Positions 1-49,270 of a DNA stretch of 49,270 bases are shown here, in pieces. The position numbers and the translations under genes were made by a program. Origin of the DNA: Hoeflea sp. BAL378. Lineage in GTDB: Bacteria > Pseudomonadota > Alphaproteobacteria > Rhizobiales > Rhizobiaceae. The stretch is from positions 1-49,270 of the forward strand of contig NZ_JRJG01000078.1 of NCBI RefSeq assembly GCF_000759435.1. The letters run 5' to 3'. Every line of letters starts with the position of its first letter. Positions within the stretch are counted from its first letter, which is position 1. The notes under the pieces were generated by a model. It saw only the letters and a list, made by a program, of their open reading frames with translations, was not told the origin of the DNA and searched no databases.

Positions 1-1402
1 CCTCGTCGCCGCGCACCGGGTCGGCGACCGCGGCGACGCCCGCGGCCAGCACCGCCGGATGACGCATCAAGGTCGATTCGACCTCGACCGCGGCGATGTT
101 CTCGCCCGAGCGGCGGATCACGTTCTTCTTGCGGTCGACGAAGAACATCGAGCCGTCGTCCTCGCGGCGGACGATGTCGCCGGTGTGAAACCAGCCTTCG
201 GCCCAGGCTTCCTCGGTCGCCTCCGGGTTCTTGAAATAGCCCGCGAAAAAGCCGTGGCGCGGGTCGGCGCCCTTGTGGCGCACCAGCAATTCGCCGGGGC
301 CGTTCGGGCTGTCATGGCCGTCGGCGTCGACAATCCGCACGTCCAGGTCCGGACCCGGCTTGCCCAGGCAGCTCTCGCCCACCCGGCGCGGAAGCTGGTT
401 GGCGCAGATCACCGCGCCTGCGCCGGTTTCCGTCATCGCCCAGGCCTCGACCAGCGGAAAGCCGAAGCGCTCTTCGAAGCCCGCATGCAGTCTCGGGTCG
501 ACGCCCGCGCCGAACCCGAAGCGGACGGAATGATCGCGGTCGCTGTCGCTTGCGGGCGCGCCCATCAGCATCGACGGCATGACGCCGAGATAATGCAGGC
601 ACGTGGCCCGGCTCTGGGCCACGCTGCGCCACCAGCTCGACGGGTGGAACCGGTCGAGCACGGTGAGGCAGCCGCCGACGGCGACCATCGCCATGAAGGA
701 ATAGGCCATGGCGTTCATGTGGAAGACCGGCAGCGGCGTGATCATCCGCTCGCCGCTCTCGCCCAAGTCGCACAGGCCCCCCGCGCCGGCGTACCAGCGC
801 CCGGCCTCGAGGAAATAGGTGTTGGTCAGGATGCAGCCCTTGGGGCTGCCGGTGGTGCCGGAGGTGTAGAGCAGCGCCGCCTCCATCGCCTCGCCGCCGA
901 GCGGCACGCCCGCCGGATCGGTCCGGAGCGCCACTGGCCCCGCCGTTCCGGGCCCGGGCAGCGGATCGCCGGGGGCGATGACCGCGACCGACAGGCCGGC
1001 CTCGCGCGCCGCCGCGGCAAGGTCTTCGCAGCGGCCGGCAAGGCCCACGATCAGCGACGGCTCGGAATGCCCCGCCATATAGGTGAGCTCGGCATGCCTG
1101 AGATCGGGATTGACCGGCACCACCGAGGCGCCGATGCGGTTGAGCGCGATCAGCCAGACGAAGAAATCCGGCCGGTTTTCCATGAGCAGCATCACCCGGA
1201 AACCCGGGCCGTAGCCTTTGGCGAGCAGCGCCTCCGCCAGGTCCGAAGCCCGGTCCCGCACCGCGCCATAGCGTCTCTCGCCGGGATCGATGCCGTAGAT
1301 GGCGGCCGTCTCGGCCAGCACGTTGAACACCGGCCGGTCCGGATACCGGGCGGCCGTGGCGGCGAAGGCCTGCCAGATCGTCTCGATGCCGGGTTCGATC
1401 AT
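1..1402 (-). CDS. Acyl-CoA ligase (AMP-forming), 3' end cut by window edge
   Basis: A member of the ANL superfamily that activates a carboxylic acid with ATP and CoA, closest in feel to crotonobetaine/carnitine-CoA or aryl-CoA ligases. The frame reads MIEPGIETIWQAF from ATG at 1402 and runs off the window at base 1 after about 467 codons, so roughly the last 50 residues are missing. Visible motifs are the phosphate loop YTSGTTGSPKG, the HTGD motif of the core domain and the hinge region RRSGENIAAVEVE. Its ATG overlaps the stop of the dioxygenase beta gene (ATGA), so it is the distal gene of the reductase-alpha-beta-ligase operon. This suggests the oxygenase substrate or product is a CoA thioester precursor. 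The exact acid is not identifiable. The family call is secure; the substrate is inference. Confidence 0.88.
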   Translation of the reverse strand, partial: MIEPGIETIWQAFAATAARYPDRPVFNVLAETAAIYGIDPGERRYGAVRDRASDLAEALLAKGYGPGFRVMLLMENRPDFFVWLIALNRIGASVVPVNPDLRHAELTYMAGHSEPSLIVGLAGRCEDLAAAAREAGLSVAVIAPGDPLPGPGTAGPVALRTDPAGVPLGGEAMEAALLYTSGTTGSPKGCILTNTYFLEAGRWYAGAGGLCDLGESGERMITPLPVFHMNAMAYSFMAMVAVGGCLTVLDRFHPSSWWRSVAQSRATCLHYLGVMPSMLMGAPASDSDRDHSVRFGFGAGVDPRLHAGFEERFGFPLVEAWAMTETGAGAVICANQLPRRVGESCLGKPGPDLDVRIVDADGHDSPNGPGELLVRHKGADPRHGFFAGYFKNPEATEEAWAEGWFHTGDIVRREDDGSMFFVDRKKNVIRRSGENIAAVEVESTLMRHPAVLAAGVAAVADPVRGDE

Positions 1403-1878
1403 GGCAGAAGCTGGATGTTGCGGAAGGCCGCGTCGCAGTTGAGGATGTCGACGCGCTTGTTGGCGATCCGCAAGGCCCCATCGACCAGGGCGAGTTCATG
1501 CCTGGCGGTGAGCGCCAGCAGGGTCTGCTCGTCGAGCCGGGTTTCGACATAATGCATGAAGGTCGTCGTCACATAAGTGCCCGCCGCCTCGTCCATGGCG
1601 TCGACGAAGGGCCGCTGGATGACGTGGTGACAGCGGCTCTTCGGCTTCTGCGAGAAGGTCCGTGCCCCGTTCAACCGCTCGACCCTGAGCTTGAGCATGA
1701 ACAGGTCCTCATACATCAGCGAGGTGACGCTGAACGGATCGGTCTGCTTGTAGTCGAGCGGCATCCAGTAATGCCCGTCCTTGAGCCACAGCGCCAGCCA
1801 CTCGTCGTAGCGGCCCTCGTCGAGCATGCGGACCTCATCATAGATGAAGTCGATGAGCTGGTCCTTCGAGATCGTCAT
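1399..1878 (-). CDS. Aromatic-ring-hydroxylating dioxygenase, beta (small) subunit
   Basis: A 159-residue protein of the SnoaL/NTF2-fold small-subunit family (MTISKDQLIDFIYDEVRMLDEGRYDEW at the N terminus). These subunits pack as a trimer under the catalytic alpha trimer and are structural rather than catalytic. The start at 1878 is chosen because its ATG overlaps the alpha-subunit stop as ATGA, and because a longer in-frame extension up to 2031 would run back inside the alpha gene. Length is normal for the family (about 155-190). Its stop in turn overlaps the ligase start, so the three genes are translationally coupled. The presence of a beta subunit places the enzyme among the alpha3beta3 benzoate/toluate/phenylpropionate-like oxygenases. 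Confidence 0.9.
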   Translation of the reverse strand: MTISKDQLIDFIYDEVRMLDEGRYDEWLALWLKDGHYWMPLDYKQTDPFSVTSLMYEDLFMLKLRVERLNGARTFSQKPKSRCHHVIQRPFVDAMDEAAGTYVTTTFMHYVETRLDEQTLLALTARHELALVDGALRIANKRVDILNCDAAFRNIQLLP

Positions 1879-3218
1879 TCCGCCGCCTCCTGAACGCCGT
1901 CCATGTCGCAGGTCATGAACTTGACCCAGGCATCGAACTGGTTGCGCATCTGCCGCTCGGTCGTGCCGTTCTCGACCGCCTCGTGCGAGAAATCCTCGCC
2001 CGGCTCGTAAAGCCTCTGGATATTGACCCATTCCAGGCCGTTGACATGCAGCCCTTCCTGGGCGCGTTCGTACATTTCCAGATCGTCATGGCCGACGATC
2101 GAGGTCGGCGCGTTGATCATCCGGTTGTACATGGCCGTGCGTGCGGTCAGCTCCTCCGGCCCGTCGACCAGCCGGTAGATGTAGCTTTCGACGATGGTCC
2201 TGTCGGCCGCCAGCGGAATGAACACCCTGAGCTGCTGGATCGGTCCCTTGATCATGATGTTGGGGAAATAGACCGTGTTGTGCCGGTTCTCGCCAAGGAT
2301 CGCCTTGGCTTTCTCCTCGCCATAGCTTTCGACCATCTTGTCCATGTAGCCCGGGATTTCGGAATAATTGGAGTGGATCGAGTGGTGCACCCCGGTGTGC
2401 CCGTGGCCGTTGGGCCAGGTGCGGATCCCCATCTTCTCGAAGAACTCGTAGGGCGAGGTGAAGGGCGCGATGATCTCCATGGCCGGCGGCAGCGGCGTGC
2501 CTTCGGGCATGTCGAGCTCCTTCCACAGCTTCACCGCCGTGCCGGCCGAGCTTTCATGCGCCACCATCGGATGGCAGGTGTCGGTCTGGTTCTCGACCAG
2601 CATTTTCCAGTTGCAATGGTGCAGGTACCTGAGCGGCGGCCCGGCCACCTCCAGCCGGCCCGCGGGCGAGCGGTCGACCATGTTGTCGATCGACGACAGC
2701 GAGCCGCCGAAGAACTCCTCGAAGGAAATCCCGGTCTCGGCCAGGCGGCAGAAGATGAAGCCGCGATAGTTCTTGACCGCGCCGACCGCGCGCATGCCCT
2801 TGGCGCTGTCGGAGTTTTCGAAGCCGGTGTTCTCGTAGCCCTTCTTGAGCGGGATCGCCAGCAGGCAGCCATCGGTCTTGAACGACCAGGCATGATAGGG
2901 GCAGCGGAAGAACTTGCCGGTGTTGCCGGCCCGGTCGATGACGATCTTGGTGCCCTTGTGCGGACAGCGGTTGAACAGCACATGGACTTCGCCGTCGCTG
3001 TGGCGCACCTGGATCACCGGCTGGTCGCCGACCTGGGTGGAGAAATAGTCCCCCTTCTCCGGCGTCTGGCTCTCGTGGCCGACGAACACCCAGGCATTGG
3101 CGAACAGATGCCGCATCTCGAGCTGGTAGAGCTCCTGATCGATATAGACATCGCGGTGGACCTCGTAGCCGCGGTGAAGCGCTTTGATCGCCGCCGGATT
3201 CTGTGCGTAACGTCCCAT
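1875..3218 (-). CDS. Aromatic-ring-hydroxylating dioxygenase, alpha subunit (Rieske)
   Basis: The 447-residue catalytic subunit of a ring-hydroxylating oxygenase. The N-terminal Rieske [2Fe-2S] domain has C85-P-H87 and C106-PY-H109. The C-terminal mononuclear-iron domain shows NWKMLVENQTDTCHPMVAHE, giving D213, H216 and H221 as bridging aspartate and iron histidines, the usual Asp type. ATG 3218 follows the reductase by 10 nt, and the 3' end overlaps the beta gene by 4 nt. With the reductase and beta subunit it forms a complete two-component (class IA reductase) system. The co-transcribed CoA ligase and the TRAP importer across the divergent promoter suggest an aromatic or aryl-aliphatic acid substrate. 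The specific substrate cannot be read from sequence. Confidence 0.92.
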   Translation of the reverse strand: MGRYAQNPAAIKALHRGYEVHRDVYIDQELYQLEMRHLFANAWVFVGHESQTPEKGDYFSTQVGDQPVIQVRHSDGEVHVLFNRCPHKGTKIVIDRAGNTGKFFRCPYHAWSFKTDGCLLAIPLKKGYENTGFENSDSAKGMRAVGAVKNYRGFIFCRLAETGISFEEFFGGSLSSIDNMVDRSPAGRLEVAGPPLRYLHHCNWKMLVENQTDTCHPMVAHESSAGTAVKLWKELDMPEGTPLPPAMEIIAPFTSPYEFFEKMGIRTWPNGHGHTGVHHSIHSNYSEIPGYMDKMVESYGEEKAKAILGENRHNTVYFPNIMIKGPIQQLRVFIPLAADRTIVESYIYRLVDGPEELTARTAMYNRMINAPTSIVGHDDLEMYERAQEGLHVNGLEWVNIQRLYEPGEDFSHEAVENGTTERQMRNQFDAWVKFMTCDMDGVQEAAE

Positions 3219-3228
3219 CGTTTCCTCC

Positions 3229-4188
3229 CTAAAGATCCAGCACCAGGCGGGCGGATTTCGCCCGGCTCACGCAGATCTGCATGACCTTGCCCTCGGCCTT
3301 CTCGCTCTCGCTCAACACCACGTCGCGGTGATCGGCAATGCCTTCGATGATGTCGGTCTGGCAGATGCCGCAATCGCCGCGCCGGCAGTCATGCACCAGG
3401 TCGACGCCGCCCTCCTCGAGCACGTCGATGATCGATCTGCCCGGCGGCACGGTGAAGACCTGCCCGCTCGACTTGAGCTCGACCTCGAATGCGGTGTCGC
3501 CGGATTGCCCGGCCGCCGAGGTGAACAGTTCGAAATGCACCCGGTCGGCGGCGATTCCGTCCGCCTCTGCTCTGGATTTCACCGCCTCGATCAGGCCCTT
3601 CGGTCCGCAGACATAGATGTGCTCGTCCGCGGCCGCTTCGGCCAGAAGCCGTCCGAGATCGAGCGCGGTGTCCGGCTGGTCGTCGAAATGCAGCGACGCC
3701 AGCTCGCCGAACGCGGCCTCGATCTCGCTGCGATAGGCCATCGCCGCCTCAGTGCGCGCGGCATAGTGGAACCGGAACGGCGTTCCCGCCTGCCTTAGCG
3801 CCGCCGCCATCGAGATCACCGGCGTGACGCCGATGCCGCCCGCGATCAGCAGCGCGGGCTTGCCCGGCGCCAGCGGAAAATCATTGTGCGGGGCCAAAGC
3901 CTGCACCTGGTCGCCAGGCATAAGCCCGTGCATGAACCGCGATCCGCCGCCGCCGTCCTTCTCGAGCTGGACCGCGAAACGGTACTGCGCAGCCCCGTCG
4001 GGGGCGGCGCCGGCGTCGAAATCGACCAGCGAATAGCAGCGCTCCCCCTCGGCCAGCAGGAACCTGACATGGGCGCCCGGCGTGAAGCCCGCAAGCGCCG
4101 CACCGCCGCCGGCCTCGAACACAAGCTCGCGCACGGCGTCGGTCAGCATGCGTGCTGAGGCGACTTTCAATGTGACCGGTTCGACCAA
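3229..4188 (-). CDS. Oxygenase reductase (FMN/NAD(P)H/[2Fe-2S], class IA type); TTG start preferred
   Basis: The electron-transfer partner of the Rieske oxygenase. Domains in order are an FMN-binding beta barrel with RCYSLVDF, an NAD(P)-binding lobe with GGIGVTPV and the CGP motif (VCGPKG), and a C-terminal plant-type ferredoxin domain with C-x4-C-x2-C (CRRGDCGIC) plus a distal Cys (QICVSRA). This is the phthalate dioxygenase reductase/VanB layout. An upstream ATG at 4215 exists in frame (MFLAWEDAEL), but no ribosome site precedes it and it lies inside the operator/promoter. TTG at 4188 has GGGAGGA seven bases upstream (4196-4202), which I take as the real start, giving 319 aa. First gene of the oxygenase operon. 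Confidence 0.88.
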   Translation of the reverse strand: MVEPVTLKVASARMLTDAVRELVFEAGGGAALAGFTPGAHVRFLLAEGERCYSLVDFDAGAAPDGAAQYRFAVQLEKDGGGGSRFMHGLMPGDQVQALAPHNDFPLAPGKPALLIAGGIGVTPVISMAAALRQAGTPFRFHYAARTEAAMAYRSEIEAAFGELASLHFDDQPDTALDLGRLLAEAAADEHIYVCGPKGLIEAVKSRAEADGIAADRVHFELFTSAAGQSGDTAFEVELKSSGQVFTVPPGRSIIDVLEEGGVDLVHDCRRGDCGICQTDIIEGIADHRDVVLSESEKAEGKVMQICVSRAKSARLVLDL

Positions 4189-4205
4189 TTCAGCGTCCTC
4201 CCATG

Positions 4206-4240
4206 CAAGAAACATGAATTTTCATATATTTCTTGTCAAG
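4206..4240 (-). promoter_or_regulatory. Reductase promoter with putative MarR operator
   Basis: Reading the minus strand there is TTGACA (4239-4234), a 17-base spacer, then CATGTT (4216-4211). A 22-base box (4227-4206) matches 20 of 22 bases of a box before the TRAP operon (4899-4920), and contains the inverted repeat ATGAA-AA-TTCAT. On the plus strand TTGTCA (4233-4238) with a 17-18 base spacer and ATACAT/TACATT (4256-4262) could serve the MarR gene, so the two divergent promoters would share one -35 region. Sequence matches are seen; the assignment to MarR is inference. Confidence 0.6.
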
Positions 4241-4353
4241 AGGTTTTTGTTGAAGATACATTCGGGGGATGCGATGAAATCTCCCGGCAGCGCCCGCGGG
4301 TTCGGATGAACCGGCAAAGGCCGCAGCCAGGCTTGAGCTGATGCGGAACCCGG

Positions 4354-4866
4354 ATGAACACGAAAACCAACGGCCACCAGGACCCCTTCGTCCCCAATTA
4401 CCTTCTGTATCTGCTGGCCGCAGCCAGCGAGGCCGCGAGCGCGCGCTTCCATTCCCATGTCCGCGCGCAGGGCCTGCGCGTGCCCGAATGGCGCGTGCTC
4501 GCCTGCCTTACCGATTGGGACGGCTCGATGGTGACCGAACTGGCGCGCTACGCCATGATCGAGCAGTCGCGGCTCACCAAGATCATCATCCAGATGGACC
4601 GGCGCGGCCTGGTGATGCGGCGCAGCGATCCCGAGGACGGCCGCCGCGTGCGGGTGTTCCTGACCGAGGACGGCCGCGGCATCGCCAACGCGCTGGTCGC
4701 CGACGCCAAGGCCAATGAGCGCGAGCTGCTCAACGCCTTCCAGGGCAACACCGGCAAGGAAATCAAGCAGACATTGCGCGCAATGATCGAGCGGCTGGAA
4801 TCCGATTCGGCCGCGGCGGCCTTGCAGCCGGCCATCCGGCCGGCCGAGGTCCGGCCGGATCCCTGA
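4354..4866 (+). CDS. MarR-family transcriptional regulator
   Basis: A 170-residue winged-helix regulator. The core reads VTELARYAMIEQSRLTKIIIQMDRRG (recognition helix) followed by the wing RRSDPEDGRRVRVFLTEDG, diagnostic for MarR. It ends in an Ala/Pro-rich tail. MarR proteins usually repress and are released by a phenolic ligand or, for members next to CoA ligases (CouR/HcaR/BadR types), by an aryl-CoA thioester. It lies divergent to the dioxygenase operon and just before the TRAP operon, and the same box flanks both, so it is the probable regulator of both. The start at 4354 has only a weak ribosome site; the ligand is unknown. Confidence 0.88.
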   Translation: MNTKTNGHQDPFVPNYLLYLLAAASEAASARFHSHVRAQGLRVPEWRVLACLTDWDGSMVTELARYAMIEQSRLTKIIIQMDRRGLVMRRSDPEDGRRVRVFLTEDGRGIANALVADAKANERELLNAFQGNTGKEIKQTLRAMIERLESDSAAAALQPAIRPAEVRPDP

Positions 4867-4878
4867 AAAAAGAGGGAT

Positions 4879-4920
4879 ACATGATATTGCATGTTTTTAT
4901 ATGATAATGCATGTTTCTTG
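4879..4920 (+). promoter_or_regulatory. Tandem operator-like repeats before TRAP operon
   Basis: Two imperfect 20-base units follow each other directly, starting ATGATATTGCATG (4881) and ATGATAATGCATG (4901), with about 16 of 20 bases shared. The second matches the reductase-promoter box at 20 of 22 bases (4899-4920). TTGCAT (4887-4892), a 17-base spacer and CATGTT (4910-4915) mirror the reductase promoter spacing. The tract is AT-rich in a GC-rich background. Likely MarR binding sites; the exact promoter hexamers are uncertain. Confidence 0.6.
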
Positions 4921-4974
4921 TGTCGTGGCCGAAACTCGATCAATGTCTGGCCACCACTCACCGGGAGGAAGCGC

Positions 4975-5997
4975 ATGAAAAAGTTTGGGACCTTATTCGC
5001 AAGCACGGTCTTGGCGGTCGGATTTTCCGTCTCCGCCATGGCTGCCGACATCAACCTGACCATCTCAAGCTGGCTGCCGCCGTCGCATCCGATCAACACC
5101 GACATGCTGCAAGGCCTTATCGGCATGATGGAAGAAGCGACCGACGGCAAGGTCAGCGGCGAAATCAAGATGGGCCTCGCGCCGCCGCCGGCGCAGATGG
5201 ACCTGATCCTCGACGGCGCCGCCGACATCACCATCATTTTCAACGGCTACCAGCCGGGACGCTTCATCGCCACCAAGCTGATCGAACTTCCGGGCTACGA
5301 GGGCAACGCCGAAGCCGCGTCCGTCGCCTACTGGCAGGTGCATGAGAAGTACCTGGCCAAGCTCGACGAGTTCAAGGGCACCAAGGTCATCGCGCTCACC
5401 ACCCACGGCCCCGGCCAGATCCACTCCAACAAACCGGTCAACACCCTGGCCGACCTGAATGGGCTCAAGACCCGCCTGGGCGGCGGCGTCTCCGCCGATG
5501 TCGGCGCCGAGCTCGGCCTGATCGGCATCCAGGTGCCCGCGCCGAAGGTGTACGAGACCCTGTCGTCGGGCGCCGCCGATGCGGTGGCGATGAACATGGG
5601 AGAGCGCCTGAGCTTCAAGCTCAACGAAGTCGCCAAGAACGTCTATGAAATGCCCGGCGGCTTCTACCGCGGCGCCTTCGCCGTGCTGATGAGCGAGGAC
5701 AAGTTCAATTCGCTGCCCGACGATGTGAAGGCCGCGCTCGAGGAAAAGGTCTTCGGCGAGACCGCGTCCAAGATGATGGGCGCCGCCTGGGACAAGAGCG
5801 ACGAGGTCGCGCGCGAGGCCACCATGGCCGCGGGCGACAACAAGATCGTCACCGCCAGCGCGGAAGACCAGGCCACGTTCGGCGAAATGGCCGCGCGCGT
5901 TCGCACCAAGGTGCTGGCCGAGATCTCGGCGCTCGGCATCGATGCCGACGCCGCCCACGAGATGGTGGCGTCCACCATGGCGTCCTACGGCAAATAA
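4975..5997 (+). CDS. TRAP transporter substrate-binding protein (DctP family)
   Basis: A 340-residue periplasmic solute receptor. It opens with a clear Sec signal peptide (MKKFGTLFASTVLAVGFSVSAMA, cleavage before ADIN). The mature protein has the DctP/TAXI-type fold signature with a central GLKTRLGGG segment supplying the conserved arginine that pairs with a substrate carboxylate. The start at 4975 has GGGAGGAAGC just upstream; the in-frame extension to 4891 covers the operator and is rejected. It is followed by the membrane subunits at 6057 and 6556. Next to an aromatic dioxygenase operon and under the same putative MarR box, the ligand is probably an aromatic or aryl-alkyl carboxylate. That is inference. 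Confidence 0.92.
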   Translation: MKKFGTLFASTVLAVGFSVSAMAADINLTISSWLPPSHPINTDMLQGLIGMMEEATDGKVSGEIKMGLAPPPAQMDLILDGAADITIIFNGYQPGRFIATKLIELPGYEGNAEAASVAYWQVHEKYLAKLDEFKGTKVIALTTHGPGQIHSNKPVNTLADLNGLKTRLGGGVSADVGAELGLIGIQVPAPKVYETLSSGAADAVAMNMGERLSFKLNEVAKNVYEMPGGFYRGAFAVLMSEDKFNSLPDDVKAALEEKVFGETASKMMGAAWDKSDEVAREATMAAGDNKIVTASAEDQATFGEMAARVRTKVLAEISALGIDADAAHEMVASTMASYGK

Positions 5998-6001
5998 GCC
6001 C

Positions 6002-6036
6002 GTGCGGGGGCACGGCCGAGCCCTGCCCCCGCGCAC
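6002..6036 (+). other. Intercistronic hairpin between dctP-like and dctQ-like genes
   Basis: GTGCGGGGGCA (6002-6012) pairs with TGCCCCCGCGCAC (6024-6036) with a 2-base bulge and 11-base loop. There is no T-run. In binding-protein operons such structures often stabilise or partly terminate the receptor mRNA, giving more receptor than channel; that role is inferred. Confidence 0.55.
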
Positions 6037-6056
6037 CCGCCCGCAAGGAGCCCCTC

Positions 6057-6563
6057 ATGAAATCCATCGCCAGATTGCTGCACCGGCTGTCGGAACTGCC
6101 GATGCTCCTTGCCGCGGTCACCCTGTTCGTGCTGATGGTGCTGACATTCGCCGATGTCATCATGCGCTCGACCTTCTCCGCGCCGATCGAGGCTGCGACC
6201 GAACTCACCCGCATGGCGATCGCCATCATCGTGTTTGCAGCCCTCCCGGTCGTCTCGGGCCGGGCCGAGCACATCGTCGTCGACCTGCTCGACCCCCTGT
6301 TCCGCCGCGCCGGCGTCGAGCGCATCCTCGACGGCCTCACAACGCTCGTCTGCGGCGTGCTGCTGGTCTGGCCGGCGATGCGCTCCTTCGATCTCGCCGA
6401 CCGCGCCCGCAGCTACGGCGATCTGACCGAATACCTGGCGATCCCGGTCTACTACATCACCTGGTTCATCGCCTTCATGACGCTGGTCACCGCGGTCACC
6501 ATGGCGTTGCGCGGACTGGTCATCCTGTTCAAGCCCGACCTGCTCCGAGGCGCACATGATTGA
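6057..6563 (+). CDS. TRAP transporter small permease subunit (DctQ family)
   Basis: A 168-residue protein with four hydrophobic segments (about residues 14-36, 46-68, 92-112 and 130-152), as expected for DctQ. The motif LTFADVIMRSTFSAPIEAATELTR is typical of the family. It forms the membrane complex with the large DctM subunit and uses a Na+ or H+ gradient. ATG 6057 is preceded by AAGGAG. The 3' end overlaps the DctM gene by 8 nt, indicating coupled translation. Confidence 0.9.
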   Translation: MKSIARLLHRLSELPMLLAAVTLFVLMVLTFADVIMRSTFSAPIEAATELTRMAIAIIVFAALPVVSGRAEHIVVDLLDPLFRRAGVERILDGLTTLVCGVLLVWPAMRSFDLADRARSYGDLTEYLAIPVYYITWFIAFMTLVTAVTMALRGLVILFKPDLLRGAHD

Positions 6564-7869
6564 ATCCCTCATCGGTTTTGCCGCAGTGCTGCTGCTGGTG
6601 CTGCTGCGCATGCCCATCGCCTTCGCCATGGCCATCGTCGGCATGGTCGGCATGGCCTACGAGACCAGTTTCGTGGCGGCGATCTCGCTGGTCTCGCGGC
6701 TGATCATCGACACCAGCCAGGATTATGGATTGTCGGTGGTGCCGCTGTTCATCCTCATGGGCCTGTTCGTCAACAAGGGCGGCATCAGCCGCGAACTCTA
6801 CCAGGTCTCCAACGCCTTCCTGGGCCATTTCCGCGGCGGCCTGGCGATGGCCACGATCGCCGCCTGCGGCGGATTTGCCGCCATCTGCGGCTCGTCGCTC
6901 GCCACCGCCGCCACCATGTCCAAGGTGGTGATGCCGGAGATGCGCAAGCATGGCTATTCGGACGAACTCTCCTCCGCCTCCATCGCCGCGGGCGGCACGC
7001 TGGGCATCCTCATCCCGCCCTCGGTCATCCTGGTGATCTACGGCCTGCTCACCGAAACCTCGATCGGCAAGCTGTTCATCGCCGGCATCATTCCCGGCAT
7101 CCTCGGCATCGTCTTCTATCTGGTCGCGGTGCAGATCTCGGTGTTCCGCGATCCGGCCGCAGGCCCCGCCGGGCGGCGCTTCAGCCTGGCCGAAAAGCTC
7201 GACGCCCTGCGCGGCGTCTGGTCGGTGCTGCTCCTGTTCTTCCTGGTCATCGGCGGGCTCTACGGCGCGCTCGACTTCTGGCCGATCCACCTCACCTTCT
7301 CGCCCACCGAAGCCGCCGGCATGGGCGCCATGGGCGCCTTCCTGATCGCGCTCTTCCGCGGCACCCTGACGGTGCGCGAAACGATCACGGTTCTCAAGGA
7401 AACAGCGACCACCACAGCGCAACTGTTCAGCGTCCTCATCGGCGCCTGGATCTTCTCCAACTTCGTCAACTATGCCGGCCTGCCCGAAGGCCTCAAGGAC
7501 ATGATCGTCGGCGCCGACCTGTCGCCCTGGCTGGTGATGACCGTCATCATCCTGATCTATGTCGCGCTCGGCTGCGTGTTCGAGAGCCTGTCGATGCTGC
7601 TGTTGACCGTGCCGATCTTCTTCCCGATCGTCACCGGTCTCGGCTTCGATCCGGTCTGGTTCGGCATCGTCGTCGTCGTCGTGACCGAGATCAGCCTGAT
7701 CACCCCACCCGTCGGCCTCAATGTCTTCATCCTCAAGAGCGTGGTGGGAGACATTTCGGTCGGCACCATCTTCAGGGGCGTCACGCCCTTCTGGATGATG
7801 GACATCGTCCGGCTGATCATCCTGGTGCTGTTTCCCTGGCTCGTGCTGGTCCTGCCTTCGCAGATGTAA
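6556..7869 (+). CDS. TRAP transporter large permease subunit (DctM family)
   Basis: A 437-residue polytopic membrane protein with about 12 hydrophobic stretches, the normal size for DctM. Family hallmarks are GLFVNKGGISRELY, GGFAAICGSSLATAATM, GGTLGILIPPSVILVIYG and EISLITPPVGLNVF, the last two being the duplicated re-entrant loops that build the transport site. It completes the TRAP system with the receptor at 4975 and the small subunit at 6057. A strong hairpin at 7895-7922 follows and probably ends the transcript. Confidence 0.93.
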   Translation: MIESLIGFAAVLLLVLLRMPIAFAMAIVGMVGMAYETSFVAAISLVSRLIIDTSQDYGLSVVPLFILMGLFVNKGGISRELYQVSNAFLGHFRGGLAMATIAACGGFAAICGSSLATAATMSKVVMPEMRKHGYSDELSSASIAAGGTLGILIPPSVILVIYGLLTETSIGKLFIAGIIPGILGIVFYLVAVQISVFRDPAAGPAGRRFSLAEKLDALRGVWSVLLLFFLVIGGLYGALDFWPIHLTFSPTEAAGMGAMGAFLIALFRGTLTVRETITVLKETATTTAQLFSVLIGAWIFSNFVNYAGLPEGLKDMIVGADLSPWLVMTVIILIYVALGCVFESLSMLLLTVPIFFPIVTGLGFDPVWFGIVVVVVTEISLITPPVGLNVFILKSVVGDISVGTIFRGVTPFWMMDIVRLIILVLFPWLVLVLPSQM

Positions 7870-7894
7870 CGTCGCTTTTCCGGCCATGAAAGCA

Positions 7895-7922
7895 GGGGAC
7901 CGCCCGGCGCGCGGCGGTCCCC
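7895..7922 (+). terminator. Hairpin terminator after TRAP operon
   Basis: GGGGACCGCC (7895-7904) and GGCGGTCCCC (7913-7922) form a perfect 10-bp stem with an 8-base loop, 25 bases after the DctM-like stop. No U-run follows, so Rho may assist. Confidence 0.6.
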
Positions 7923-7937
7923 GAGCAACGCCGTGAC

Positions 7938-7981
7938 TTGACGCGGCGTCGGGTTCGCCGTATTTTCTGAGCAATTGCTCA
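7938..7981 (+). promoter_or_regulatory. Promoter with 14-bp perfect palindrome before Rieske oxygenase gene
   Basis: TTGACG (7938-7943), a 17-base spacer and TATTTT (7961-7966) form a good sigma70-type promoter. Directly downstream lies TGAGCAATTGCTCA (7968-7981), a perfect 14-bp palindrome that would cover the transcription start, a classic repressor position. It differs from the BetI-like sites further on, so a different regulator is expected. Confidence 0.65.
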
Positions 7982-7996
7982 AAATTCAGGTGACCC

Positions 7997-9199
7997 ATGA
8001 ACCGCCCAGTTTCCCATCGCGATATTTCCGTCCCCGAGAGCTGGGACCGGTGCGGCCTGCCCGGCTGGACCTATCACAGCGCCGCCTTCCTGGAGCTCGA
8101 GAAGCGGGAGCTGTTCCGCAAGCACTGGCAGATCGCCTGCCATGTCTCCGACCTGCCGGAGACCGGCGACTACCTCGCCTTCGACATGTGCGGCGAGCGC
8201 GCGCTCATCCTGCGCGGCCAGGACGGCGAGGTGCGCGCCTTTCACAACATGTGCCGCCACCGCGGCGCCCGCGTCGTGGCCGAGGAGAAGGGCTCCTGCA
8301 AGGGGGCGCTGGTCTGCCCCTTCCACGGCTGGGTCTACAATCTCGACGGCACGCTGCGCGGCGCTGCCCGGCCGAAATCCTTCCCCGAACTCGACAAGGT
8401 CGAGTTCGGCCTGCAGCCGCTCGAAGCGGAGATCTGGAACGGCTTCGTCTTCGTCCGCTTCGAGAAGGGTCCGCAGGGCGCGGTCGCCGATCTGTTCGCG
8501 CCCTTCGCCGAGGAGATCGCCCATTTCGACATCGCCGACATGGTGCCCGCCGGCGAGATCTGGACCATGGTGTCCGAGGTCAACTGGAAATCGGTGCGCG
8601 ACGTCGACAATGAGGGCTACCACGTGGCGCTGGCGCATCCGGCGCTGCAGGATCTCTATGGCCGCTCCTATTTCGACGAGCCCTTTGTCAACGGCGTGTC
8701 GCGCTCCTATGCCGAATGCAACGAGAACGGCCGGCGCTGGAGCGTGCGCAACTACCTCAAGGCCATGCAGCCGCGCCCCGGCATGCCGGACTATCTCAAG
8801 CGCGCCTGGGTCTATTACGGCCTGTTCCCCAACGCGGTGATCGCCGCGACGCCGGAATCGGTGCAGTTCTACCTGGAGTTTCCGCTGTCGACGGGCCAGA
8901 CCCTGCTGCGCGGCTCGATCTACCGCTACCGCGACGAGACCCGGCAGCAGAGGGTCGCCCGCAAGCTCGCCGCCCGCATCGACTACGAGACCATGGGCGA
9001 GGACGTGCGGCTGACCGAATGGTCGAACGAGGCGATGAATTCGAGCGCCTTCAAGGGCTTCTATCTCTCGGACCTCGAATACGGCGTGCGCAGCCATCAC
9101 GACCATCTGCGCGCGGTGCTGCCGGTGAGCACGCTCGACGAGCGCCCGCACGAGGACGACATCGCAAGGCTCAACGCGGAGATGGCGACCGGCGGCTGA
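7997..9199 (+). CDS. Rieske oxygenase alpha subunit, quaternary-ammonium type (putative)
   Basis: A 400-residue ring-hydroxylating-type oxygenase alpha subunit without an adjacent beta subunit. Rieske ligands are C86, H88, C107 and H110 (CRHRG ... CPFHGW). In the iron site the sequence is NWKSVRDVDNEGYHVALAHP, giving H209 and H214 as iron ligands and E206 at the position three residues before the first His. Most aromatic oxygenases have Asp there; CntA and related carnitine/betaine oxygenases have Glu. This, plus the surrounding betaine-like genes, suggests N-demethylation or cleavage of a quaternary amine. No dedicated reductase follows; it may borrow the one at 3229. Transcribed alone from its own palindrome-bearing promoter. 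Family certain, substrate inferred. Confidence 0.87.
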   Translation: MNRPVSHRDISVPESWDRCGLPGWTYHSAAFLELEKRELFRKHWQIACHVSDLPETGDYLAFDMCGERALILRGQDGEVRAFHNMCRHRGARVVAEEKGSCKGALVCPFHGWVYNLDGTLRGAARPKSFPELDKVEFGLQPLEAEIWNGFVFVRFEKGPQGAVADLFAPFAEEIAHFDIADMVPAGEIWTMVSEVNWKSVRDVDNEGYHVALAHPALQDLYGRSYFDEPFVNGVSRSYAECNENGRRWSVRNYLKAMQPRPGMPDYLKRAWVYYGLFPNAVIAATPESVQFYLEFPLSTGQTLLRGSIYRYRDETRQQRVARKLAARIDYETMGEDVRLTEWSNEAMNSSAFKGFYLSDLEYGVRSHHDHLRAVLPVSTLDERPHEDDIARLNAEMATGG

Positions 9200-9330
9200 T
9201 CGTCGTTCCCCGGGAGAATCGGGGCTGGCGGCGGACGCCGGGAACCTGAAGAATACCGGTTTTCCATGCGGGAAGCCTCCGGCGACCGGCCGCAACGGGG
9301 CTTCTGTGCCAGACCGCCCCAGTCATGACC

Positions 9331-9567
9331 TCACTGCGAGGTGGATGGCGGCTTCAGGAGGGACTCCACGAACCCCCTGGAACGCTCCATGAATTCGCGT
9401 TCCGTCTCTGACGCCGGAGGTATGGTCGCAAGATAGGCATCGACCGCCCCTCTGATGCGGCTGCGCACGGCAGGCTCGGTCAGGCTCGTCTGGTCGATGA
9501 GAACGCGCAGCGCCGTCTCGATGGCGAGAAGCCGGGCGCCGTGCCCTACATTCTCGGGGTCAGGCAT
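9331..9567 (-). CDS. Small hypothetical protein (78 aa)
   Basis: MPDPENVGHGARLLAIETAL at the N terminus, starting at 9567 with GGAAG and a suitable spacing upstream; an in-frame extension to 9729 has no support. The protein looks soluble and helical, with an acidic C-terminal half (SETEREFMERSRGFVESLL) and no Cys, signal peptide or membrane segment. I do not recognise a family. It sits alone between the Rieske oxygenase and the aminotransferase, both ends free of overlaps. The tight ribosome site is the main argument for it being real. Confidence 0.5.
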   Translation of the reverse strand: MPDPENVGHGARLLAIETALRVLIDQTSLTEPAVRSRIRGAVDAYLATIPPASETEREFMERSRGFVESLLKPPSTSQ

Positions 9568-9735
9568 CGTGATCTTCCTTTTCAGGTCTGAAACCTTTTC
9601 GGTGATTCCGTTCGACACGGATCCGCAAGAGGTTAATTCTCCTCCGCTCGGGACGCAAATCCGCCGTCCGCCGATCATGCCATCCGCGGACCGGGCAGGT
9701 CTGGCTCCGGCAAGCTGCCCGAACGACATGCGCCC

Positions 9736-11130
9736 TCAGCCGTTCCAGACGCCCTCGGCGCGCAGGTCGCGCATGGTGCGCGAAATCCCCTCGTGCAGGA
9801 TGCCGGCCATCGTGTCGATCTGCGCCCGCGTGATGACCAGCGGCGGCGACATCACGCACATATGCACGAGCGGCCTGAGCAGCAGCCCCAGTTCCTGGCA
9901 ATGCCTGTCGATCCGCACGCCCACTTCGGTGTCGAGCCGGATCGGATTGTGGCTGTCGCGGTCGGCCACGCATTCGATGCAGGCCATCAGCCCCATGCCG
10001 CGCACCTCGCCCACCAGCTCCAACTCCTCGAGCGCCTTCAGCTTCTCGTGGAAATAGGGCGTGATCTCGCGGGTATGGTCCAAGAGCCCGCCTTCCAGGA
10101 TGTCGAGGTTCTTGAGCGCCACCGCGCAGCCGATCGGGTGGCTGGAATAGGTGAGCCCATGGGCATACATCGCCTCGGGATGATTCGACGCGCGCAGGCT
10201 GGTGAGCAGCCGGTCCGACACCACCATGCCGCCGAGCGGGAAATAGCCCGAGGTCACGCCCTTGGCGAAGGTGATGATATCCGGCACCACGTCGAAACAG
10301 GCCTCCGAGGCGAACACATGGCCGAGCCGTCCGAAGGCGGTCACCACCTCGTCGGCGATGAATAGGATGTCGTTCTCGGTGCAGATCTCGCGGATCGCCT
10401 TGAAATAGCCCTCCGGAGGCACGATCACGCCGCCCGACGCCATGATCGGCTCGCCGACGAAGGCCGCGATGGTCTCCGCGCCATGCTCGGCCACGGCGTC
10501 CCTGAATTCCTGCACCAGATGGTCGCGGAAGGCATCGACGCTCATGTCCTTCGGACGCCGGAACGGATCCGGGCACGACAGCCGGATCATCATCTCGTCG
10601 GCGAAGTCCATCCAGTTGCGCGACCGCTGGCTGCCGTTCAGGCTGGCCGAGAGATAGGTGCTGCCGTGATAGCCGCCGTCGCGGCAGATGAACTTCTTCT
10701 TGCCCTCGAGCCCGCGGACATTGTTGTAGTACTGGGCGAACCTGAGCGCGCTTTCCACCGCCGTGGATCCGCCGGTGGTGAAGAACACGTGGTTGAGATC
10801 GCCCGGCGCATGATCGGCGATGCGCCGCGCCAGCTCCGCCGAGGGTTCGTTGGAGGTGTACCAGGGCGAATTGTAGGACAGTTCCATCGCCTGCTCGCGC
10901 AGCGTGTCGGCCAGGGCCTGGTTGCGGTGGCCGACATTGGTGCACCACATGCCGGCCGGCCCGTCGATCAGCTTGCGGCCCTTGTCGTCATGGACGTAGA
11001 TCCCCTCGCCTTCCCCCAGCATGCCGCGCGCTTCCGCCCCGATCGAGCCCGCCGACGGCCACGGCTGGACCAGGTGGTTCACCGCGTCCTGGGTGGCTTT
11101 CTTGTAGAGAAGGGCTTGGGTATCGGGCAT
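9736..11130 (-). CDS. Class III (omega-) aminotransferase, PLP-dependent
   Basis: A 464-residue fold-type I aminotransferase. Cofactor residues visible are the phosphate-binding TTGGSTAVE, Asp of FIADEVVTAFGR (about D260) and the Schiff-base lysine in TFAKGVTSGYFPLGG (about K290). The TYSSHPIGCAVALK stretch is the usual class III motif. Such enzymes move a terminal amino group from amines or beta/omega-amino acids (putrescine, beta-alanine, taurine, pyridoxamine) to pyruvate or 2-oxoglutarate. ATG 11130 (MPDTQALLYK) has AGGAAA upstream; the longer start at 11172 is less likely. It is divergent from the Pot-type permease operon, with one BetI-like site between them (11202-11216), so the substrate probably enters through that transporter. 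Specific amine unknown. Confidence 0.88.
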   Translation of the reverse strand: MPDTQALLYKKATQDAVNHLVQPWPSAGSIGAEARGMLGEGEGIYVHDDKGRKLIDGPAGMWCTNVGHRNQALADTLREQAMELSYNSPWYTSNEPSAELARRIADHAPGDLNHVFFTTGGSTAVESALRFAQYYNNVRGLEGKKKFICRDGGYHGSTYLSASLNGSQRSRNWMDFADEMMIRLSCPDPFRRPKDMSVDAFRDHLVQEFRDAVAEHGAETIAAFVGEPIMASGGVIVPPEGYFKAIREICTENDILFIADEVVTAFGRLGHVFASEACFDVVPDIITFAKGVTSGYFPLGGMVVSDRLLTSLRASNHPEAMYAHGLTYSSHPIGCAVALKNLDILEGGLLDHTREITPYFHEKLKALEELELVGEVRGMGLMACIECVADRDSHNPIRLDTEVGVRIDRHCQELGLLLRPLVHMCVMSPPLVITRAQIDTMAGILHEGISRTMRDLRAEGVWNG

Positions 11131-11201
11131 GACGACAGTTTCCTGAAATGGACGAAGAAGGCCGGATTTCAACGGCTCCGGAGTGCCATCGCTACGAGTT
11201 A

Positions 11202-11221
11202 TTGAATGGCTGTTCAGTCAA
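11202..11221. promoter_or_regulatory. BetI-like operator, site A
   Basis: TTGAATGGCTGTTCA (11202-11216) matches site B (17292-17306) at 12 of 15 bases. On the minus strand TTGACT (11221-11216) overlaps its edge and could be a -35 for the aminotransferase, although the expected -10 is poor. The site lies between the divergent aminotransferase and permease genes. Confidence 0.6.
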
Positions 11222-11379
11222 TTTGGCAGAAATACGGCTTGCATTCAACTCTCTTTTGGCCTCCAATTGCCCTCGACTTGCCCAGGGTCCGGTCGGAGAC
11301 AACCGGCAAAGACGGCAAGCTCCTGCAAGCCGGCCCGGGAACGCCGGCTCACACGGTCACGGTGAGGAAAACGCCATTG

Positions 11380-12297
11380 GAGACATCCGCCCCCACGATG
11401 CCCGCCGAGCGCGCCGCAGGCCTGGCGCCTGTCACGCGGTTCCTGCGCACGGAGACGGGCAAGGGCTGGCTCACCATCTCGCCGCCGCTCATCTACGCCA
11501 TGCTGCTGTTGATCGGGCCGATCATCGTCATCGTCGCCAACAGCTTCTGGTCGCAGGACTATCTCACCATCGACCGCACCTTCACGCTCGAGAACTACAG
11601 GGCGGCGCTGACCGAGCCGATCTACCGCGACCTCTTGATGCGCTCGCTGTTCGTCTCGGTCACCGTCGCCTTCGTCACCGTCATCCTCGCCTATCCGGTG
11701 GCCTGGTTCGTGTCCTTTCACGGCGGGCGCTACAAGGGCCTGTGGCTGTTCATCATCACGGTTCCCTTCTGGTCGGGCTACCTGCTGCGGATCCTGTCGT
11801 GGAAGGTGATCCTCGGCTACAAGGGCGTGCTCAACGAGACCCTGCTCTATCTCGGCGTCATCGCCGAGCCGCTGAGTTCACTCATCTACAATGTCAACGC
11901 CGTCGTCATCACGCTGGCCCACAGTTGGGCGGCCTTCGCCATCCTGCCGCTGTTCGTCTCGCTCGAGAAGCTCGACCGCTCGCTGCTCGAGGCCGCGGCC
12001 GATCTCGGCGACGGCCCGGTGCGCCGGTTCCTCAGGATCACGCTGCCGCTGACCATGCCCGGCATCATCGCCGCGCTGATGATCGTCATGATCCCGACCG
12101 TCGGCGACTATGTCACGCCCAAGCTCGTCGGCGGCAAGGACGGCGTCATGATCGCCAACGCCATCCAGGTGCAGTTCGGCAAGGCGTCGAACTGGCCGCT
12201 GGGTGCCGCACTCGCGGTCAGCACCATGGTCATCGTCTCGATGGTCGCCGGCGCCATCGTGCTGCTGCTGGCCGGTCTGAAAAGGCTGCTCAAATGA
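11380..12297 (+). CDS. ABC transporter permease, PotB type
   Basis: A polytopic inner-membrane subunit of a spermidine/putrescine-type importer, 305 aa from the chosen start. Six hydrophobic segments are visible and the coupling-helix EAA motif reads LLEAAADLGDGPVRRFLRITLPLTMPG. The open frame extends back to 11206, but that covers the operator. I prefer TTG at 11380, which has GAGGA eight bases upstream; ATG at 11398 is the alternative. The gene overlaps the second permease by 4 nt. The operon has two permeases and an ATPase but no receptor; the likely receptor is the convergent gene at 14561. Pot-family systems carry polyamines, opines and other amines, fitting the BetI-like control. Confidence 0.87.
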   Translation, partial: ETSAPTMPAERAAGLAPVTRFLRTETGKGWLTISPPLIYAMLLLIGPIIVIVANSFWSQDYLTIDRTFTLENYRAALTEPIYRDLLMRSLFVSVTVAFVTVILAYPVAWFVSFHGGRYKGLWLFIITVPFWSGYLLRILSWKVILGYKGVLNETLLYLGVIAEPLSSLIYNVNAVVITLAHSWAAFAILPLFVSLEKLDRSLLEAAADLGDGPVRRFLRITLPLTMPGIIAALMIVMIPTVGDYVTPKLVGGKDGVMIANAIQVQFGKASNWPLGAALAVSTMVIVSMVAGAIVLLLAGLKRLLK

Positions 12298-13100
12298 GCG
12301 CGCTCTCCGCCTCCCGGCGCATCCTGTCCGCCTATGTGATCCTCTACGTGGCGATCCTCTATTTCCCGGTGCTGCTGCTGCCGGTGTTCTCCTTCAACGA
12401 TTCGGCCACGCCGAAGCTGCCTTTGGCGGGCTTCACCTTCAAATGGTACGAGAGCCTCGCCGGCAACGCGGCCATGCAGGGGGCGGCCTGGAACTCGCTG
12501 GTCGTCGGCGTCAGCGCCGCGGTGCTCAGCACTGTCCTGGGCATCTGCGCCGCCCGCGCCATCACCCGCCACCGCTTCCGCGGCCTGGGGGCGGCGAGCA
12601 GCCTGATCATGGCGCCGCTGATCCTGCCCGAAATCATCATCGCCATCTCGCTGCTGGTGGTCATGCTCGGGCTCGGGCTGCAACTGTCGCTGGTCACCGT
12701 GATCCTCGGGCATCTGCTCATCTGCGTGCCCTATTCGGTCACCGTGCTGGTCTCGGGCTTCGAGGGCTTCGATCCGAGCATGGAGGAGGCCTCGCGCGAC
12801 CTTGGCGAGACCTCCTTCGGCACGCTGAGGCGGGTGACGCTGCCGATGCTGGCGCCGTCGATCGTCTCGAGCCTGCTGGTCACCTTCACCATTTCGCTGG
12901 ACGAGTTCATTCTCGCCTTTTTCCTGAGCGGCACCGAGCCGACGCTGCCGGTCTATATCTGGGGCCAGTTGCGCTTCGCGGCGAAGCTTCCGAACGTGCT
13001 GGCGCTCGGATCCATCCTGATTGCCGCCTCGCTGATACTGCTCACCGCCGCCGAACTGTTCCGCCGCCGAGCCGAACGCAAGATGGAGCTCCGCCCATGA
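12294..13100 (+). CDS. ABC transporter permease, PotC type
   Basis: A 268-residue permease with six hydrophobic segments. The EAA loop is MEEASRDLGETSFGTLRRVTLPMLAPS and the segment ISLDEFILAFFLSG is characteristic of PotC-like subunits. ATG 12294 overlaps the stop of the first permease (ATGA). Its own stop overlaps the start of an 18-codon frame that leads into the ATPase gene. It pairs with the 11380 product to make the heterodimeric channel. Confidence 0.9.
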   Translation: MSALSASRRILSAYVILYVAILYFPVLLLPVFSFNDSATPKLPLAGFTFKWYESLAGNAAMQGAAWNSLVVGVSAAVLSTVLGICAARAITRHRFRGLGAASSLIMAPLILPEIIIAISLLVVMLGLGLQLSLVTVILGHLLICVPYSVTVLVSGFEGFDPSMEEASRDLGETSFGTLRRVTLPMLAPSIVSSLLVTFTISLDEFILAFFLSGTEPTLPVYIWGQLRFAAKLPNVLALGSILIAASLILLTAAELFRRRAERKMELRP

Positions 13101-13149
13101 GGTTTGACACGACGCGCCCTGCCGACACGGCCAACGGGACGGGGGAAGC

Positions 13150-13153
<4 letters not shown>
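13097..13153 (+). CDS. 18-codon mini-ORF linking permease and ATPase genes
   Basis: The frame MRFDTTRPADTANGTGEA starts at ATG 13097, overlapping the permease stop as ATGA, and stops at TGA 13151-13153, overlapping the ATPase start as ATGA. The ATPase also has its own GGGGGAAG ribosome site inside this frame. It may act only as a translational relay; there is no evidence that the peptide has a function. It could equally be chance. Confidence 0.3.
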
Positions 13154-14238
<1,085 letters not shown>

Positions 14239-14356
14239 GCCGCGAGGCCACCTTTCATGCCCATGAGAAAGGCGCCGCATGAATGGCGCCTGAGAGAGCT
14301 GACAAACCCCGCAACTTCGACCACTTGTCGTTTAGTGCTGGCTATCCCTCGACCCC

Positions 14357-14493
14357 CGTCATGCCGGACTTGATCCGGCATCCAGCGCGATCAAGTCCTT
14401 GATCGCGAAAGACTCTTTCACGGCGCCGACGCGCCGTGGCTGGATTCCGGCGCGGGGGCCGGAATGACGGAGGACATGGCTCCGTCATTCCGG
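14357..14493. repeat. Palindromic intergenic repeat element between convergent genes
   Basis: The 322-base gap between the ATPase and receptor genes holds nested inverted repeats. The outer arms are CGTCATGCCGG (14357) and CCGGAATGACG (ending 14469). Inside is GCGATCAAG-TC-CTTGATCGC (14387-14406). At the right is a perfect 14-bp stem CCGGAATGACGGAG (14459-14472) / CTCCGTCATTCCGG (14480-14493) with a 7-base loop. The 'GTCATGCCGGACTTGATCC' wording is, as I recall, a dispersed repeat of rhizobial genomes. It may double as a bidirectional terminator. The remaining bases of the gap show nothing clear. Confidence 0.7.
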
Positions 14494-14560
14494 GCAGGGC
14501 TTATCAGCAGTCCGAAGACGCCACATGGCGCCTTTTCCCGTTTCGCAGGACCGGCAACGA

Positions 14561-15643
14561 TCAATACCCGGCCTTGATCTTCTCGAATTCGGCGATCATC
14601 TTCTGCTTGAGTTCCACCGGAACCGGCGACTGGAACAGCGTCTTGTCGACGAACGAGGCGAGGTCGTCATAGCCGGCGCCCTTGAGCGTTTCCGCGTCGA
14701 TGGCGTCCATGCCCTTGGCGTTGCCGTGGCCGTAGCCCCATTCGGACACGATGTAGGAGGACACCGCCGGATCGAGCGTGGCGTTGATGTAGTCGTAGGC
14801 CTTGTCCTCGCTGCCTTCGCCGTCCTTGAGCAGCACATAGCCGCAGACCCAGGTCGACAGGCCTTCGTCGGTGTCCCTCTTGATGGCGACGGGCACGCCG
14901 TCGGCCTGCAGCGTGGTCGCGGTCTCGTTCCACGCCCAGGCGAGGTCGACTTCCTCGCCGGCAATCGCCTGGCTCAGCTCGGTGTTGTCGGTCCAGTAGA
15001 GCCGCACGTTCTTGTGCACGTCGCGCAGGAAGGCCGAAGCCTCCTCGAACTGCTTGTCCGTCATCTTGGTCCAGTCGGTGAGACCGATGGCGAGCGAGGC
15101 CAGCGCATAGGCGTCGTCGACATTGTCGCCGATCGACACCCGGTCCTTGAACTTCGGATCGGCGAACGCCTTGAGCGATTTGACCTCGGCCTCCTCGACC
15201 TTGTCGGTGCGGTAGGTGACGGCGGTGTTGCCCCATTCGAATGGCACCAGCCAGGCCTTGCCGTCGGCGGTGGTCATCAGGTCGGTCATCGACTTGAAGC
15301 CGGGCATGATGTTGTCCCACTCGGGGATCTTCGCGGTGTCGAGCGGCTTGAGCAGGCCGGCATCGCGCCATTTGCCCACGCTTTGCGAGCAGGGATGCGC
15401 CACATCGGCCCTGAAGCCGGTGCGAAGCTTCTGGAAGGCCTCCTCCTCGTCGCCGAAGAACGCGAAGGTCGGGGACTCGCCGTGCTTGGCGACATAGGCC
15501 GGGTGGAATGCGGGATCCTCATAGCCGGCCCAGTCGAACACGGTGAGCTGGCCGTCGGCGGCCTGTGCGGCCATCGGGGCAGCGCCGAGCGCGAGCGCCA
15601 CGGCGAAACCGGAGATCAGTCCCCTCGTTGATTTTTTCTGCAT
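14561..15643 (-). CDS. ABC transporter substrate-binding protein, PotD/PotF type
   Basis: A 360-residue periplasmic receptor with signal peptide MQKKSTRGLISGFAVALALGAAPMAAQA before ADGQLTVFDWAGYE. The latter is the typical start of a mature PotD-like protein. Ligand-site aromatics such as FDWAGYEDP, VPFEWGNTAVTYR and DLAWAWNETA fit an amine ligand held by aromatic and acidic side chains. Start 15643 has GGAGGAGAACACCA upstream. It is the third gene of the methyltransferase-TetR-receptor operon and is convergent with the receptor-less permease operon at 11380-14238, so the two presumably form one transporter. Ligand class is inferred. Confidence 0.9.
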   Translation of the reverse strand: MQKKSTRGLISGFAVALALGAAPMAAQAADGQLTVFDWAGYEDPAFHPAYVAKHGESPTFAFFGDEEEAFQKLRTGFRADVAHPCSQSVGKWRDAGLLKPLDTAKIPEWDNIMPGFKSMTDLMTTADGKAWLVPFEWGNTAVTYRTDKVEEAEVKSLKAFADPKFKDRVSIGDNVDDAYALASLAIGLTDWTKMTDKQFEEASAFLRDVHKNVRLYWTDNTELSQAIAGEEVDLAWAWNETATTLQADGVPVAIKRDTDEGLSTWVCGYVLLKDGEGSEDKAYDYINATLDPAVSSYIVSEWGYGHGNAKGMDAIDAETLKGAGYDDLASFVDKTLFQSPVPVELKQKMIAEFEKIKAGY

Positions 15644-15655
15644 TGGTGTTCTCCT

Positions 15656-16384
15656 CTATTGGTCTTCTGCTTTGATCGCGAGCGGTGTTCCGCCCGCGGC
15701 GAAATGCCTGGGGAATATCGTGCACAGCGCATCGAGCACGACACCGAGCGCCGCTTCGCGCTTGTAGCCGCGGCCGAACAGCATCATCCTGAGCCACAGG
15801 CCTTCCTGCATGGCGTAGATCGCATCCGCCGTGCTCTGCGGATCGAAGGCGTAGCCGCCTTCCACCTTGGCCTTCAGGCAGATCGAGGCCAGCATGGCGC
15901 GGTACTTGGCGTCGCGGTCCCAGGCCATCTCCTGGTAGGCGGGCTTGGAGCGCGATTCGGTGATCAGCGCGAACCAGGCGGCAAGCTTGCGGTGGGTGCA
16001 GATCTTCCTGTCGAGATCGGCCGTCACCATGGCGAGCAGTTGCGAGGCGGTGTCGGGCGCGGCCTTCTGCACCATCGCCTGCCAGTTGGCGGTGTACTCG
16101 TCCTGCAGGAACTTGATCGTCTCGGACAGAAGGTTGTCCTTGCTGGTGAAGTGAAAGTTGACGATGCCGCGCGACAGTCCGGCGCCGTCGGCCACATCGG
16201 CCAGCGTGGTGGCCGCATAGCCGCGCTTGGCGAGCGAATCGATGGTGGCGTTGATCAGTTGTTCGCGGCGCAGCGCCTTGGGCTCGCGGCGGCGCGCCGC
16301 CTCCGTGGCGCGGGTCGCCGGCGTGTCGTCGTCGGGAGGGGGAATCTCGTCCAGGGAATTCTTCCTTTCGGGATGGGCGCTCAT
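15656..16384 (-). CDS. TetR-family regulator, BetI-like (1)
   Basis: A 242-residue repressor-type protein. An extended polar N-terminal arm (about 38 residues, Pro/Asp/Arg-rich) precedes the HTH: LINATIDSLAKRGYAATTLADVADGAGLSRGIVNFHFTSKDNLL. The C-terminal domain resembles BetI (the KLAAWFALITESRSKPAYQE region). BetI senses choline. The ATG at 16384 overlaps the methyltransferase stop (ATGA), and 12 bases separate it from the receptor gene. The operon promoter region carries site B, the best match to the putative BetI box, so autoregulation is likely. Whether this or the second regulator at 17504 binds the other sites cannot be told from sequence. Confidence 0.88.
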   Translation of the reverse strand: MSAHPERKNSLDEIPPPDDDTPATRATEAARRREPKALRREQLINATIDSLAKRGYAATTLADVADGAGLSRGIVNFHFTSKDNLLSETIKFLQDEYTANWQAMVQKAAPDTASQLLAMVTADLDRKICTHRKLAAWFALITESRSKPAYQEMAWDRDAKYRAMLASICLKAKVEGGYAFDPQSTADAIYAMQEGLWLRMMLFGRGYKREAALGVVLDALCTIFPRHFAAGGTPLAIKAEDQ

Positions 16385-17217
16385 GCCGCGGGCCTTGCGC
16401 CGAACACATGGGTCGGGCAGTGCTCGCCGCTGTCGAGCACCGTCTGCATGGCGCTCCAGGTCCTGATGTTCTTGTCGACATAATCCGCGCCGACGGCCTC
16501 GGCGACGGATGCATAGAGCGGCCCCGTGAGCCGCTCGAGCTCGCCGCGCGCGACCTCGCGGTACCATTCGTTGCGGTTGACGGTGCGGATGTCGACGAAG
16601 CCCGCCTGCGCCATCGCCCTCTCGTAGCGCGCGGCCGAGGCCATGCCGAAGCTCAGGCCTTCGGCGGCGAGATAGGCGCGCATTGCCTCGGACGGCGCGC
16701 CGTCATGGGAGGTCAGCCAGTCGCTCGCGGCAAACCGCCCGCCGGGCCTGAGCAGGCGGAAGATGTCCCTGAACAAGGTCTCCTTGTCGGAGACGTGGAT
16801 CAGCGCATCCTTGGAAAAGACGATGTCGAAGCTCTCGACGGGAAAGGGCAGCGGCCCCGGCTCGCTGCGCACGAAACGCGCGATTCCGTCGAGCCCCTGC
16901 TCCCGGGCGCGCCTGGTCGCGAGATCCACGACCGGCTGCTCGACATCGTAGCCGACGATTTTGGCAGGCTCATATTCCCGCGCCAGGAACAGGGTAATGC
17001 CGCCCGAGCCGCAGCCGATGTCGAGCACCCGCTTGCCGGCAAAATCGACATCCGCGACCACGCGGCGGACCTCGTCCGGCCCGCCCGGCGACAGGAACCC
17101 CTCGCCCCACAAGGCTTCCAGGAAGCGGATCGCCGTGTCGTCATATTCCGGCGCGGCCTCGTCCGCGGCCGATCCGGGGGGCGCCTCTGATGTCGAATCG
17201 TCAATGCCGTCTGTCAT
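16381..17217 (-). CDS. Class I SAM-dependent methyltransferase
   Basis: A 278-residue protein with the Rossmann SAM motif VLDIGCGSGGITLFLA (near residues 63-78), acidic loop YDVEQ, the DIVFSKDALIHV motif and LLRPGGRF. The overall pattern resembles phosphoethanolamine/glycine-sarcosine N-methyltransferases, with a C-terminal extension after the core; small-molecule N-methylation is plausible but unproven. It is the first gene of an operon with a BetI-like TetR and a Pot-type receptor. A methyltransferase in a gene set that otherwise looks like demethylation is odd: it may remethylate a product, act on the inducer, or make an osmoprotectant. Start at ATG 17217; GAGGAA lies 11 bases upstream. 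Confidence 0.85.
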   Translation of the reverse strand: MTDGIDDSTSEAPPGSAADEAAPEYDDTAIRFLEALWGEGFLSPGGPDEVRRVVADVDFAGKRVLDIGCGSGGITLFLAREYEPAKIVGYDVEQPVVDLATRRAREQGLDGIARFVRSEPGPLPFPVESFDIVFSKDALIHVSDKETLFRDIFRLLRPGGRFAASDWLTSHDGAPSEAMRAYLAAEGLSFGMASAARYERAMAQAGFVDIRTVNRNEWYREVARGELERLTGPLYASVAEAVGADYVDKNIRTWSAMQTVLDSGEHCPTHVFGARPAA

Positions 17218-17291
17218 GATGGAACGGGTTCCTCACTCAGTCGCTCGTGCCGAATTATTGGCGCAACGGGCGCATATTGCAACACGTTTGT

Positions 17292-17306
17292 TGAACGTTC
17301 ATTCAA
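17292..17306 (-). promoter_or_regulatory. BetI-like operator, site B
   Basis: On the minus strand TTGAATGAACGTTCA (17306-17292), containing the perfect 10-bp palindrome TGAACGTTCA. This is the copy closest to the BetI box of E. coli as I remember it. It lies about 75 bases before the methyltransferase-TetR-receptor operon. The rest of the 286-base gap (17307-17503) shows nothing else I can support. Confidence 0.68.
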
Positions 17307-17503
17307 TAGTGGGGTGAGCGGCGTCCCCGGCAAGGTGACATAAGGGACCTGTGCTGAGCGCTTTTCGGGGGACGTCAGCCAAGCCCCGGCGCCGGTCCGA
17401 CGCGACCCGCGCCAAGCCCTTCGCGCGGTCGCGCGCATCCCCGGATCAGCATTTCGGGTGACCCGCCCGGCCGCGACACTCCGGAAGGAAGTGCGGCGTG
17501 ACC

Positions 17504-18124
17504 TCAGATGCGGCCGGCATGGTGCGGCAGCAGCAGCCGCAGATGCGCATGAGCCTTGTCGAGCGCCTCGGTGCGGGTGATCGGCTGGCTCTGGATATGG
17601 ATCTGCAGCCACAATCCGTCGGTAAACGCATCGATGGAATCGGTCAGCAGTTCCGGGTCGGGACCGCCGGTCGTCTCCACCAGCTCGCGGCAGCAGGCGA
17701 GCATCGCCTGATGGCGGGCGTCCTCGGCCTCCACGCAGATCTTGTTGTAGAGCGGCTGCGCGCCGGCCTCGCCCCAGAACGAGAACCACAGCGCCAGCTT
17801 TTTGCGGCTGCAGATCGACGGGCTGAAATCGGCGCCGATCAGGCCGAGGATCCGGTCGAGCGGATCGGGCGAGGCGAAGGCCGCGCGCCAGGCCTGCTCG
17901 TATTCCTGCAACAGCCGCGACAGGGTCTCGGTGAGGAGCCCATCCTTGGACTTGAAGTGGAACACCAGAGCGCCCTGCGACACGCCCGCCGTGGCCGATA
18001 CATTAGCGAAGGTGGTGCCGGAGATGCCATGCCGCGCCACCACGTCGACGACGGCATCGATCATCCGCGCCTGGGTGCGCAGGCTGGTGGGCGAGATCTT
18101 GCTGGTATCGGCTGGCTGCGACAT
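17504..18124 (-). CDS. TetR-family regulator, BetI-like (2)
   Basis: A 206-residue protein. The HTH is in MIDAVVDVVARHGISGTTFANVSATAGVSQGALVFHFKSKDGLL. The ligand domain again has the BetI-like KKLALWFSFWGEAGAQPLYN segment, parallel to KLAAWFALITESRSKPAYQ in the first regulator. The two proteins are clearly paralogous in architecture. It is divergent from the FAD-oxidoreductase/GcvT operon, with operator site C in the 199-base gap near that operon, so it is the obvious candidate regulator for it. Start ATG 18124 (MSQPADTSKIS) lacks a strong ribosome site. Confidence 0.88.
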   Translation of the reverse strand: MSQPADTSKISPTSLRTQARMIDAVVDVVARHGISGTTFANVSATAGVSQGALVFHFKSKDGLLTETLSRLLQEYEQAWRAAFASPDPLDRILGLIGADFSPSICSRKKLALWFSFWGEAGAQPLYNKICVEAEDARHQAMLACCRELVETTGGPDPELLTDSIDAFTDGLWLQIHIQSQPITRTEALDKAHAHLRLLLPHHAGRI

Positions 18125-18268
18125 TTGCCCTGTCTACTGCATATTTGCGCAAAGCGGAATCGGTTCAGACCATGAAATTATGCAGCCGGTCAACGCGCCC
18201 GCGCCATAGCCGTTCCATCCGCCGGATCGCACTTACTCAGGCCACGAAGACTTTAGAGAACAAATTTT

Positions 18269-18297
18269 TTGACTGAACGCTCAGTTTATTCTAGCCT
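18269..18297 (+). promoter_or_regulatory. Promoter with BetI-like operator, site C
   Basis: TTGACT (18269-18274), a 17-base spacer and TAGCCT (18292-18297) precede the FAD-oxidoreductase operon. The spacer contains ACTGAACGCTCAGT (18273-18286 region), a near-palindrome that matches the site consensus at 11 of 15 bases (18274-18288, minus orientation). An operator between -35 and -10 would block polymerase. The -10 is weak. Confidence 0.58.
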
Positions 18298-18323
18298 TGG
18301 ATTTTACCAATCCGGAACTCGCC

Positions 18324-19928
18324 ATGAAATATGACGCGATCATCGTAGGAGCAGGCCACAACGGCCTCACCGCCGCCTGCTTCATGGCCCGGGCCGGCCT
18401 GAAGACCGTCATCGTCGAGAAGGAGGACCATGTCGGCGGCGCCGCGGTCAGCCTGTCGCTGACGCCGGGCTGGACCTATTCGAACTGCTCCTATGTCTGC
18501 TCCCTGCTCCGCCCGGAGATCATCCGGGCGCTGGAACTGCCCAAGCACGGGCTGCAGGTGATCCCCTACGAGGGCGGCGCCGTGTTTGATTCCAAGGGCG
18601 ACTATTTCGCCTACATGTCCGACCATGACGCGCTGCGCCGCGAGTTGATCCGCCATTCGCCGCGCGACGCCGACGGCTACGAGCGCTATTCCCGCGCGGT
18701 GATGCGCCAGTGCAAGTTCATCAAGCCGCTGCTGTTGCGTACCGCGCCCGATCCCGCCTCGATGAAGCCGCGCGACATTTGCGAGCTGCTCTACATCCTC
18801 AAGCGCTTCCACAATCTCGGCCCGCGTGAGATGGCCGAGACCGTGCGCTTCTGGACCATGTCGATCGCCGAGTATCTCGACCAGTATTTCGAGACCCCGA
18901 TGATCAAGGCCTATATCGCCGGCTCCGGCATCATCGGCACGGGCCTGGGCCCCTACTCGCCCGGCACGGCTTACGTGCTGCTGCACCACTACATGGGCGA
19001 GGTCGACGGCGCCATCGGCGCCTGGGGCTTCGCCCGCGGCGGCATGGGCTCCATCACCCAGGCCATGGCGCGCTCGTTCGAGGCTTCCGGCGGCGAGATC
19101 CGCATGGGCTCCGGCCTCGACCATTTCACCGTCCGCGACGGCAAGGTCCGCGGCGTCGTGCTCGAGAACGGCGACGAACTCACGGCCGAAACGGTCGTGT
19201 CCGGCATGGATGTGCGCCGCACCTTCGTCGACCACACCGACGAGAAGGAATTGCCCGCCGATTTCGTCAAGGGCGTCAAGCGCTACCGCTTCCGCGGCTC
19301 GTCCGGAAAACTCAACATCGCGCTCGACGGCATGCCCACATTCACCGGCGCGCCGAAGGACGCCTCGTTCCTTCGCGGCGACCTTCATTTCCTCGACGAC
19401 ATGGAGGAGATCGAGCGCGCCTATGACGACTGGAAGGACGGCAAGTGGTCGGCAAGCCCCTATGTCGATTTCCTGATCCCGACCCAGATCGATCCGACCA
19501 TGGCCCCGCCCGGCAAGCATTACGCCACGATCTTCGTCCAATATGCGCCCTACGAACTCGCCAATGGTGAGTGGAACGACGCCAACCGCGAGGCCTTCGC
19601 CGAGACGGTGATCTCGAAGATCGAGCGGCACAGCCGAGATTTCCGCAAGCTGATCGTCCACAAGGAAATCCGTAGCCCGAAGGACATCGAGGATCAGGTG
19701 GGCCTCACCGAAGGCAACATCTTCCAGGGCGAGCTCACCTTCGACCAGTTGCTGTTCAACCGCCCGGTGCCCGGATACGCGCAATACCGCTCGCCGATCA
19801 AGGGGCTCTACATGTGCGGATCCTCCACCCATCCCGGCGGCGGCGTCATGGGCGCTCCCGGCGCCAATGCCGCGCGCGAGGTGCTGAGCGACCTCGGCCA
19901 CAAGATCGACATGGGATTCTCCGCATGA
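18324..19928 (+). CDS. FAD-dependent oxidoreductase, CrtI/PYROXD2 type (1)
   Basis: A 534-residue flavoprotein. The N-terminal dinucleotide fold is MKYDAIIVGAGHNGLTAACF (GxGxxG at 9-14) with acidic VEKEDHVGG. The C-terminal FAD motif is GLYMCGSSTHPGGGVMGAPGANAA. This is the phytoene-desaturase-like/PYROXD2 group of amine-oxidase-fold proteins. The frame extends to 18297, but ATG 18324 begins the conserved fold. It is first in an operon with a second such protein (ATGA overlap), a GcvT-family protein and a 77-aa protein. In bacteria without carotenoid genes nearby such proteins often have unknown substrates; oxidation of a C-N bond is my guess from the partner gene. Controlled by site C. Confidence 0.85.
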   Translation: MKYDAIIVGAGHNGLTAACFMARAGLKTVIVEKEDHVGGAAVSLSLTPGWTYSNCSYVCSLLRPEIIRALELPKHGLQVIPYEGGAVFDSKGDYFAYMSDHDALRRELIRHSPRDADGYERYSRAVMRQCKFIKPLLLRTAPDPASMKPRDICELLYILKRFHNLGPREMAETVRFWTMSIAEYLDQYFETPMIKAYIAGSGIIGTGLGPYSPGTAYVLLHHYMGEVDGAIGAWGFARGGMGSITQAMARSFEASGGEIRMGSGLDHFTVRDGKVRGVVLENGDELTAETVVSGMDVRRTFVDHTDEKELPADFVKGVKRYRFRGSSGKLNIALDGMPTFTGAPKDASFLRGDLHFLDDMEEIERAYDDWKDGKWSASPYVDFLIPTQIDPTMAPPGKHYATIFVQYAPYELANGEWNDANREAFAETVISKIERHSRDFRKLIVHKEIRSPKDIEDQVGLTEGNIFQGELTFDQLLFNRPVPGYAQYRSPIKGLYMCGSSTHPGGGVMGAPGANAAREVLSDLGHKIDMGFSA

Positions 19929-21436
19929 GCCCGCGCTACGATGCCATCCTCATCGGCGCCGGCCACAACGGCCTGGTCGCCGCGGCCACGCTTGCTCGCA
20001 AGGGCAGGAAGGTGCTGGTGCTCGAGGCCCGCGATCATCCCGGCGGCATGCTGGGCGACCCGGCGTTCCGCGTTGCCCCCCTGCCCTACGCGCTGCGCCC
20101 GGAAATCGCCAAGGCGCTGCAGCTCGACCAGACCATGCTCTACAAGGCGAAGCCGCTCGATGTGCTGAGCTTCGGCGCCGACGGGCCGCCGCTGCGGGTC
20201 GCGGGCGGACTGGCGACCGGTGTCGACATCGCCACCGCCGAGGCCTATGCCGCACTGTACGCCCGGCTCGGCCGCCAGGCGAAGGCGCTTGGCGCCATGC
20301 TGCTTGAGACTCCGCCAAGCCTCGGCAAGGCGAATCTCAGCGAGATGGCCGGCTTCGCCCGCATGGCGCTGAAGATGCGCCTGCTCGGCAAGACGGAAAT
20401 GCGCGACCTCCTGCGCATCATTCTGTCGAACGCCTGGGACCTGCTCAACGACGAGATCGGCGACGGGCCGCTCGCGGGCCTCCTCGCCCTGGACGCCACG
20501 CTCGGCGGCGCCATGGGGCCGCGCTCGCCCGGCACTGTGCTGACGCTGCTCTACCGCATGGCGTCGCATTCGCCGCACGGCCACGGGCTGAGGCTCATGC
20601 CGCAAGGCAGTCCCGACGCGCTGGTCACGGCGCTGGCCGACTGCGTCAAGGCCGCGGGCGGCGAGATCCGCACCGGCGCGCCGGTCGAACGCATCCTGGT
20701 CGAGGGCGACCGCGCGGCCGGCGTGCGGCTGGCCTCCGGGGAAGAGATCACGGCCCCGCTGGTGCTCTCCAACGCCTCACCGAAGACCACGCTGATCACG
20801 CTGCTGGGCGTCGCCCATCTCGACGGCGAATTCGTCCGCCGTTGCCGCAGCATGGCGTCGAAGGGCATGGTCTCCCGCCTCGATTTCGACGTCGCCGAAC
20901 CGCCGGCAGTGCGCTGCGGCGGCGCGCTCCTTTCCGGCCAGCGGCTGGTTGTTGCACCCTCGATGCAGGCGATCGAAACCGCTTTCAACGCCGCCAAATA
21001 CCGCAACCTGCCCGATCGCCCGGCGCTCGAAGCCGTCTATGACGGCGCAACGAGACGCCTGTCGGTCAGCGCCCAGTTCACGCCCTACGACCTCGCCGGC
21101 GGCTGGACCGACGAGGCCAAGGCGAAGCTTTCCGCCTCCGTCCTCGCCGTGCTGGAGGAGGCGCTGCCCGGAATCGCCTCGACCGTGACCGGGTCCCGCG
21201 TCATGTCGCCCGCCGACATAGAGGCCGGCTATGGCGCGGCCGGCGGGCACTGGCACCACGGCGAATTGCGCGTCGACCAGTTGCTGATGCTCAGGCCCTT
21301 CGACGGCGCCGCGCGCTACCGCATGCCGGTCGCGGGCCTCTATCTCTGCGGCGCGGGCGCCCATCCCGGCGGCGACATTTCCGGCGCCGCAGGCTTCAAC
21401 GCGGCCCGCGCCGCCCTTCGCGACGGGGGACACTGA
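19925..21436 (+). CDS. FAD-dependent oxidoreductase, CrtI/PYROXD2 type (2)
   Basis: A 503-residue paralogue of the preceding protein. The N-terminal fold is MSPRYDAILIGAGHNGLVAAATLA with LEARDHPGG, and the C-terminal FAD motif is GLYLCGAGAHPGGDISGAAGFNAARA. Aligned landmarks (GPRSPGT/GPYSPGT, GGEIRTG/GGEIRMG, FTPYDLAGGWTD/YAPYELANGEWND) show tandem duplication and divergence. It is shorter in the middle than the first copy. ATG 19925 overlaps the previous stop by 4 nt, suggesting equimolar synthesis and perhaps a heterodimer. Two bases separate it from the GcvT-family gene. Substrate unknown. Confidence 0.85.
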   Translation: MSPRYDAILIGAGHNGLVAAATLARKGRKVLVLEARDHPGGMLGDPAFRVAPLPYALRPEIAKALQLDQTMLYKAKPLDVLSFGADGPPLRVAGGLATGVDIATAEAYAALYARLGRQAKALGAMLLETPPSLGKANLSEMAGFARMALKMRLLGKTEMRDLLRIILSNAWDLLNDEIGDGPLAGLLALDATLGGAMGPRSPGTVLTLLYRMASHSPHGHGLRLMPQGSPDALVTALADCVKAAGGEIRTGAPVERILVEGDRAAGVRLASGEEITAPLVLSNASPKTTLITLLGVAHLDGEFVRRCRSMASKGMVSRLDFDVAEPPAVRCGGALLSGQRLVVAPSMQAIETAFNAAKYRNLPDRPALEAVYDGATRRLSVSAQFTPYDLAGGWTDEAKAKLSASVLAVLEEALPGIASTVTGSRVMSPADIEAGYGAAGGHWHHGELRVDQLLMLRPFDGAARYRMPVAGLYLCGAGAHPGGDISGAAGFNAARAALRDGGH

Positions 21437-21437
21437 C

Positions 21438-22643
21438 ATGCAAGCCACCGCAACATCCGCCCCGCTCGTCCATCTGGGCCTCGAGCCCGGCCCGTTTCAC
21501 GAGCGCCTCGTCGCCCACAACCGCCAGCGGGCCTGGATGAACTGGATGGGCTACGCCTCGCCCTCCGTGCTCGACACGGTCGAGTTCGAGTATTTCGCCA
21601 TCCGCAACCAGTCGACGCTGTTCGACATTTCGCCGATGTGCAAATACGCCATCACCGGCCCGGACGCGGAAAGCGTGGTCAACCGGCTGGTGACGCGCGA
21701 CATCAGAAAGCTCAAGCCCGGCCGCGTCGCCTATTGCATCTGGTGCGACGAGGACGGCCAGGTCGTCGATGACGGCACCGTGTTCCGCTATTCCGCGACC
21801 GAGTTCCGCCTCTGCTGCCAGGAGCCGCAGCTCTCCTGGCTCGAGGACATCGCCTGGGGCTTCGATGTCGAGATCCGCGACGTTACCCGCGAGATCGCCG
21901 GCCTGGCGCTGCAGGGCCCGACCTCCTGCGCCCTGCTCAAGGACCTGGGGCTCGCGGGAATCGAGACACTGAAGCCCTTCGGCATCGCCGGCTACACCAT
22001 CGCCGGCGCCGAGGTCAGCATCTCGCGTACCGGCTTCACCGGCGATCTCGGCTACGAGCTGTGGATGGAGCCCGCCGATGCGCTCGCGGTCTGGGACGCG
22101 CTGACGGCGGCGGGCAAGCTCCGCGGCCTGCGCGTCATCGGCTACGAGGCGCTGGAGATGGCCCGGATCGAGGCCGGCTTCCTGCTGCCGAAGGTCGATT
22201 TCCTCTCCGCCCAGACGGTACTCAGGGCCGATCGCGCCAGCACGCCCTATGAATTGGGGCTCGACTGGCTGGTGGCGCTCGACAAGCCGCATTTCAACGG
22301 CCGCCGCGCGCTGCTGGAGCTGTCCAAGAAGCCCCCGCGCCGAAAACTGGTGGCGATCGAGATCGAGCGCGACAAGCCGGCCCACAATGCGCTGGTCTAT
22401 CACAGGAAGACCCGCGAGGTGGGCATGGTGACCTCGGCCTTGTGGTCGCCCACCTGCAAGCGCAACATCGCCTATGCCTGGCTCGACGCGCCCTACGGCC
22501 AGACGGTCGCCGGCGACCTCTGGGTCGAGATCTACCTGCAGAAGGAAATCCGCTGGCAGCGGCGCATGGCGCGGTGCCAGCCGGTGGACAAGCCCTTCTT
22601 CGTCCATCCCCGCCGGTCGGCCACGCCGCCCGCCGATTACTGA
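21438..22643 (+). CDS. GcvT-family aminomethyltransferase-like protein
   Basis: A 401-residue protein of the GcvT/YgfZ/DmdA superfamily, which in most members transfers a one-carbon unit to tetrahydrofolate. Typical elements are LFDISPMCKYAITGPDAESVVNRLVTRDI, the conserved Asp in GQVVDDGTVFRY, and the folate-contacting RTGFTGDLGYELWM. The C-terminal barrel domain (SPTCKRNIAYAWLD) is present. A stand-alone GcvT protein next to two flavoproteins parallels dimethylglycine/sarcosine dehydrogenases, where the flavin and GcvT domains are fused. It suggests oxidation of an N-methyl (or S/O-methyl) group with capture of formaldehyde by folate. Start 21438 has GGGGGA upstream. Confidence 0.87.
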   Translation: MQATATSAPLVHLGLEPGPFHERLVAHNRQRAWMNWMGYASPSVLDTVEFEYFAIRNQSTLFDISPMCKYAITGPDAESVVNRLVTRDIRKLKPGRVAYCIWCDEDGQVVDDGTVFRYSATEFRLCCQEPQLSWLEDIAWGFDVEIRDVTREIAGLALQGPTSCALLKDLGLAGIETLKPFGIAGYTIAGAEVSISRTGFTGDLGYELWMEPADALAVWDALTAAGKLRGLRVIGYEALEMARIEAGFLLPKVDFLSAQTVLRADRASTPYELGLDWLVALDKPHFNGRRALLELSKKPPRRKLVAIEIERDKPAHNALVYHRKTREVGMVTSALWSPTCKRNIAYAWLDAPYGQTVAGDLWVEIYLQKEIRWQRRMARCQPVDKPFFVHPRRSATPPADY

Positions 22644-22699
22644 GACACCGGACATCCGGTCGTCGTCGAGCATGGCGCCGACCGGACTTGGAGACGCCA

Positions 22700-22933
22700 A
22701 TGCAGCCGATTGCGGCCGACAGCGCGGAAGACCGGGAGCAGCTCGCCCTGCTCCGCCTGCCGCTCGGCGTGCCGGGGTCGGGCATGCACCGCTACGGCGC
22801 GGCGATGTATTTCTACCGGCGCGGAAAGCTCGACGCGGACGAGCTCGAGGCCTACCGCATCTGCTGCAATCTCGATTCCGAGGACCCCGCCGCCGTGTCC
22901 CGCTCCCGCAGGCCGCCCGACGGCGGCGATTGA
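22700..22933 (+). CDS. Uncharacterised 77-aa protein, end of FAD/GcvT operon
   Basis: Starts MQPIAADSAEDREQLALLRL at ATG 22700 with GGAG seven bases upstream, and contains GSGMHRYGAAMYFYRRGKLDADELEAYRICCNLDSEDP. There is one CC pair, no signal peptide and no membrane segment; the tail is Arg/Pro/Gly-rich. It does not look like the zinc-binding SoxD delta subunit. The aromatic-rich centre and position directly after the GcvT gene (56-base gap) suggest an accessory subunit of the oxidoreductase system. I recognise no family. Confidence 0.6.
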   Translation: MQPIAADSAEDREQLALLRLPLGVPGSGMHRYGAAMYFYRRGKLDADELEAYRICCNLDSEDPAAVSRSRRPPDGGD

Positions 22934-23136
22934 CTGGTCCCGCGATGCCGCCTACAAAATCCCTCCACACTTTGCAGAACCCGGGGAGCCGGGGCTGGGT
23001 CTGAACGGAGCGCGCCGGGTTGCCGTCCGATTCTTGACCGGACAAGGCCCTTCTCCCCCAACCCATTGATTGGCTTCGACATCCCTCAGATACGGTTTTT
23101 CAGCCAGGGCGGCGCAGTGCCGCGATCGGGAGGCTT

Positions 23137-23151
23137 GATCCATTCATTCAA
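23137..23151 (-). promoter_or_regulatory. Degenerate BetI-like half-site before NitT/TauT operon
   Basis: The plus strand ends TTCATTCAA (23143-23151), identical to nine bases of site B; overall 10 of 15 positions match. It lies 63 bases before the receptor gene. Only one half is well conserved, so this may be chance. A possible TTGATT (23066-23071) lies further upstream with no convincing -10; the rest of the 280-base gap shows nothing clear. Confidence 0.25.
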
Positions 23152-23213
23152 ACCGGCGAACTGCCGGACCGCAGAGAAGACAACAGACGACGATCGATAA
23201 CCGGGAGGATCTC

Positions 23214-24248
23214 ATGATCACGACGACACGCAGAACCGCACTTTCCATGTTTGCCGCCACGGCCCTCGGCCTGGTGGCCGGCGCCGCCTTGACGCCCGCC
23301 GCCCAGGCCGCCGACGCCATCAAGATCGGCATCCTGTCGCTGACCTCGCACTCGCCCAGCATCATCGCCGAGGGCAAGGGCTATTTCGACGAGCAGGATC
23401 TCGACGTCGAATTCGTGAGCTTCCAGGCGGCCCAGCCGATGGCGGTGGCGATCGCCTCGGGCGACATCGATTTCGGCATGACTGCCATTTCCGGCGGCCT
23501 GATCAGCCTGGCCGAAAAGGGCGCCGTGCGCATCATCGGCGGCGCGCTGCAGGAAACGCCGGAGATCGAGGGCCAGAAGATCCTGGTCTCCAAGGCCGCC
23601 CATGACGCGGGCGTCACCAGCCCCGACAAGCTCGCGGGCCGCAGCTTCGGCGTCACCACCCAGGGCTCCTCGTTCCACTACATGGCCCACAAGATCGCCG
23701 ACAAGGCCGGCTTCGACCGGTCCGAGCTCAAGATCACGCCGATGCAGAAGGTGCCGGCCGTGATCGCGGCGCTGAAATCCGGCCAGATCGACGCCTGGTC
23801 GATCGTCCCCAATATCGCCGGCGCGCTGACCAAGGGACCCGAAGTGGTCGAGATCGGCAAGATCTCCGACTACATCGACAATTACCAGGTCACCACGGTC
23901 TTCACCTCGACCAGGAACGTCACCGACAACCGCGAGCTCGTCACCCGGTTCCTCGCGGGCCTCTCCAAGGGCATCGACGATTACAACGCCGCCTTCGTCG
24001 ACAAGACCATGGGCGCCGACGACGTGGCCGCGATCACCGGCATGGTGCACCAGTATGTCTATGCCGACCAGCCGATCGACAAGGCCGGCCCGCGGATTGC
24101 CGCCGGCGCCATGCGCATCAATTCGGGCGCCAGGCTCAACGTCGCCAGCGTCGAGGACCAGCTCAAGTGGTTCCAGTCCGAGAAGCTGGCGCCCGAAGGC
24201 GTGACCATGGAAGACCTGGTCGACACCAGCTTCGTCGAGGCCTACTGA
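23214..24248 (+). CDS. ABC substrate-binding protein, NitT/TauT (SsuA/NMT1) type
   Basis: A 344-residue periplasmic receptor. The leader MITTTRRTALSMFAATALGL followed by AAQA-ADA could be Sec or, because of the Arg pair before a hydrophobic stretch, Tat dependent. The mature start DAIKIGILSLTSHSPSIIAEGKGYF and IASGDIDFGMTAISGG are family hallmarks (sulfonate, taurine, nitrate, thiamine-precursor or aromatic-acid receptors). The start has GGGAGGATCTC directly before it. It heads a receptor-ATPase-permease operon. Ligand not predictable; position beside the FAD/GcvT operon hints at a related substrate. Confidence 0.9.
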   Translation: MITTTRRTALSMFAATALGLVAGAALTPAAQAADAIKIGILSLTSHSPSIIAEGKGYFDEQDLDVEFVSFQAAQPMAVAIASGDIDFGMTAISGGLISLAEKGAVRIIGGALQETPEIEGQKILVSKAAHDAGVTSPDKLAGRSFGVTTQGSSFHYMAHKIADKAGFDRSELKITPMQKVPAVIAALKSGQIDAWSIVPNIAGALTKGPEVVEIGKISDYIDNYQVTTVFTSTRNVTDNRELVTRFLAGLSKGIDDYNAAFVDKTMGADDVAAITGMVHQYVYADQPIDKAGPRIAAGAMRINSGARLNVASVEDQLKWFQSEKLAPEGVTMEDLVDTSFVEAY

Positions 24249-24272
24249 GCGCGAGACCCGACAAGCGAGACA

Positions 24273-24302
24273 GCGGCCCGCGGCGTCATCGTCGCGGACC
24301 GC
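24273..24302 (+). other. Intercistronic hairpin after NitT/TauT-type receptor gene
   Basis: GCGGCCCGCG (24273-24282) pairs with CGCGGACCGC (24293-24302), one mismatch, 10-base loop, no T-run. Placed like the hairpin after the TRAP receptor gene, it may stabilise the receptor mRNA or reduce expression of downstream genes. Confidence 0.5.
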
Positions 24303-24330
24303 CCGGAAATGACAACCAGGATACCCGGCC

Positions 24331-25090
<760 letters not shown>

Positions 25091-25101
<11 letters not shown>

Positions 25102-25951
25102 CGCAGCCGACCTCGAGCAGCCCCGCCGCGCCACGGCCGACCTGCAGCAGAACCGCCATGTAGCAGCGGTCAAGCCGGTGCCGTTCCGCGGCGGCGGCTT
25201 CGTGCACACGCGCCACCGCTTCGTGGCGCTTTTCCTGTTCGTGGTTCTGGTGATCCTGTGGGAGATCGGCTCGCAGACCGGCTTCATCTCCAACATTGCG
25301 CTCCCCGCCCCGTCGGAGGCCGCGGGCGCCATGGCGGACCTGTTCGAGACCGGCATGATCTGGAAGCACCTCTCGGCCAGTCTCTACCGGCTGGTGATCG
25401 GCTGGAGCGTCGGCAGCCTGATCGGCGTCACCGTCGGGCTCGCCGTCGCGCTGTTCTCGATCGTGCGCGCCGGCGTCTCCCCCTTCGTCTCGGCGCTGTT
25501 TCCGATCCCCAAGATCGCGCTGCTGCCGCTGTTCATCATCTGGTTCGGCATCGGTGAAGGCTCCAAGGTCGCCACCATCCTGTTCGGCGTGTTCTTCCCC
25601 ACCGTCATCGCCACCTATGGCGGGGTCGACAATGTCGACCGCAACCTGATCCGCATGGGTCAGTCCTTCGGCCTGTCCTGGCTGTCGATCGTGCGCAAGA
25701 TCATCATTCCCGGCGCCCTTCCGGCCATCCTGTCGGGCTTCCGCATCTCCGCCTCCATCGCCATCATCCTGCTGGTGGCGGCCGAAATGATCGGCGCGGA
25801 ATTCGGCATCGGCGCCTATATCCTGATGGCGGGCGCGCTGTTTGCCACCGACCAGTTGATCGCCGGCGTCGCCATGCTCTCGGTGCTGGGGCTCACCGTC
25901 GGCTGGCTCATCAGCCGGGCCGAACGCTGGCTGCTGCGCTGGCGCGCCTGA
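25091..25951 (+). CDS. ABC permease, SsuC/TauC type
   Basis: A 286-residue inner-membrane permease. A polar N-terminal stretch of about 40 residues precedes six hydrophobic segments. The motif GQSFGLSWLSIVRKIIIPGALPAILSGFRIS is the EAA coupling loop. ATG 25091 inside the end of the ATPase gene is chosen because it begins the conserved region; earlier in-frame codons lie deep inside the ATPase frame. It completes the NitT/TauT transporter. A hairpin follows at 25974. Confidence 0.9.
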
Positions 25952-25973
25952 TCACAGCTCTCACCAAACGAAA

Positions 25974-26005
25974 CGGGCCGGACCCACGTCGATGGATCCG
26001 GCCCG
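25974..26005. terminator. Bidirectional terminator between convergent transporter operons
   Basis: CGGGCCGGA (25974-25982) pairs perfectly with TCCGGCCCG (25997-26005) around a 14-base loop, in the 76-base gap between two convergent operons. The minus-strand side is followed by a T-rich tract. Confidence 0.7.
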
Positions 26006-26027
26006 CCTGTCATCCGTTCAGCTCAGA

Positions 26028-27095
26028 TCAGGACTTGAGCTTGGTCCAGACCTTTTCGCGCAGGTCCTTCGACGCCGGCGAGCAGGCCTCGAAGGCGCGC
26101 AGCCTTTCATTGTACTCCTCGGGCGTATTCACCGCCGGGTCGTTCCTCAGGTCTTCCTTCAGGAATTCGCCCGAGCCCGACACCGCGTTGGAATAGCCGG
26201 TGTAGTTCGATGCGATCGCCGCCACTTCCGGCGACATCATCCAGTTGACGAAGGCCTTCGCCGCTTCCATGTTCGGCGCGTCCTTCGGGACCGCGATGAC
26301 GTCGGTCCAGAAGGTGGTGCCTTCCTTGGGATAGACATAGACCGCGTCCGGCTTCTTTTCCTTGACCCGGTGCGCGGCGCCGTTCCACTGCATGTGGACC
26401 GCCACTTCGCCCGCGATCATGCGGTCGATGGTGCCGTCATTGGAATAGAGCTTCACATGCGGCTTCTGGGCCATCAGCACGTCGAGGATCTTCTGCGCCT
26501 CGGCCGGGTCCTCGGTGCATTTGCTGACGCCGGTGTAATAGGCCGCCGCGTTCCAGACATCCGACATCTCGTTGAGCATGGCGATCTTGCCCTTCAGCTC
26601 GTCCTTGGGCTCGAACAGCTCCTTCCAGCTTTCCTCGAGCTTGCCGCCCGGCACCAGCGCGGGATCATAGGTGAAGCCGGTCGTGCCCCACATGTAGGGC
26701 GCGGAATATTCGCGCTTCTCATCGCCCGCCATGGTGGTAAACGCCGGCAGCAGGTTCTTGAAGTTCTCCATCTGGTTGACGTCGATCTTGGCGAGCAGGC
26801 CCTTCTCGACCATCACGCCGAGCGTGGTGCTGCCGGGAAAGATCACGTCATAGCCGCCGCCGCCGGCCTGCAGTTTGGCGAGCAGATCCTCTTCCGAGGC
26901 GTAATTGTCGACGCTGACCTTGGTGCCGGTTTCCTTCTCGAAGCGCTCCAGCAGTTCGGGCGCGAAATAGTTCGTCCAGTTGTAAAGATGCAGTTCACCC
27001 TCCGCCATCGCGCTGCCGCCGAATGCGGTGAGCGTGATCGCCGTGGCCACCAGCAGTTTGGCTGTATGCTTTCCTACCCTGTTGTTCCTGATCAT
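26028..27095 (-). CDS. ABC substrate-binding protein, PotD/PotF type (2)
   Basis: A 355-residue periplasmic receptor. From ATG 27095 (MIRNNRVGKHTAKLLVATAI) a signal peptide ends at SAMA before EGELHLYNWTNYF, the classic PotD start. Other landmarks are KLQAGGGGYDVIFPGS, APYMWGTTGFTYDP and VHMQWNGAAHRV, an aromatic-lined pocket for an amine. GGAG lies six bases upstream of the start. It is the last gene of a complete ATPase-permease-permease-receptor operon. The paralogue at 14561 shares the fold but is clearly different in sequence. Substrate class polyamine-like, exact ligand unknown. Confidence 0.92.
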   Translation of the reverse strand: MIRNNRVGKHTAKLLVATAITLTAFGGSAMAEGELHLYNWTNYFAPELLERFEKETGTKVSVDNYASEEDLLAKLQAGGGGYDVIFPGSTTLGVMVEKGLLAKIDVNQMENFKNLLPAFTTMAGDEKREYSAPYMWGTTGFTYDPALVPGGKLEESWKELFEPKDELKGKIAMLNEMSDVWNAAAYYTGVSKCTEDPAEAQKILDVLMAQKPHVKLYSNDGTIDRMIAGEVAVHMQWNGAAHRVKEKKPDAVYVYPKEGTTFWTDVIAVPKDAPNMEAAKAFVNWMMSPEVAAIASNYTGYSNAVSGSGEFLKEDLRNDPAVNTPEEYNERLRAFEACSPASKDLREKVWTKLKS

Positions 27096-27128
27096 GATGT
27101 TCTCCAATTGTGTGCGGGCGTTGGCGTC

Positions 27129-27962
27129 TCAATCGGGCCCGGTTTTCCGATTCTGATCCCGTCCCAGAAAGAGCGACAGGGAGACTAGAGAGAGCGACAA
27201 GAGCAGCATCAGCGAGGAGATCGCGTTGACCTCCGGCGTGACGCCGGTTCTCACCAGACCGAAGATGTAGATGGGCAGCGTGGTCGACCCCGCGCCGCCC
27301 AGGAAGAAGGTGGTGACGAAATCATCAAGCGAGATGATGAAGGCCAGCACCAGGCCCGAGAGAATGCCCGGAACCAGTTGCGGCAGCGTCACCCGCCAGA
27401 AGGCCCGCACCGGATTGGCGTAGAGGTCGGCAGCCGCCTCGCCGATCTTCGGGTCCATGCCTTCGAGCCGCGCCCGGATCGGCAGATAGGCAAACGGGAT
27501 GCAGAACACGATATGGCCGATGATCACCGTGCCGAGCCCGAAGGTGAAGCCGAGGCTCGCGAAGAACATCAGCGTCGCCACCGCCGGCACGATCTCGGGA
27601 ACCGTGATCGGCAGCGCGAAGACCGCGTTGATGCCGGCCTTGCCGAGGAAACGGTCGTTGCTCGCCATCCGCAGCGCCGCGAGCGTCGCGAGCGTCGTGG
27701 CGCTGACCGAAGCCACCGAGGCGATGATCAGCGAATTGGTCGCCGCCCCGACGATGTCGCGGTTGGCAAAGGCCACGCGGTACCAGTCAAGCGAGAACCC
27801 GGTCCAGACCGTCACCGTCCGGTTCTCGTTGAAGGACAGCGCGATCAGGATCAGGATCGGCAGATAGACATAGGCGAAGAACACCGCCGTTGCCGTGAAC
27901 AGCCCCGGCCAGTGCCGGACGTCGCCCGGGAAGGGCCGCGCGCGGAACGGGTTGAGCCTCAT
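27129..27962 (-). CDS. ABC permease, PotC type (2)
   Basis: A 277-residue permease with six hydrophobic segments, start ATG 27962 ([22 protein letters not shown]) overlapping the previous stop by 4 nt. The EAA loop is IGEAAADLYANPVRAFWRVTLPQLVPG, and FIISLDDFVTTFFLGG is the PotC signature. It forms the channel with the preceding permease; 33 bases separate it from the receptor gene. Confidence 0.92.
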   Translation of the reverse strand: MRLNPFRARPFPGDVRHWPGLFTATAVFFAYVYLPILILIALSFNENRTVTVWTGFSLDWYRVAFANRDIVGAATNSLIIASVASVSATTLATLAALRMASNDRFLGKAGINAVFALPITVPEIVPAVATLMFFASLGFTFGLGTVIIGHIVFCIPFAYLPIRARLEGMDPKIGEAAADLYANPVRAFWRVTLPQLVPGILSGLVLAFIISLDDFVTTFFLGGAGSTTLPIYIFGLVRTGVTPEVNAISSLMLLLSLSLVSLSLFLGRDQNRKTGPD

Positions 27963-28855
27963 TGCGATCCCTCCAGTTCGCCGCGGTAGCGCCGTGCGTA
28001 GAGCCCGAGCGAGATGAGTACCAGCAGGAGCAGGAACAGGCCGAGCGCCGCGCCGAACGGCCAGTTGCGCGCGCCGCCGAACTGGAAGCCGATCAGGTTG
28101 CCGATCATCAACGTCTTGCCGCCGCCGAGCAGCTCCGGCGTGATATAGGCGCCGAGCGCCGGCACGAACACCAGCACGCAGCCCGCGACGATGCCCGGAA
28201 AGGCGAGCGGCAGGATGATCCGGCGGATGGTCTGCCAGCGGGTGGCGTAGAGATCGAACGAGGCCTCGACCAGGCGGAGGTCGATCTTCTCGAGGCTCGC
28301 ATAGATCGGCAGCACCATGAAGGGCAGGAACGAATAGGTGAGCCCGACGGCGACCGCGAAGGAATTGTGCAAGAGCGGCAGCGGTTCGGAGATGACGCCG
28401 AGCCACAGCAGCACCGAATTGATGGTGCCGTGATCGCGCAACAACAGGATCCAGGCGTAGTTCCTGACCAGCAGGTTGGTCCAGAACGGCAGCGTCACCA
28501 TGAACACCAGCACCGCCTTCCACCTGGCGTTCCGCGTCGCCATGAACATGGCCACCGGCAGCCCGACGGCGAGCGAGATCGCCATGGTCAGGAACGACAG
28601 CCAGACCGAGCGCAGGATGATGGCCATGTAGTTGAAATTGAGCGCCAGCGTGCCGTCGAGTTCCCGCTCGAAGAACAGCCGGACATAGGCTTCCGGTGTG
28701 AACTGGTCCCACAGCACGCCGCCGGAATAGTCCCGCCCGCGGAACGAGATATAGGCCATCAGCGCCAGGGGAACGATCATGAACACGGTGATCGCCATCA
28801 GCGCCGGCCCGATCAGCAGGGCGCGGAACAGGATGGTCTTGCCCGCCCGGCTCAT
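27959..28855 (-). CDS. ABC permease, PotB type (2)
   Basis: A 298-residue permease, six hydrophobic segments plus an initial one near residues 10-33. The large periplasmic loop contains [17 protein letters not shown], typical of PotB. The EAA loop is [27 protein letters not shown]. It starts at ATG 28855 overlapping the ATPase stop (ATGA) and ends overlapping the next permease, so all three cytoplasmic and membrane parts are translationally coupled. Confidence 0.92.
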
Positions 28856-29973
28856 GACGGGTCGTCGGCCAGAACGGAGACGGAAGCCGCGTCGACCGAC
28901 CAGCCGACGTGATCGCCCTTGGCGAAGGACTGGATCTTCGCCGTGTTGTTCTGCGAGCGGGCGCGCAGTTCCAGCCCGTCGGCGAGCTTGAGGTGAAAGA
29001 TCGTGTCGGTGCCGTGATAGACGACGTTGGTCACCACCCCGGGCAAGGTGCCGGCCGAGGGCGCTGACAGGGCGATGCGCTCGGGACGGATCGCGAGCAC
29101 CGCGCGGCCGCCCTTGGCCGCCGCCGATGCGTCATCCGCCCTGAGCGTGCCGACGCCGGAGATGGCGTAGTCCTGCCCGCCCATTGCCTGCACGGGAACC
29201 AGGTTGATCTCGCCGATGAAGCCCGCGACGAAACGGTGCTGCGGCTTGTCGTAGATCTCGCGCGGCGTCCCTATTTGCAGGATCTCGCCGCCATTCATCA
29301 CCGCGATGCGGTCGGACATGGTCAGCGCCTCGTCCTGGTCGTGGGTCACGAACACGAAGGTGATGCCGGTGTCGGTCTGCAGCCGCTTGAGCTCGAGCTG
29401 CATGTCCTTGCGCAACTGCAGGTCCAGCGCCGACAGCGGCTCGTCGAGCAGCAGCACCTTGGGATGCGGCGCGAGCGCGCGGGCCAGCGCCACGCGCTGC
29501 TGCTGGCCGCCGGAAATCTGGGTAATGCGCCGGTCGGCCATGGATTCGAGCCGCACCAGCCGCAGCATGTCCTCCGTCACGCGCTTGATCTCGTCGCTTG
29601 GGCGGCCGAGCATCTCGAGCCCGAACGAGATGTTCTGGCTCACCGTCATGTGCGGAAACAGCGCGTAGTTCTGGAACACCGTGTTGACCGGGCGCTGATA
29701 GGGCGGCTTGGCCGAGAGATCCTCCCCGTCGAGCAGAACCGCCCCGGAAGTGGGCTGCTCGAAGCCCGCGATCAGCCGCAGCAGGGTCGTCTTGCCGCAG
29801 CCCGAGGGGCCGAGCAAGGTGAAGAACTCGTTCTTCCGGATGTCGACCGACACATCGTCCAGCGCCCGGAAGGCATGCGCGCCGCTTCCAAACACCTTGC
29901 TGAGCGACCGGACCGAGACCGCGCACTGGTCTTGCGCCGGGGAGAGAGTGGAAGATGGTGTCGATGTATTCAA
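28852..29973 (-). CDS. ABC ATP-binding protein, PotA type (2); TTG start preferred
   Basis: A 373-residue ATPase with Walker A GPSGCGKT (55-62 from the chosen start), Q-loop [11 protein letters not shown], signature ISGGQQQR, Walker B VLLLDEP, H-loop VTHDQDEA and a C-terminal TOBE domain. The open frame extends to 30057. ATG at 29997 has no properly spaced ribosome site, whereas TTG at 29973 has AAGGAG five bases upstream (29979-29984), so I take TTG. First gene of the second Pot-type operon, preceded by operator site D. Confidence 0.9.
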
Positions 29974-30075
29974 AGGCGCTCCTTGAAGACTCTGCATCTT
30001 TCCCGATCGCTCGCGACGAACTTCGCCTGCGGCTTGCAAGGCCTTGAGAAGATGCAATTTTCACCATTTTACCGG

Positions 30076-30104
30076 CAATTAGATATTGAATGATCGTTCA
30101 GCAA
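30076..30104 (-). promoter_or_regulatory. Promoter with BetI-like operator, site D
   Basis: On the minus strand TTGCTG (30104-30099), a 17-base spacer and TAATTG (30081-30076). Site D, TTGAATGATCGTTCA on the plus strand (30086-30100), fills the spacer and matches site B at 14 of 15 bases. The same arrangement (operator inside the spacer) is seen at site C. The leader to the ATPase start is about 95 bases. Confidence 0.65.
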
Positions 30105-30279
30105 TTAGCCAGCAATGTCAAGGCAAAGGCCGGACTTTGCGGCCCTGTCCCGCCCGGTCCGGAGCGGCGCGCGGGCGCCGGGAGCCCCTGCGGGTCGCCC
30201 GCCGCTGGCCCGAGGCCGCTGCCTCCGGCCGCGATTTGCGGTGCGGTAACAGCGCATTAGCGCAATCGCACGTGCAGCT

Positions 30280-30307
30280 TTGATTTATATCAAGGATCTT
30301 TTATATT
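30280..30307 (+). promoter_or_regulatory. FNR/FixK-type box before SLAC1/TehA-like gene
   Basis: TTGATTTATATCAA (30280-30293) is a perfect TTGAT-N4-ATCAA box of the CRP/FNR family. TATATT (30302-30307) could be the -10 but the spacing would put the box near -27, not the activating -41.5, so the promoter or the sign of control is uncertain. The GC-rich part of the gap, about 30110-30270, shows no gene or clear signal. Confidence 0.6.
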
Positions 30308-30356
30308 GCCTCGGGCACATCGTTGCCGGCGCTGAAATAAAGGATCCGTTCGCACC

Positions 30357-31328
30357 ATGGTCGACATGTCGATTGCCAAGCCGGACCGGCTTGAGAATTT
30401 CCCGGTGACCTTCTTTGCCGTGATGATGGGCCTGCTGGGCCTGGTCCTGGCGATGACGGCGGCCGAACAGGCCGCTGGCGCCTCGGGCGCCGCCTCGCAG
30501 TTCATTCTCGGCGCGGCGGTGGCAGTCTTCGCCGTGCTGGCGGTCTTCTACGGCCTCAAGCTTGTCCGCCACCCCGCCGCGGTCAGGGCCGAGTGGAACC
30601 ACCCGGTCCGCATCGCCTTCTTCCCGACCATATCGATCTCGCTCTTGCTGCTCGGCACGGCGCTTGCCCCGCGCATGCCAGGTCTCGCCTATGGCGTCTG
30701 GAGCCTGGGCGTCGCGGCGCAGGGAATCCTGGCGCTCAGCGTCGTCGCCAACTGGATCGGCCACCGCCCGTTCCAGCCGATCCACCTGTCGCCCGCCTGG
30801 TTCATCCCGGCGGTGGGCAATGTGGTGGTGCCGCTGGCCGGAGTCGGCTTCGGCGCGGTGGAGCTGTCCTGGCTGTTCTTCTCGGCGGGGCTCCTGTTCT
30901 GGATCGTGCTGCTCACCCTGGTGATGAACCGGCTGATCTTCCACGAGCCGCTGCCCTCGCGGCTGATGCCGACGCTGGTGATCCTGATCGCCCCGCCGGC
31001 GGTGGCCTTCGTCGCCTGGGTGCGGCTGACCGGCGACGTCGACGCCTTCGCCCGGATTCTCCTCAATATCGGCTATGTCTTCGCGCTGATCGTGCTCACC
31101 CAGGCGCCGCGCTTCTTCCGCCTGCCCTTCGCTTTGTCCTGGTGGGCGCTCACCTTCCCGGTGGCGGCGCTGTCGGTCGCCTCCTTCGTCTTCGCCCGCG
31201 AGACCGGCTCGGAGCCGCACCGGATGGTGGGCTTCGGCCTCACCGCGGTGCTGGCGCTGGCGGTGGCGACCCTGGCGGTGCGCACCGCGCAGGCCATCCG
31301 CGCCAAGGCCATCTGCCAGCCGGAATAG
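30357..31328 (+). CDS. SLAC1/TehA-family (TDT) anion channel or dicarboxylate transporter
   Basis: A 323-residue protein with about ten hydrophobic helices. The N-terminal FPVTFFAVMMGLLGLVLAM and later PAWFIPAVGNVVVPLAGVGFG segments are typical of the TehA/SLAC1/Mae1 group, which includes tellurite-resistance TehA, plant anion channels and malate permeases. The start at 30357 has AAGGA 11 bases upstream; ATG 30366 (MSIAKPDR) is an alternative. It is monocistronic, behind an FNR/FixK-type box and ahead of a strong terminator. This suggests expression tied to oxygen, perhaps for export of an organic acid or an inorganic anion. Substrate unknown. Confidence 0.85.
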   Translation: MVDMSIAKPDRLENFPVTFFAVMMGLLGLVLAMTAAEQAAGASGAASQFILGAAVAVFAVLAVFYGLKLVRHPAAVRAEWNHPVRIAFFPTISISLLLLGTALAPRMPGLAYGVWSLGVAAQGILALSVVANWIGHRPFQPIHLSPAWFIPAVGNVVVPLAGVGFGAVELSWLFFSAGLLFWIVLLTLVMNRLIFHEPLPSRLMPTLVILIAPPAVAFVAWVRLTGDVDAFARILLNIGYVFALIVLTQAPRFFRLPFALSWWALTFPVAALSVASFVFARETGSEPHRMVGFGLTAVLALAVATLAVRTAQAIRAKAICQPE

Positions 31329-31356
31329 GCGCGCCCTAACTGGACCGATCACGAGA

Positions 31357-31390
31357 AAAGGGCGCCGGCATCGCCATGCCGGCGCCCTTT
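31357..31390. terminator. Bidirectional intrinsic terminator
   Basis: AAAGGGCGCCGGCAT (31357-31371) and ATGCCGGCGCCCTTT (31376-31390) make a perfect 15-bp stem with a CGCC loop. Its A and T ends suit termination on both strands between the convergent channel and RND genes. Confidence 0.8.
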
Positions 31391-31413
31391 GAGGCTTTAT
31401 CAGTGACGGACCG

Positions 31414-34400
31414 CTATTCCGCGGGTTCCGCCGCGCCGGCGGCGTCCCGCTTGCGGCCCAGACCGACGCGCGCCTTCATTCGCTGCCACCAGGCGGTGAT
31501 CTTGCTGTTCTTCGAGCGCGTGACGATCATCAGCAGCGACGGCGTCACCACCAGCGTGAGGATGGTCGAGAAGGCCAGGCCGAAGACGATCGCGCTCGAA
31601 AGCGAAATCCACCATTGCGTCGACGGCGCGCCATAGGTGGTCTCGTGCGCCATCAGCTCGAGGTTGACGCCGAAGGCGATCGGCAGCACGCCCAGAATCG
31701 CGGTCATGGCGGTCAGCACCACCGGACGCGCGCGCTCGCGGCAGGTCTCGAGAATGGCGTCGAGCTTGTCGCTGCCCTCGCGCCTGAGATGGTCGTAGGT
31801 GTCGATCAGCACGATGTTGTTGTTCACCACCACGCCCGCCAGCGCGATGATGCCGATGCCGGTCATGACGATGCCGAGCGGCTGGCCCATGATCAAAAGG
31901 CCCAGGAACACGCCGATGGTCGACATCACCACCGCCGACAGCACCAGCGCCACTGACAGGAAGTTGTTGAACTGGGCCAGGAGCACGATGAAGATCAGGA
32001 AGATCGCCGCGCCGAAGGCCTTGCTCAAAAACTCGCCCGCCGCCTTCTGCTCTTCGTCCTCGCCGGCGAGCTTCCAGCGGATGCCCATCGCGTTGAGGTC
32101 CGCCTTCTCCAGCTCCGCGACGATGCCCTTGCGCACCGGATCGGCCTGGATGCCTTCGCTGATCCCGGCTTCCACGGTGATCGTGCGCACCCCGTCGATC
32201 CGCGTCAGCGTGCCGACGCTCGGCGCGGCTTCGCGCGTGACGAAATTGGAGATCGGCACCGAGCCCTGGCTGGTCTCGATCCTGAGATCGTCGAGCGTCG
32301 ACAGCGTCCGCCGGTCCTCCGGCAGCCGGAGCCTTATGTCGACGGCGTCGTCGGCGCCCGCGGGCCGGTAGTCGGTCAGCTTCAGGCCGGTGGTGACGAG
32401 CTGCACCACGGTGCCAACCGACGAGGGGCCGATGCCGTAGCGCGCGGCCACCGAGCGGTTGACCTTGATTTCCCAATCGACGCCGGGCGGCGGCAGGCCG
32501 TCGGAGACATCGATCACGCCGGGCGTGGCCTCGAGCTGCGCCGCCACCCTGCGCGCCACGTCGGGCAATCCGGCCGGATCGGCGGCCGAAAGCTGGATCT
32601 GGATCGCCTTGCCGGTCGGCGGGCCGCCCTGGGGAACCTGCACCTCGATGTCGACGCCGGGAAAGCCGGTGAGTTCGCGGCGGAAATCATCGAGGATCTC
32701 GCCCGCGGGCTTGCGCTCCCGCCAGTCGACGAATTCGTACTGGATGACGCCAACCACATCCTCGGCGACGCTGTTGCCGCCGCCGCCGACCTTGCCCACG
32801 CGGGTGTAGACGCTGGTCAGCCCCGGCCAGCCAATGATCCGCTGCTCGACCGCGCGGACCGCCGCATCCTTCTCCTCGAGCGAGAGATTGCCGCGCGCAT
32901 GCACGTAGAGCAGACCGTAGTCGGGCTCGACATTGGGGAAGAACTCGACGCCCTTGCCGTATTTGCCGTAGGCGACCGGAACCACGATCAGCGCGGCCAG
33001 CGTGAAGAACACGACGATGAAGGGATGGCGCACGGCGCGGCTGACGAACTTCATGTAGAGCCCGTCGCGCTGCGGACCGGTCTCGATCGTCGGCTTGGCG
33101 AACATGGCGCCCAGCGTCGGCGTGAACACCAGCGCATAGAGCAACGACGCCGACAGCGTCGCGATCAGCGTGATCGGCATGTATTTCATGAACTCGCCGA
33201 CCATGCCGGGCCAGAACAGCAGCGGCGAGAACGCCGCCACGCGCGTGAGCGTCGCCGCGACCACCGGCCCCGCCATGCGCTTGGCGGCGAGCGAGAAGGC
33301 GTCGCGCCGATTCAAGCCCTCGCTCATCCGCCGTTCGGCGAATTCGGTGACGATGATGGCGTCGTCAACCAGCATGCCCACCGCCAGGATCAGGCTGAAC
33401 AGCACCACGATGTTGACCGTCAGGCCCGCCAGCGACAGTGCCAGGATGCCCATCAGGAACGAGGCGGGAATGGCAAAGCCGATCAGCAGCGACGCCCGCC
33501 CCGACAGCGCGTAGAGAATGACGATGAACACCAGGATCACCGCGGTCAGCACCGAGTTCTGCAGGTCCCCCAGCAACTGCCGGATGGAGGTCGACTTGTC
33601 CTGGCTGAAGCCGATGGAGGCGCCCTCGGGCAGCAGCGTCTTGAACTCGTTGGCCACCACCTTGACCGCGTCCACGGTCTCGATCAGGTTCGCGCCGGTG
33701 CGCTTGGAGACTTCGATGGCGATCGCCGGTTCGCCGTTGAGCCTCGTGATGGTCTCGGCGTCCTTGAAGGTCGAGCGGATGGTGGCGAGATCGCGCGCCC
33801 GCACCACCGCGTTGGAGCCGGCGATGATCGGCAGGTTGGCGACATCCTCGACGGTTTCGATGAGCAGCGGCACCTTGACCGCGTAGCGGCCCTCCTCGCC
33901 CTCGAGCGCGCCCGCGGCCACCACCGAGTTCGACGCGTTGACGCCGGCGATGAGCTGGTCGAGCTGCATGCCGTAGGACGACAGCTTCACCGGGTCGATG
34001 ATCACCTCGACCAGGTCGTCGCGCGCGCCCTGCAGCGAGGCGTCGAGCACGCCGCCGACCTCCTCGATCCGGTCGCGCAGTTCCCGCGCCGCCCGCGTCA
34101 GCGCGCGCTCGGGCACGTCGCCCGCCAGCGTCACCACCAGCACCGGGAACTCGGAGATGTTGACCTCGTTGACCGTCGGCTCGTCCGCGCCCTCCGGCAG
34201 GTCCGGCTTGGCGTCTGAGACCTTGTTGCGCACGTCGTCGAGCGCCTTGCCGAGGTCGGCGCCGGCCATGAACTCGATCACCACGTTGCCGCCGCCCTGG
34301 TAGGCGGTGGAGCGCATCTGCTTGACGCCGGTGACGTTCTTCAGCCGGGTTTCGACCGGCCTGAGCAGCAGCCTCTCCGAATCCTCGGGCGAAATCCCCT

Positions 34401-34554
34401 GATAGGTCATGCTCACATAGATGATCGGGATCTGGACGTCGGGCTCGGCTTCCTTGGGGATCGAGACATAGGCCATCGACCCGGCGACGACCAGGAACAG
34501 AAGGACCGCGAGCGTCAGCCGCGCATTGCGGATGGCGACGTCGACGAAATTCAT
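31414..34554 (-). CDS. RND efflux transporter, inner-membrane pump (AcrB/HAE1 type)
   Basis: A 1046-residue protein, the standard AcrB length, with an N-terminal helix, two large periplasmic loops and two sets of hydrophobic helices. The proton-relay aspartates are in GMLVDDAIIVTEFAERRM of the first half. GVVVNNNIVLIDTYDHLR is the corresponding second-half segment. ATG 34554 overlaps the stop of the membrane-fusion gene. There is no outer-membrane TolC-like gene in the operon, so it must share one encoded elsewhere. Close relatives handle hydrophobic drugs, bile acids or solvents; near aromatic catabolic genes it could export toxic phenolics. That is inference. Confidence 0.94.
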   Translation of the reverse strand: MNFVDVAIRNARLTLAVLLFLVVAGSMAYVSIPKEAEPDVQIPIIYVSMTYQGISPEDSERLLLRPVETRLKNVTGVKQMRSTAYQGGGNVVIEFMAGADLGKALDDVRNKVSDAKPDLPEGADEPTVNEVNISEFPVLVVTLAGDVPERALTRAARELRDRIEEVGGVLDASLQGARDDLVEVIIDPVKLSSYGMQLDQLIAGVNASNSVVAAGALEGEEGRYAVKVPLLIETVEDVANLPIIAGSNAVVRARDLATIRSTFKDAETITRLNGEPAIAIEVSKRTGANLIETVDAVKVVANEFKTLLPEGASIGFSQDKSTSIRQLLGDLQNSVLTAVILVFIVILYALSGRASLLIGFAIPASFLMGILALSLAGLTVNIVVLFSLILAVGMLVDDAIIVTEFAERRMSEGLNRRDAFSLAAKRMAGPVVAATLTRVAAFSPLLFWPGMVGEFMKYMPITLIATLSASLLYALVFTPTLGAMFAKPTIETGPQRDGLYMKFVSRAVRHPFIVVFFTLAALIVVPVAYGKYGKGVEFFPNVEPDYGLLYVHARGNLSLEEKDAAVRAVEQRIIGWPGLTSVYTRVGKVGGGGNSVAEDVVGVIQYEFVDWRERKPAGEILDDFRRELTGFPGVDIEVQVPQGGPPTGKAIQIQLSAADPAGLPDVARRVAAQLEATPGVIDVSDGLPPPGVDWEIKVNRSVAARYGIGPSSVGTVVQLVTTGLKLTDYRPAGADDAVDIRLRLPEDRRTLSTLDDLRIETSQGSVPISNFVTREAAPSVGTLTRIDGVRTITVEAGISEGIQADPVRKGIVAELEKADLNAMGIRWKLAGEDEEQKAAGEFLSKAFGAAIFLIFIVLLAQFNNFLSVALVLSAVVMSTIGVFLGLLIMGQPLGIVMTGIGIIALAGVVVNNNIVLIDTYDHLRREGSDKLDAILETCRERARPVVLTAMTAILGVLPIAFGVNLELMAHETTYGAPSTQWWISLSSAIVFGLAFSTILTLVVTPSLLMIVTRSKNSKITAWWQRMKARVGLGRKRDAAGAAEPAE

Positions 34555-35699
34555 TGCAGTTTCTCCGCCTGCTTGACGGTCGCTCCGGTCATCAGCGTCG
34601 CGTCGGCGGGCACCGCATGGACCGTGTCGCCCTCGCTCACCAGGTCCTGCCCGGCGACGATGATCTTGGCGTCCAGCGGAACGCCGCTCAGCACCAGGCC
34701 CTCCGGCGAATCGTCGATCAGGTCGATCGGCACGAAGCCCACGGTGGAATCGGCCTTGAGGATGCGCAGGCCGAGATTGCCGGCCGCGTCGAGCGTGACC
34801 ACCGAGCGCGGCAGCCTCACCGCGGTGACGGTCTCGGCCTTGATCATGATCTCGGCGGTCATGCCGGCGGGCACCGAATTGTCCGGATTGGGGATGGCGA
34901 CCTCGACCGGGAAGGTGCGGGTGCCGGCGGTTGCCTCAAGGCTGACATGGCGCACGGTGCCGGAGACAATGTCGCCGCTGATCAGCCGCACATCTGCCTC
35001 GCTGCCGACCCCGACATGGACGATCTCGCGCTCGCTGACTTCGCCCTTGGCCACCACCGGGTCAAGCTGCAGCAGCACCGCGACCGCCTCGCCGGACGGC
35101 AGCCAGCTTCCTTCCTCGACCATGACCTGGTCGATCACGCCCGAAAACGGGGCTATGACCGTGAGCCGGTCGACCTCGGCCTGGGCCGCCTCGAGCTGCG
35201 AGCGCGCCGACGCCAGCGCCGAGCGGGCGCTGTCGATCTGCGTGGTGGGGGTGATGCCCTCCTTGACCAGCCGCTCGACGTTGTCGGCTTCCTTCTGGCG
35301 CTGGTCGAGCAGGGCCCGGGCGGTCTCCACCATCGACTGCTTCTCCGTGCCGTCGAGCACCAGAACGACGTCGCCGGCCGCGACCTTGTCGCCCTTCTCG
35401 ACCTTGAGCTCGCCCAGGATGCCGGCGCTGCGGGTGGCCAGCGTCGTGCGCTTGTCCGGCGCCGTCACCCCGGAAATCCGGATGATGCGGCTGTGCTCGA
35501 TGAATTCGGGCGTGGTCACCGCCACCGTGCGCAGCGCCTTCTGCTGCAGGGCGGGCGCGGCCGGCTGCTCCAGCTCGGGCGTGGCCTCGGGATCCTGGGC
35601 GGCGCTGCCGATGGCCGAAAACTCGCCCGTCAGCACCCACGCGGCCGAAACGGCCAGCACGACAAAAGCTGCGACGGTATGAAACCTTGGCATGGCCAT
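34551..35699 (-). CDS. RND efflux membrane-fusion (periplasmic adaptor) protein
   Basis: A protein of about 382 residues from ATG 35699 (MAMPRFHTVAAFVVLAVSAA). The frame can be extended to TTG 35717; ribosome sites are poor for every candidate, so the start is uncertain. An N-terminal hydrophobic anchor is followed by an acidic/Pro linker (DPEATPELEQPAAP). Then come a split lipoyl domain (SAGILGELKVEKGDKVAAGD ... APFSGVIDQVMVEEGSWL), a coiled-coil hairpin between (VETARALLDQRQKEADNVER), and beta-barrel and proximal domains. It links the AcrB-type pump to an outer-membrane channel and is coupled to it by an ATGA overlap. Confidence 0.92.
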   Translation of the reverse strand: MAMPRFHTVAAFVVLAVSAAWVLTGEFSAIGSAAQDPEATPELEQPAAPALQQKALRTVAVTTPEFIEHSRIIRISGVTAPDKRTTLATRSAGILGELKVEKGDKVAAGDVVLVLDGTEKQSMVETARALLDQRQKEADNVERLVKEGITPTTQIDSARSALASARSQLEAAQAEVDRLTVIAPFSGVIDQVMVEEGSWLPSGEAVAVLLQLDPVVAKGEVSEREIVHVGVGSEADVRLISGDIVSGTVRHVSLEATAGTRTFPVEVAIPNPDNSVPAGMTAEIMIKAETVTAVRLPRSVVTLDAAGNLGLRILKADSTVGFVPIDLIDDSPEGLVLSGVPLDAKIIVAGQDLVSEGDTVHAVPADATLMTGATVKQAEKLQ

Positions 35700-36165
35700 G
35701 AAGAAATCCGCTCTCAAAAAAATACCGGCGCGAGAACCAGGCAGACAAACCTCAATCTGCAGCGTCTGGAACCGCGCATGCTGACGACCGCGCTCTGCGG
35801 TCAGGGTCTCGCTTCCGGGCTATATAGTCACACGACGAAGGTCTAAAAAGAACAAGCTGGGTAAATTTTCGTTGCCAAGCTTTGTTGGCCGGCATTGGTG
35901 GCTTCACGGCAACAGATAAAAAACAGCTTATATAGGCCGCGGAACCACTTTTGCTTCGGCACAGGGCGCACACACGAGCCCTTTCGTTCCCCCTTTTGCC
36001 GGTTCCGCAGACCGCGTGCGCGGCTTCCCGCAAGCATCGTCTTCGCCCCGGCGCGTCGCGCACCGCATTCCTCCAACCTCTCGTCATGACAGGTTCCCAA
36101 TCCCGGCCGGTTTGATAGGATCGCAATGCCGCGACCCTGTCGAGCGACCGTTGGGAGGAGTATGG
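35700..36165. other. 466-base gap between divergent RND and ProC-like genes
   Basis: On the minus strand TTTTTA (35849-35844), a 17-base spacer and TATATA (35826-35821) may be the RND promoter. On the plus strand TTCCCA (36094-36099), 16 bases and TAGGAT (36116-36121) may serve the ProC-like gene. An AT-richer tract at 35836-35935 contains a hairpin (GTTGCC 35871-35876 with GGCAAC 35908-35913, inner GCCAA/TTGGC 35874-35889). It could be an RNA leader or a small RNA; I see no convincing small protein gene. Confidence 0.4.
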
Positions 36166-36960
36166 ATGACGGACCTGCCAAAAATTGGCATCATAGGCGG
36201 CTCGGGCATGCTCGGCCGCGCCATCGCGCACGCGCTCCTGGACCGCATGGCCCTGCCCGCCTCGGACCTCTGGATTTCCAACCGCAGCGGCGGCAAGGCG
36301 GGTTTCGAGCAGTTCCCGGAGGTCGAGGTGACGACGGACAATGCCCGCCTGGGTGAGGCCTGCGACATTGTCATTCTCTCCGTCCCCCCGGCCCTGGCGC
36401 CTGACATCGGCATGGATGTTCCGGCAAAGCTGGTGATCTCGGTGATGGCGGGCGTCACGCTCGACCGGCTCCAGGCCATGACCGGGTCGGATCGCGTCGT
36501 CCGCGCCATGAGCAGCCCCGCCGCCGAGCTCGGCCTTGCCTACAGCCCCTGGGCGGCTGCGCCGGCCGTCGGTCCGGCCGACCGGGCCGTGGTCACGCGG
36601 ATCTTTTCGGCCTGCGGCCTCACCGACGAGGTCGATGACGAGGCCCATCTTGACCATTTCACGGCAATGACCGGGCCGGTGCCGGGCTTCGTCGCCTTCT
36701 ATGCCGACTGCATGATCGACTACGCCGTCAAGGCCGGCATTGCGCCGGCTGTCGCCGACCGCGCCATCCGGCAGTTGTTCTTTTCCGCCGGCGCCATGCT
36801 CGCCCATGGGCAGGCCTCTCCCGCCGACCATGTGCGGCAGATGATCGACTACGCCGGCACCACCGCGGCGGGGCTCAGCGCCATGGGCAACTCGCCGATC
36901 CGGGAGGCAATCGCCGAGGGGCTCGACGCCGCCGTGCGAAAGGCGCGCAGCCTGGGCTAG
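36166..36960 (+). CDS. Pyrroline-5-carboxylate reductase-like protein (ProC family)
   Basis: A 264-residue NAD(P)-dependent reductase. The Rossmann fold opens IGIIGGSGMLGRAIAHALLDR, and VISVMAGVTLDRLQ plus VRAMSSPAAELGLAYSPWA follow the ProC pattern. The dimerisation region reads HFTAMTGPVPGFVAFYADCMIDYAVKAG; canonical ProC has a TALSGSGPAY-like motif here, so this is a divergent member and may act on another cyclic imine. GGGAGGAG lies just before ATG 36166. Its TAG stop shares the tetranucleotide CTAG with the stop of the convergent DeoR gene. No proline genes are nearby, so its role is open. Confidence 0.82.
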   Translation: MTDLPKIGIIGGSGMLGRAIAHALLDRMALPASDLWISNRSGGKAGFEQFPEVEVTTDNARLGEACDIVILSVPPALAPDIGMDVPAKLVISVMAGVTLDRLQAMTGSDRVVRAMSSPAAELGLAYSPWAAAPAVGPADRAVVTRIFSACGLTDEVDDEAHLDHFTAMTGPVPGFVAFYADCMIDYAVKAGIAPAVADRAIRQLFFSAGAMLAHGQASPADHVRQMIDYAGTTAAGLSAMGNSPIREAIAEGLDAAVRKARSLG

Positions 36961-37736
36961 CCGTCCTTCGCATGCGGCATGGTCTCGACCAGATGCACGT
37001 CGCAGTCGCGGCAGATCTGGCGGATCTTGTCGTTGGGGCACTGGTCGGTGACGAAGGTGTCGACCTGGTCGAGATGACCGATCCGGACCGGCGCGGTACG
37101 CTCGAACTTGGTCGAATCGGCGACCAGGATCACCTGCCGCGCATTGGCAATGATCGCCTGCGCCACCTTGACCTCGCGGAAGTCGTAATCGAGCAGCGCG
37201 CCGTCATGGTCGATGGCGGAGGCGCCGATGACCGCGTAGTCGACCTTGAACTGGCGGATGAAATCCACCGCCGCCTCGCCGACGATGCCGCCGTCCGACG
37301 CCCGCACCACGCCGCCGGCGATCACCACCTCGAACTGCGCGAAGGGCCGCATCCGGTTGGCGACATTGATGTTGTTGGTGATGATCATCAACCGCCCGTG
37401 CCGCAGCAGCGCCTGGCTGACGGCCTCGGTGGTGGTGCCGATATTGATGAACAGCGAGGCGTTGTCGGGGATCAGCGCCGCGGCCGCCTCGCCGATGGCG
37501 CTCTTCTCCTCCGCCGCGATCTTGCCGCGCTGGGCGTATTCCATGTTCTGCGTGCCCGAAGGCAGGATGGCGCCGCCATGGATGCGCATCAGGAGTTGCC
37601 GGTCGCACAGATCGTTGAGGTCCTTGCGGATCGTCTGCGGCGTGACCGCGAAACGTGCCGCGAGATCATCGACCAGCACGCGGCCCTCGGTCCGGGCGAG
37701 GTCGATGATCTCGGAATGGCGCGGAGCGAGGTACAT
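36957..37736 (-). CDS. DeoR/GlpR-family transcriptional regulator
   Basis: A 259-residue repressor. The N-terminal winged HTH (EGRVLVDDLAARFAVTPQTIRKDLNDLCDRQLLMRIHGGAI) is the DeoR signature. The C-terminal sugar-phosphate-type domain carries FINIGTTTEAVSQAL, ITNNINVA and ADSTKFERTAPVRIG. Members sense phosphorylated sugars or polyols, and this one is GlpR-like. No sugar operon lies in the window, so its target is distant or only itself; a tandem repeat just upstream (37778-37794) is a likely autoregulatory site. Confidence 0.9.
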   Translation of the reverse strand: MYLAPRHSEIIDLARTEGRVLVDDLAARFAVTPQTIRKDLNDLCDRQLLMRIHGGAILPSGTQNMEYAQRGKIAAEEKSAIGEAAAALIPDNASLFINIGTTTEAVSQALLRHGRLMIITNNINVANRMRPFAQFEVVIAGGVVRASDGGIVGEAAVDFIRQFKVDYAVIGASAIDHDGALLDYDFREVKVAQAIIANARQVILVADSTKFERTAPVRIGHLDQVDTFVTDQCPNDKIRQICRDCDVHLVETMPHAKDG

Positions 37737-37777
37737 GGCGGGGAATCCGGAGAGGGTTGATTTCGCGTCCAGTTTAA

Positions 37778-37794
37778 AACGAAAGAAACGAAAG
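37778..37794. promoter_or_regulatory. Tandem AACGAAAG repeats, likely DeoR operator
   Basis: AACGAAAG occurs at 37778-37785 and 37787-37794, a 9-base period, about 42 bases before the DeoR start; on the minus strand this reads CTTTCGTTTCTTTCGTT. T-rich TTTCGTTT-type direct repeats are typical of GlpR/IolR-like DeoR proteins. Confidence 0.55.
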
Positions 37795-37822
37795 TCAAAA
37801 TGCGCCTGTCGGCCCGGACCGC

Positions 37823-38740
37823 TCAGCCGCCGGCCGTGCGCCGTCTCAGCAGATCGGCGAAGAACACCGCCGCGTCATGCGGCCGGTCGGCGTCCCGCGT
37901 GATCAGGCCCACCGCGCCCATGGTCGAGCCGGTGTCGATCGGCAGTTCGACGAACTCGCCCGAGGCGATCTCGGCCGCGACCACGCCCCGCGAGATGATC
38001 CAGATCGCGTCGCTCGCCCGCAGGAAGGCGCGGCCGAAACTGTCCGACACCGTCTCGATCGCCTTGACCGGACGCGCCATGCCCTGTTCGAGGATCAGCC
38101 GCTCGACGAAGGGATGGATGATCGAGCCCTCGGGCGGGGTGAGCACCGGGTGCCGCGCCAGGATGTCGGCGCTCACCTGCCGCAGCCCGGCGAGCGGATG
38201 GCTGCGGGCGACGACGAACACCACCCGGTCGCGGTAGAGCGGTTCGAAGCGGAGGCTCGCCATGTTCTCGGGCGCCGGCATGCGCCCCATCACCAGGTCG
38301 AGATCGGCCTTGCGCAACTGATCGAGCAGCACCCGGTTTTCCCCGGTGACGACCCGGAGCGGGCTTTTCAGCCCCGAAGCCAGGAACTCGGCGACGGCGC
38401 CCGGCATGATCGTCGCCGAGACGGTCGGCAGCGCGCCGATCCGCACCGGCGGCCCCGTGGTGGTGGCGACATTGGCGAGCGCCGCGATCCCGCCGCGGAC
38501 GGCGGCCAGGCCGGATCCGGCATGCGACAGGAACACCTCGCCCTGGTGCGACAGCCGGATCCCCCGCCCCTCGCGCTCGATCAGCGCCGCGCCGACGATC
38601 TCCTCGAGCTCGCGGATGGTCCGCGTCACCGCCGGCTGGGTCAGCGACAGGGTGATGGCGGCGCGGCCGACGCTCTTCTGCCGCGCCACTTCGACGAAGG
38701 CTTCCAGATGCCGGATCTTGATGCGCCGCGAGATATCCAT
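37823..38740 (-). CDS. pcaQ: LysR-family activator of the pca operon (PcaQ)
   Basis: A 305-residue LysR regulator starting MDISRRIKIRHLEAFVEVARQ at ATG 38740, a start very like known PcaQ proteins. The HTH is SVGRAAITLSLTQPAVTRTIRELE. The C-terminal domain binds a pathway intermediate, known to be beta-carboxy-cis,cis-muconate or gamma-carboxymuconolactone for PcaQ. It is divergent from pcaC with a 97-base gap, the typical PcaQ arrangement. The frame extends to 38776 but that would cover the putative binding site. Confidence 0.9.
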   Translation of the reverse strand: MDISRRIKIRHLEAFVEVARQKSVGRAAITLSLTQPAVTRTIRELEEIVGAALIEREGRGIRLSHQGEVFLSHAGSGLAAVRGGIAALANVATTTGPPVRIGALPTVSATIMPGAVAEFLASGLKSPLRVVTGENRVLLDQLRKADLDLVMGRMPAPENMASLRFEPLYRDRVVFVVARSHPLAGLRQVSADILARHPVLTPPEGSIIHPFVERLILEQGMARPVKAIETVSDSFGRAFLRASDAIWIISRGVVAAEIASGEFVELPIDTGSTMGAVGLITRDADRPHDAAVFFADLLRRRTAGG

Positions 38741-38760
38741 AACAATACCGGGATGAGTTA
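38740..38760. promoter_or_regulatory. Putative PcaQ binding region (TAAC-N13-GTTA)
   Basis: An interrupted inverted repeat TAAC (38740-38743) and GTTA (38757-38760), with CC/GG near the centre. I recall the S. meliloti PcaQ site as ATAACC-N4-GGTTAA; the half-site wording is similar but the spacing differs, so the match is partial. Confidence 0.35.
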
Positions 38761-38791
38761 AAGGTCGAAAAATCATTATTCATTTCCATTC

Positions 38792-38805
38792 CACTATGTA
38801 AAGTG
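38792..38805. promoter_or_regulatory. Inverted repeat CACT-N6-AGTG before pcaC
   Basis: CACTATGTAAAGTG (38792-38805) lies about 33 bases before the pcaC start and would overlap the core promoter or transcription start. It may be a second regulator's site or part of the promoter. Confidence 0.35.
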
Positions 38806-38837
38806 AAACCGAGGATGGAGCGGAACGGGAGGACCGG

Positions 38838-39233
38838 ATGGCCGACACCAAGTCTAAAGGCGAGCGCACGCGCCGCGCCGTGCTGGGCGATGCGCATGTC
38901 GATGCGGCGTTCGCCAGGTCCAGCGAATTCGACGCGCCGTTCCAGGACCTGATCACCGCCAGCGCCTGGGAACGGGTCTGGTCGCGCCCCGACTGGAGCC
39001 ACCGGGAGCGCTCGATGGTGACCATCGCGCTGCTGGCAGCCCTCGGCCAGGAAGAGGAACTCGCCCTGCACATCCGCGCCACCGCCAACACCGGCGCCAG
39101 CGAGAGCGACATCCGCGAGGCGCTGCTGCACGTGGCGATCTATGCCGGCGTGCCCGCCGCCAACACCGCCATCCGCATCGCCAAGCGCACGCTTTCGGAG
39201 ATGGCGGCGGAAAGCCGGGAGGCCCGGCCATGA
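38838..39233 (+). CDS. pcaC: 4-carboxymuconolactone decarboxylase
   Basis: A 131-residue CMD-family protein that converts gamma-carboxymuconolactone to beta-ketoadipate enol-lactone. The conserved stretch [59 protein letters not shown] is textbook PcaC. It is the stand-alone form, not fused with PcaD. Start has GGGAGGA upstream. It is the first gene of the pca-pob operon, divergent from pcaQ, and its stop overlaps the pcaH start (ATGA). Confidence 0.95.
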
Positions 39234-39973
39234 CCTCCTCCAACCGTCCGCCCGTCGCCAATTTCTTCCCCCGCGACCGCTCCTGGCACCCCAAGGCGTT
39301 GACGCCCGACTACAAGACCTCGGTGCTGCGCTCGCCCGCCAAGCCGCTGGTGGCCTTCGGCAATTCTCTGTCGGAAACCACCGGCCCGGCCTTCGGCCAC
39401 GACATGCTCGGCCCGCTCGACAATGACCTGGTGCTCAATTTCGCGAGCCCCGGCATGAGCGCCATCGGCGAGCGCATCATCGTCGAGGGCCGGGTGCTCG
39501 ACGAGCGCGGCCAGCCGGTGCCGAATGTCCTCGTCGAGTTCTGGCAGGCCAATGCGGGGGGACGCTACCGCCACAAGAAGGACGGCTACCTCGCCCCGCT
39601 CGATCCCAATTTCGGCGGCTGCGGCCGGACGATTTCCGGCGAGGACGGTGCTTACTCCTTCCGCACCGTCCGCCCCGGCCCCTACCCCTGGCCGAACGGG
39701 CCCAACGACTGGCGTCCGGCGCATATCCATTTCTCGGTCTTCGGCCACGGCTTCGCCCAGCGGCTGATCACCCAGATGTATTTCGAGGGCGATCCGCTGA
39801 TCGCCCGCTGCCCGATCGTGCGCACCATCAACGATCCGAGGGCGGTCGACCAGCTCACCGCCCGGCTCGACATGAACGCCAGCGCGCCGATGGATGCGCT
39901 CGCCTACCGCTTCGACATCGTCCTGCGCGGCAGCCGCTCGACGCTGTTCGAGAACCGGATGGAGGGAAACTGA
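39230..39973 (+). CDS. pcaH: Protocatechuate 3,4-dioxygenase, beta subunit
   Basis: A 247-residue intradiol dioxygenase subunit that carries the catalytic non-haem Fe(III). The four ligands are visible with canonical spacing: Y113, Y152, H165 and H167 ([21 protein letters not shown]). It opens the aromatic ring of protocatechuate to 3-carboxy-cis,cis-muconate. Coupled to pcaC by a 4-nt overlap and to pcaG by a 1-nt gap. Confidence 0.97.
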
Positions 39974-39974
39974 G

Positions 39975-40583
39975 ATGACGCGTCCGACCGACACACCGCT
40001 CTACCCCCTCAGGGAATCGCCGTCGCAGACCGCCGGCCCTTACGTCCATATCGGGCTCACGCCCAATTTCTGCGGCATCGGGGGCGTCTATGCCACCGAC
40101 CTCGGAACGACCATGGTCGGCGACCGGACCAAGGGTGAGCGCATCACGCTCGAGGGCCGGGTCTTCGACGGCGGCGGCAATCTCATTAGGGACGCGCTGG
40201 TGGAAATCTGGCAGGCCGACGCCGACGGCGTCCACCATGCCAAGGCCACCGCGGATTTCTGCGGCTGGGGCCGCTCGCCCGCCGACGCTGAGACCGGCCT
40301 GTTCCGCTTCGACACGATCAAGCCGGGCCGCGTGCCCTTCCCCGACGGCAGGCTGCAGGCGCCGCACATCAACCTCTGGATCGTCGCCCGCGGCATCAAT
40401 CTGGGCCTCAACACGCGGATCTATTTCGAGGACGAGCTTGACGCCAATGCCGCCGATCCGGTGCTTGGCCGCATCGAGCACCGCGACCGGGTAGCGACGC
40501 TGATCTCCAAGGGCGGCGCCGGCCGCTACAGCCACGACATCCACCTGCAAGGCCCGCAGGAAACCGTATTCTTCGACATCTGA
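39975..40583 (+). CDS. pcaG: Protocatechuate 3,4-dioxygenase, alpha subunit
   Basis: A 202-residue alpha subunit, with the same beta-sandwich fold as PcaH (ITLEGRVFDGGGNLIRDALVEIWQADADG) but lacking the Tyr/His iron set, as expected. It contributes to the active-site pocket in the (alpha-beta)n protomer. ATG 39975 directly follows the pcaH stop; the ribosome site GGAGGG lies at the pcaH end. A 9-base gap leads to the CoA-transferase genes. Confidence 0.96.
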   Translation: MTRPTDTPLYPLRESPSQTAGPYVHIGLTPNFCGIGGVYATDLGTTMVGDRTKGERITLEGRVFDGGGNLIRDALVEIWQADADGVHHAKATADFCGWGRSPADAETGLFRFDTIKPGRVPFPDGRLQAPHINLWIVARGINLGLNTRIYFEDELDANAADPVLGRIEHRDRVATLISKGGAGRYSHDIHLQGPQETVFFDI

Positions 40584-40592
40584 GGACAGACA

Positions 40593-41447
40593 ATGGCTCA
40601 ATTCATGACGCTGCCCGAAGCGGTGGCGCAGAATCTCACCACCGGCGACACCGCCGCCTTCGAGGGCTTCACCCACCTGATCCCCCATGCCAGCGCCCAC
40701 GAGGCGCTGCGCCAGGGCGTCAAGGACCTGACGCTGGTGCGGATGACGCCCGATCTCGTCTACGACCAGATGATCGGCATGGGCGCGGTGAGAAAGCTCA
40801 TCTTCTCCTATGCCGGCAATCCCGGCGTGGGCCTGCTCAGGCGGCTGCGCGATTCGGTCGAGAACGGCTGGCCGCACGCACTCGAGATCGAGGAGCATTC
40901 CCACGCCGCCATGGCCAATGCCTACGAGGCCGGCGCCGCTGGCCTGCCGTTTGCGGTGTTGCGCGGCTACAAGGGCGCGGAACTGGCGAGGGTCAATCCC
41001 AACATCAGGTCGGTCACCTGCCCGTTCACCGGCGAGGTGTTGGCGGCCGTCCCCGCCATCCGCCCAGATGTAACCTTCATTCACGCCCAGAAGGCCGACC
41101 GCAAGGGCAATGTGCTGATCGAGGGCATCGTCGGCGTGCAGAAGGAGGCGGTGCTGGCGGCGAAGCGCGCGGTGGTGACCGTCGAGGAGATCGTCGACGA
41201 TCTCGACGCCCATCCCAATGCCTGCGTCCTGCCCGGCTGGACCGTGAGCGCCATCTGCCTGGTGCCGGGCGGCGCCCATCCGTCCTATGCCCACGGCTAC
41301 TACCCCCGCGACAATGCAAGCTACATCGCCTGGGACAAGATCGCGGCCGACCGCGACACGTTCCTCGCCTGGATGAAGCAGAACGTGCTGGACGCCAGGC
41401 CCGAGGATTTCGACGATCGGGTCAGCCACTTGAGGAGCAGGTCATGA
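40593..41447 (+). CDS. pcaI: 3-oxoadipate CoA-transferase, subunit A (CatI/PcaI type)
   Basis: A 284-residue family I CoA-transferase alpha subunit. EGFTHLIPHASAHEALRQG, LVRMTPDLVYDQMIG and VNPNIRSVTCPFTGEVLAAVPAIRPDVTFIHAQKAD agree closely with the CatI sequence as I remember it from Pseudomonas knackmussii, rather than the shorter classical PcaI. It moves CoA from succinyl-CoA to beta-ketoadipate. Overlaps pcaJ by 4 nt. Confidence 0.92.
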   Translation: MAQFMTLPEAVAQNLTTGDTAAFEGFTHLIPHASAHEALRQGVKDLTLVRMTPDLVYDQMIGMGAVRKLIFSYAGNPGVGLLRRLRDSVENGWPHALEIEEHSHAAMANAYEAGAAGLPFAVLRGYKGAELARVNPNIRSVTCPFTGEVLAAVPAIRPDVTFIHAQKADRKGNVLIEGIVGVQKEAVLAAKRAVVTVEEIVDDLDAHPNACVLPGWTVSAICLVPGGAHPSYAHGYYPRDNASYIAWDKIAADRDTFLAWMKQNVLDARPEDFDDRVSHLRSRS

Positions 41448-42237
41448 CTGAGACCGATTTCACCCCGACCGAAATGATGACGATCGCCGCCGCCCGGGCG
41501 CTCAAGAACACCGATGTCTGCTTCGTCGGCATCGGCGCGCCGTCCGCCGCCTGCAACATCGCCCGCCTCACCCATGCGCCCGACGTCACGCTGATCTATG
41601 AGAGCGGCACCATCGGCACCGCGCCCTCGGTGCTGCCGCTGTCGATCGGCGACGGCGAACTCTGCGACACGGCGGTCACCACCGTCTCGGTGCCCGAGAT
41701 GTTCCGCTACTGGCTGCAGGGCGGCCGCGTCACCGTGGGCTTCCTCGGCGCCGCCCAGATAGACCGCTTCGGCAACATCAACACCACCGTGATCGGCGAT
41801 TACGACCATCCCAAGACCCGCCTGCCCGGCGGCGGCGGCGCGCCCGAGATCGCCTCCTCCTGCGGCGAGATCTTCATCACGCTCAAGCAGTCCAGGCGCG
41901 CCATGGTGGAGAAGATCGACTTCTTCACCAGCTTCGGCCATGGCGAGGGCGGCGACCACCGCGCGCGGCTGGGGATCGCCACCAAGGGGCCGACGCTGAT
42001 GGTGACAGACCTTGCGGTCTGGCGGACCGATCCTGTAACACATGAGTTCACCGTGGTGCTGTTGCATCCCGGCGTGACCCGCGAGATGGTGCAGGCCGAA
42101 TGCGGCTGGACCGTCCGCTTCGCCGACGAGGTGGGCGAAACCCCGTCGCCGACCGAGCTGGAACTGACAACCCTGCGCGATCTCAACGCCCGCACCAAAG
42201 CCGCCCATTCGGGCACCAACACCGGAGAAGCCGCCTG

Positions 42238-42238
<1 letters not shown>
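41444..42238 (+). CDS. pcaJ: 3-oxoadipate CoA-transferase, subunit B (CatJ/PcaJ type)
   Basis: A 264-residue beta subunit. The catalytic glutamate is expected in LIYESGTIG; VGFLGAAQIDRFGNINTTVIGDY and GGGGAPEIASSC are family segments. CatJ-like in length and sequence. Its TGA stop shares a base with the pcaF ATG (TGATG). Confidence 0.92.
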
Positions 42239-43443
<1,205 letters not shown>

Positions 43444-43444
43444 G

Positions 43445-45693
<2,249 letters not shown>

Positions 45694-45712
45694 AGCCCGG
45701 ATTTCACAGTCT

Positions 45713-45735
45713 GTTCAGGCTCCGTTCAGCATAAT
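45713..45735 (+). promoter_or_regulatory. GTTCAG direct repeats and -10 before L,D-transpeptidase gene
   Basis: GTTCAG occurs at 45713-45718 and 45724-45729, 11 bases apart, directly followed by CATAAT (45730-45735). No good -35 is present. An 11-base period of direct half-sites just upstream of the -10 is typical of OmpR/PhoB-type response regulators. The regulator is not identifiable. Confidence 0.45.
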
Positions 45736-45779
45736 CAGGCAATGATGCCCCATTGTCCCATAAGCCGCAGGTTGACCGC

Positions 45780-47180
45780 ATGATCAAGATAGCCCGTTCC
45801 CCCTATGCCGCAGCGCTCCTGGCGTTGAGCGCGCTGACCGCACCGCAGGCGCTGGCCCAACAGCCGGTCGACGGGATGGTTGTCGTCGACACCGACGGCC
45901 GGCTGATGCGCGATGTGCCCGAAGCCGGCGCCGTCCGCATCGTCATCGACACCGAAGGCCGCCGCCTGCTGCTCGACACCTGGGACCAGGTGATCGGCTT
46001 CGAGATCCCGGCCTGGCAATACCGCCAGCAGAACGGCGGCCAGCGCCCGCGGATGCGCGACCGGATCGAATCGGCCTTTCCGGCACCGCCGCCGCCGCCG
46101 CGCGAAGCCTACCCGCGCGACGGGTTCGACGGCGGCCTCTATGAGCGCGACGGTTTCGCCGCGGCTCCGCCCGCCGACGGCATCGAGCGCCGCGACCTCA
46201 ACCCGATGACCGGCACGGTGCCGGGCGAACGGACCCGCGAACCCGGCCTCTCCGGACCGCAGGATACGCCCGAGGTGATCGAGGCGCCGCGATTCGTCGA
46301 GCCCGCCATGCCCGCGCAGCCCGCGGCGCCGAAGCTGACCAAGGCGCAGGTCGCCGCCCTGCAGGTGTTTCTCGACCGCAACGGCGTGTCGCCCGGCGTC
46401 ATCGACGGCCGCATGGGCTCCAATGTCAGCAAGGCGCTCGATGCCTGGTTCGAGGAAACCGGGGAACGCATCGATCCCGCCGACACCGACCTGATCGTCA
46501 GCCGCCTGGCGGCCAGCGGCGGACTGGCCTTCACCTCCTACACCATCACCTCGGAAGACGCCGCCGGCCCCTTCATCGCCTCCATTCCCAGCGACTACGC
46601 CGAAAAGGCGCGGCTGGAGCGGCTCGCCTACACCTCGACCGTCGAGATGCTGGCCGAACGCTTCCACATGGACGAGGACTATCTCAAGGCGCTCAATCCC
46701 GGCGCCGATTTCTCCCGCCCGGGCGTGCAGATCAAGGTGGTCGAGCCCGGCCAGAAGCGGACCGGGAAGGTGGCCAGCATCGTTGCCGACAAGGCCCGCA
46801 AGCAGGTCCGCGGCTACGACGCCAACGGCAAGCTGGTGGTCGCCTACCCGACCACCATCGGCTCGTCCGACACGCCCTCGCCCACCGGCCAGGTGACCAT
46901 CGAGCGCGTCGCCCGCAATCCCGGCTACACCTACAATCCCAAGGTCAATTTCAAGCAGGGCGACAACGACCAGATCCTGGAAGTCCCGCCCGGCCCGAAC
47001 GGCCCCGTCGGCACCATCTGGATCGCGCTGTCCAAGCCCACCTACGGCATCCACGGCACGCCCGAACCCTCCAAGATCGGCAAGACCGCCTCGCACGGCT
47101 GCGTGCGGCTGACCAACTGGGACGCCGAGGAACTGGCCGGCCTGGTCACGCCGGGCGTGACCGTGAGCTTCGTGGACTAG
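45780..47180 (+). CDS. L,D-transpeptidase with peptidoglycan-binding-like domain
   Basis: A 466-residue secreted protein. The signal peptide MIKIARSPYAAALLALSALTAPQALA is followed by a Pro/Arg-rich low-complexity linker (about 85-170). Then comes a PG-binding-1-like module (KAQVAALQVFLDRNGVSPGVIDGRMGSNVSKAL), and a C-terminal YkuD domain with H425, H439 and catalytic C441 (HGTPEPSKIGKTASHGCVRL). It makes 3-3 cross-links or anchors proteins to peptidoglycan in the periplasm. A region before the YkuD domain (AERFHMDEDYLKALNPGADF) resembles a LysM-like segment. The start at 45780 begins the signal peptide. Confidence 0.92.
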   Translation: MIKIARSPYAAALLALSALTAPQALAQQPVDGMVVVDTDGRLMRDVPEAGAVRIVIDTEGRRLLLDTWDQVIGFEIPAWQYRQQNGGQRPRMRDRIESAFPAPPPPPREAYPRDGFDGGLYERDGFAAAPPADGIERRDLNPMTGTVPGERTREPGLSGPQDTPEVIEAPRFVEPAMPAQPAAPKLTKAQVAALQVFLDRNGVSPGVIDGRMGSNVSKALDAWFEETGERIDPADTDLIVSRLAASGGLAFTSYTITSEDAAGPFIASIPSDYAEKARLERLAYTSTVEMLAERFHMDEDYLKALNPGADFSRPGVQIKVVEPGQKRTGKVASIVADKARKQVRGYDANGKLVVAYPTTIGSSDTPSPTGQVTIERVARNPGYTYNPKVNFKQGDNDQILEVPPGPNGPVGTIWIALSKPTYGIHGTPEPSKIGKTASHGCVRLTNWDAEELAGLVTPGVTVSFVD

Positions 47181-47233
47181 CTTTCGCCGCCAGACCCTGC
47201 CAGCGCCCGGCCGGACCCGCTCCGGCCGAGCGC

Positions 47234-47605
47234 TCAGCGGTGCTGGTCGACGAGGATCGGATTGCCGTCGGGGTCGTGGATGAGGAAGCTCGCCGGCCCG
47301 GTGGTGGCCTCGTCGGCCTCGGTGTCGAAGGCCACGCTCAAGGCCTTGAGCTGCTTCTGCAGGTCCCGCACATCGGTGAATGTCTCGACCGGCTCGGAGT
47401 TCGTCGCCCACCCCGGGTTGAAGGTGAGGATGTTCTTCTCGAACATGCCCTCGAACAGCCCGATGACGCAGTCGGCGTTCTGCATCATCAGCCATTTCTC
47501 GCTGGCCTCGCCGCCCACCGCCCGGAAACCGAGCTTCTCGTAGAATGCCCGCGACACCGCGAGATCCTTGACCGCGAGACTGATGGAGAATGCGCCGAGC
47601 TGCAT
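47234..47605 (-). CDS. Glyoxalase/bleomycin-resistance (VOC) family protein
   Basis: A 123-residue single-unit vicinal-oxygen-chelate protein. FSISLAVKDLAVSRAFYEKLGFRAVGG and the C-terminal SFLIHDPDGNPILVDQHR are characteristic. CAGGAGCGATCCC precedes ATG 47605. Function unknown; such small proteins include metal-dependent lyases and antibiotic-binding proteins. It is followed by the convergent L,D-transpeptidase gene and lies 71 bases downstream of the AraC gene on the same strand, so they may be co-transcribed. Confidence 0.88.
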   Translation of the reverse strand: MQLGAFSISLAVKDLAVSRAFYEKLGFRAVGGEASEKWLMMQNADCVIGLFEGMFEKNILTFNPGWATNSEPVETFTDVRDLQKQLKALSVAFDTEADEATTGPASFLIHDPDGNPILVDQHR

Positions 47606-47676
47606 GGGATCGCTCCTGGTCCTGGACTGCCGACCGGGGGCAGGATAGCCGCAATCGCCTGCGCGCCCAAGAGGCC

Positions 47677-48621
47677 TTACCGCCGGCTCTCCAGGGCCGC
47701 CCTGCGAAAGGCCGACGGCGCCTTTCCGAAATGCTCGCGGAAGGCCCGGCTGATATGGGAGGCTGAGGAGAAGCCGCTGGCAAAGCCGATCTGCGTGATG
47801 CTCGCCTCCGCAAGCTCGGGATCGGCGAGCCCGGCGGCGAGCGCCTCGAGCCGCCTCCGCAGGATGCGCGCACCCGCAGTCTCCGGCGCGTCCTCGAGGA
47901 TCTGATGCAGGTATCTGACCGAAATGCCGGCGCAGGCGGCGACGCGCGGCAGGTCGAGATCGGGATCGGCGAAGCCGGTGTCGATGATGCGGTAGACCCG
48001 TTCGACCAGCCGGGCGCGCGGCGGAACCGTGGGCGAACGGACCCCGCCCCTGATCGCATGAACGAGATCGCTGAGCAGCGCCGCGCCGAGCGTTGCCCTG
48101 TCGCCTGTGTCGAAATCGGCGAACACGCCGCCGAGCCCGGTCGCCCGCGCATGCAGGAGCGCCCCGAAGCCACGTGAACTGTCGATGAGCCCCACCGGCA
48201 GGTCGGACAGTCCCGTCTCGCGCCGGAGCACCTCGCGCGGGATCATCAGCGTGCATTTTTCCAGCGGCTCGAGCACATCGAAGGCGGCGGGACGGCTCGC
48301 GTCCCAGATCAGCGTCGATCCCGGCCCGAGCTCGACCGTCGTGCCGCCCTGTTCGACGCGCTCGCGCCCCTTGCGCAGCATCAGCACCCCGAAGCAGCCG
48401 TCGTCGCCGCTGCGGATGTCGCGGCGGTCGCGATAGCCGTGGCAGGGATCGCAGATGCAGTCGACGATGCTGAGCCCGCCCGCTTCGAGCGTGCGCAGCG
48501 ACGCGGAAAACCCCGGGGATGGCGGGCGGCCGAGCGTCCACGGCAGATGCGTGGCGTTGAGCGCCTGGCGCCAGGCTTCGAAGCGATCGACCGGCGCGAT
48601 CTGTGCTGTCGCCCACTCCAT
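47677..48621 (-). CDS. AraC-family transcriptional regulator
   Basis: A 314-residue regulator from ATG 48621 (MEWATAQIAPVDRFEAWRQ), with GGGAGG six bases upstream. The N-terminal ~200 residues match the AraC-binding-like sensor domain found in FeaR/NphR-type regulators (RFEAWRQALNATHLPW start, GPGSTLIWDASRPAAFDV). The C-terminal double HTH contains LPRVAACAGISVRYLHQILED and ITQIGFASGFSSASHISRAFREHFGKAPSAFRR. It is divergent from an alpha/beta hydrolase gene, its likely target; a GCGCAAA-N10-TTTGCGC repeat lies between them. Confidence 0.9.
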   Translation of the reverse strand: MEWATAQIAPVDRFEAWRQALNATHLPWTLGRPPSPGFSASLRTLEAGGLSIVDCICDPCHGYRDRRDIRSGDDGCFGVLMLRKGRERVEQGGTTVELGPGSTLIWDASRPAAFDVLEPLEKCTLMIPREVLRRETGLSDLPVGLIDSSRGFGALLHARATGLGGVFADFDTGDRATLGAALLSDLVHAIRGGVRSPTVPPRARLVERVYRIIDTGFADPDLDLPRVAACAGISVRYLHQILEDAPETAGARILRRRLEALAAGLADPELAEASITQIGFASGFSSASHISRAFREHFGKAPSAFRRAALESRR

Positions 48622-48675
48622 GGCGGCCCTCCCGAAGCGCGCACCGACAGGACGGCTGCTCCTCCGCAGCCGGCC

Positions 48676-48699
48676 GCGCAAAATGATGGCGATTTGCGC
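48676..48699. promoter_or_regulatory. GCGCAAA-N10-TTTGCGC inverted repeat
   Basis: Perfect 7-base arms at 48676-48682 and 48693-48699, spaced by ten bases, in the gap between the divergent AraC and hydrolase genes. One helical turn between arm starts suits a dimeric regulator; AraC binding is inferred. Confidence 0.45.
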
Positions 48700-48770
48700 A
48701 CTCGCGGTCAAGCGGGCGCCGCCGCCCGCCCCTAGGGTGAGGCCGTCTTGCATGCACGGGAGGATATCGC

Positions 48771-49270
48771 ATGAAACACGACGTCAGTTTCCACACCGAG
48801 GACGGCACCGAGCTCGCCGGCTGGTTCTTCGCCGCGGCCGGGGGAAAGCCGGCCCCGGCCATCGTCATGTGCCACGGCTTTTCGGCCACCAAGGAAATGC
48901 ATCTCGAAGGCTTCGCCAGGACCTTCAACGAGGCCGGCATGAACGTGCTGGTCTATGACAACCGCAATCTCGGCGACAGCGCCGGCACGCCGCGCGGCGA
49001 GATCGACCCGATCCAGCAGATCCGCGATTTCCGCGACGCGATCACCTATGTCCAGGGCCGCGACGAAGTCGACGCCGAGCGCATCGGCATCTGGGGATCG
49101 AGCTACAGCGGCGGCCATGTGCTGGTGGTGGCGGCACAGGACCGCCGCGTCAAATGCGTGGTCTCGCAGGTGCCGCTGGTGGCGGGGCTTGCCAATGCGC
49201 AGCGGCTGGTGCGCAGCGATCACTGGGCCGGGCTGAGGCAGGGCTTTGCCGCCGACCGGGCGGCGCGCCT
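48771..49270 (+). CDS. Alpha/beta hydrolase, 3' end cut by window edge
   Basis: The first 166 codons of an alpha/beta-hydrolase-fold protein. The oxyanion-hole region is IVMCHGFSATKEMHLEGFA and the nucleophile elbow is IGIWGSSYSGGHVL (G-x-S-x-G). YDNRNLGDSAGTPRGEIDPIQQIRDFRDAITY resembles the DUF/Xaa-Pro-peptidase-like S15 hydrolases that are often annotated as dienelactone-hydrolase-like. GGGAGGATATCGC precedes ATG 48771. It does not look like PcaD (3-oxoadipate enol-lactonase), which is otherwise missing from the pca cluster. Probably controlled by the divergent AraC protein. Confidence 0.87.
   Translation, partial: MKHDVSFHTEDGTELAGWFFAAAGGKPAPAIVMCHGFSATKEMHLEGFARTFNEAGMNVLVYDNRNLGDSAGTPRGEIDPIQQIRDFRDAITYVQGRDEVDAERIGIWGSSYSGGHVLVVAAQDRRVKCVVSQVPLVAGLANAQRLVRSDHWAGLRQGFAADRAAR

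What the first reader, a model, noticed from the sequence alone, without database searches (positions are those of the whole stretch)
11202..30100. A BetI-box-like operator recurs at four promoters and defines one putative regulon
TTGAATGnnCGTTCA variants lie at 11202-11216 (+), 17292-17306 (-), 18274-18288 (-) and 30086-30100 (+). They match the best copy (site B) at 12, 15, 11 and 14 of 15 bases. Each is before an operon start: aminotransferase/PotBC-A, methyltransferase-TetR-PotD, FAD-FAD-GcvT, and PotA-B-C-D. At two of them the site fills the -35/-10 spacer. Two BetI-like TetR proteins are encoded inside the set. The motif resembles the E. coli BetI box as I remember it. A weaker copy (23137-23151) precedes the NitT/TauT operon. 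This links about 20 kb of otherwise unrelated-looking genes.
Basis: partly seen in the sequence, partly recalled or inferred. Interest (0 to 1): 0.8.

Follow-up and report, generated by a model that had tools for sequence, protein, structure and literature searches.

The report
Two-repressor regulon over N-methylamine-type island
In the marine bacterium Hoeflea, a block of about 22 kb of uptake and breakdown genes carries strongly conserved DNA switches of two slightly different kinds, and comparison with relatives suggests that two neighbouring TetR-type regulators each own one kind.

Summary
The sites are real and beyond chance. In the 5.48 Mb genome only four places match TTGAATGNNCGTTCA with at most one mismatch, three of them in this contig. 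The sites recur at the same promoters in Hoeflea relatives. TTGAATGNNYGTTCA occurs in 12 of 12 Hoeflea genomes with the island's GcvT gene and 0 of 6 without.

Corrections. (1) Not BetI boxes: both TetRs score below the BetI cut-offs; the genome's BetI lies elsewhere with a different box. (2) Two operator classes, not one. Class 1, TGAA-N6-TTCA (A, B, D), goes with TetR1 (helix SRGIVNFHF). Class 2, TGA[G/C]-N6-CTCA, covers site C (better read on the + strand, 18269-18283) and an overlooked fifth site before a Rieske oxygenase (7967-7982); it goes with TetR2 (SQGxLVFHF). (3) The weak copy at 23137 is not conserved.

Where a site was found, FAD1 and Rieske promoters carry class 1 without TetR2 (one exception) and class 2 with it. 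Best reading: two regulators divide one catabolic island, TetR1 taking uptake and transamination, TetR2 the oxidoreductases. Binding, direction of control and inducer are unproven.

The parts
11202..11216 (+). Site A, class 1 operator TTGAATGGCTGTTCA, between the class-III aminotransferase (-) and PotB (+)
   Evidence: 14/16 columns invariant in 7 Hoeflea; class 1 at the same place in Shinella L164 and Rhizobium L166
17292..17306 (-). Site B, class 1 operator TTGAATGAACGTTCA, before methyltransferase-TetR1-PotD
   Evidence: 16/16 columns invariant in 9 Hoeflea
18269..18283 (+). Site C, class 2 operator TTGACTGAACGCTCA, between TetR2 (-) and FAD1 (+)
   Evidence: 16/16 columns invariant in 10 Hoeflea; in the tally this promoter has class 2 in genomes with TetR2 type
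30086..30100 (+). Site D, class 1 operator TTGAATGATCGTTCA, before PotABCD-2
   Evidence: 16/16 columns invariant in 8 Hoeflea
7967..7982 (+). Site R, newly found class 2 operator CTGAGCAATTGCTCAA, directly after the -10 of the Rieske gene promoter
   Evidence: arms TGAG/CTCA invariant 8/8, centre 0/6, in 7 Hoeflea; also in G006
7938..7966 (+). Predicted promoter TTGACG-17-TATTTT of the Rieske gene
   Evidence: TTGAC invariant in 7 Hoeflea
17254..17282 (-). Predicted promoter TTGCAA-17-AATAAT downstream of site B
15656..16384 (-). TetR1 (TetR_N + TetR_C_6, recognition helix LSRGIVNFHF); start chosen by me at MSAHPERK, overlapping the methyltransferase stop
17504..18124 (-). TetR2 (TetR_N + TetR_C_6, recognition helix VSQGALVFHF)
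   Evidence: other clade than TetR1
16381..17217 (-). SAM-dependent methyltransferase, first gene of the TetR1 operon
14561..15643 (-). PotD-like solute-binding protein 1
9736..11130 (-). Class-III aminotransferase; start placed by me at the conserved ATG
11398..14238 (+). PotB (11398-12297), PotC (12294-13100), PotA (13150-14238)
   Evidence: PotB and PotA; PotC: reading frame, recurrence at this place in relatives; no family search was run on the right PotC frame
18324..21436 (+). Two CrtI-like FAD oxidoreductases (FAD1, FAD2)
   Evidence: FAD1
21438..22643 (+). GcvT-family protein; best solved-structure match is the TMAO demethylase
7997..9199 (+). Rieske oxygenase alpha subunit; carnitine and glycine betaine monooxygenase type
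26028..30057 (-). PotABCD-2 transporter under site D; PotA start uncertain (TTG 30057 or ATG 29997)

Best explanation
The sites are operators of a local regulon split between two TetR-family regulators that lie in the island. TetR1 binds class 1 (TGAA-N6-TTCA) at A, B and D and so controls the aminotransferase, both Pot-type transporters and its own methyltransferase-TetR1-PotD operon. TetR2 binds class 2 (TGA[G/C]-N6-CTCA) at C and R and so controls itself, the FAD1-FAD2-GcvT operon and the Rieske oxygenase. Both probably repress and let go when a substrate or intermediate of the island binds. Shown: the sites, their conservation, their co-occurrence with the island, and the match between operator class and TetR recognition helix across genomes. 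Inferred: binding, repression, inducer, and the substrate (an N-methylated amine, guessed from Rieske + GcvT + aminotransferase + Pot transporters).
For: Three of 4 near-exact genome matches in one contig. TTGAATGNNYGTTCA in 12 of 12 Hoeflea genomes with the GcvT gene and 0 of 6 without; 31 of 32 places lie beside island genes. TetR1 orthologues in other genomes of the order: 18 of 29 neighbourhoods hold an exact TGAAYRNNYRTTCA outside the recognised genes; with one mismatch allowed 23 hits against 2.0 on average for 60 symmetric shuffles of the pattern (largest 21; none reaching 23). Shinella and Rhizobium plasmids carry class 1 at the Rieske, aminotransferase/PotB and TetR/FAD1 promoters. 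Class by regulator type in the stretches held: TetR1 type only, class 1 in 26 of 38 genomes; both types, both classes in 12 of 12; TetR2 type only, class 2 in 3 of 6 and class 1 in 0 of 6. FAD1 promoter: 16 class 1 and 1 class 2 without TetR2 type, 0 and 15 with it; Rieske promoter: 6 and 0, 0 and 8 (read by hand, tested). TetR2 groups with the G165 and Parasedimentitalea regulators that stand beside TTTGAGCGCTCAAA.
Against: No binding or expression data. Genomes are related, so the class counts are not independent. Types were assigned by the recognition helix: G396 and G072 were found with TetR2 and lie on its side of the tree, but have NFHF helices and were counted as TetR1 type. Classes 1 and 2 share a frame, and site A read on the other strand contains TTGACTGAAC as in site C; in G003 and G004 site A also fits the loose class 2 pattern, so cross-binding is possible. 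12 of 38 TetR1-type-only genomes showed no class 1 site and 3 of 6 TetR2-type-only genomes no class 2 site in the stretch examined; 7 of 22 loci with the SRGIVNFHF helix had no exact site. TTTGAGCGCTCAAA has closer arms than sites C and R. B, C and D also hold the closer TGA-N4-TCA dyad, so the true half-site spacing is open. At B the predicted promoter lies downstream of the operator, so repression by occlusion is not obvious there.
Confidence: 0.68

Rival explanations
1. One regulator, TetR1, binds all sites A, B, C, D and R; TetR2 has another target or only fine-tunes site C.
For: All sites share one 16-bp frame, and where no TetR2 was found TetR1 is the candidate for the FAD1 and Rieske sites.
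Against: C and R differ from class 1 at the same position of the half-site, in genomes with TetR2 type; G165, where the TetR1 search found nothing at E <= 1e-40, has a G/C-type site at the same two promoters.
Confidence: 0.2
2. A true BetI regulon: the genome's choline-responsive BetI binds these sites.
For: Related half-site TTGA, BetI-like C-terminal domains, and an inner TGA-N4-TCA dyad in B, C and D.
Against: The true BetI lies on contig C9 with box TGATTGACTGGTCAATCA upstream; the pattern TGATTGACNNGTCAATCA with up to 3 mismatches has no place in this contig; both window TetRs score about 99 bits against a cut-off of 201.3.
Confidence: 0.04
3. Generic TetR-type palindromes, each serving only the gene beside it, with no shared regulon.
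For: Similar palindromes stand beside other TetR genes of this genome (C132:22012, C16:90700, C105:33193).
Against: Sites A and D, and the Rieske sites in Shinella and Rhizobium, are not beside a TetR gene, yet follow the regulator present.
Confidence: 0.08

Closest known systems
BetI1/BetI2 of Ruegeria pomeroyi DSS-3 (PMC12442346; passages seen)
   Same: Two TetR-family regulators with different boxes divide one catabolic cluster in an alphaproteobacterium.
   Different: Choline genes; the BetI1 box is ATTGACG*CGTCAAT with closer arms; here both proteins fall below the BetI cut-offs and the genes are a Rieske/FAD/GcvT/aminotransferase/Pot island.
BetI, TIGR03384 / PRK00767
   Same: BetI-type C-terminal domain TetR_C_6 with TetR_N; TTGA-type half-sites.
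   Different: About 99 and 92 bits against cut-offs of 201.3 and 118; a different operator; a separate true BetI in the genome.
TMAO demethylase Tdm, GcvT-like part
   Same: Best solved-structure match of the island's GcvT protein.
   Different: The island protein is 401 aa with only GcvT domains found; its substrate is unknown.

Membership tests
BetI (TIGR03384, PRK00767) | score over the curated cut-off | tested here: not met
   TetR1 99.2 and TetR2 99.7 bits against 201.3; 92.5 and 92.5 against 118
BetI (TIGR03384, PRK00767) | canonical betI box (ATTGACG*CGTCAAT type) at its promoters | tested here: not met
   ATTGACNNGTCAAT with up to 2 mismatches has no match in the window; the looser TTGANCGNTCAA with up to 2 mismatches has 11, among them the inner parts of B, C and D; the true BetI has a canonical-type box upstream
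BetI (TIGR03384, PRK00767) | next to choline genes betAB or betT | tested here: not met
   none among the window proteins scanned; a few window ORFs were not scanned
BetI (TIGR03384, PRK00767) | choline as inducer | not testable with these tools
   needs a binding assay
TetR family of regulators | TetR_N HTH over the gathering score | tested here: met
   47.2 and 40.0 bits against 24
Local TetR regulon | operator conserved at orthologous promoters and co-occurring with the regulator | tested here: met
   with the misses told in the Against line
Local TetR regulon | binding by the regulator | not testable with these tools
   needs EMSA or footprinting

The most novel reading that the evidence does not exclude
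A traceable regulon split: when the TetR2 lineage shares an island with TetR1, the oxidoreductase promoters (FAD1 and Rieske) carry the TetR2-class operator while uptake and aminotransferase promoters keep the TetR1 class, so uptake and breakdown of one substrate may be tuned by separate sensors, perhaps of substrate and of intermediate. Whether the promoters changed class, or the TetR2 class was there first, is open.
Probability: 0.5. Interest if true: 0.6.

Novelty: new member of a known kind. Interest (0 to 1): 0.5.

Why it matters
It gives an uncharacterised island, found in Rhizobiaceae, other Hyphomicrobiales and Rhodobacterales, two regulators and a list of target promoters, which is a direct way to find its substrate. 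The match between one base pair of the half-site and the recognition helix across genomes is a compact natural data set on TetR operator specificity and on how two sensors share a pathway.

Tried and rejected
Rejected: the weak copy at 23137-23151 (not conserved); the '-' reading of site C; a BetI regulon; a loose motif count within the window as evidence. Paper searches for five operator sequences, TetR + Rieske + quaternary ammonium and others, TetR + trimethylamine and others and annotation names found 0 papers; homarine searches (1 paper), a Rieske/aminomethyltransferase/polyamine search and a Hoeflea/regulon/TetR search were seen as listings with abstract starts only and none is on this island by its title. 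The library holds open papers only, so absence from print is not shown. The substrate could not be identified. No structure was predicted.

Not counted in the tally: L024, L027, L030-L041, L044, L046-L056 (island fragments, gammaproteobacterial or distant loci, or second copies of genomes already counted), L143 and L150 (second copies of G049 and G040), and the TetR1-like loci L188-L190 and L192-L195. In one search L188 showed TTGATTGAACGTTCAATCAA, L193 a class 1-type site, L189 one hit of another spacing, the other four nothing. Eight of the 38 TetR1 matches got no locus and were not examined. In one search the gammaproteobacterial loci and Rhodobacterales loci L042 and L043 showed no convincing class 1 site. 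The class 2 pattern is loose: of its 5 hits in TetR1-type-only genomes four do not end in CTCA, and it also hits site A in G003 and G004. The class counts at FAD1 and Rieske were read by hand and entered; G006, read later, adds one more class 2 Rieske site and is not in those Rieske counts. In one search the third row of the TetR profile was a wrong reading frame of the BetI locus; the profile was used only to pick and trim TetR ORFs, and BetI was translated correctly from then on. The BetI row of the tree has a very long branch; its place is not used. One search compared the letter Y literally, so its printed mismatch counts are one too high for site A.
Full report
What was reported. Four TTGAATGnnCGTTCA-like sites at operon starts were read as one BetI-box-like operator. 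The sequences are there as stated. The window is a whole contig (C78) of a 5.48 Mb genome whose same-genus relatives match Hoeflea records.

Is it chance? The loose motif (up to 3 mismatches) is near background in the window: 12 matches against 7.5 expected. The tight motif is not. With at most 1 mismatch the genome has 4 places, 3 of them in this contig; the chance of 3 or more of 4 falling in 0.9% of the genome is about 3e-6 (a rough figure, as the motif was taken from these sites). The fourth place, C132:22012, lies between another TetR gene and a flavin monooxygenase-like gene (the monooxygenase name is my reading of the sequence). A looser palindrome with 1 mismatch has 21 places, 18 of them elsewhere, control 8, some beside other TetR genes, so the half-site type is common to several TetR operators.

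Conservation. In Hoeflea relatives the same site variants stand at the same promoters. Invariant columns inside against outside the site: A 14/16 and 98/305, B 16/16 and 54/335, C 16/16 and 58/240, D 16/16 and 17/375. In the genus, TTGAATGNNYGTTCA occurs in 12 of 18 genomes, exactly those in which the island's GcvT gene was found at E <= 1e-60; one of the 12, G008, has a diverged island with TetR1 type only. 31 of 32 places lie beside island genes, the exception being G013:C8:319021. Site A differs by its first base in G006 and G012 and so escaped that pattern; its 14-bp core is there. G011 shows no second Pot operon in the stretch held and no site D.

Which regulator? TetR1 orthologues were found in 35 of 397 genomes of the order (own included) at E <= 1e-40, 38 matches; 30 loci were returned, 29 of them not the window's own. 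Of these 29 neighbourhoods 18 hold an exact TGAAYRNNYRTTCA outside the recognised genes; with 1 mismatch there are 23 hits against a mean of 2.0 for 60 shuffled symmetric patterns, the largest 21. The recognition helix reads SRGIVNFHF in 22 of the 29, and 15 of these 22 have an exact site; of the other 7, 3 have one. TetR2 is rarer: 4 of 397 genomes at that E-value, own included.

Two operator classes. Sites A, B and D read TGAA-N6-TTCA. Site C, read on the + strand, is TGAC-N6-CTCA. A search for that form showed a fifth site, R (CTGAGCAATTGCTCAA, 7967-7982), just after a TTGACG-17-TATTTT promoter of the Rieske gene. In 7 Hoeflea its arms are invariant (8/8) while its centre is not (0/6), as expected of a dyad operator, though the whole site is only moderately better conserved than its surroundings (8/16 against 31/165, p 0.008). 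G006 has it too. TTYTGAGNNNNNNCTCAAA has one exact place in the genome, site R, and two further places with one mismatch. B, C and D also contain a closer dyad, TGA-N4-TCA, which A and R lack; I take the wider one as the operator because it is common to all five, but this is a judgement.

Class follows regulator. Of 58 genomes or records tallied by recognition helix in the stretches held: TetR1 type only, 38, class 1 in 26 and a loose class 2 pattern in 5; both types, 12, both classes in 12; TetR2 type only, 6, class 2 in 3 and class 1 in 0; neither, 2, loose class 2 in 1. At the FAD1 promoter class 1/class 2 counts are 16/1 without TetR2 type and 0/15 with it; at the Rieske promoter 6/0 and 0/8. 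Eleven of the 15 TetR2-type genomes at FAD1 are Hoeflea, so these are few independent events: Hoeflea, a Phyllobacteriaceae MAG (L045), G165, and two genomes outside Hoeflea's order (Parasedimentitalea and G740). In the tree TetR2 groups with the regulators of G165, Parasedimentitalea, G740, G537 and G808 (99/92), away from TetR1; G165, Parasedimentitalea and G740 have TTTGAGCGCTCAAA in the TetR/FAD1 spacer, and G165 also has TTTGAGCGCTCAG before its Rieske gene. G537, G808 and G642 showed no class 2 site in the stretch held. G396 and G072 lie on the TetR2 side of the tree but have NFHF helices and were tallied as TetR1 type; G396 has a class 1 site.

Not BetI. Both TetRs carry TetR_N and TetR_C_6 but score 99 bits against BetI's cut-off of 201.3. 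The genome's BetI (C9, 228 bits) has TGATTGACTGGTCAATCA upstream, in line with the published BetI1 box ATTGACG*CGTCAAT of Ruegeria pomeroyi (PMC12442346, passages seen). That paper also describes two BetIs with different boxes dividing one cluster, the closest precedent for what is proposed here.

What the island does. Rieske oxygenase like carnitine monooxygenase, GcvT protein like the TMAO demethylase, two CrtI-like FAD proteins, class-III aminotransferase, methyltransferase and Pot-type transporters. Much of the set stands together in Shinella, Rhizobium and Parasedimentitalea plasmids. Catabolism of an N-methylated amine is the likeliest role; this is inference.

Mechanism. Site R covers the expected start of transcription; site D overlaps a weak -10 (TTGACA-17-AACGAT, by eye, not found by the scan) and site C a -35 and spacer (by eye, not found by the scan), which suits repression. 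At site B the promoter match lies downstream, so the mode there is open.

Noticed in passing
window 1875-7869: Second Rieske oxygenase (1875-3218), DmmA-like ferredoxin reductase (3229-4215), MarR regulator (4354-4866) and DctP plus TRAP genes; a conserved block around CATGAATTTTCATATA in the 4215-4354 spacer of 3 Hoeflea could be a MarR-type site.
   Followed up: partly
window 37823-45693: Protocatechuate-type cluster: LysR regulator, protocatechuate dioxygenase beta, CoA transferases, thiolase, lyase, FAD-binding protein.
   Followed up: no
window 30357-35717: SLAC1-type channel gene and an RND efflux pump with HlyD-type adaptor.
   Followed up: no
L004:781-2915: Perfect palindrome TTGAACGATCGTTCAA between another TetR gene and a flavin monooxygenase-like gene: a likely separate self-operator.
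   Followed up: partly
window 18324-19928: FAD1 is unusually conserved in close Hoeflea relatives (94-97% identity where FAD2 has 76-90%).
   Followed up: no
L165:10713, 19207, 25765: In Parasedimentitalea the same island carries TTTGAGCGCTCAA or a one-mismatch form at three places between genes.
   Followed up: yes
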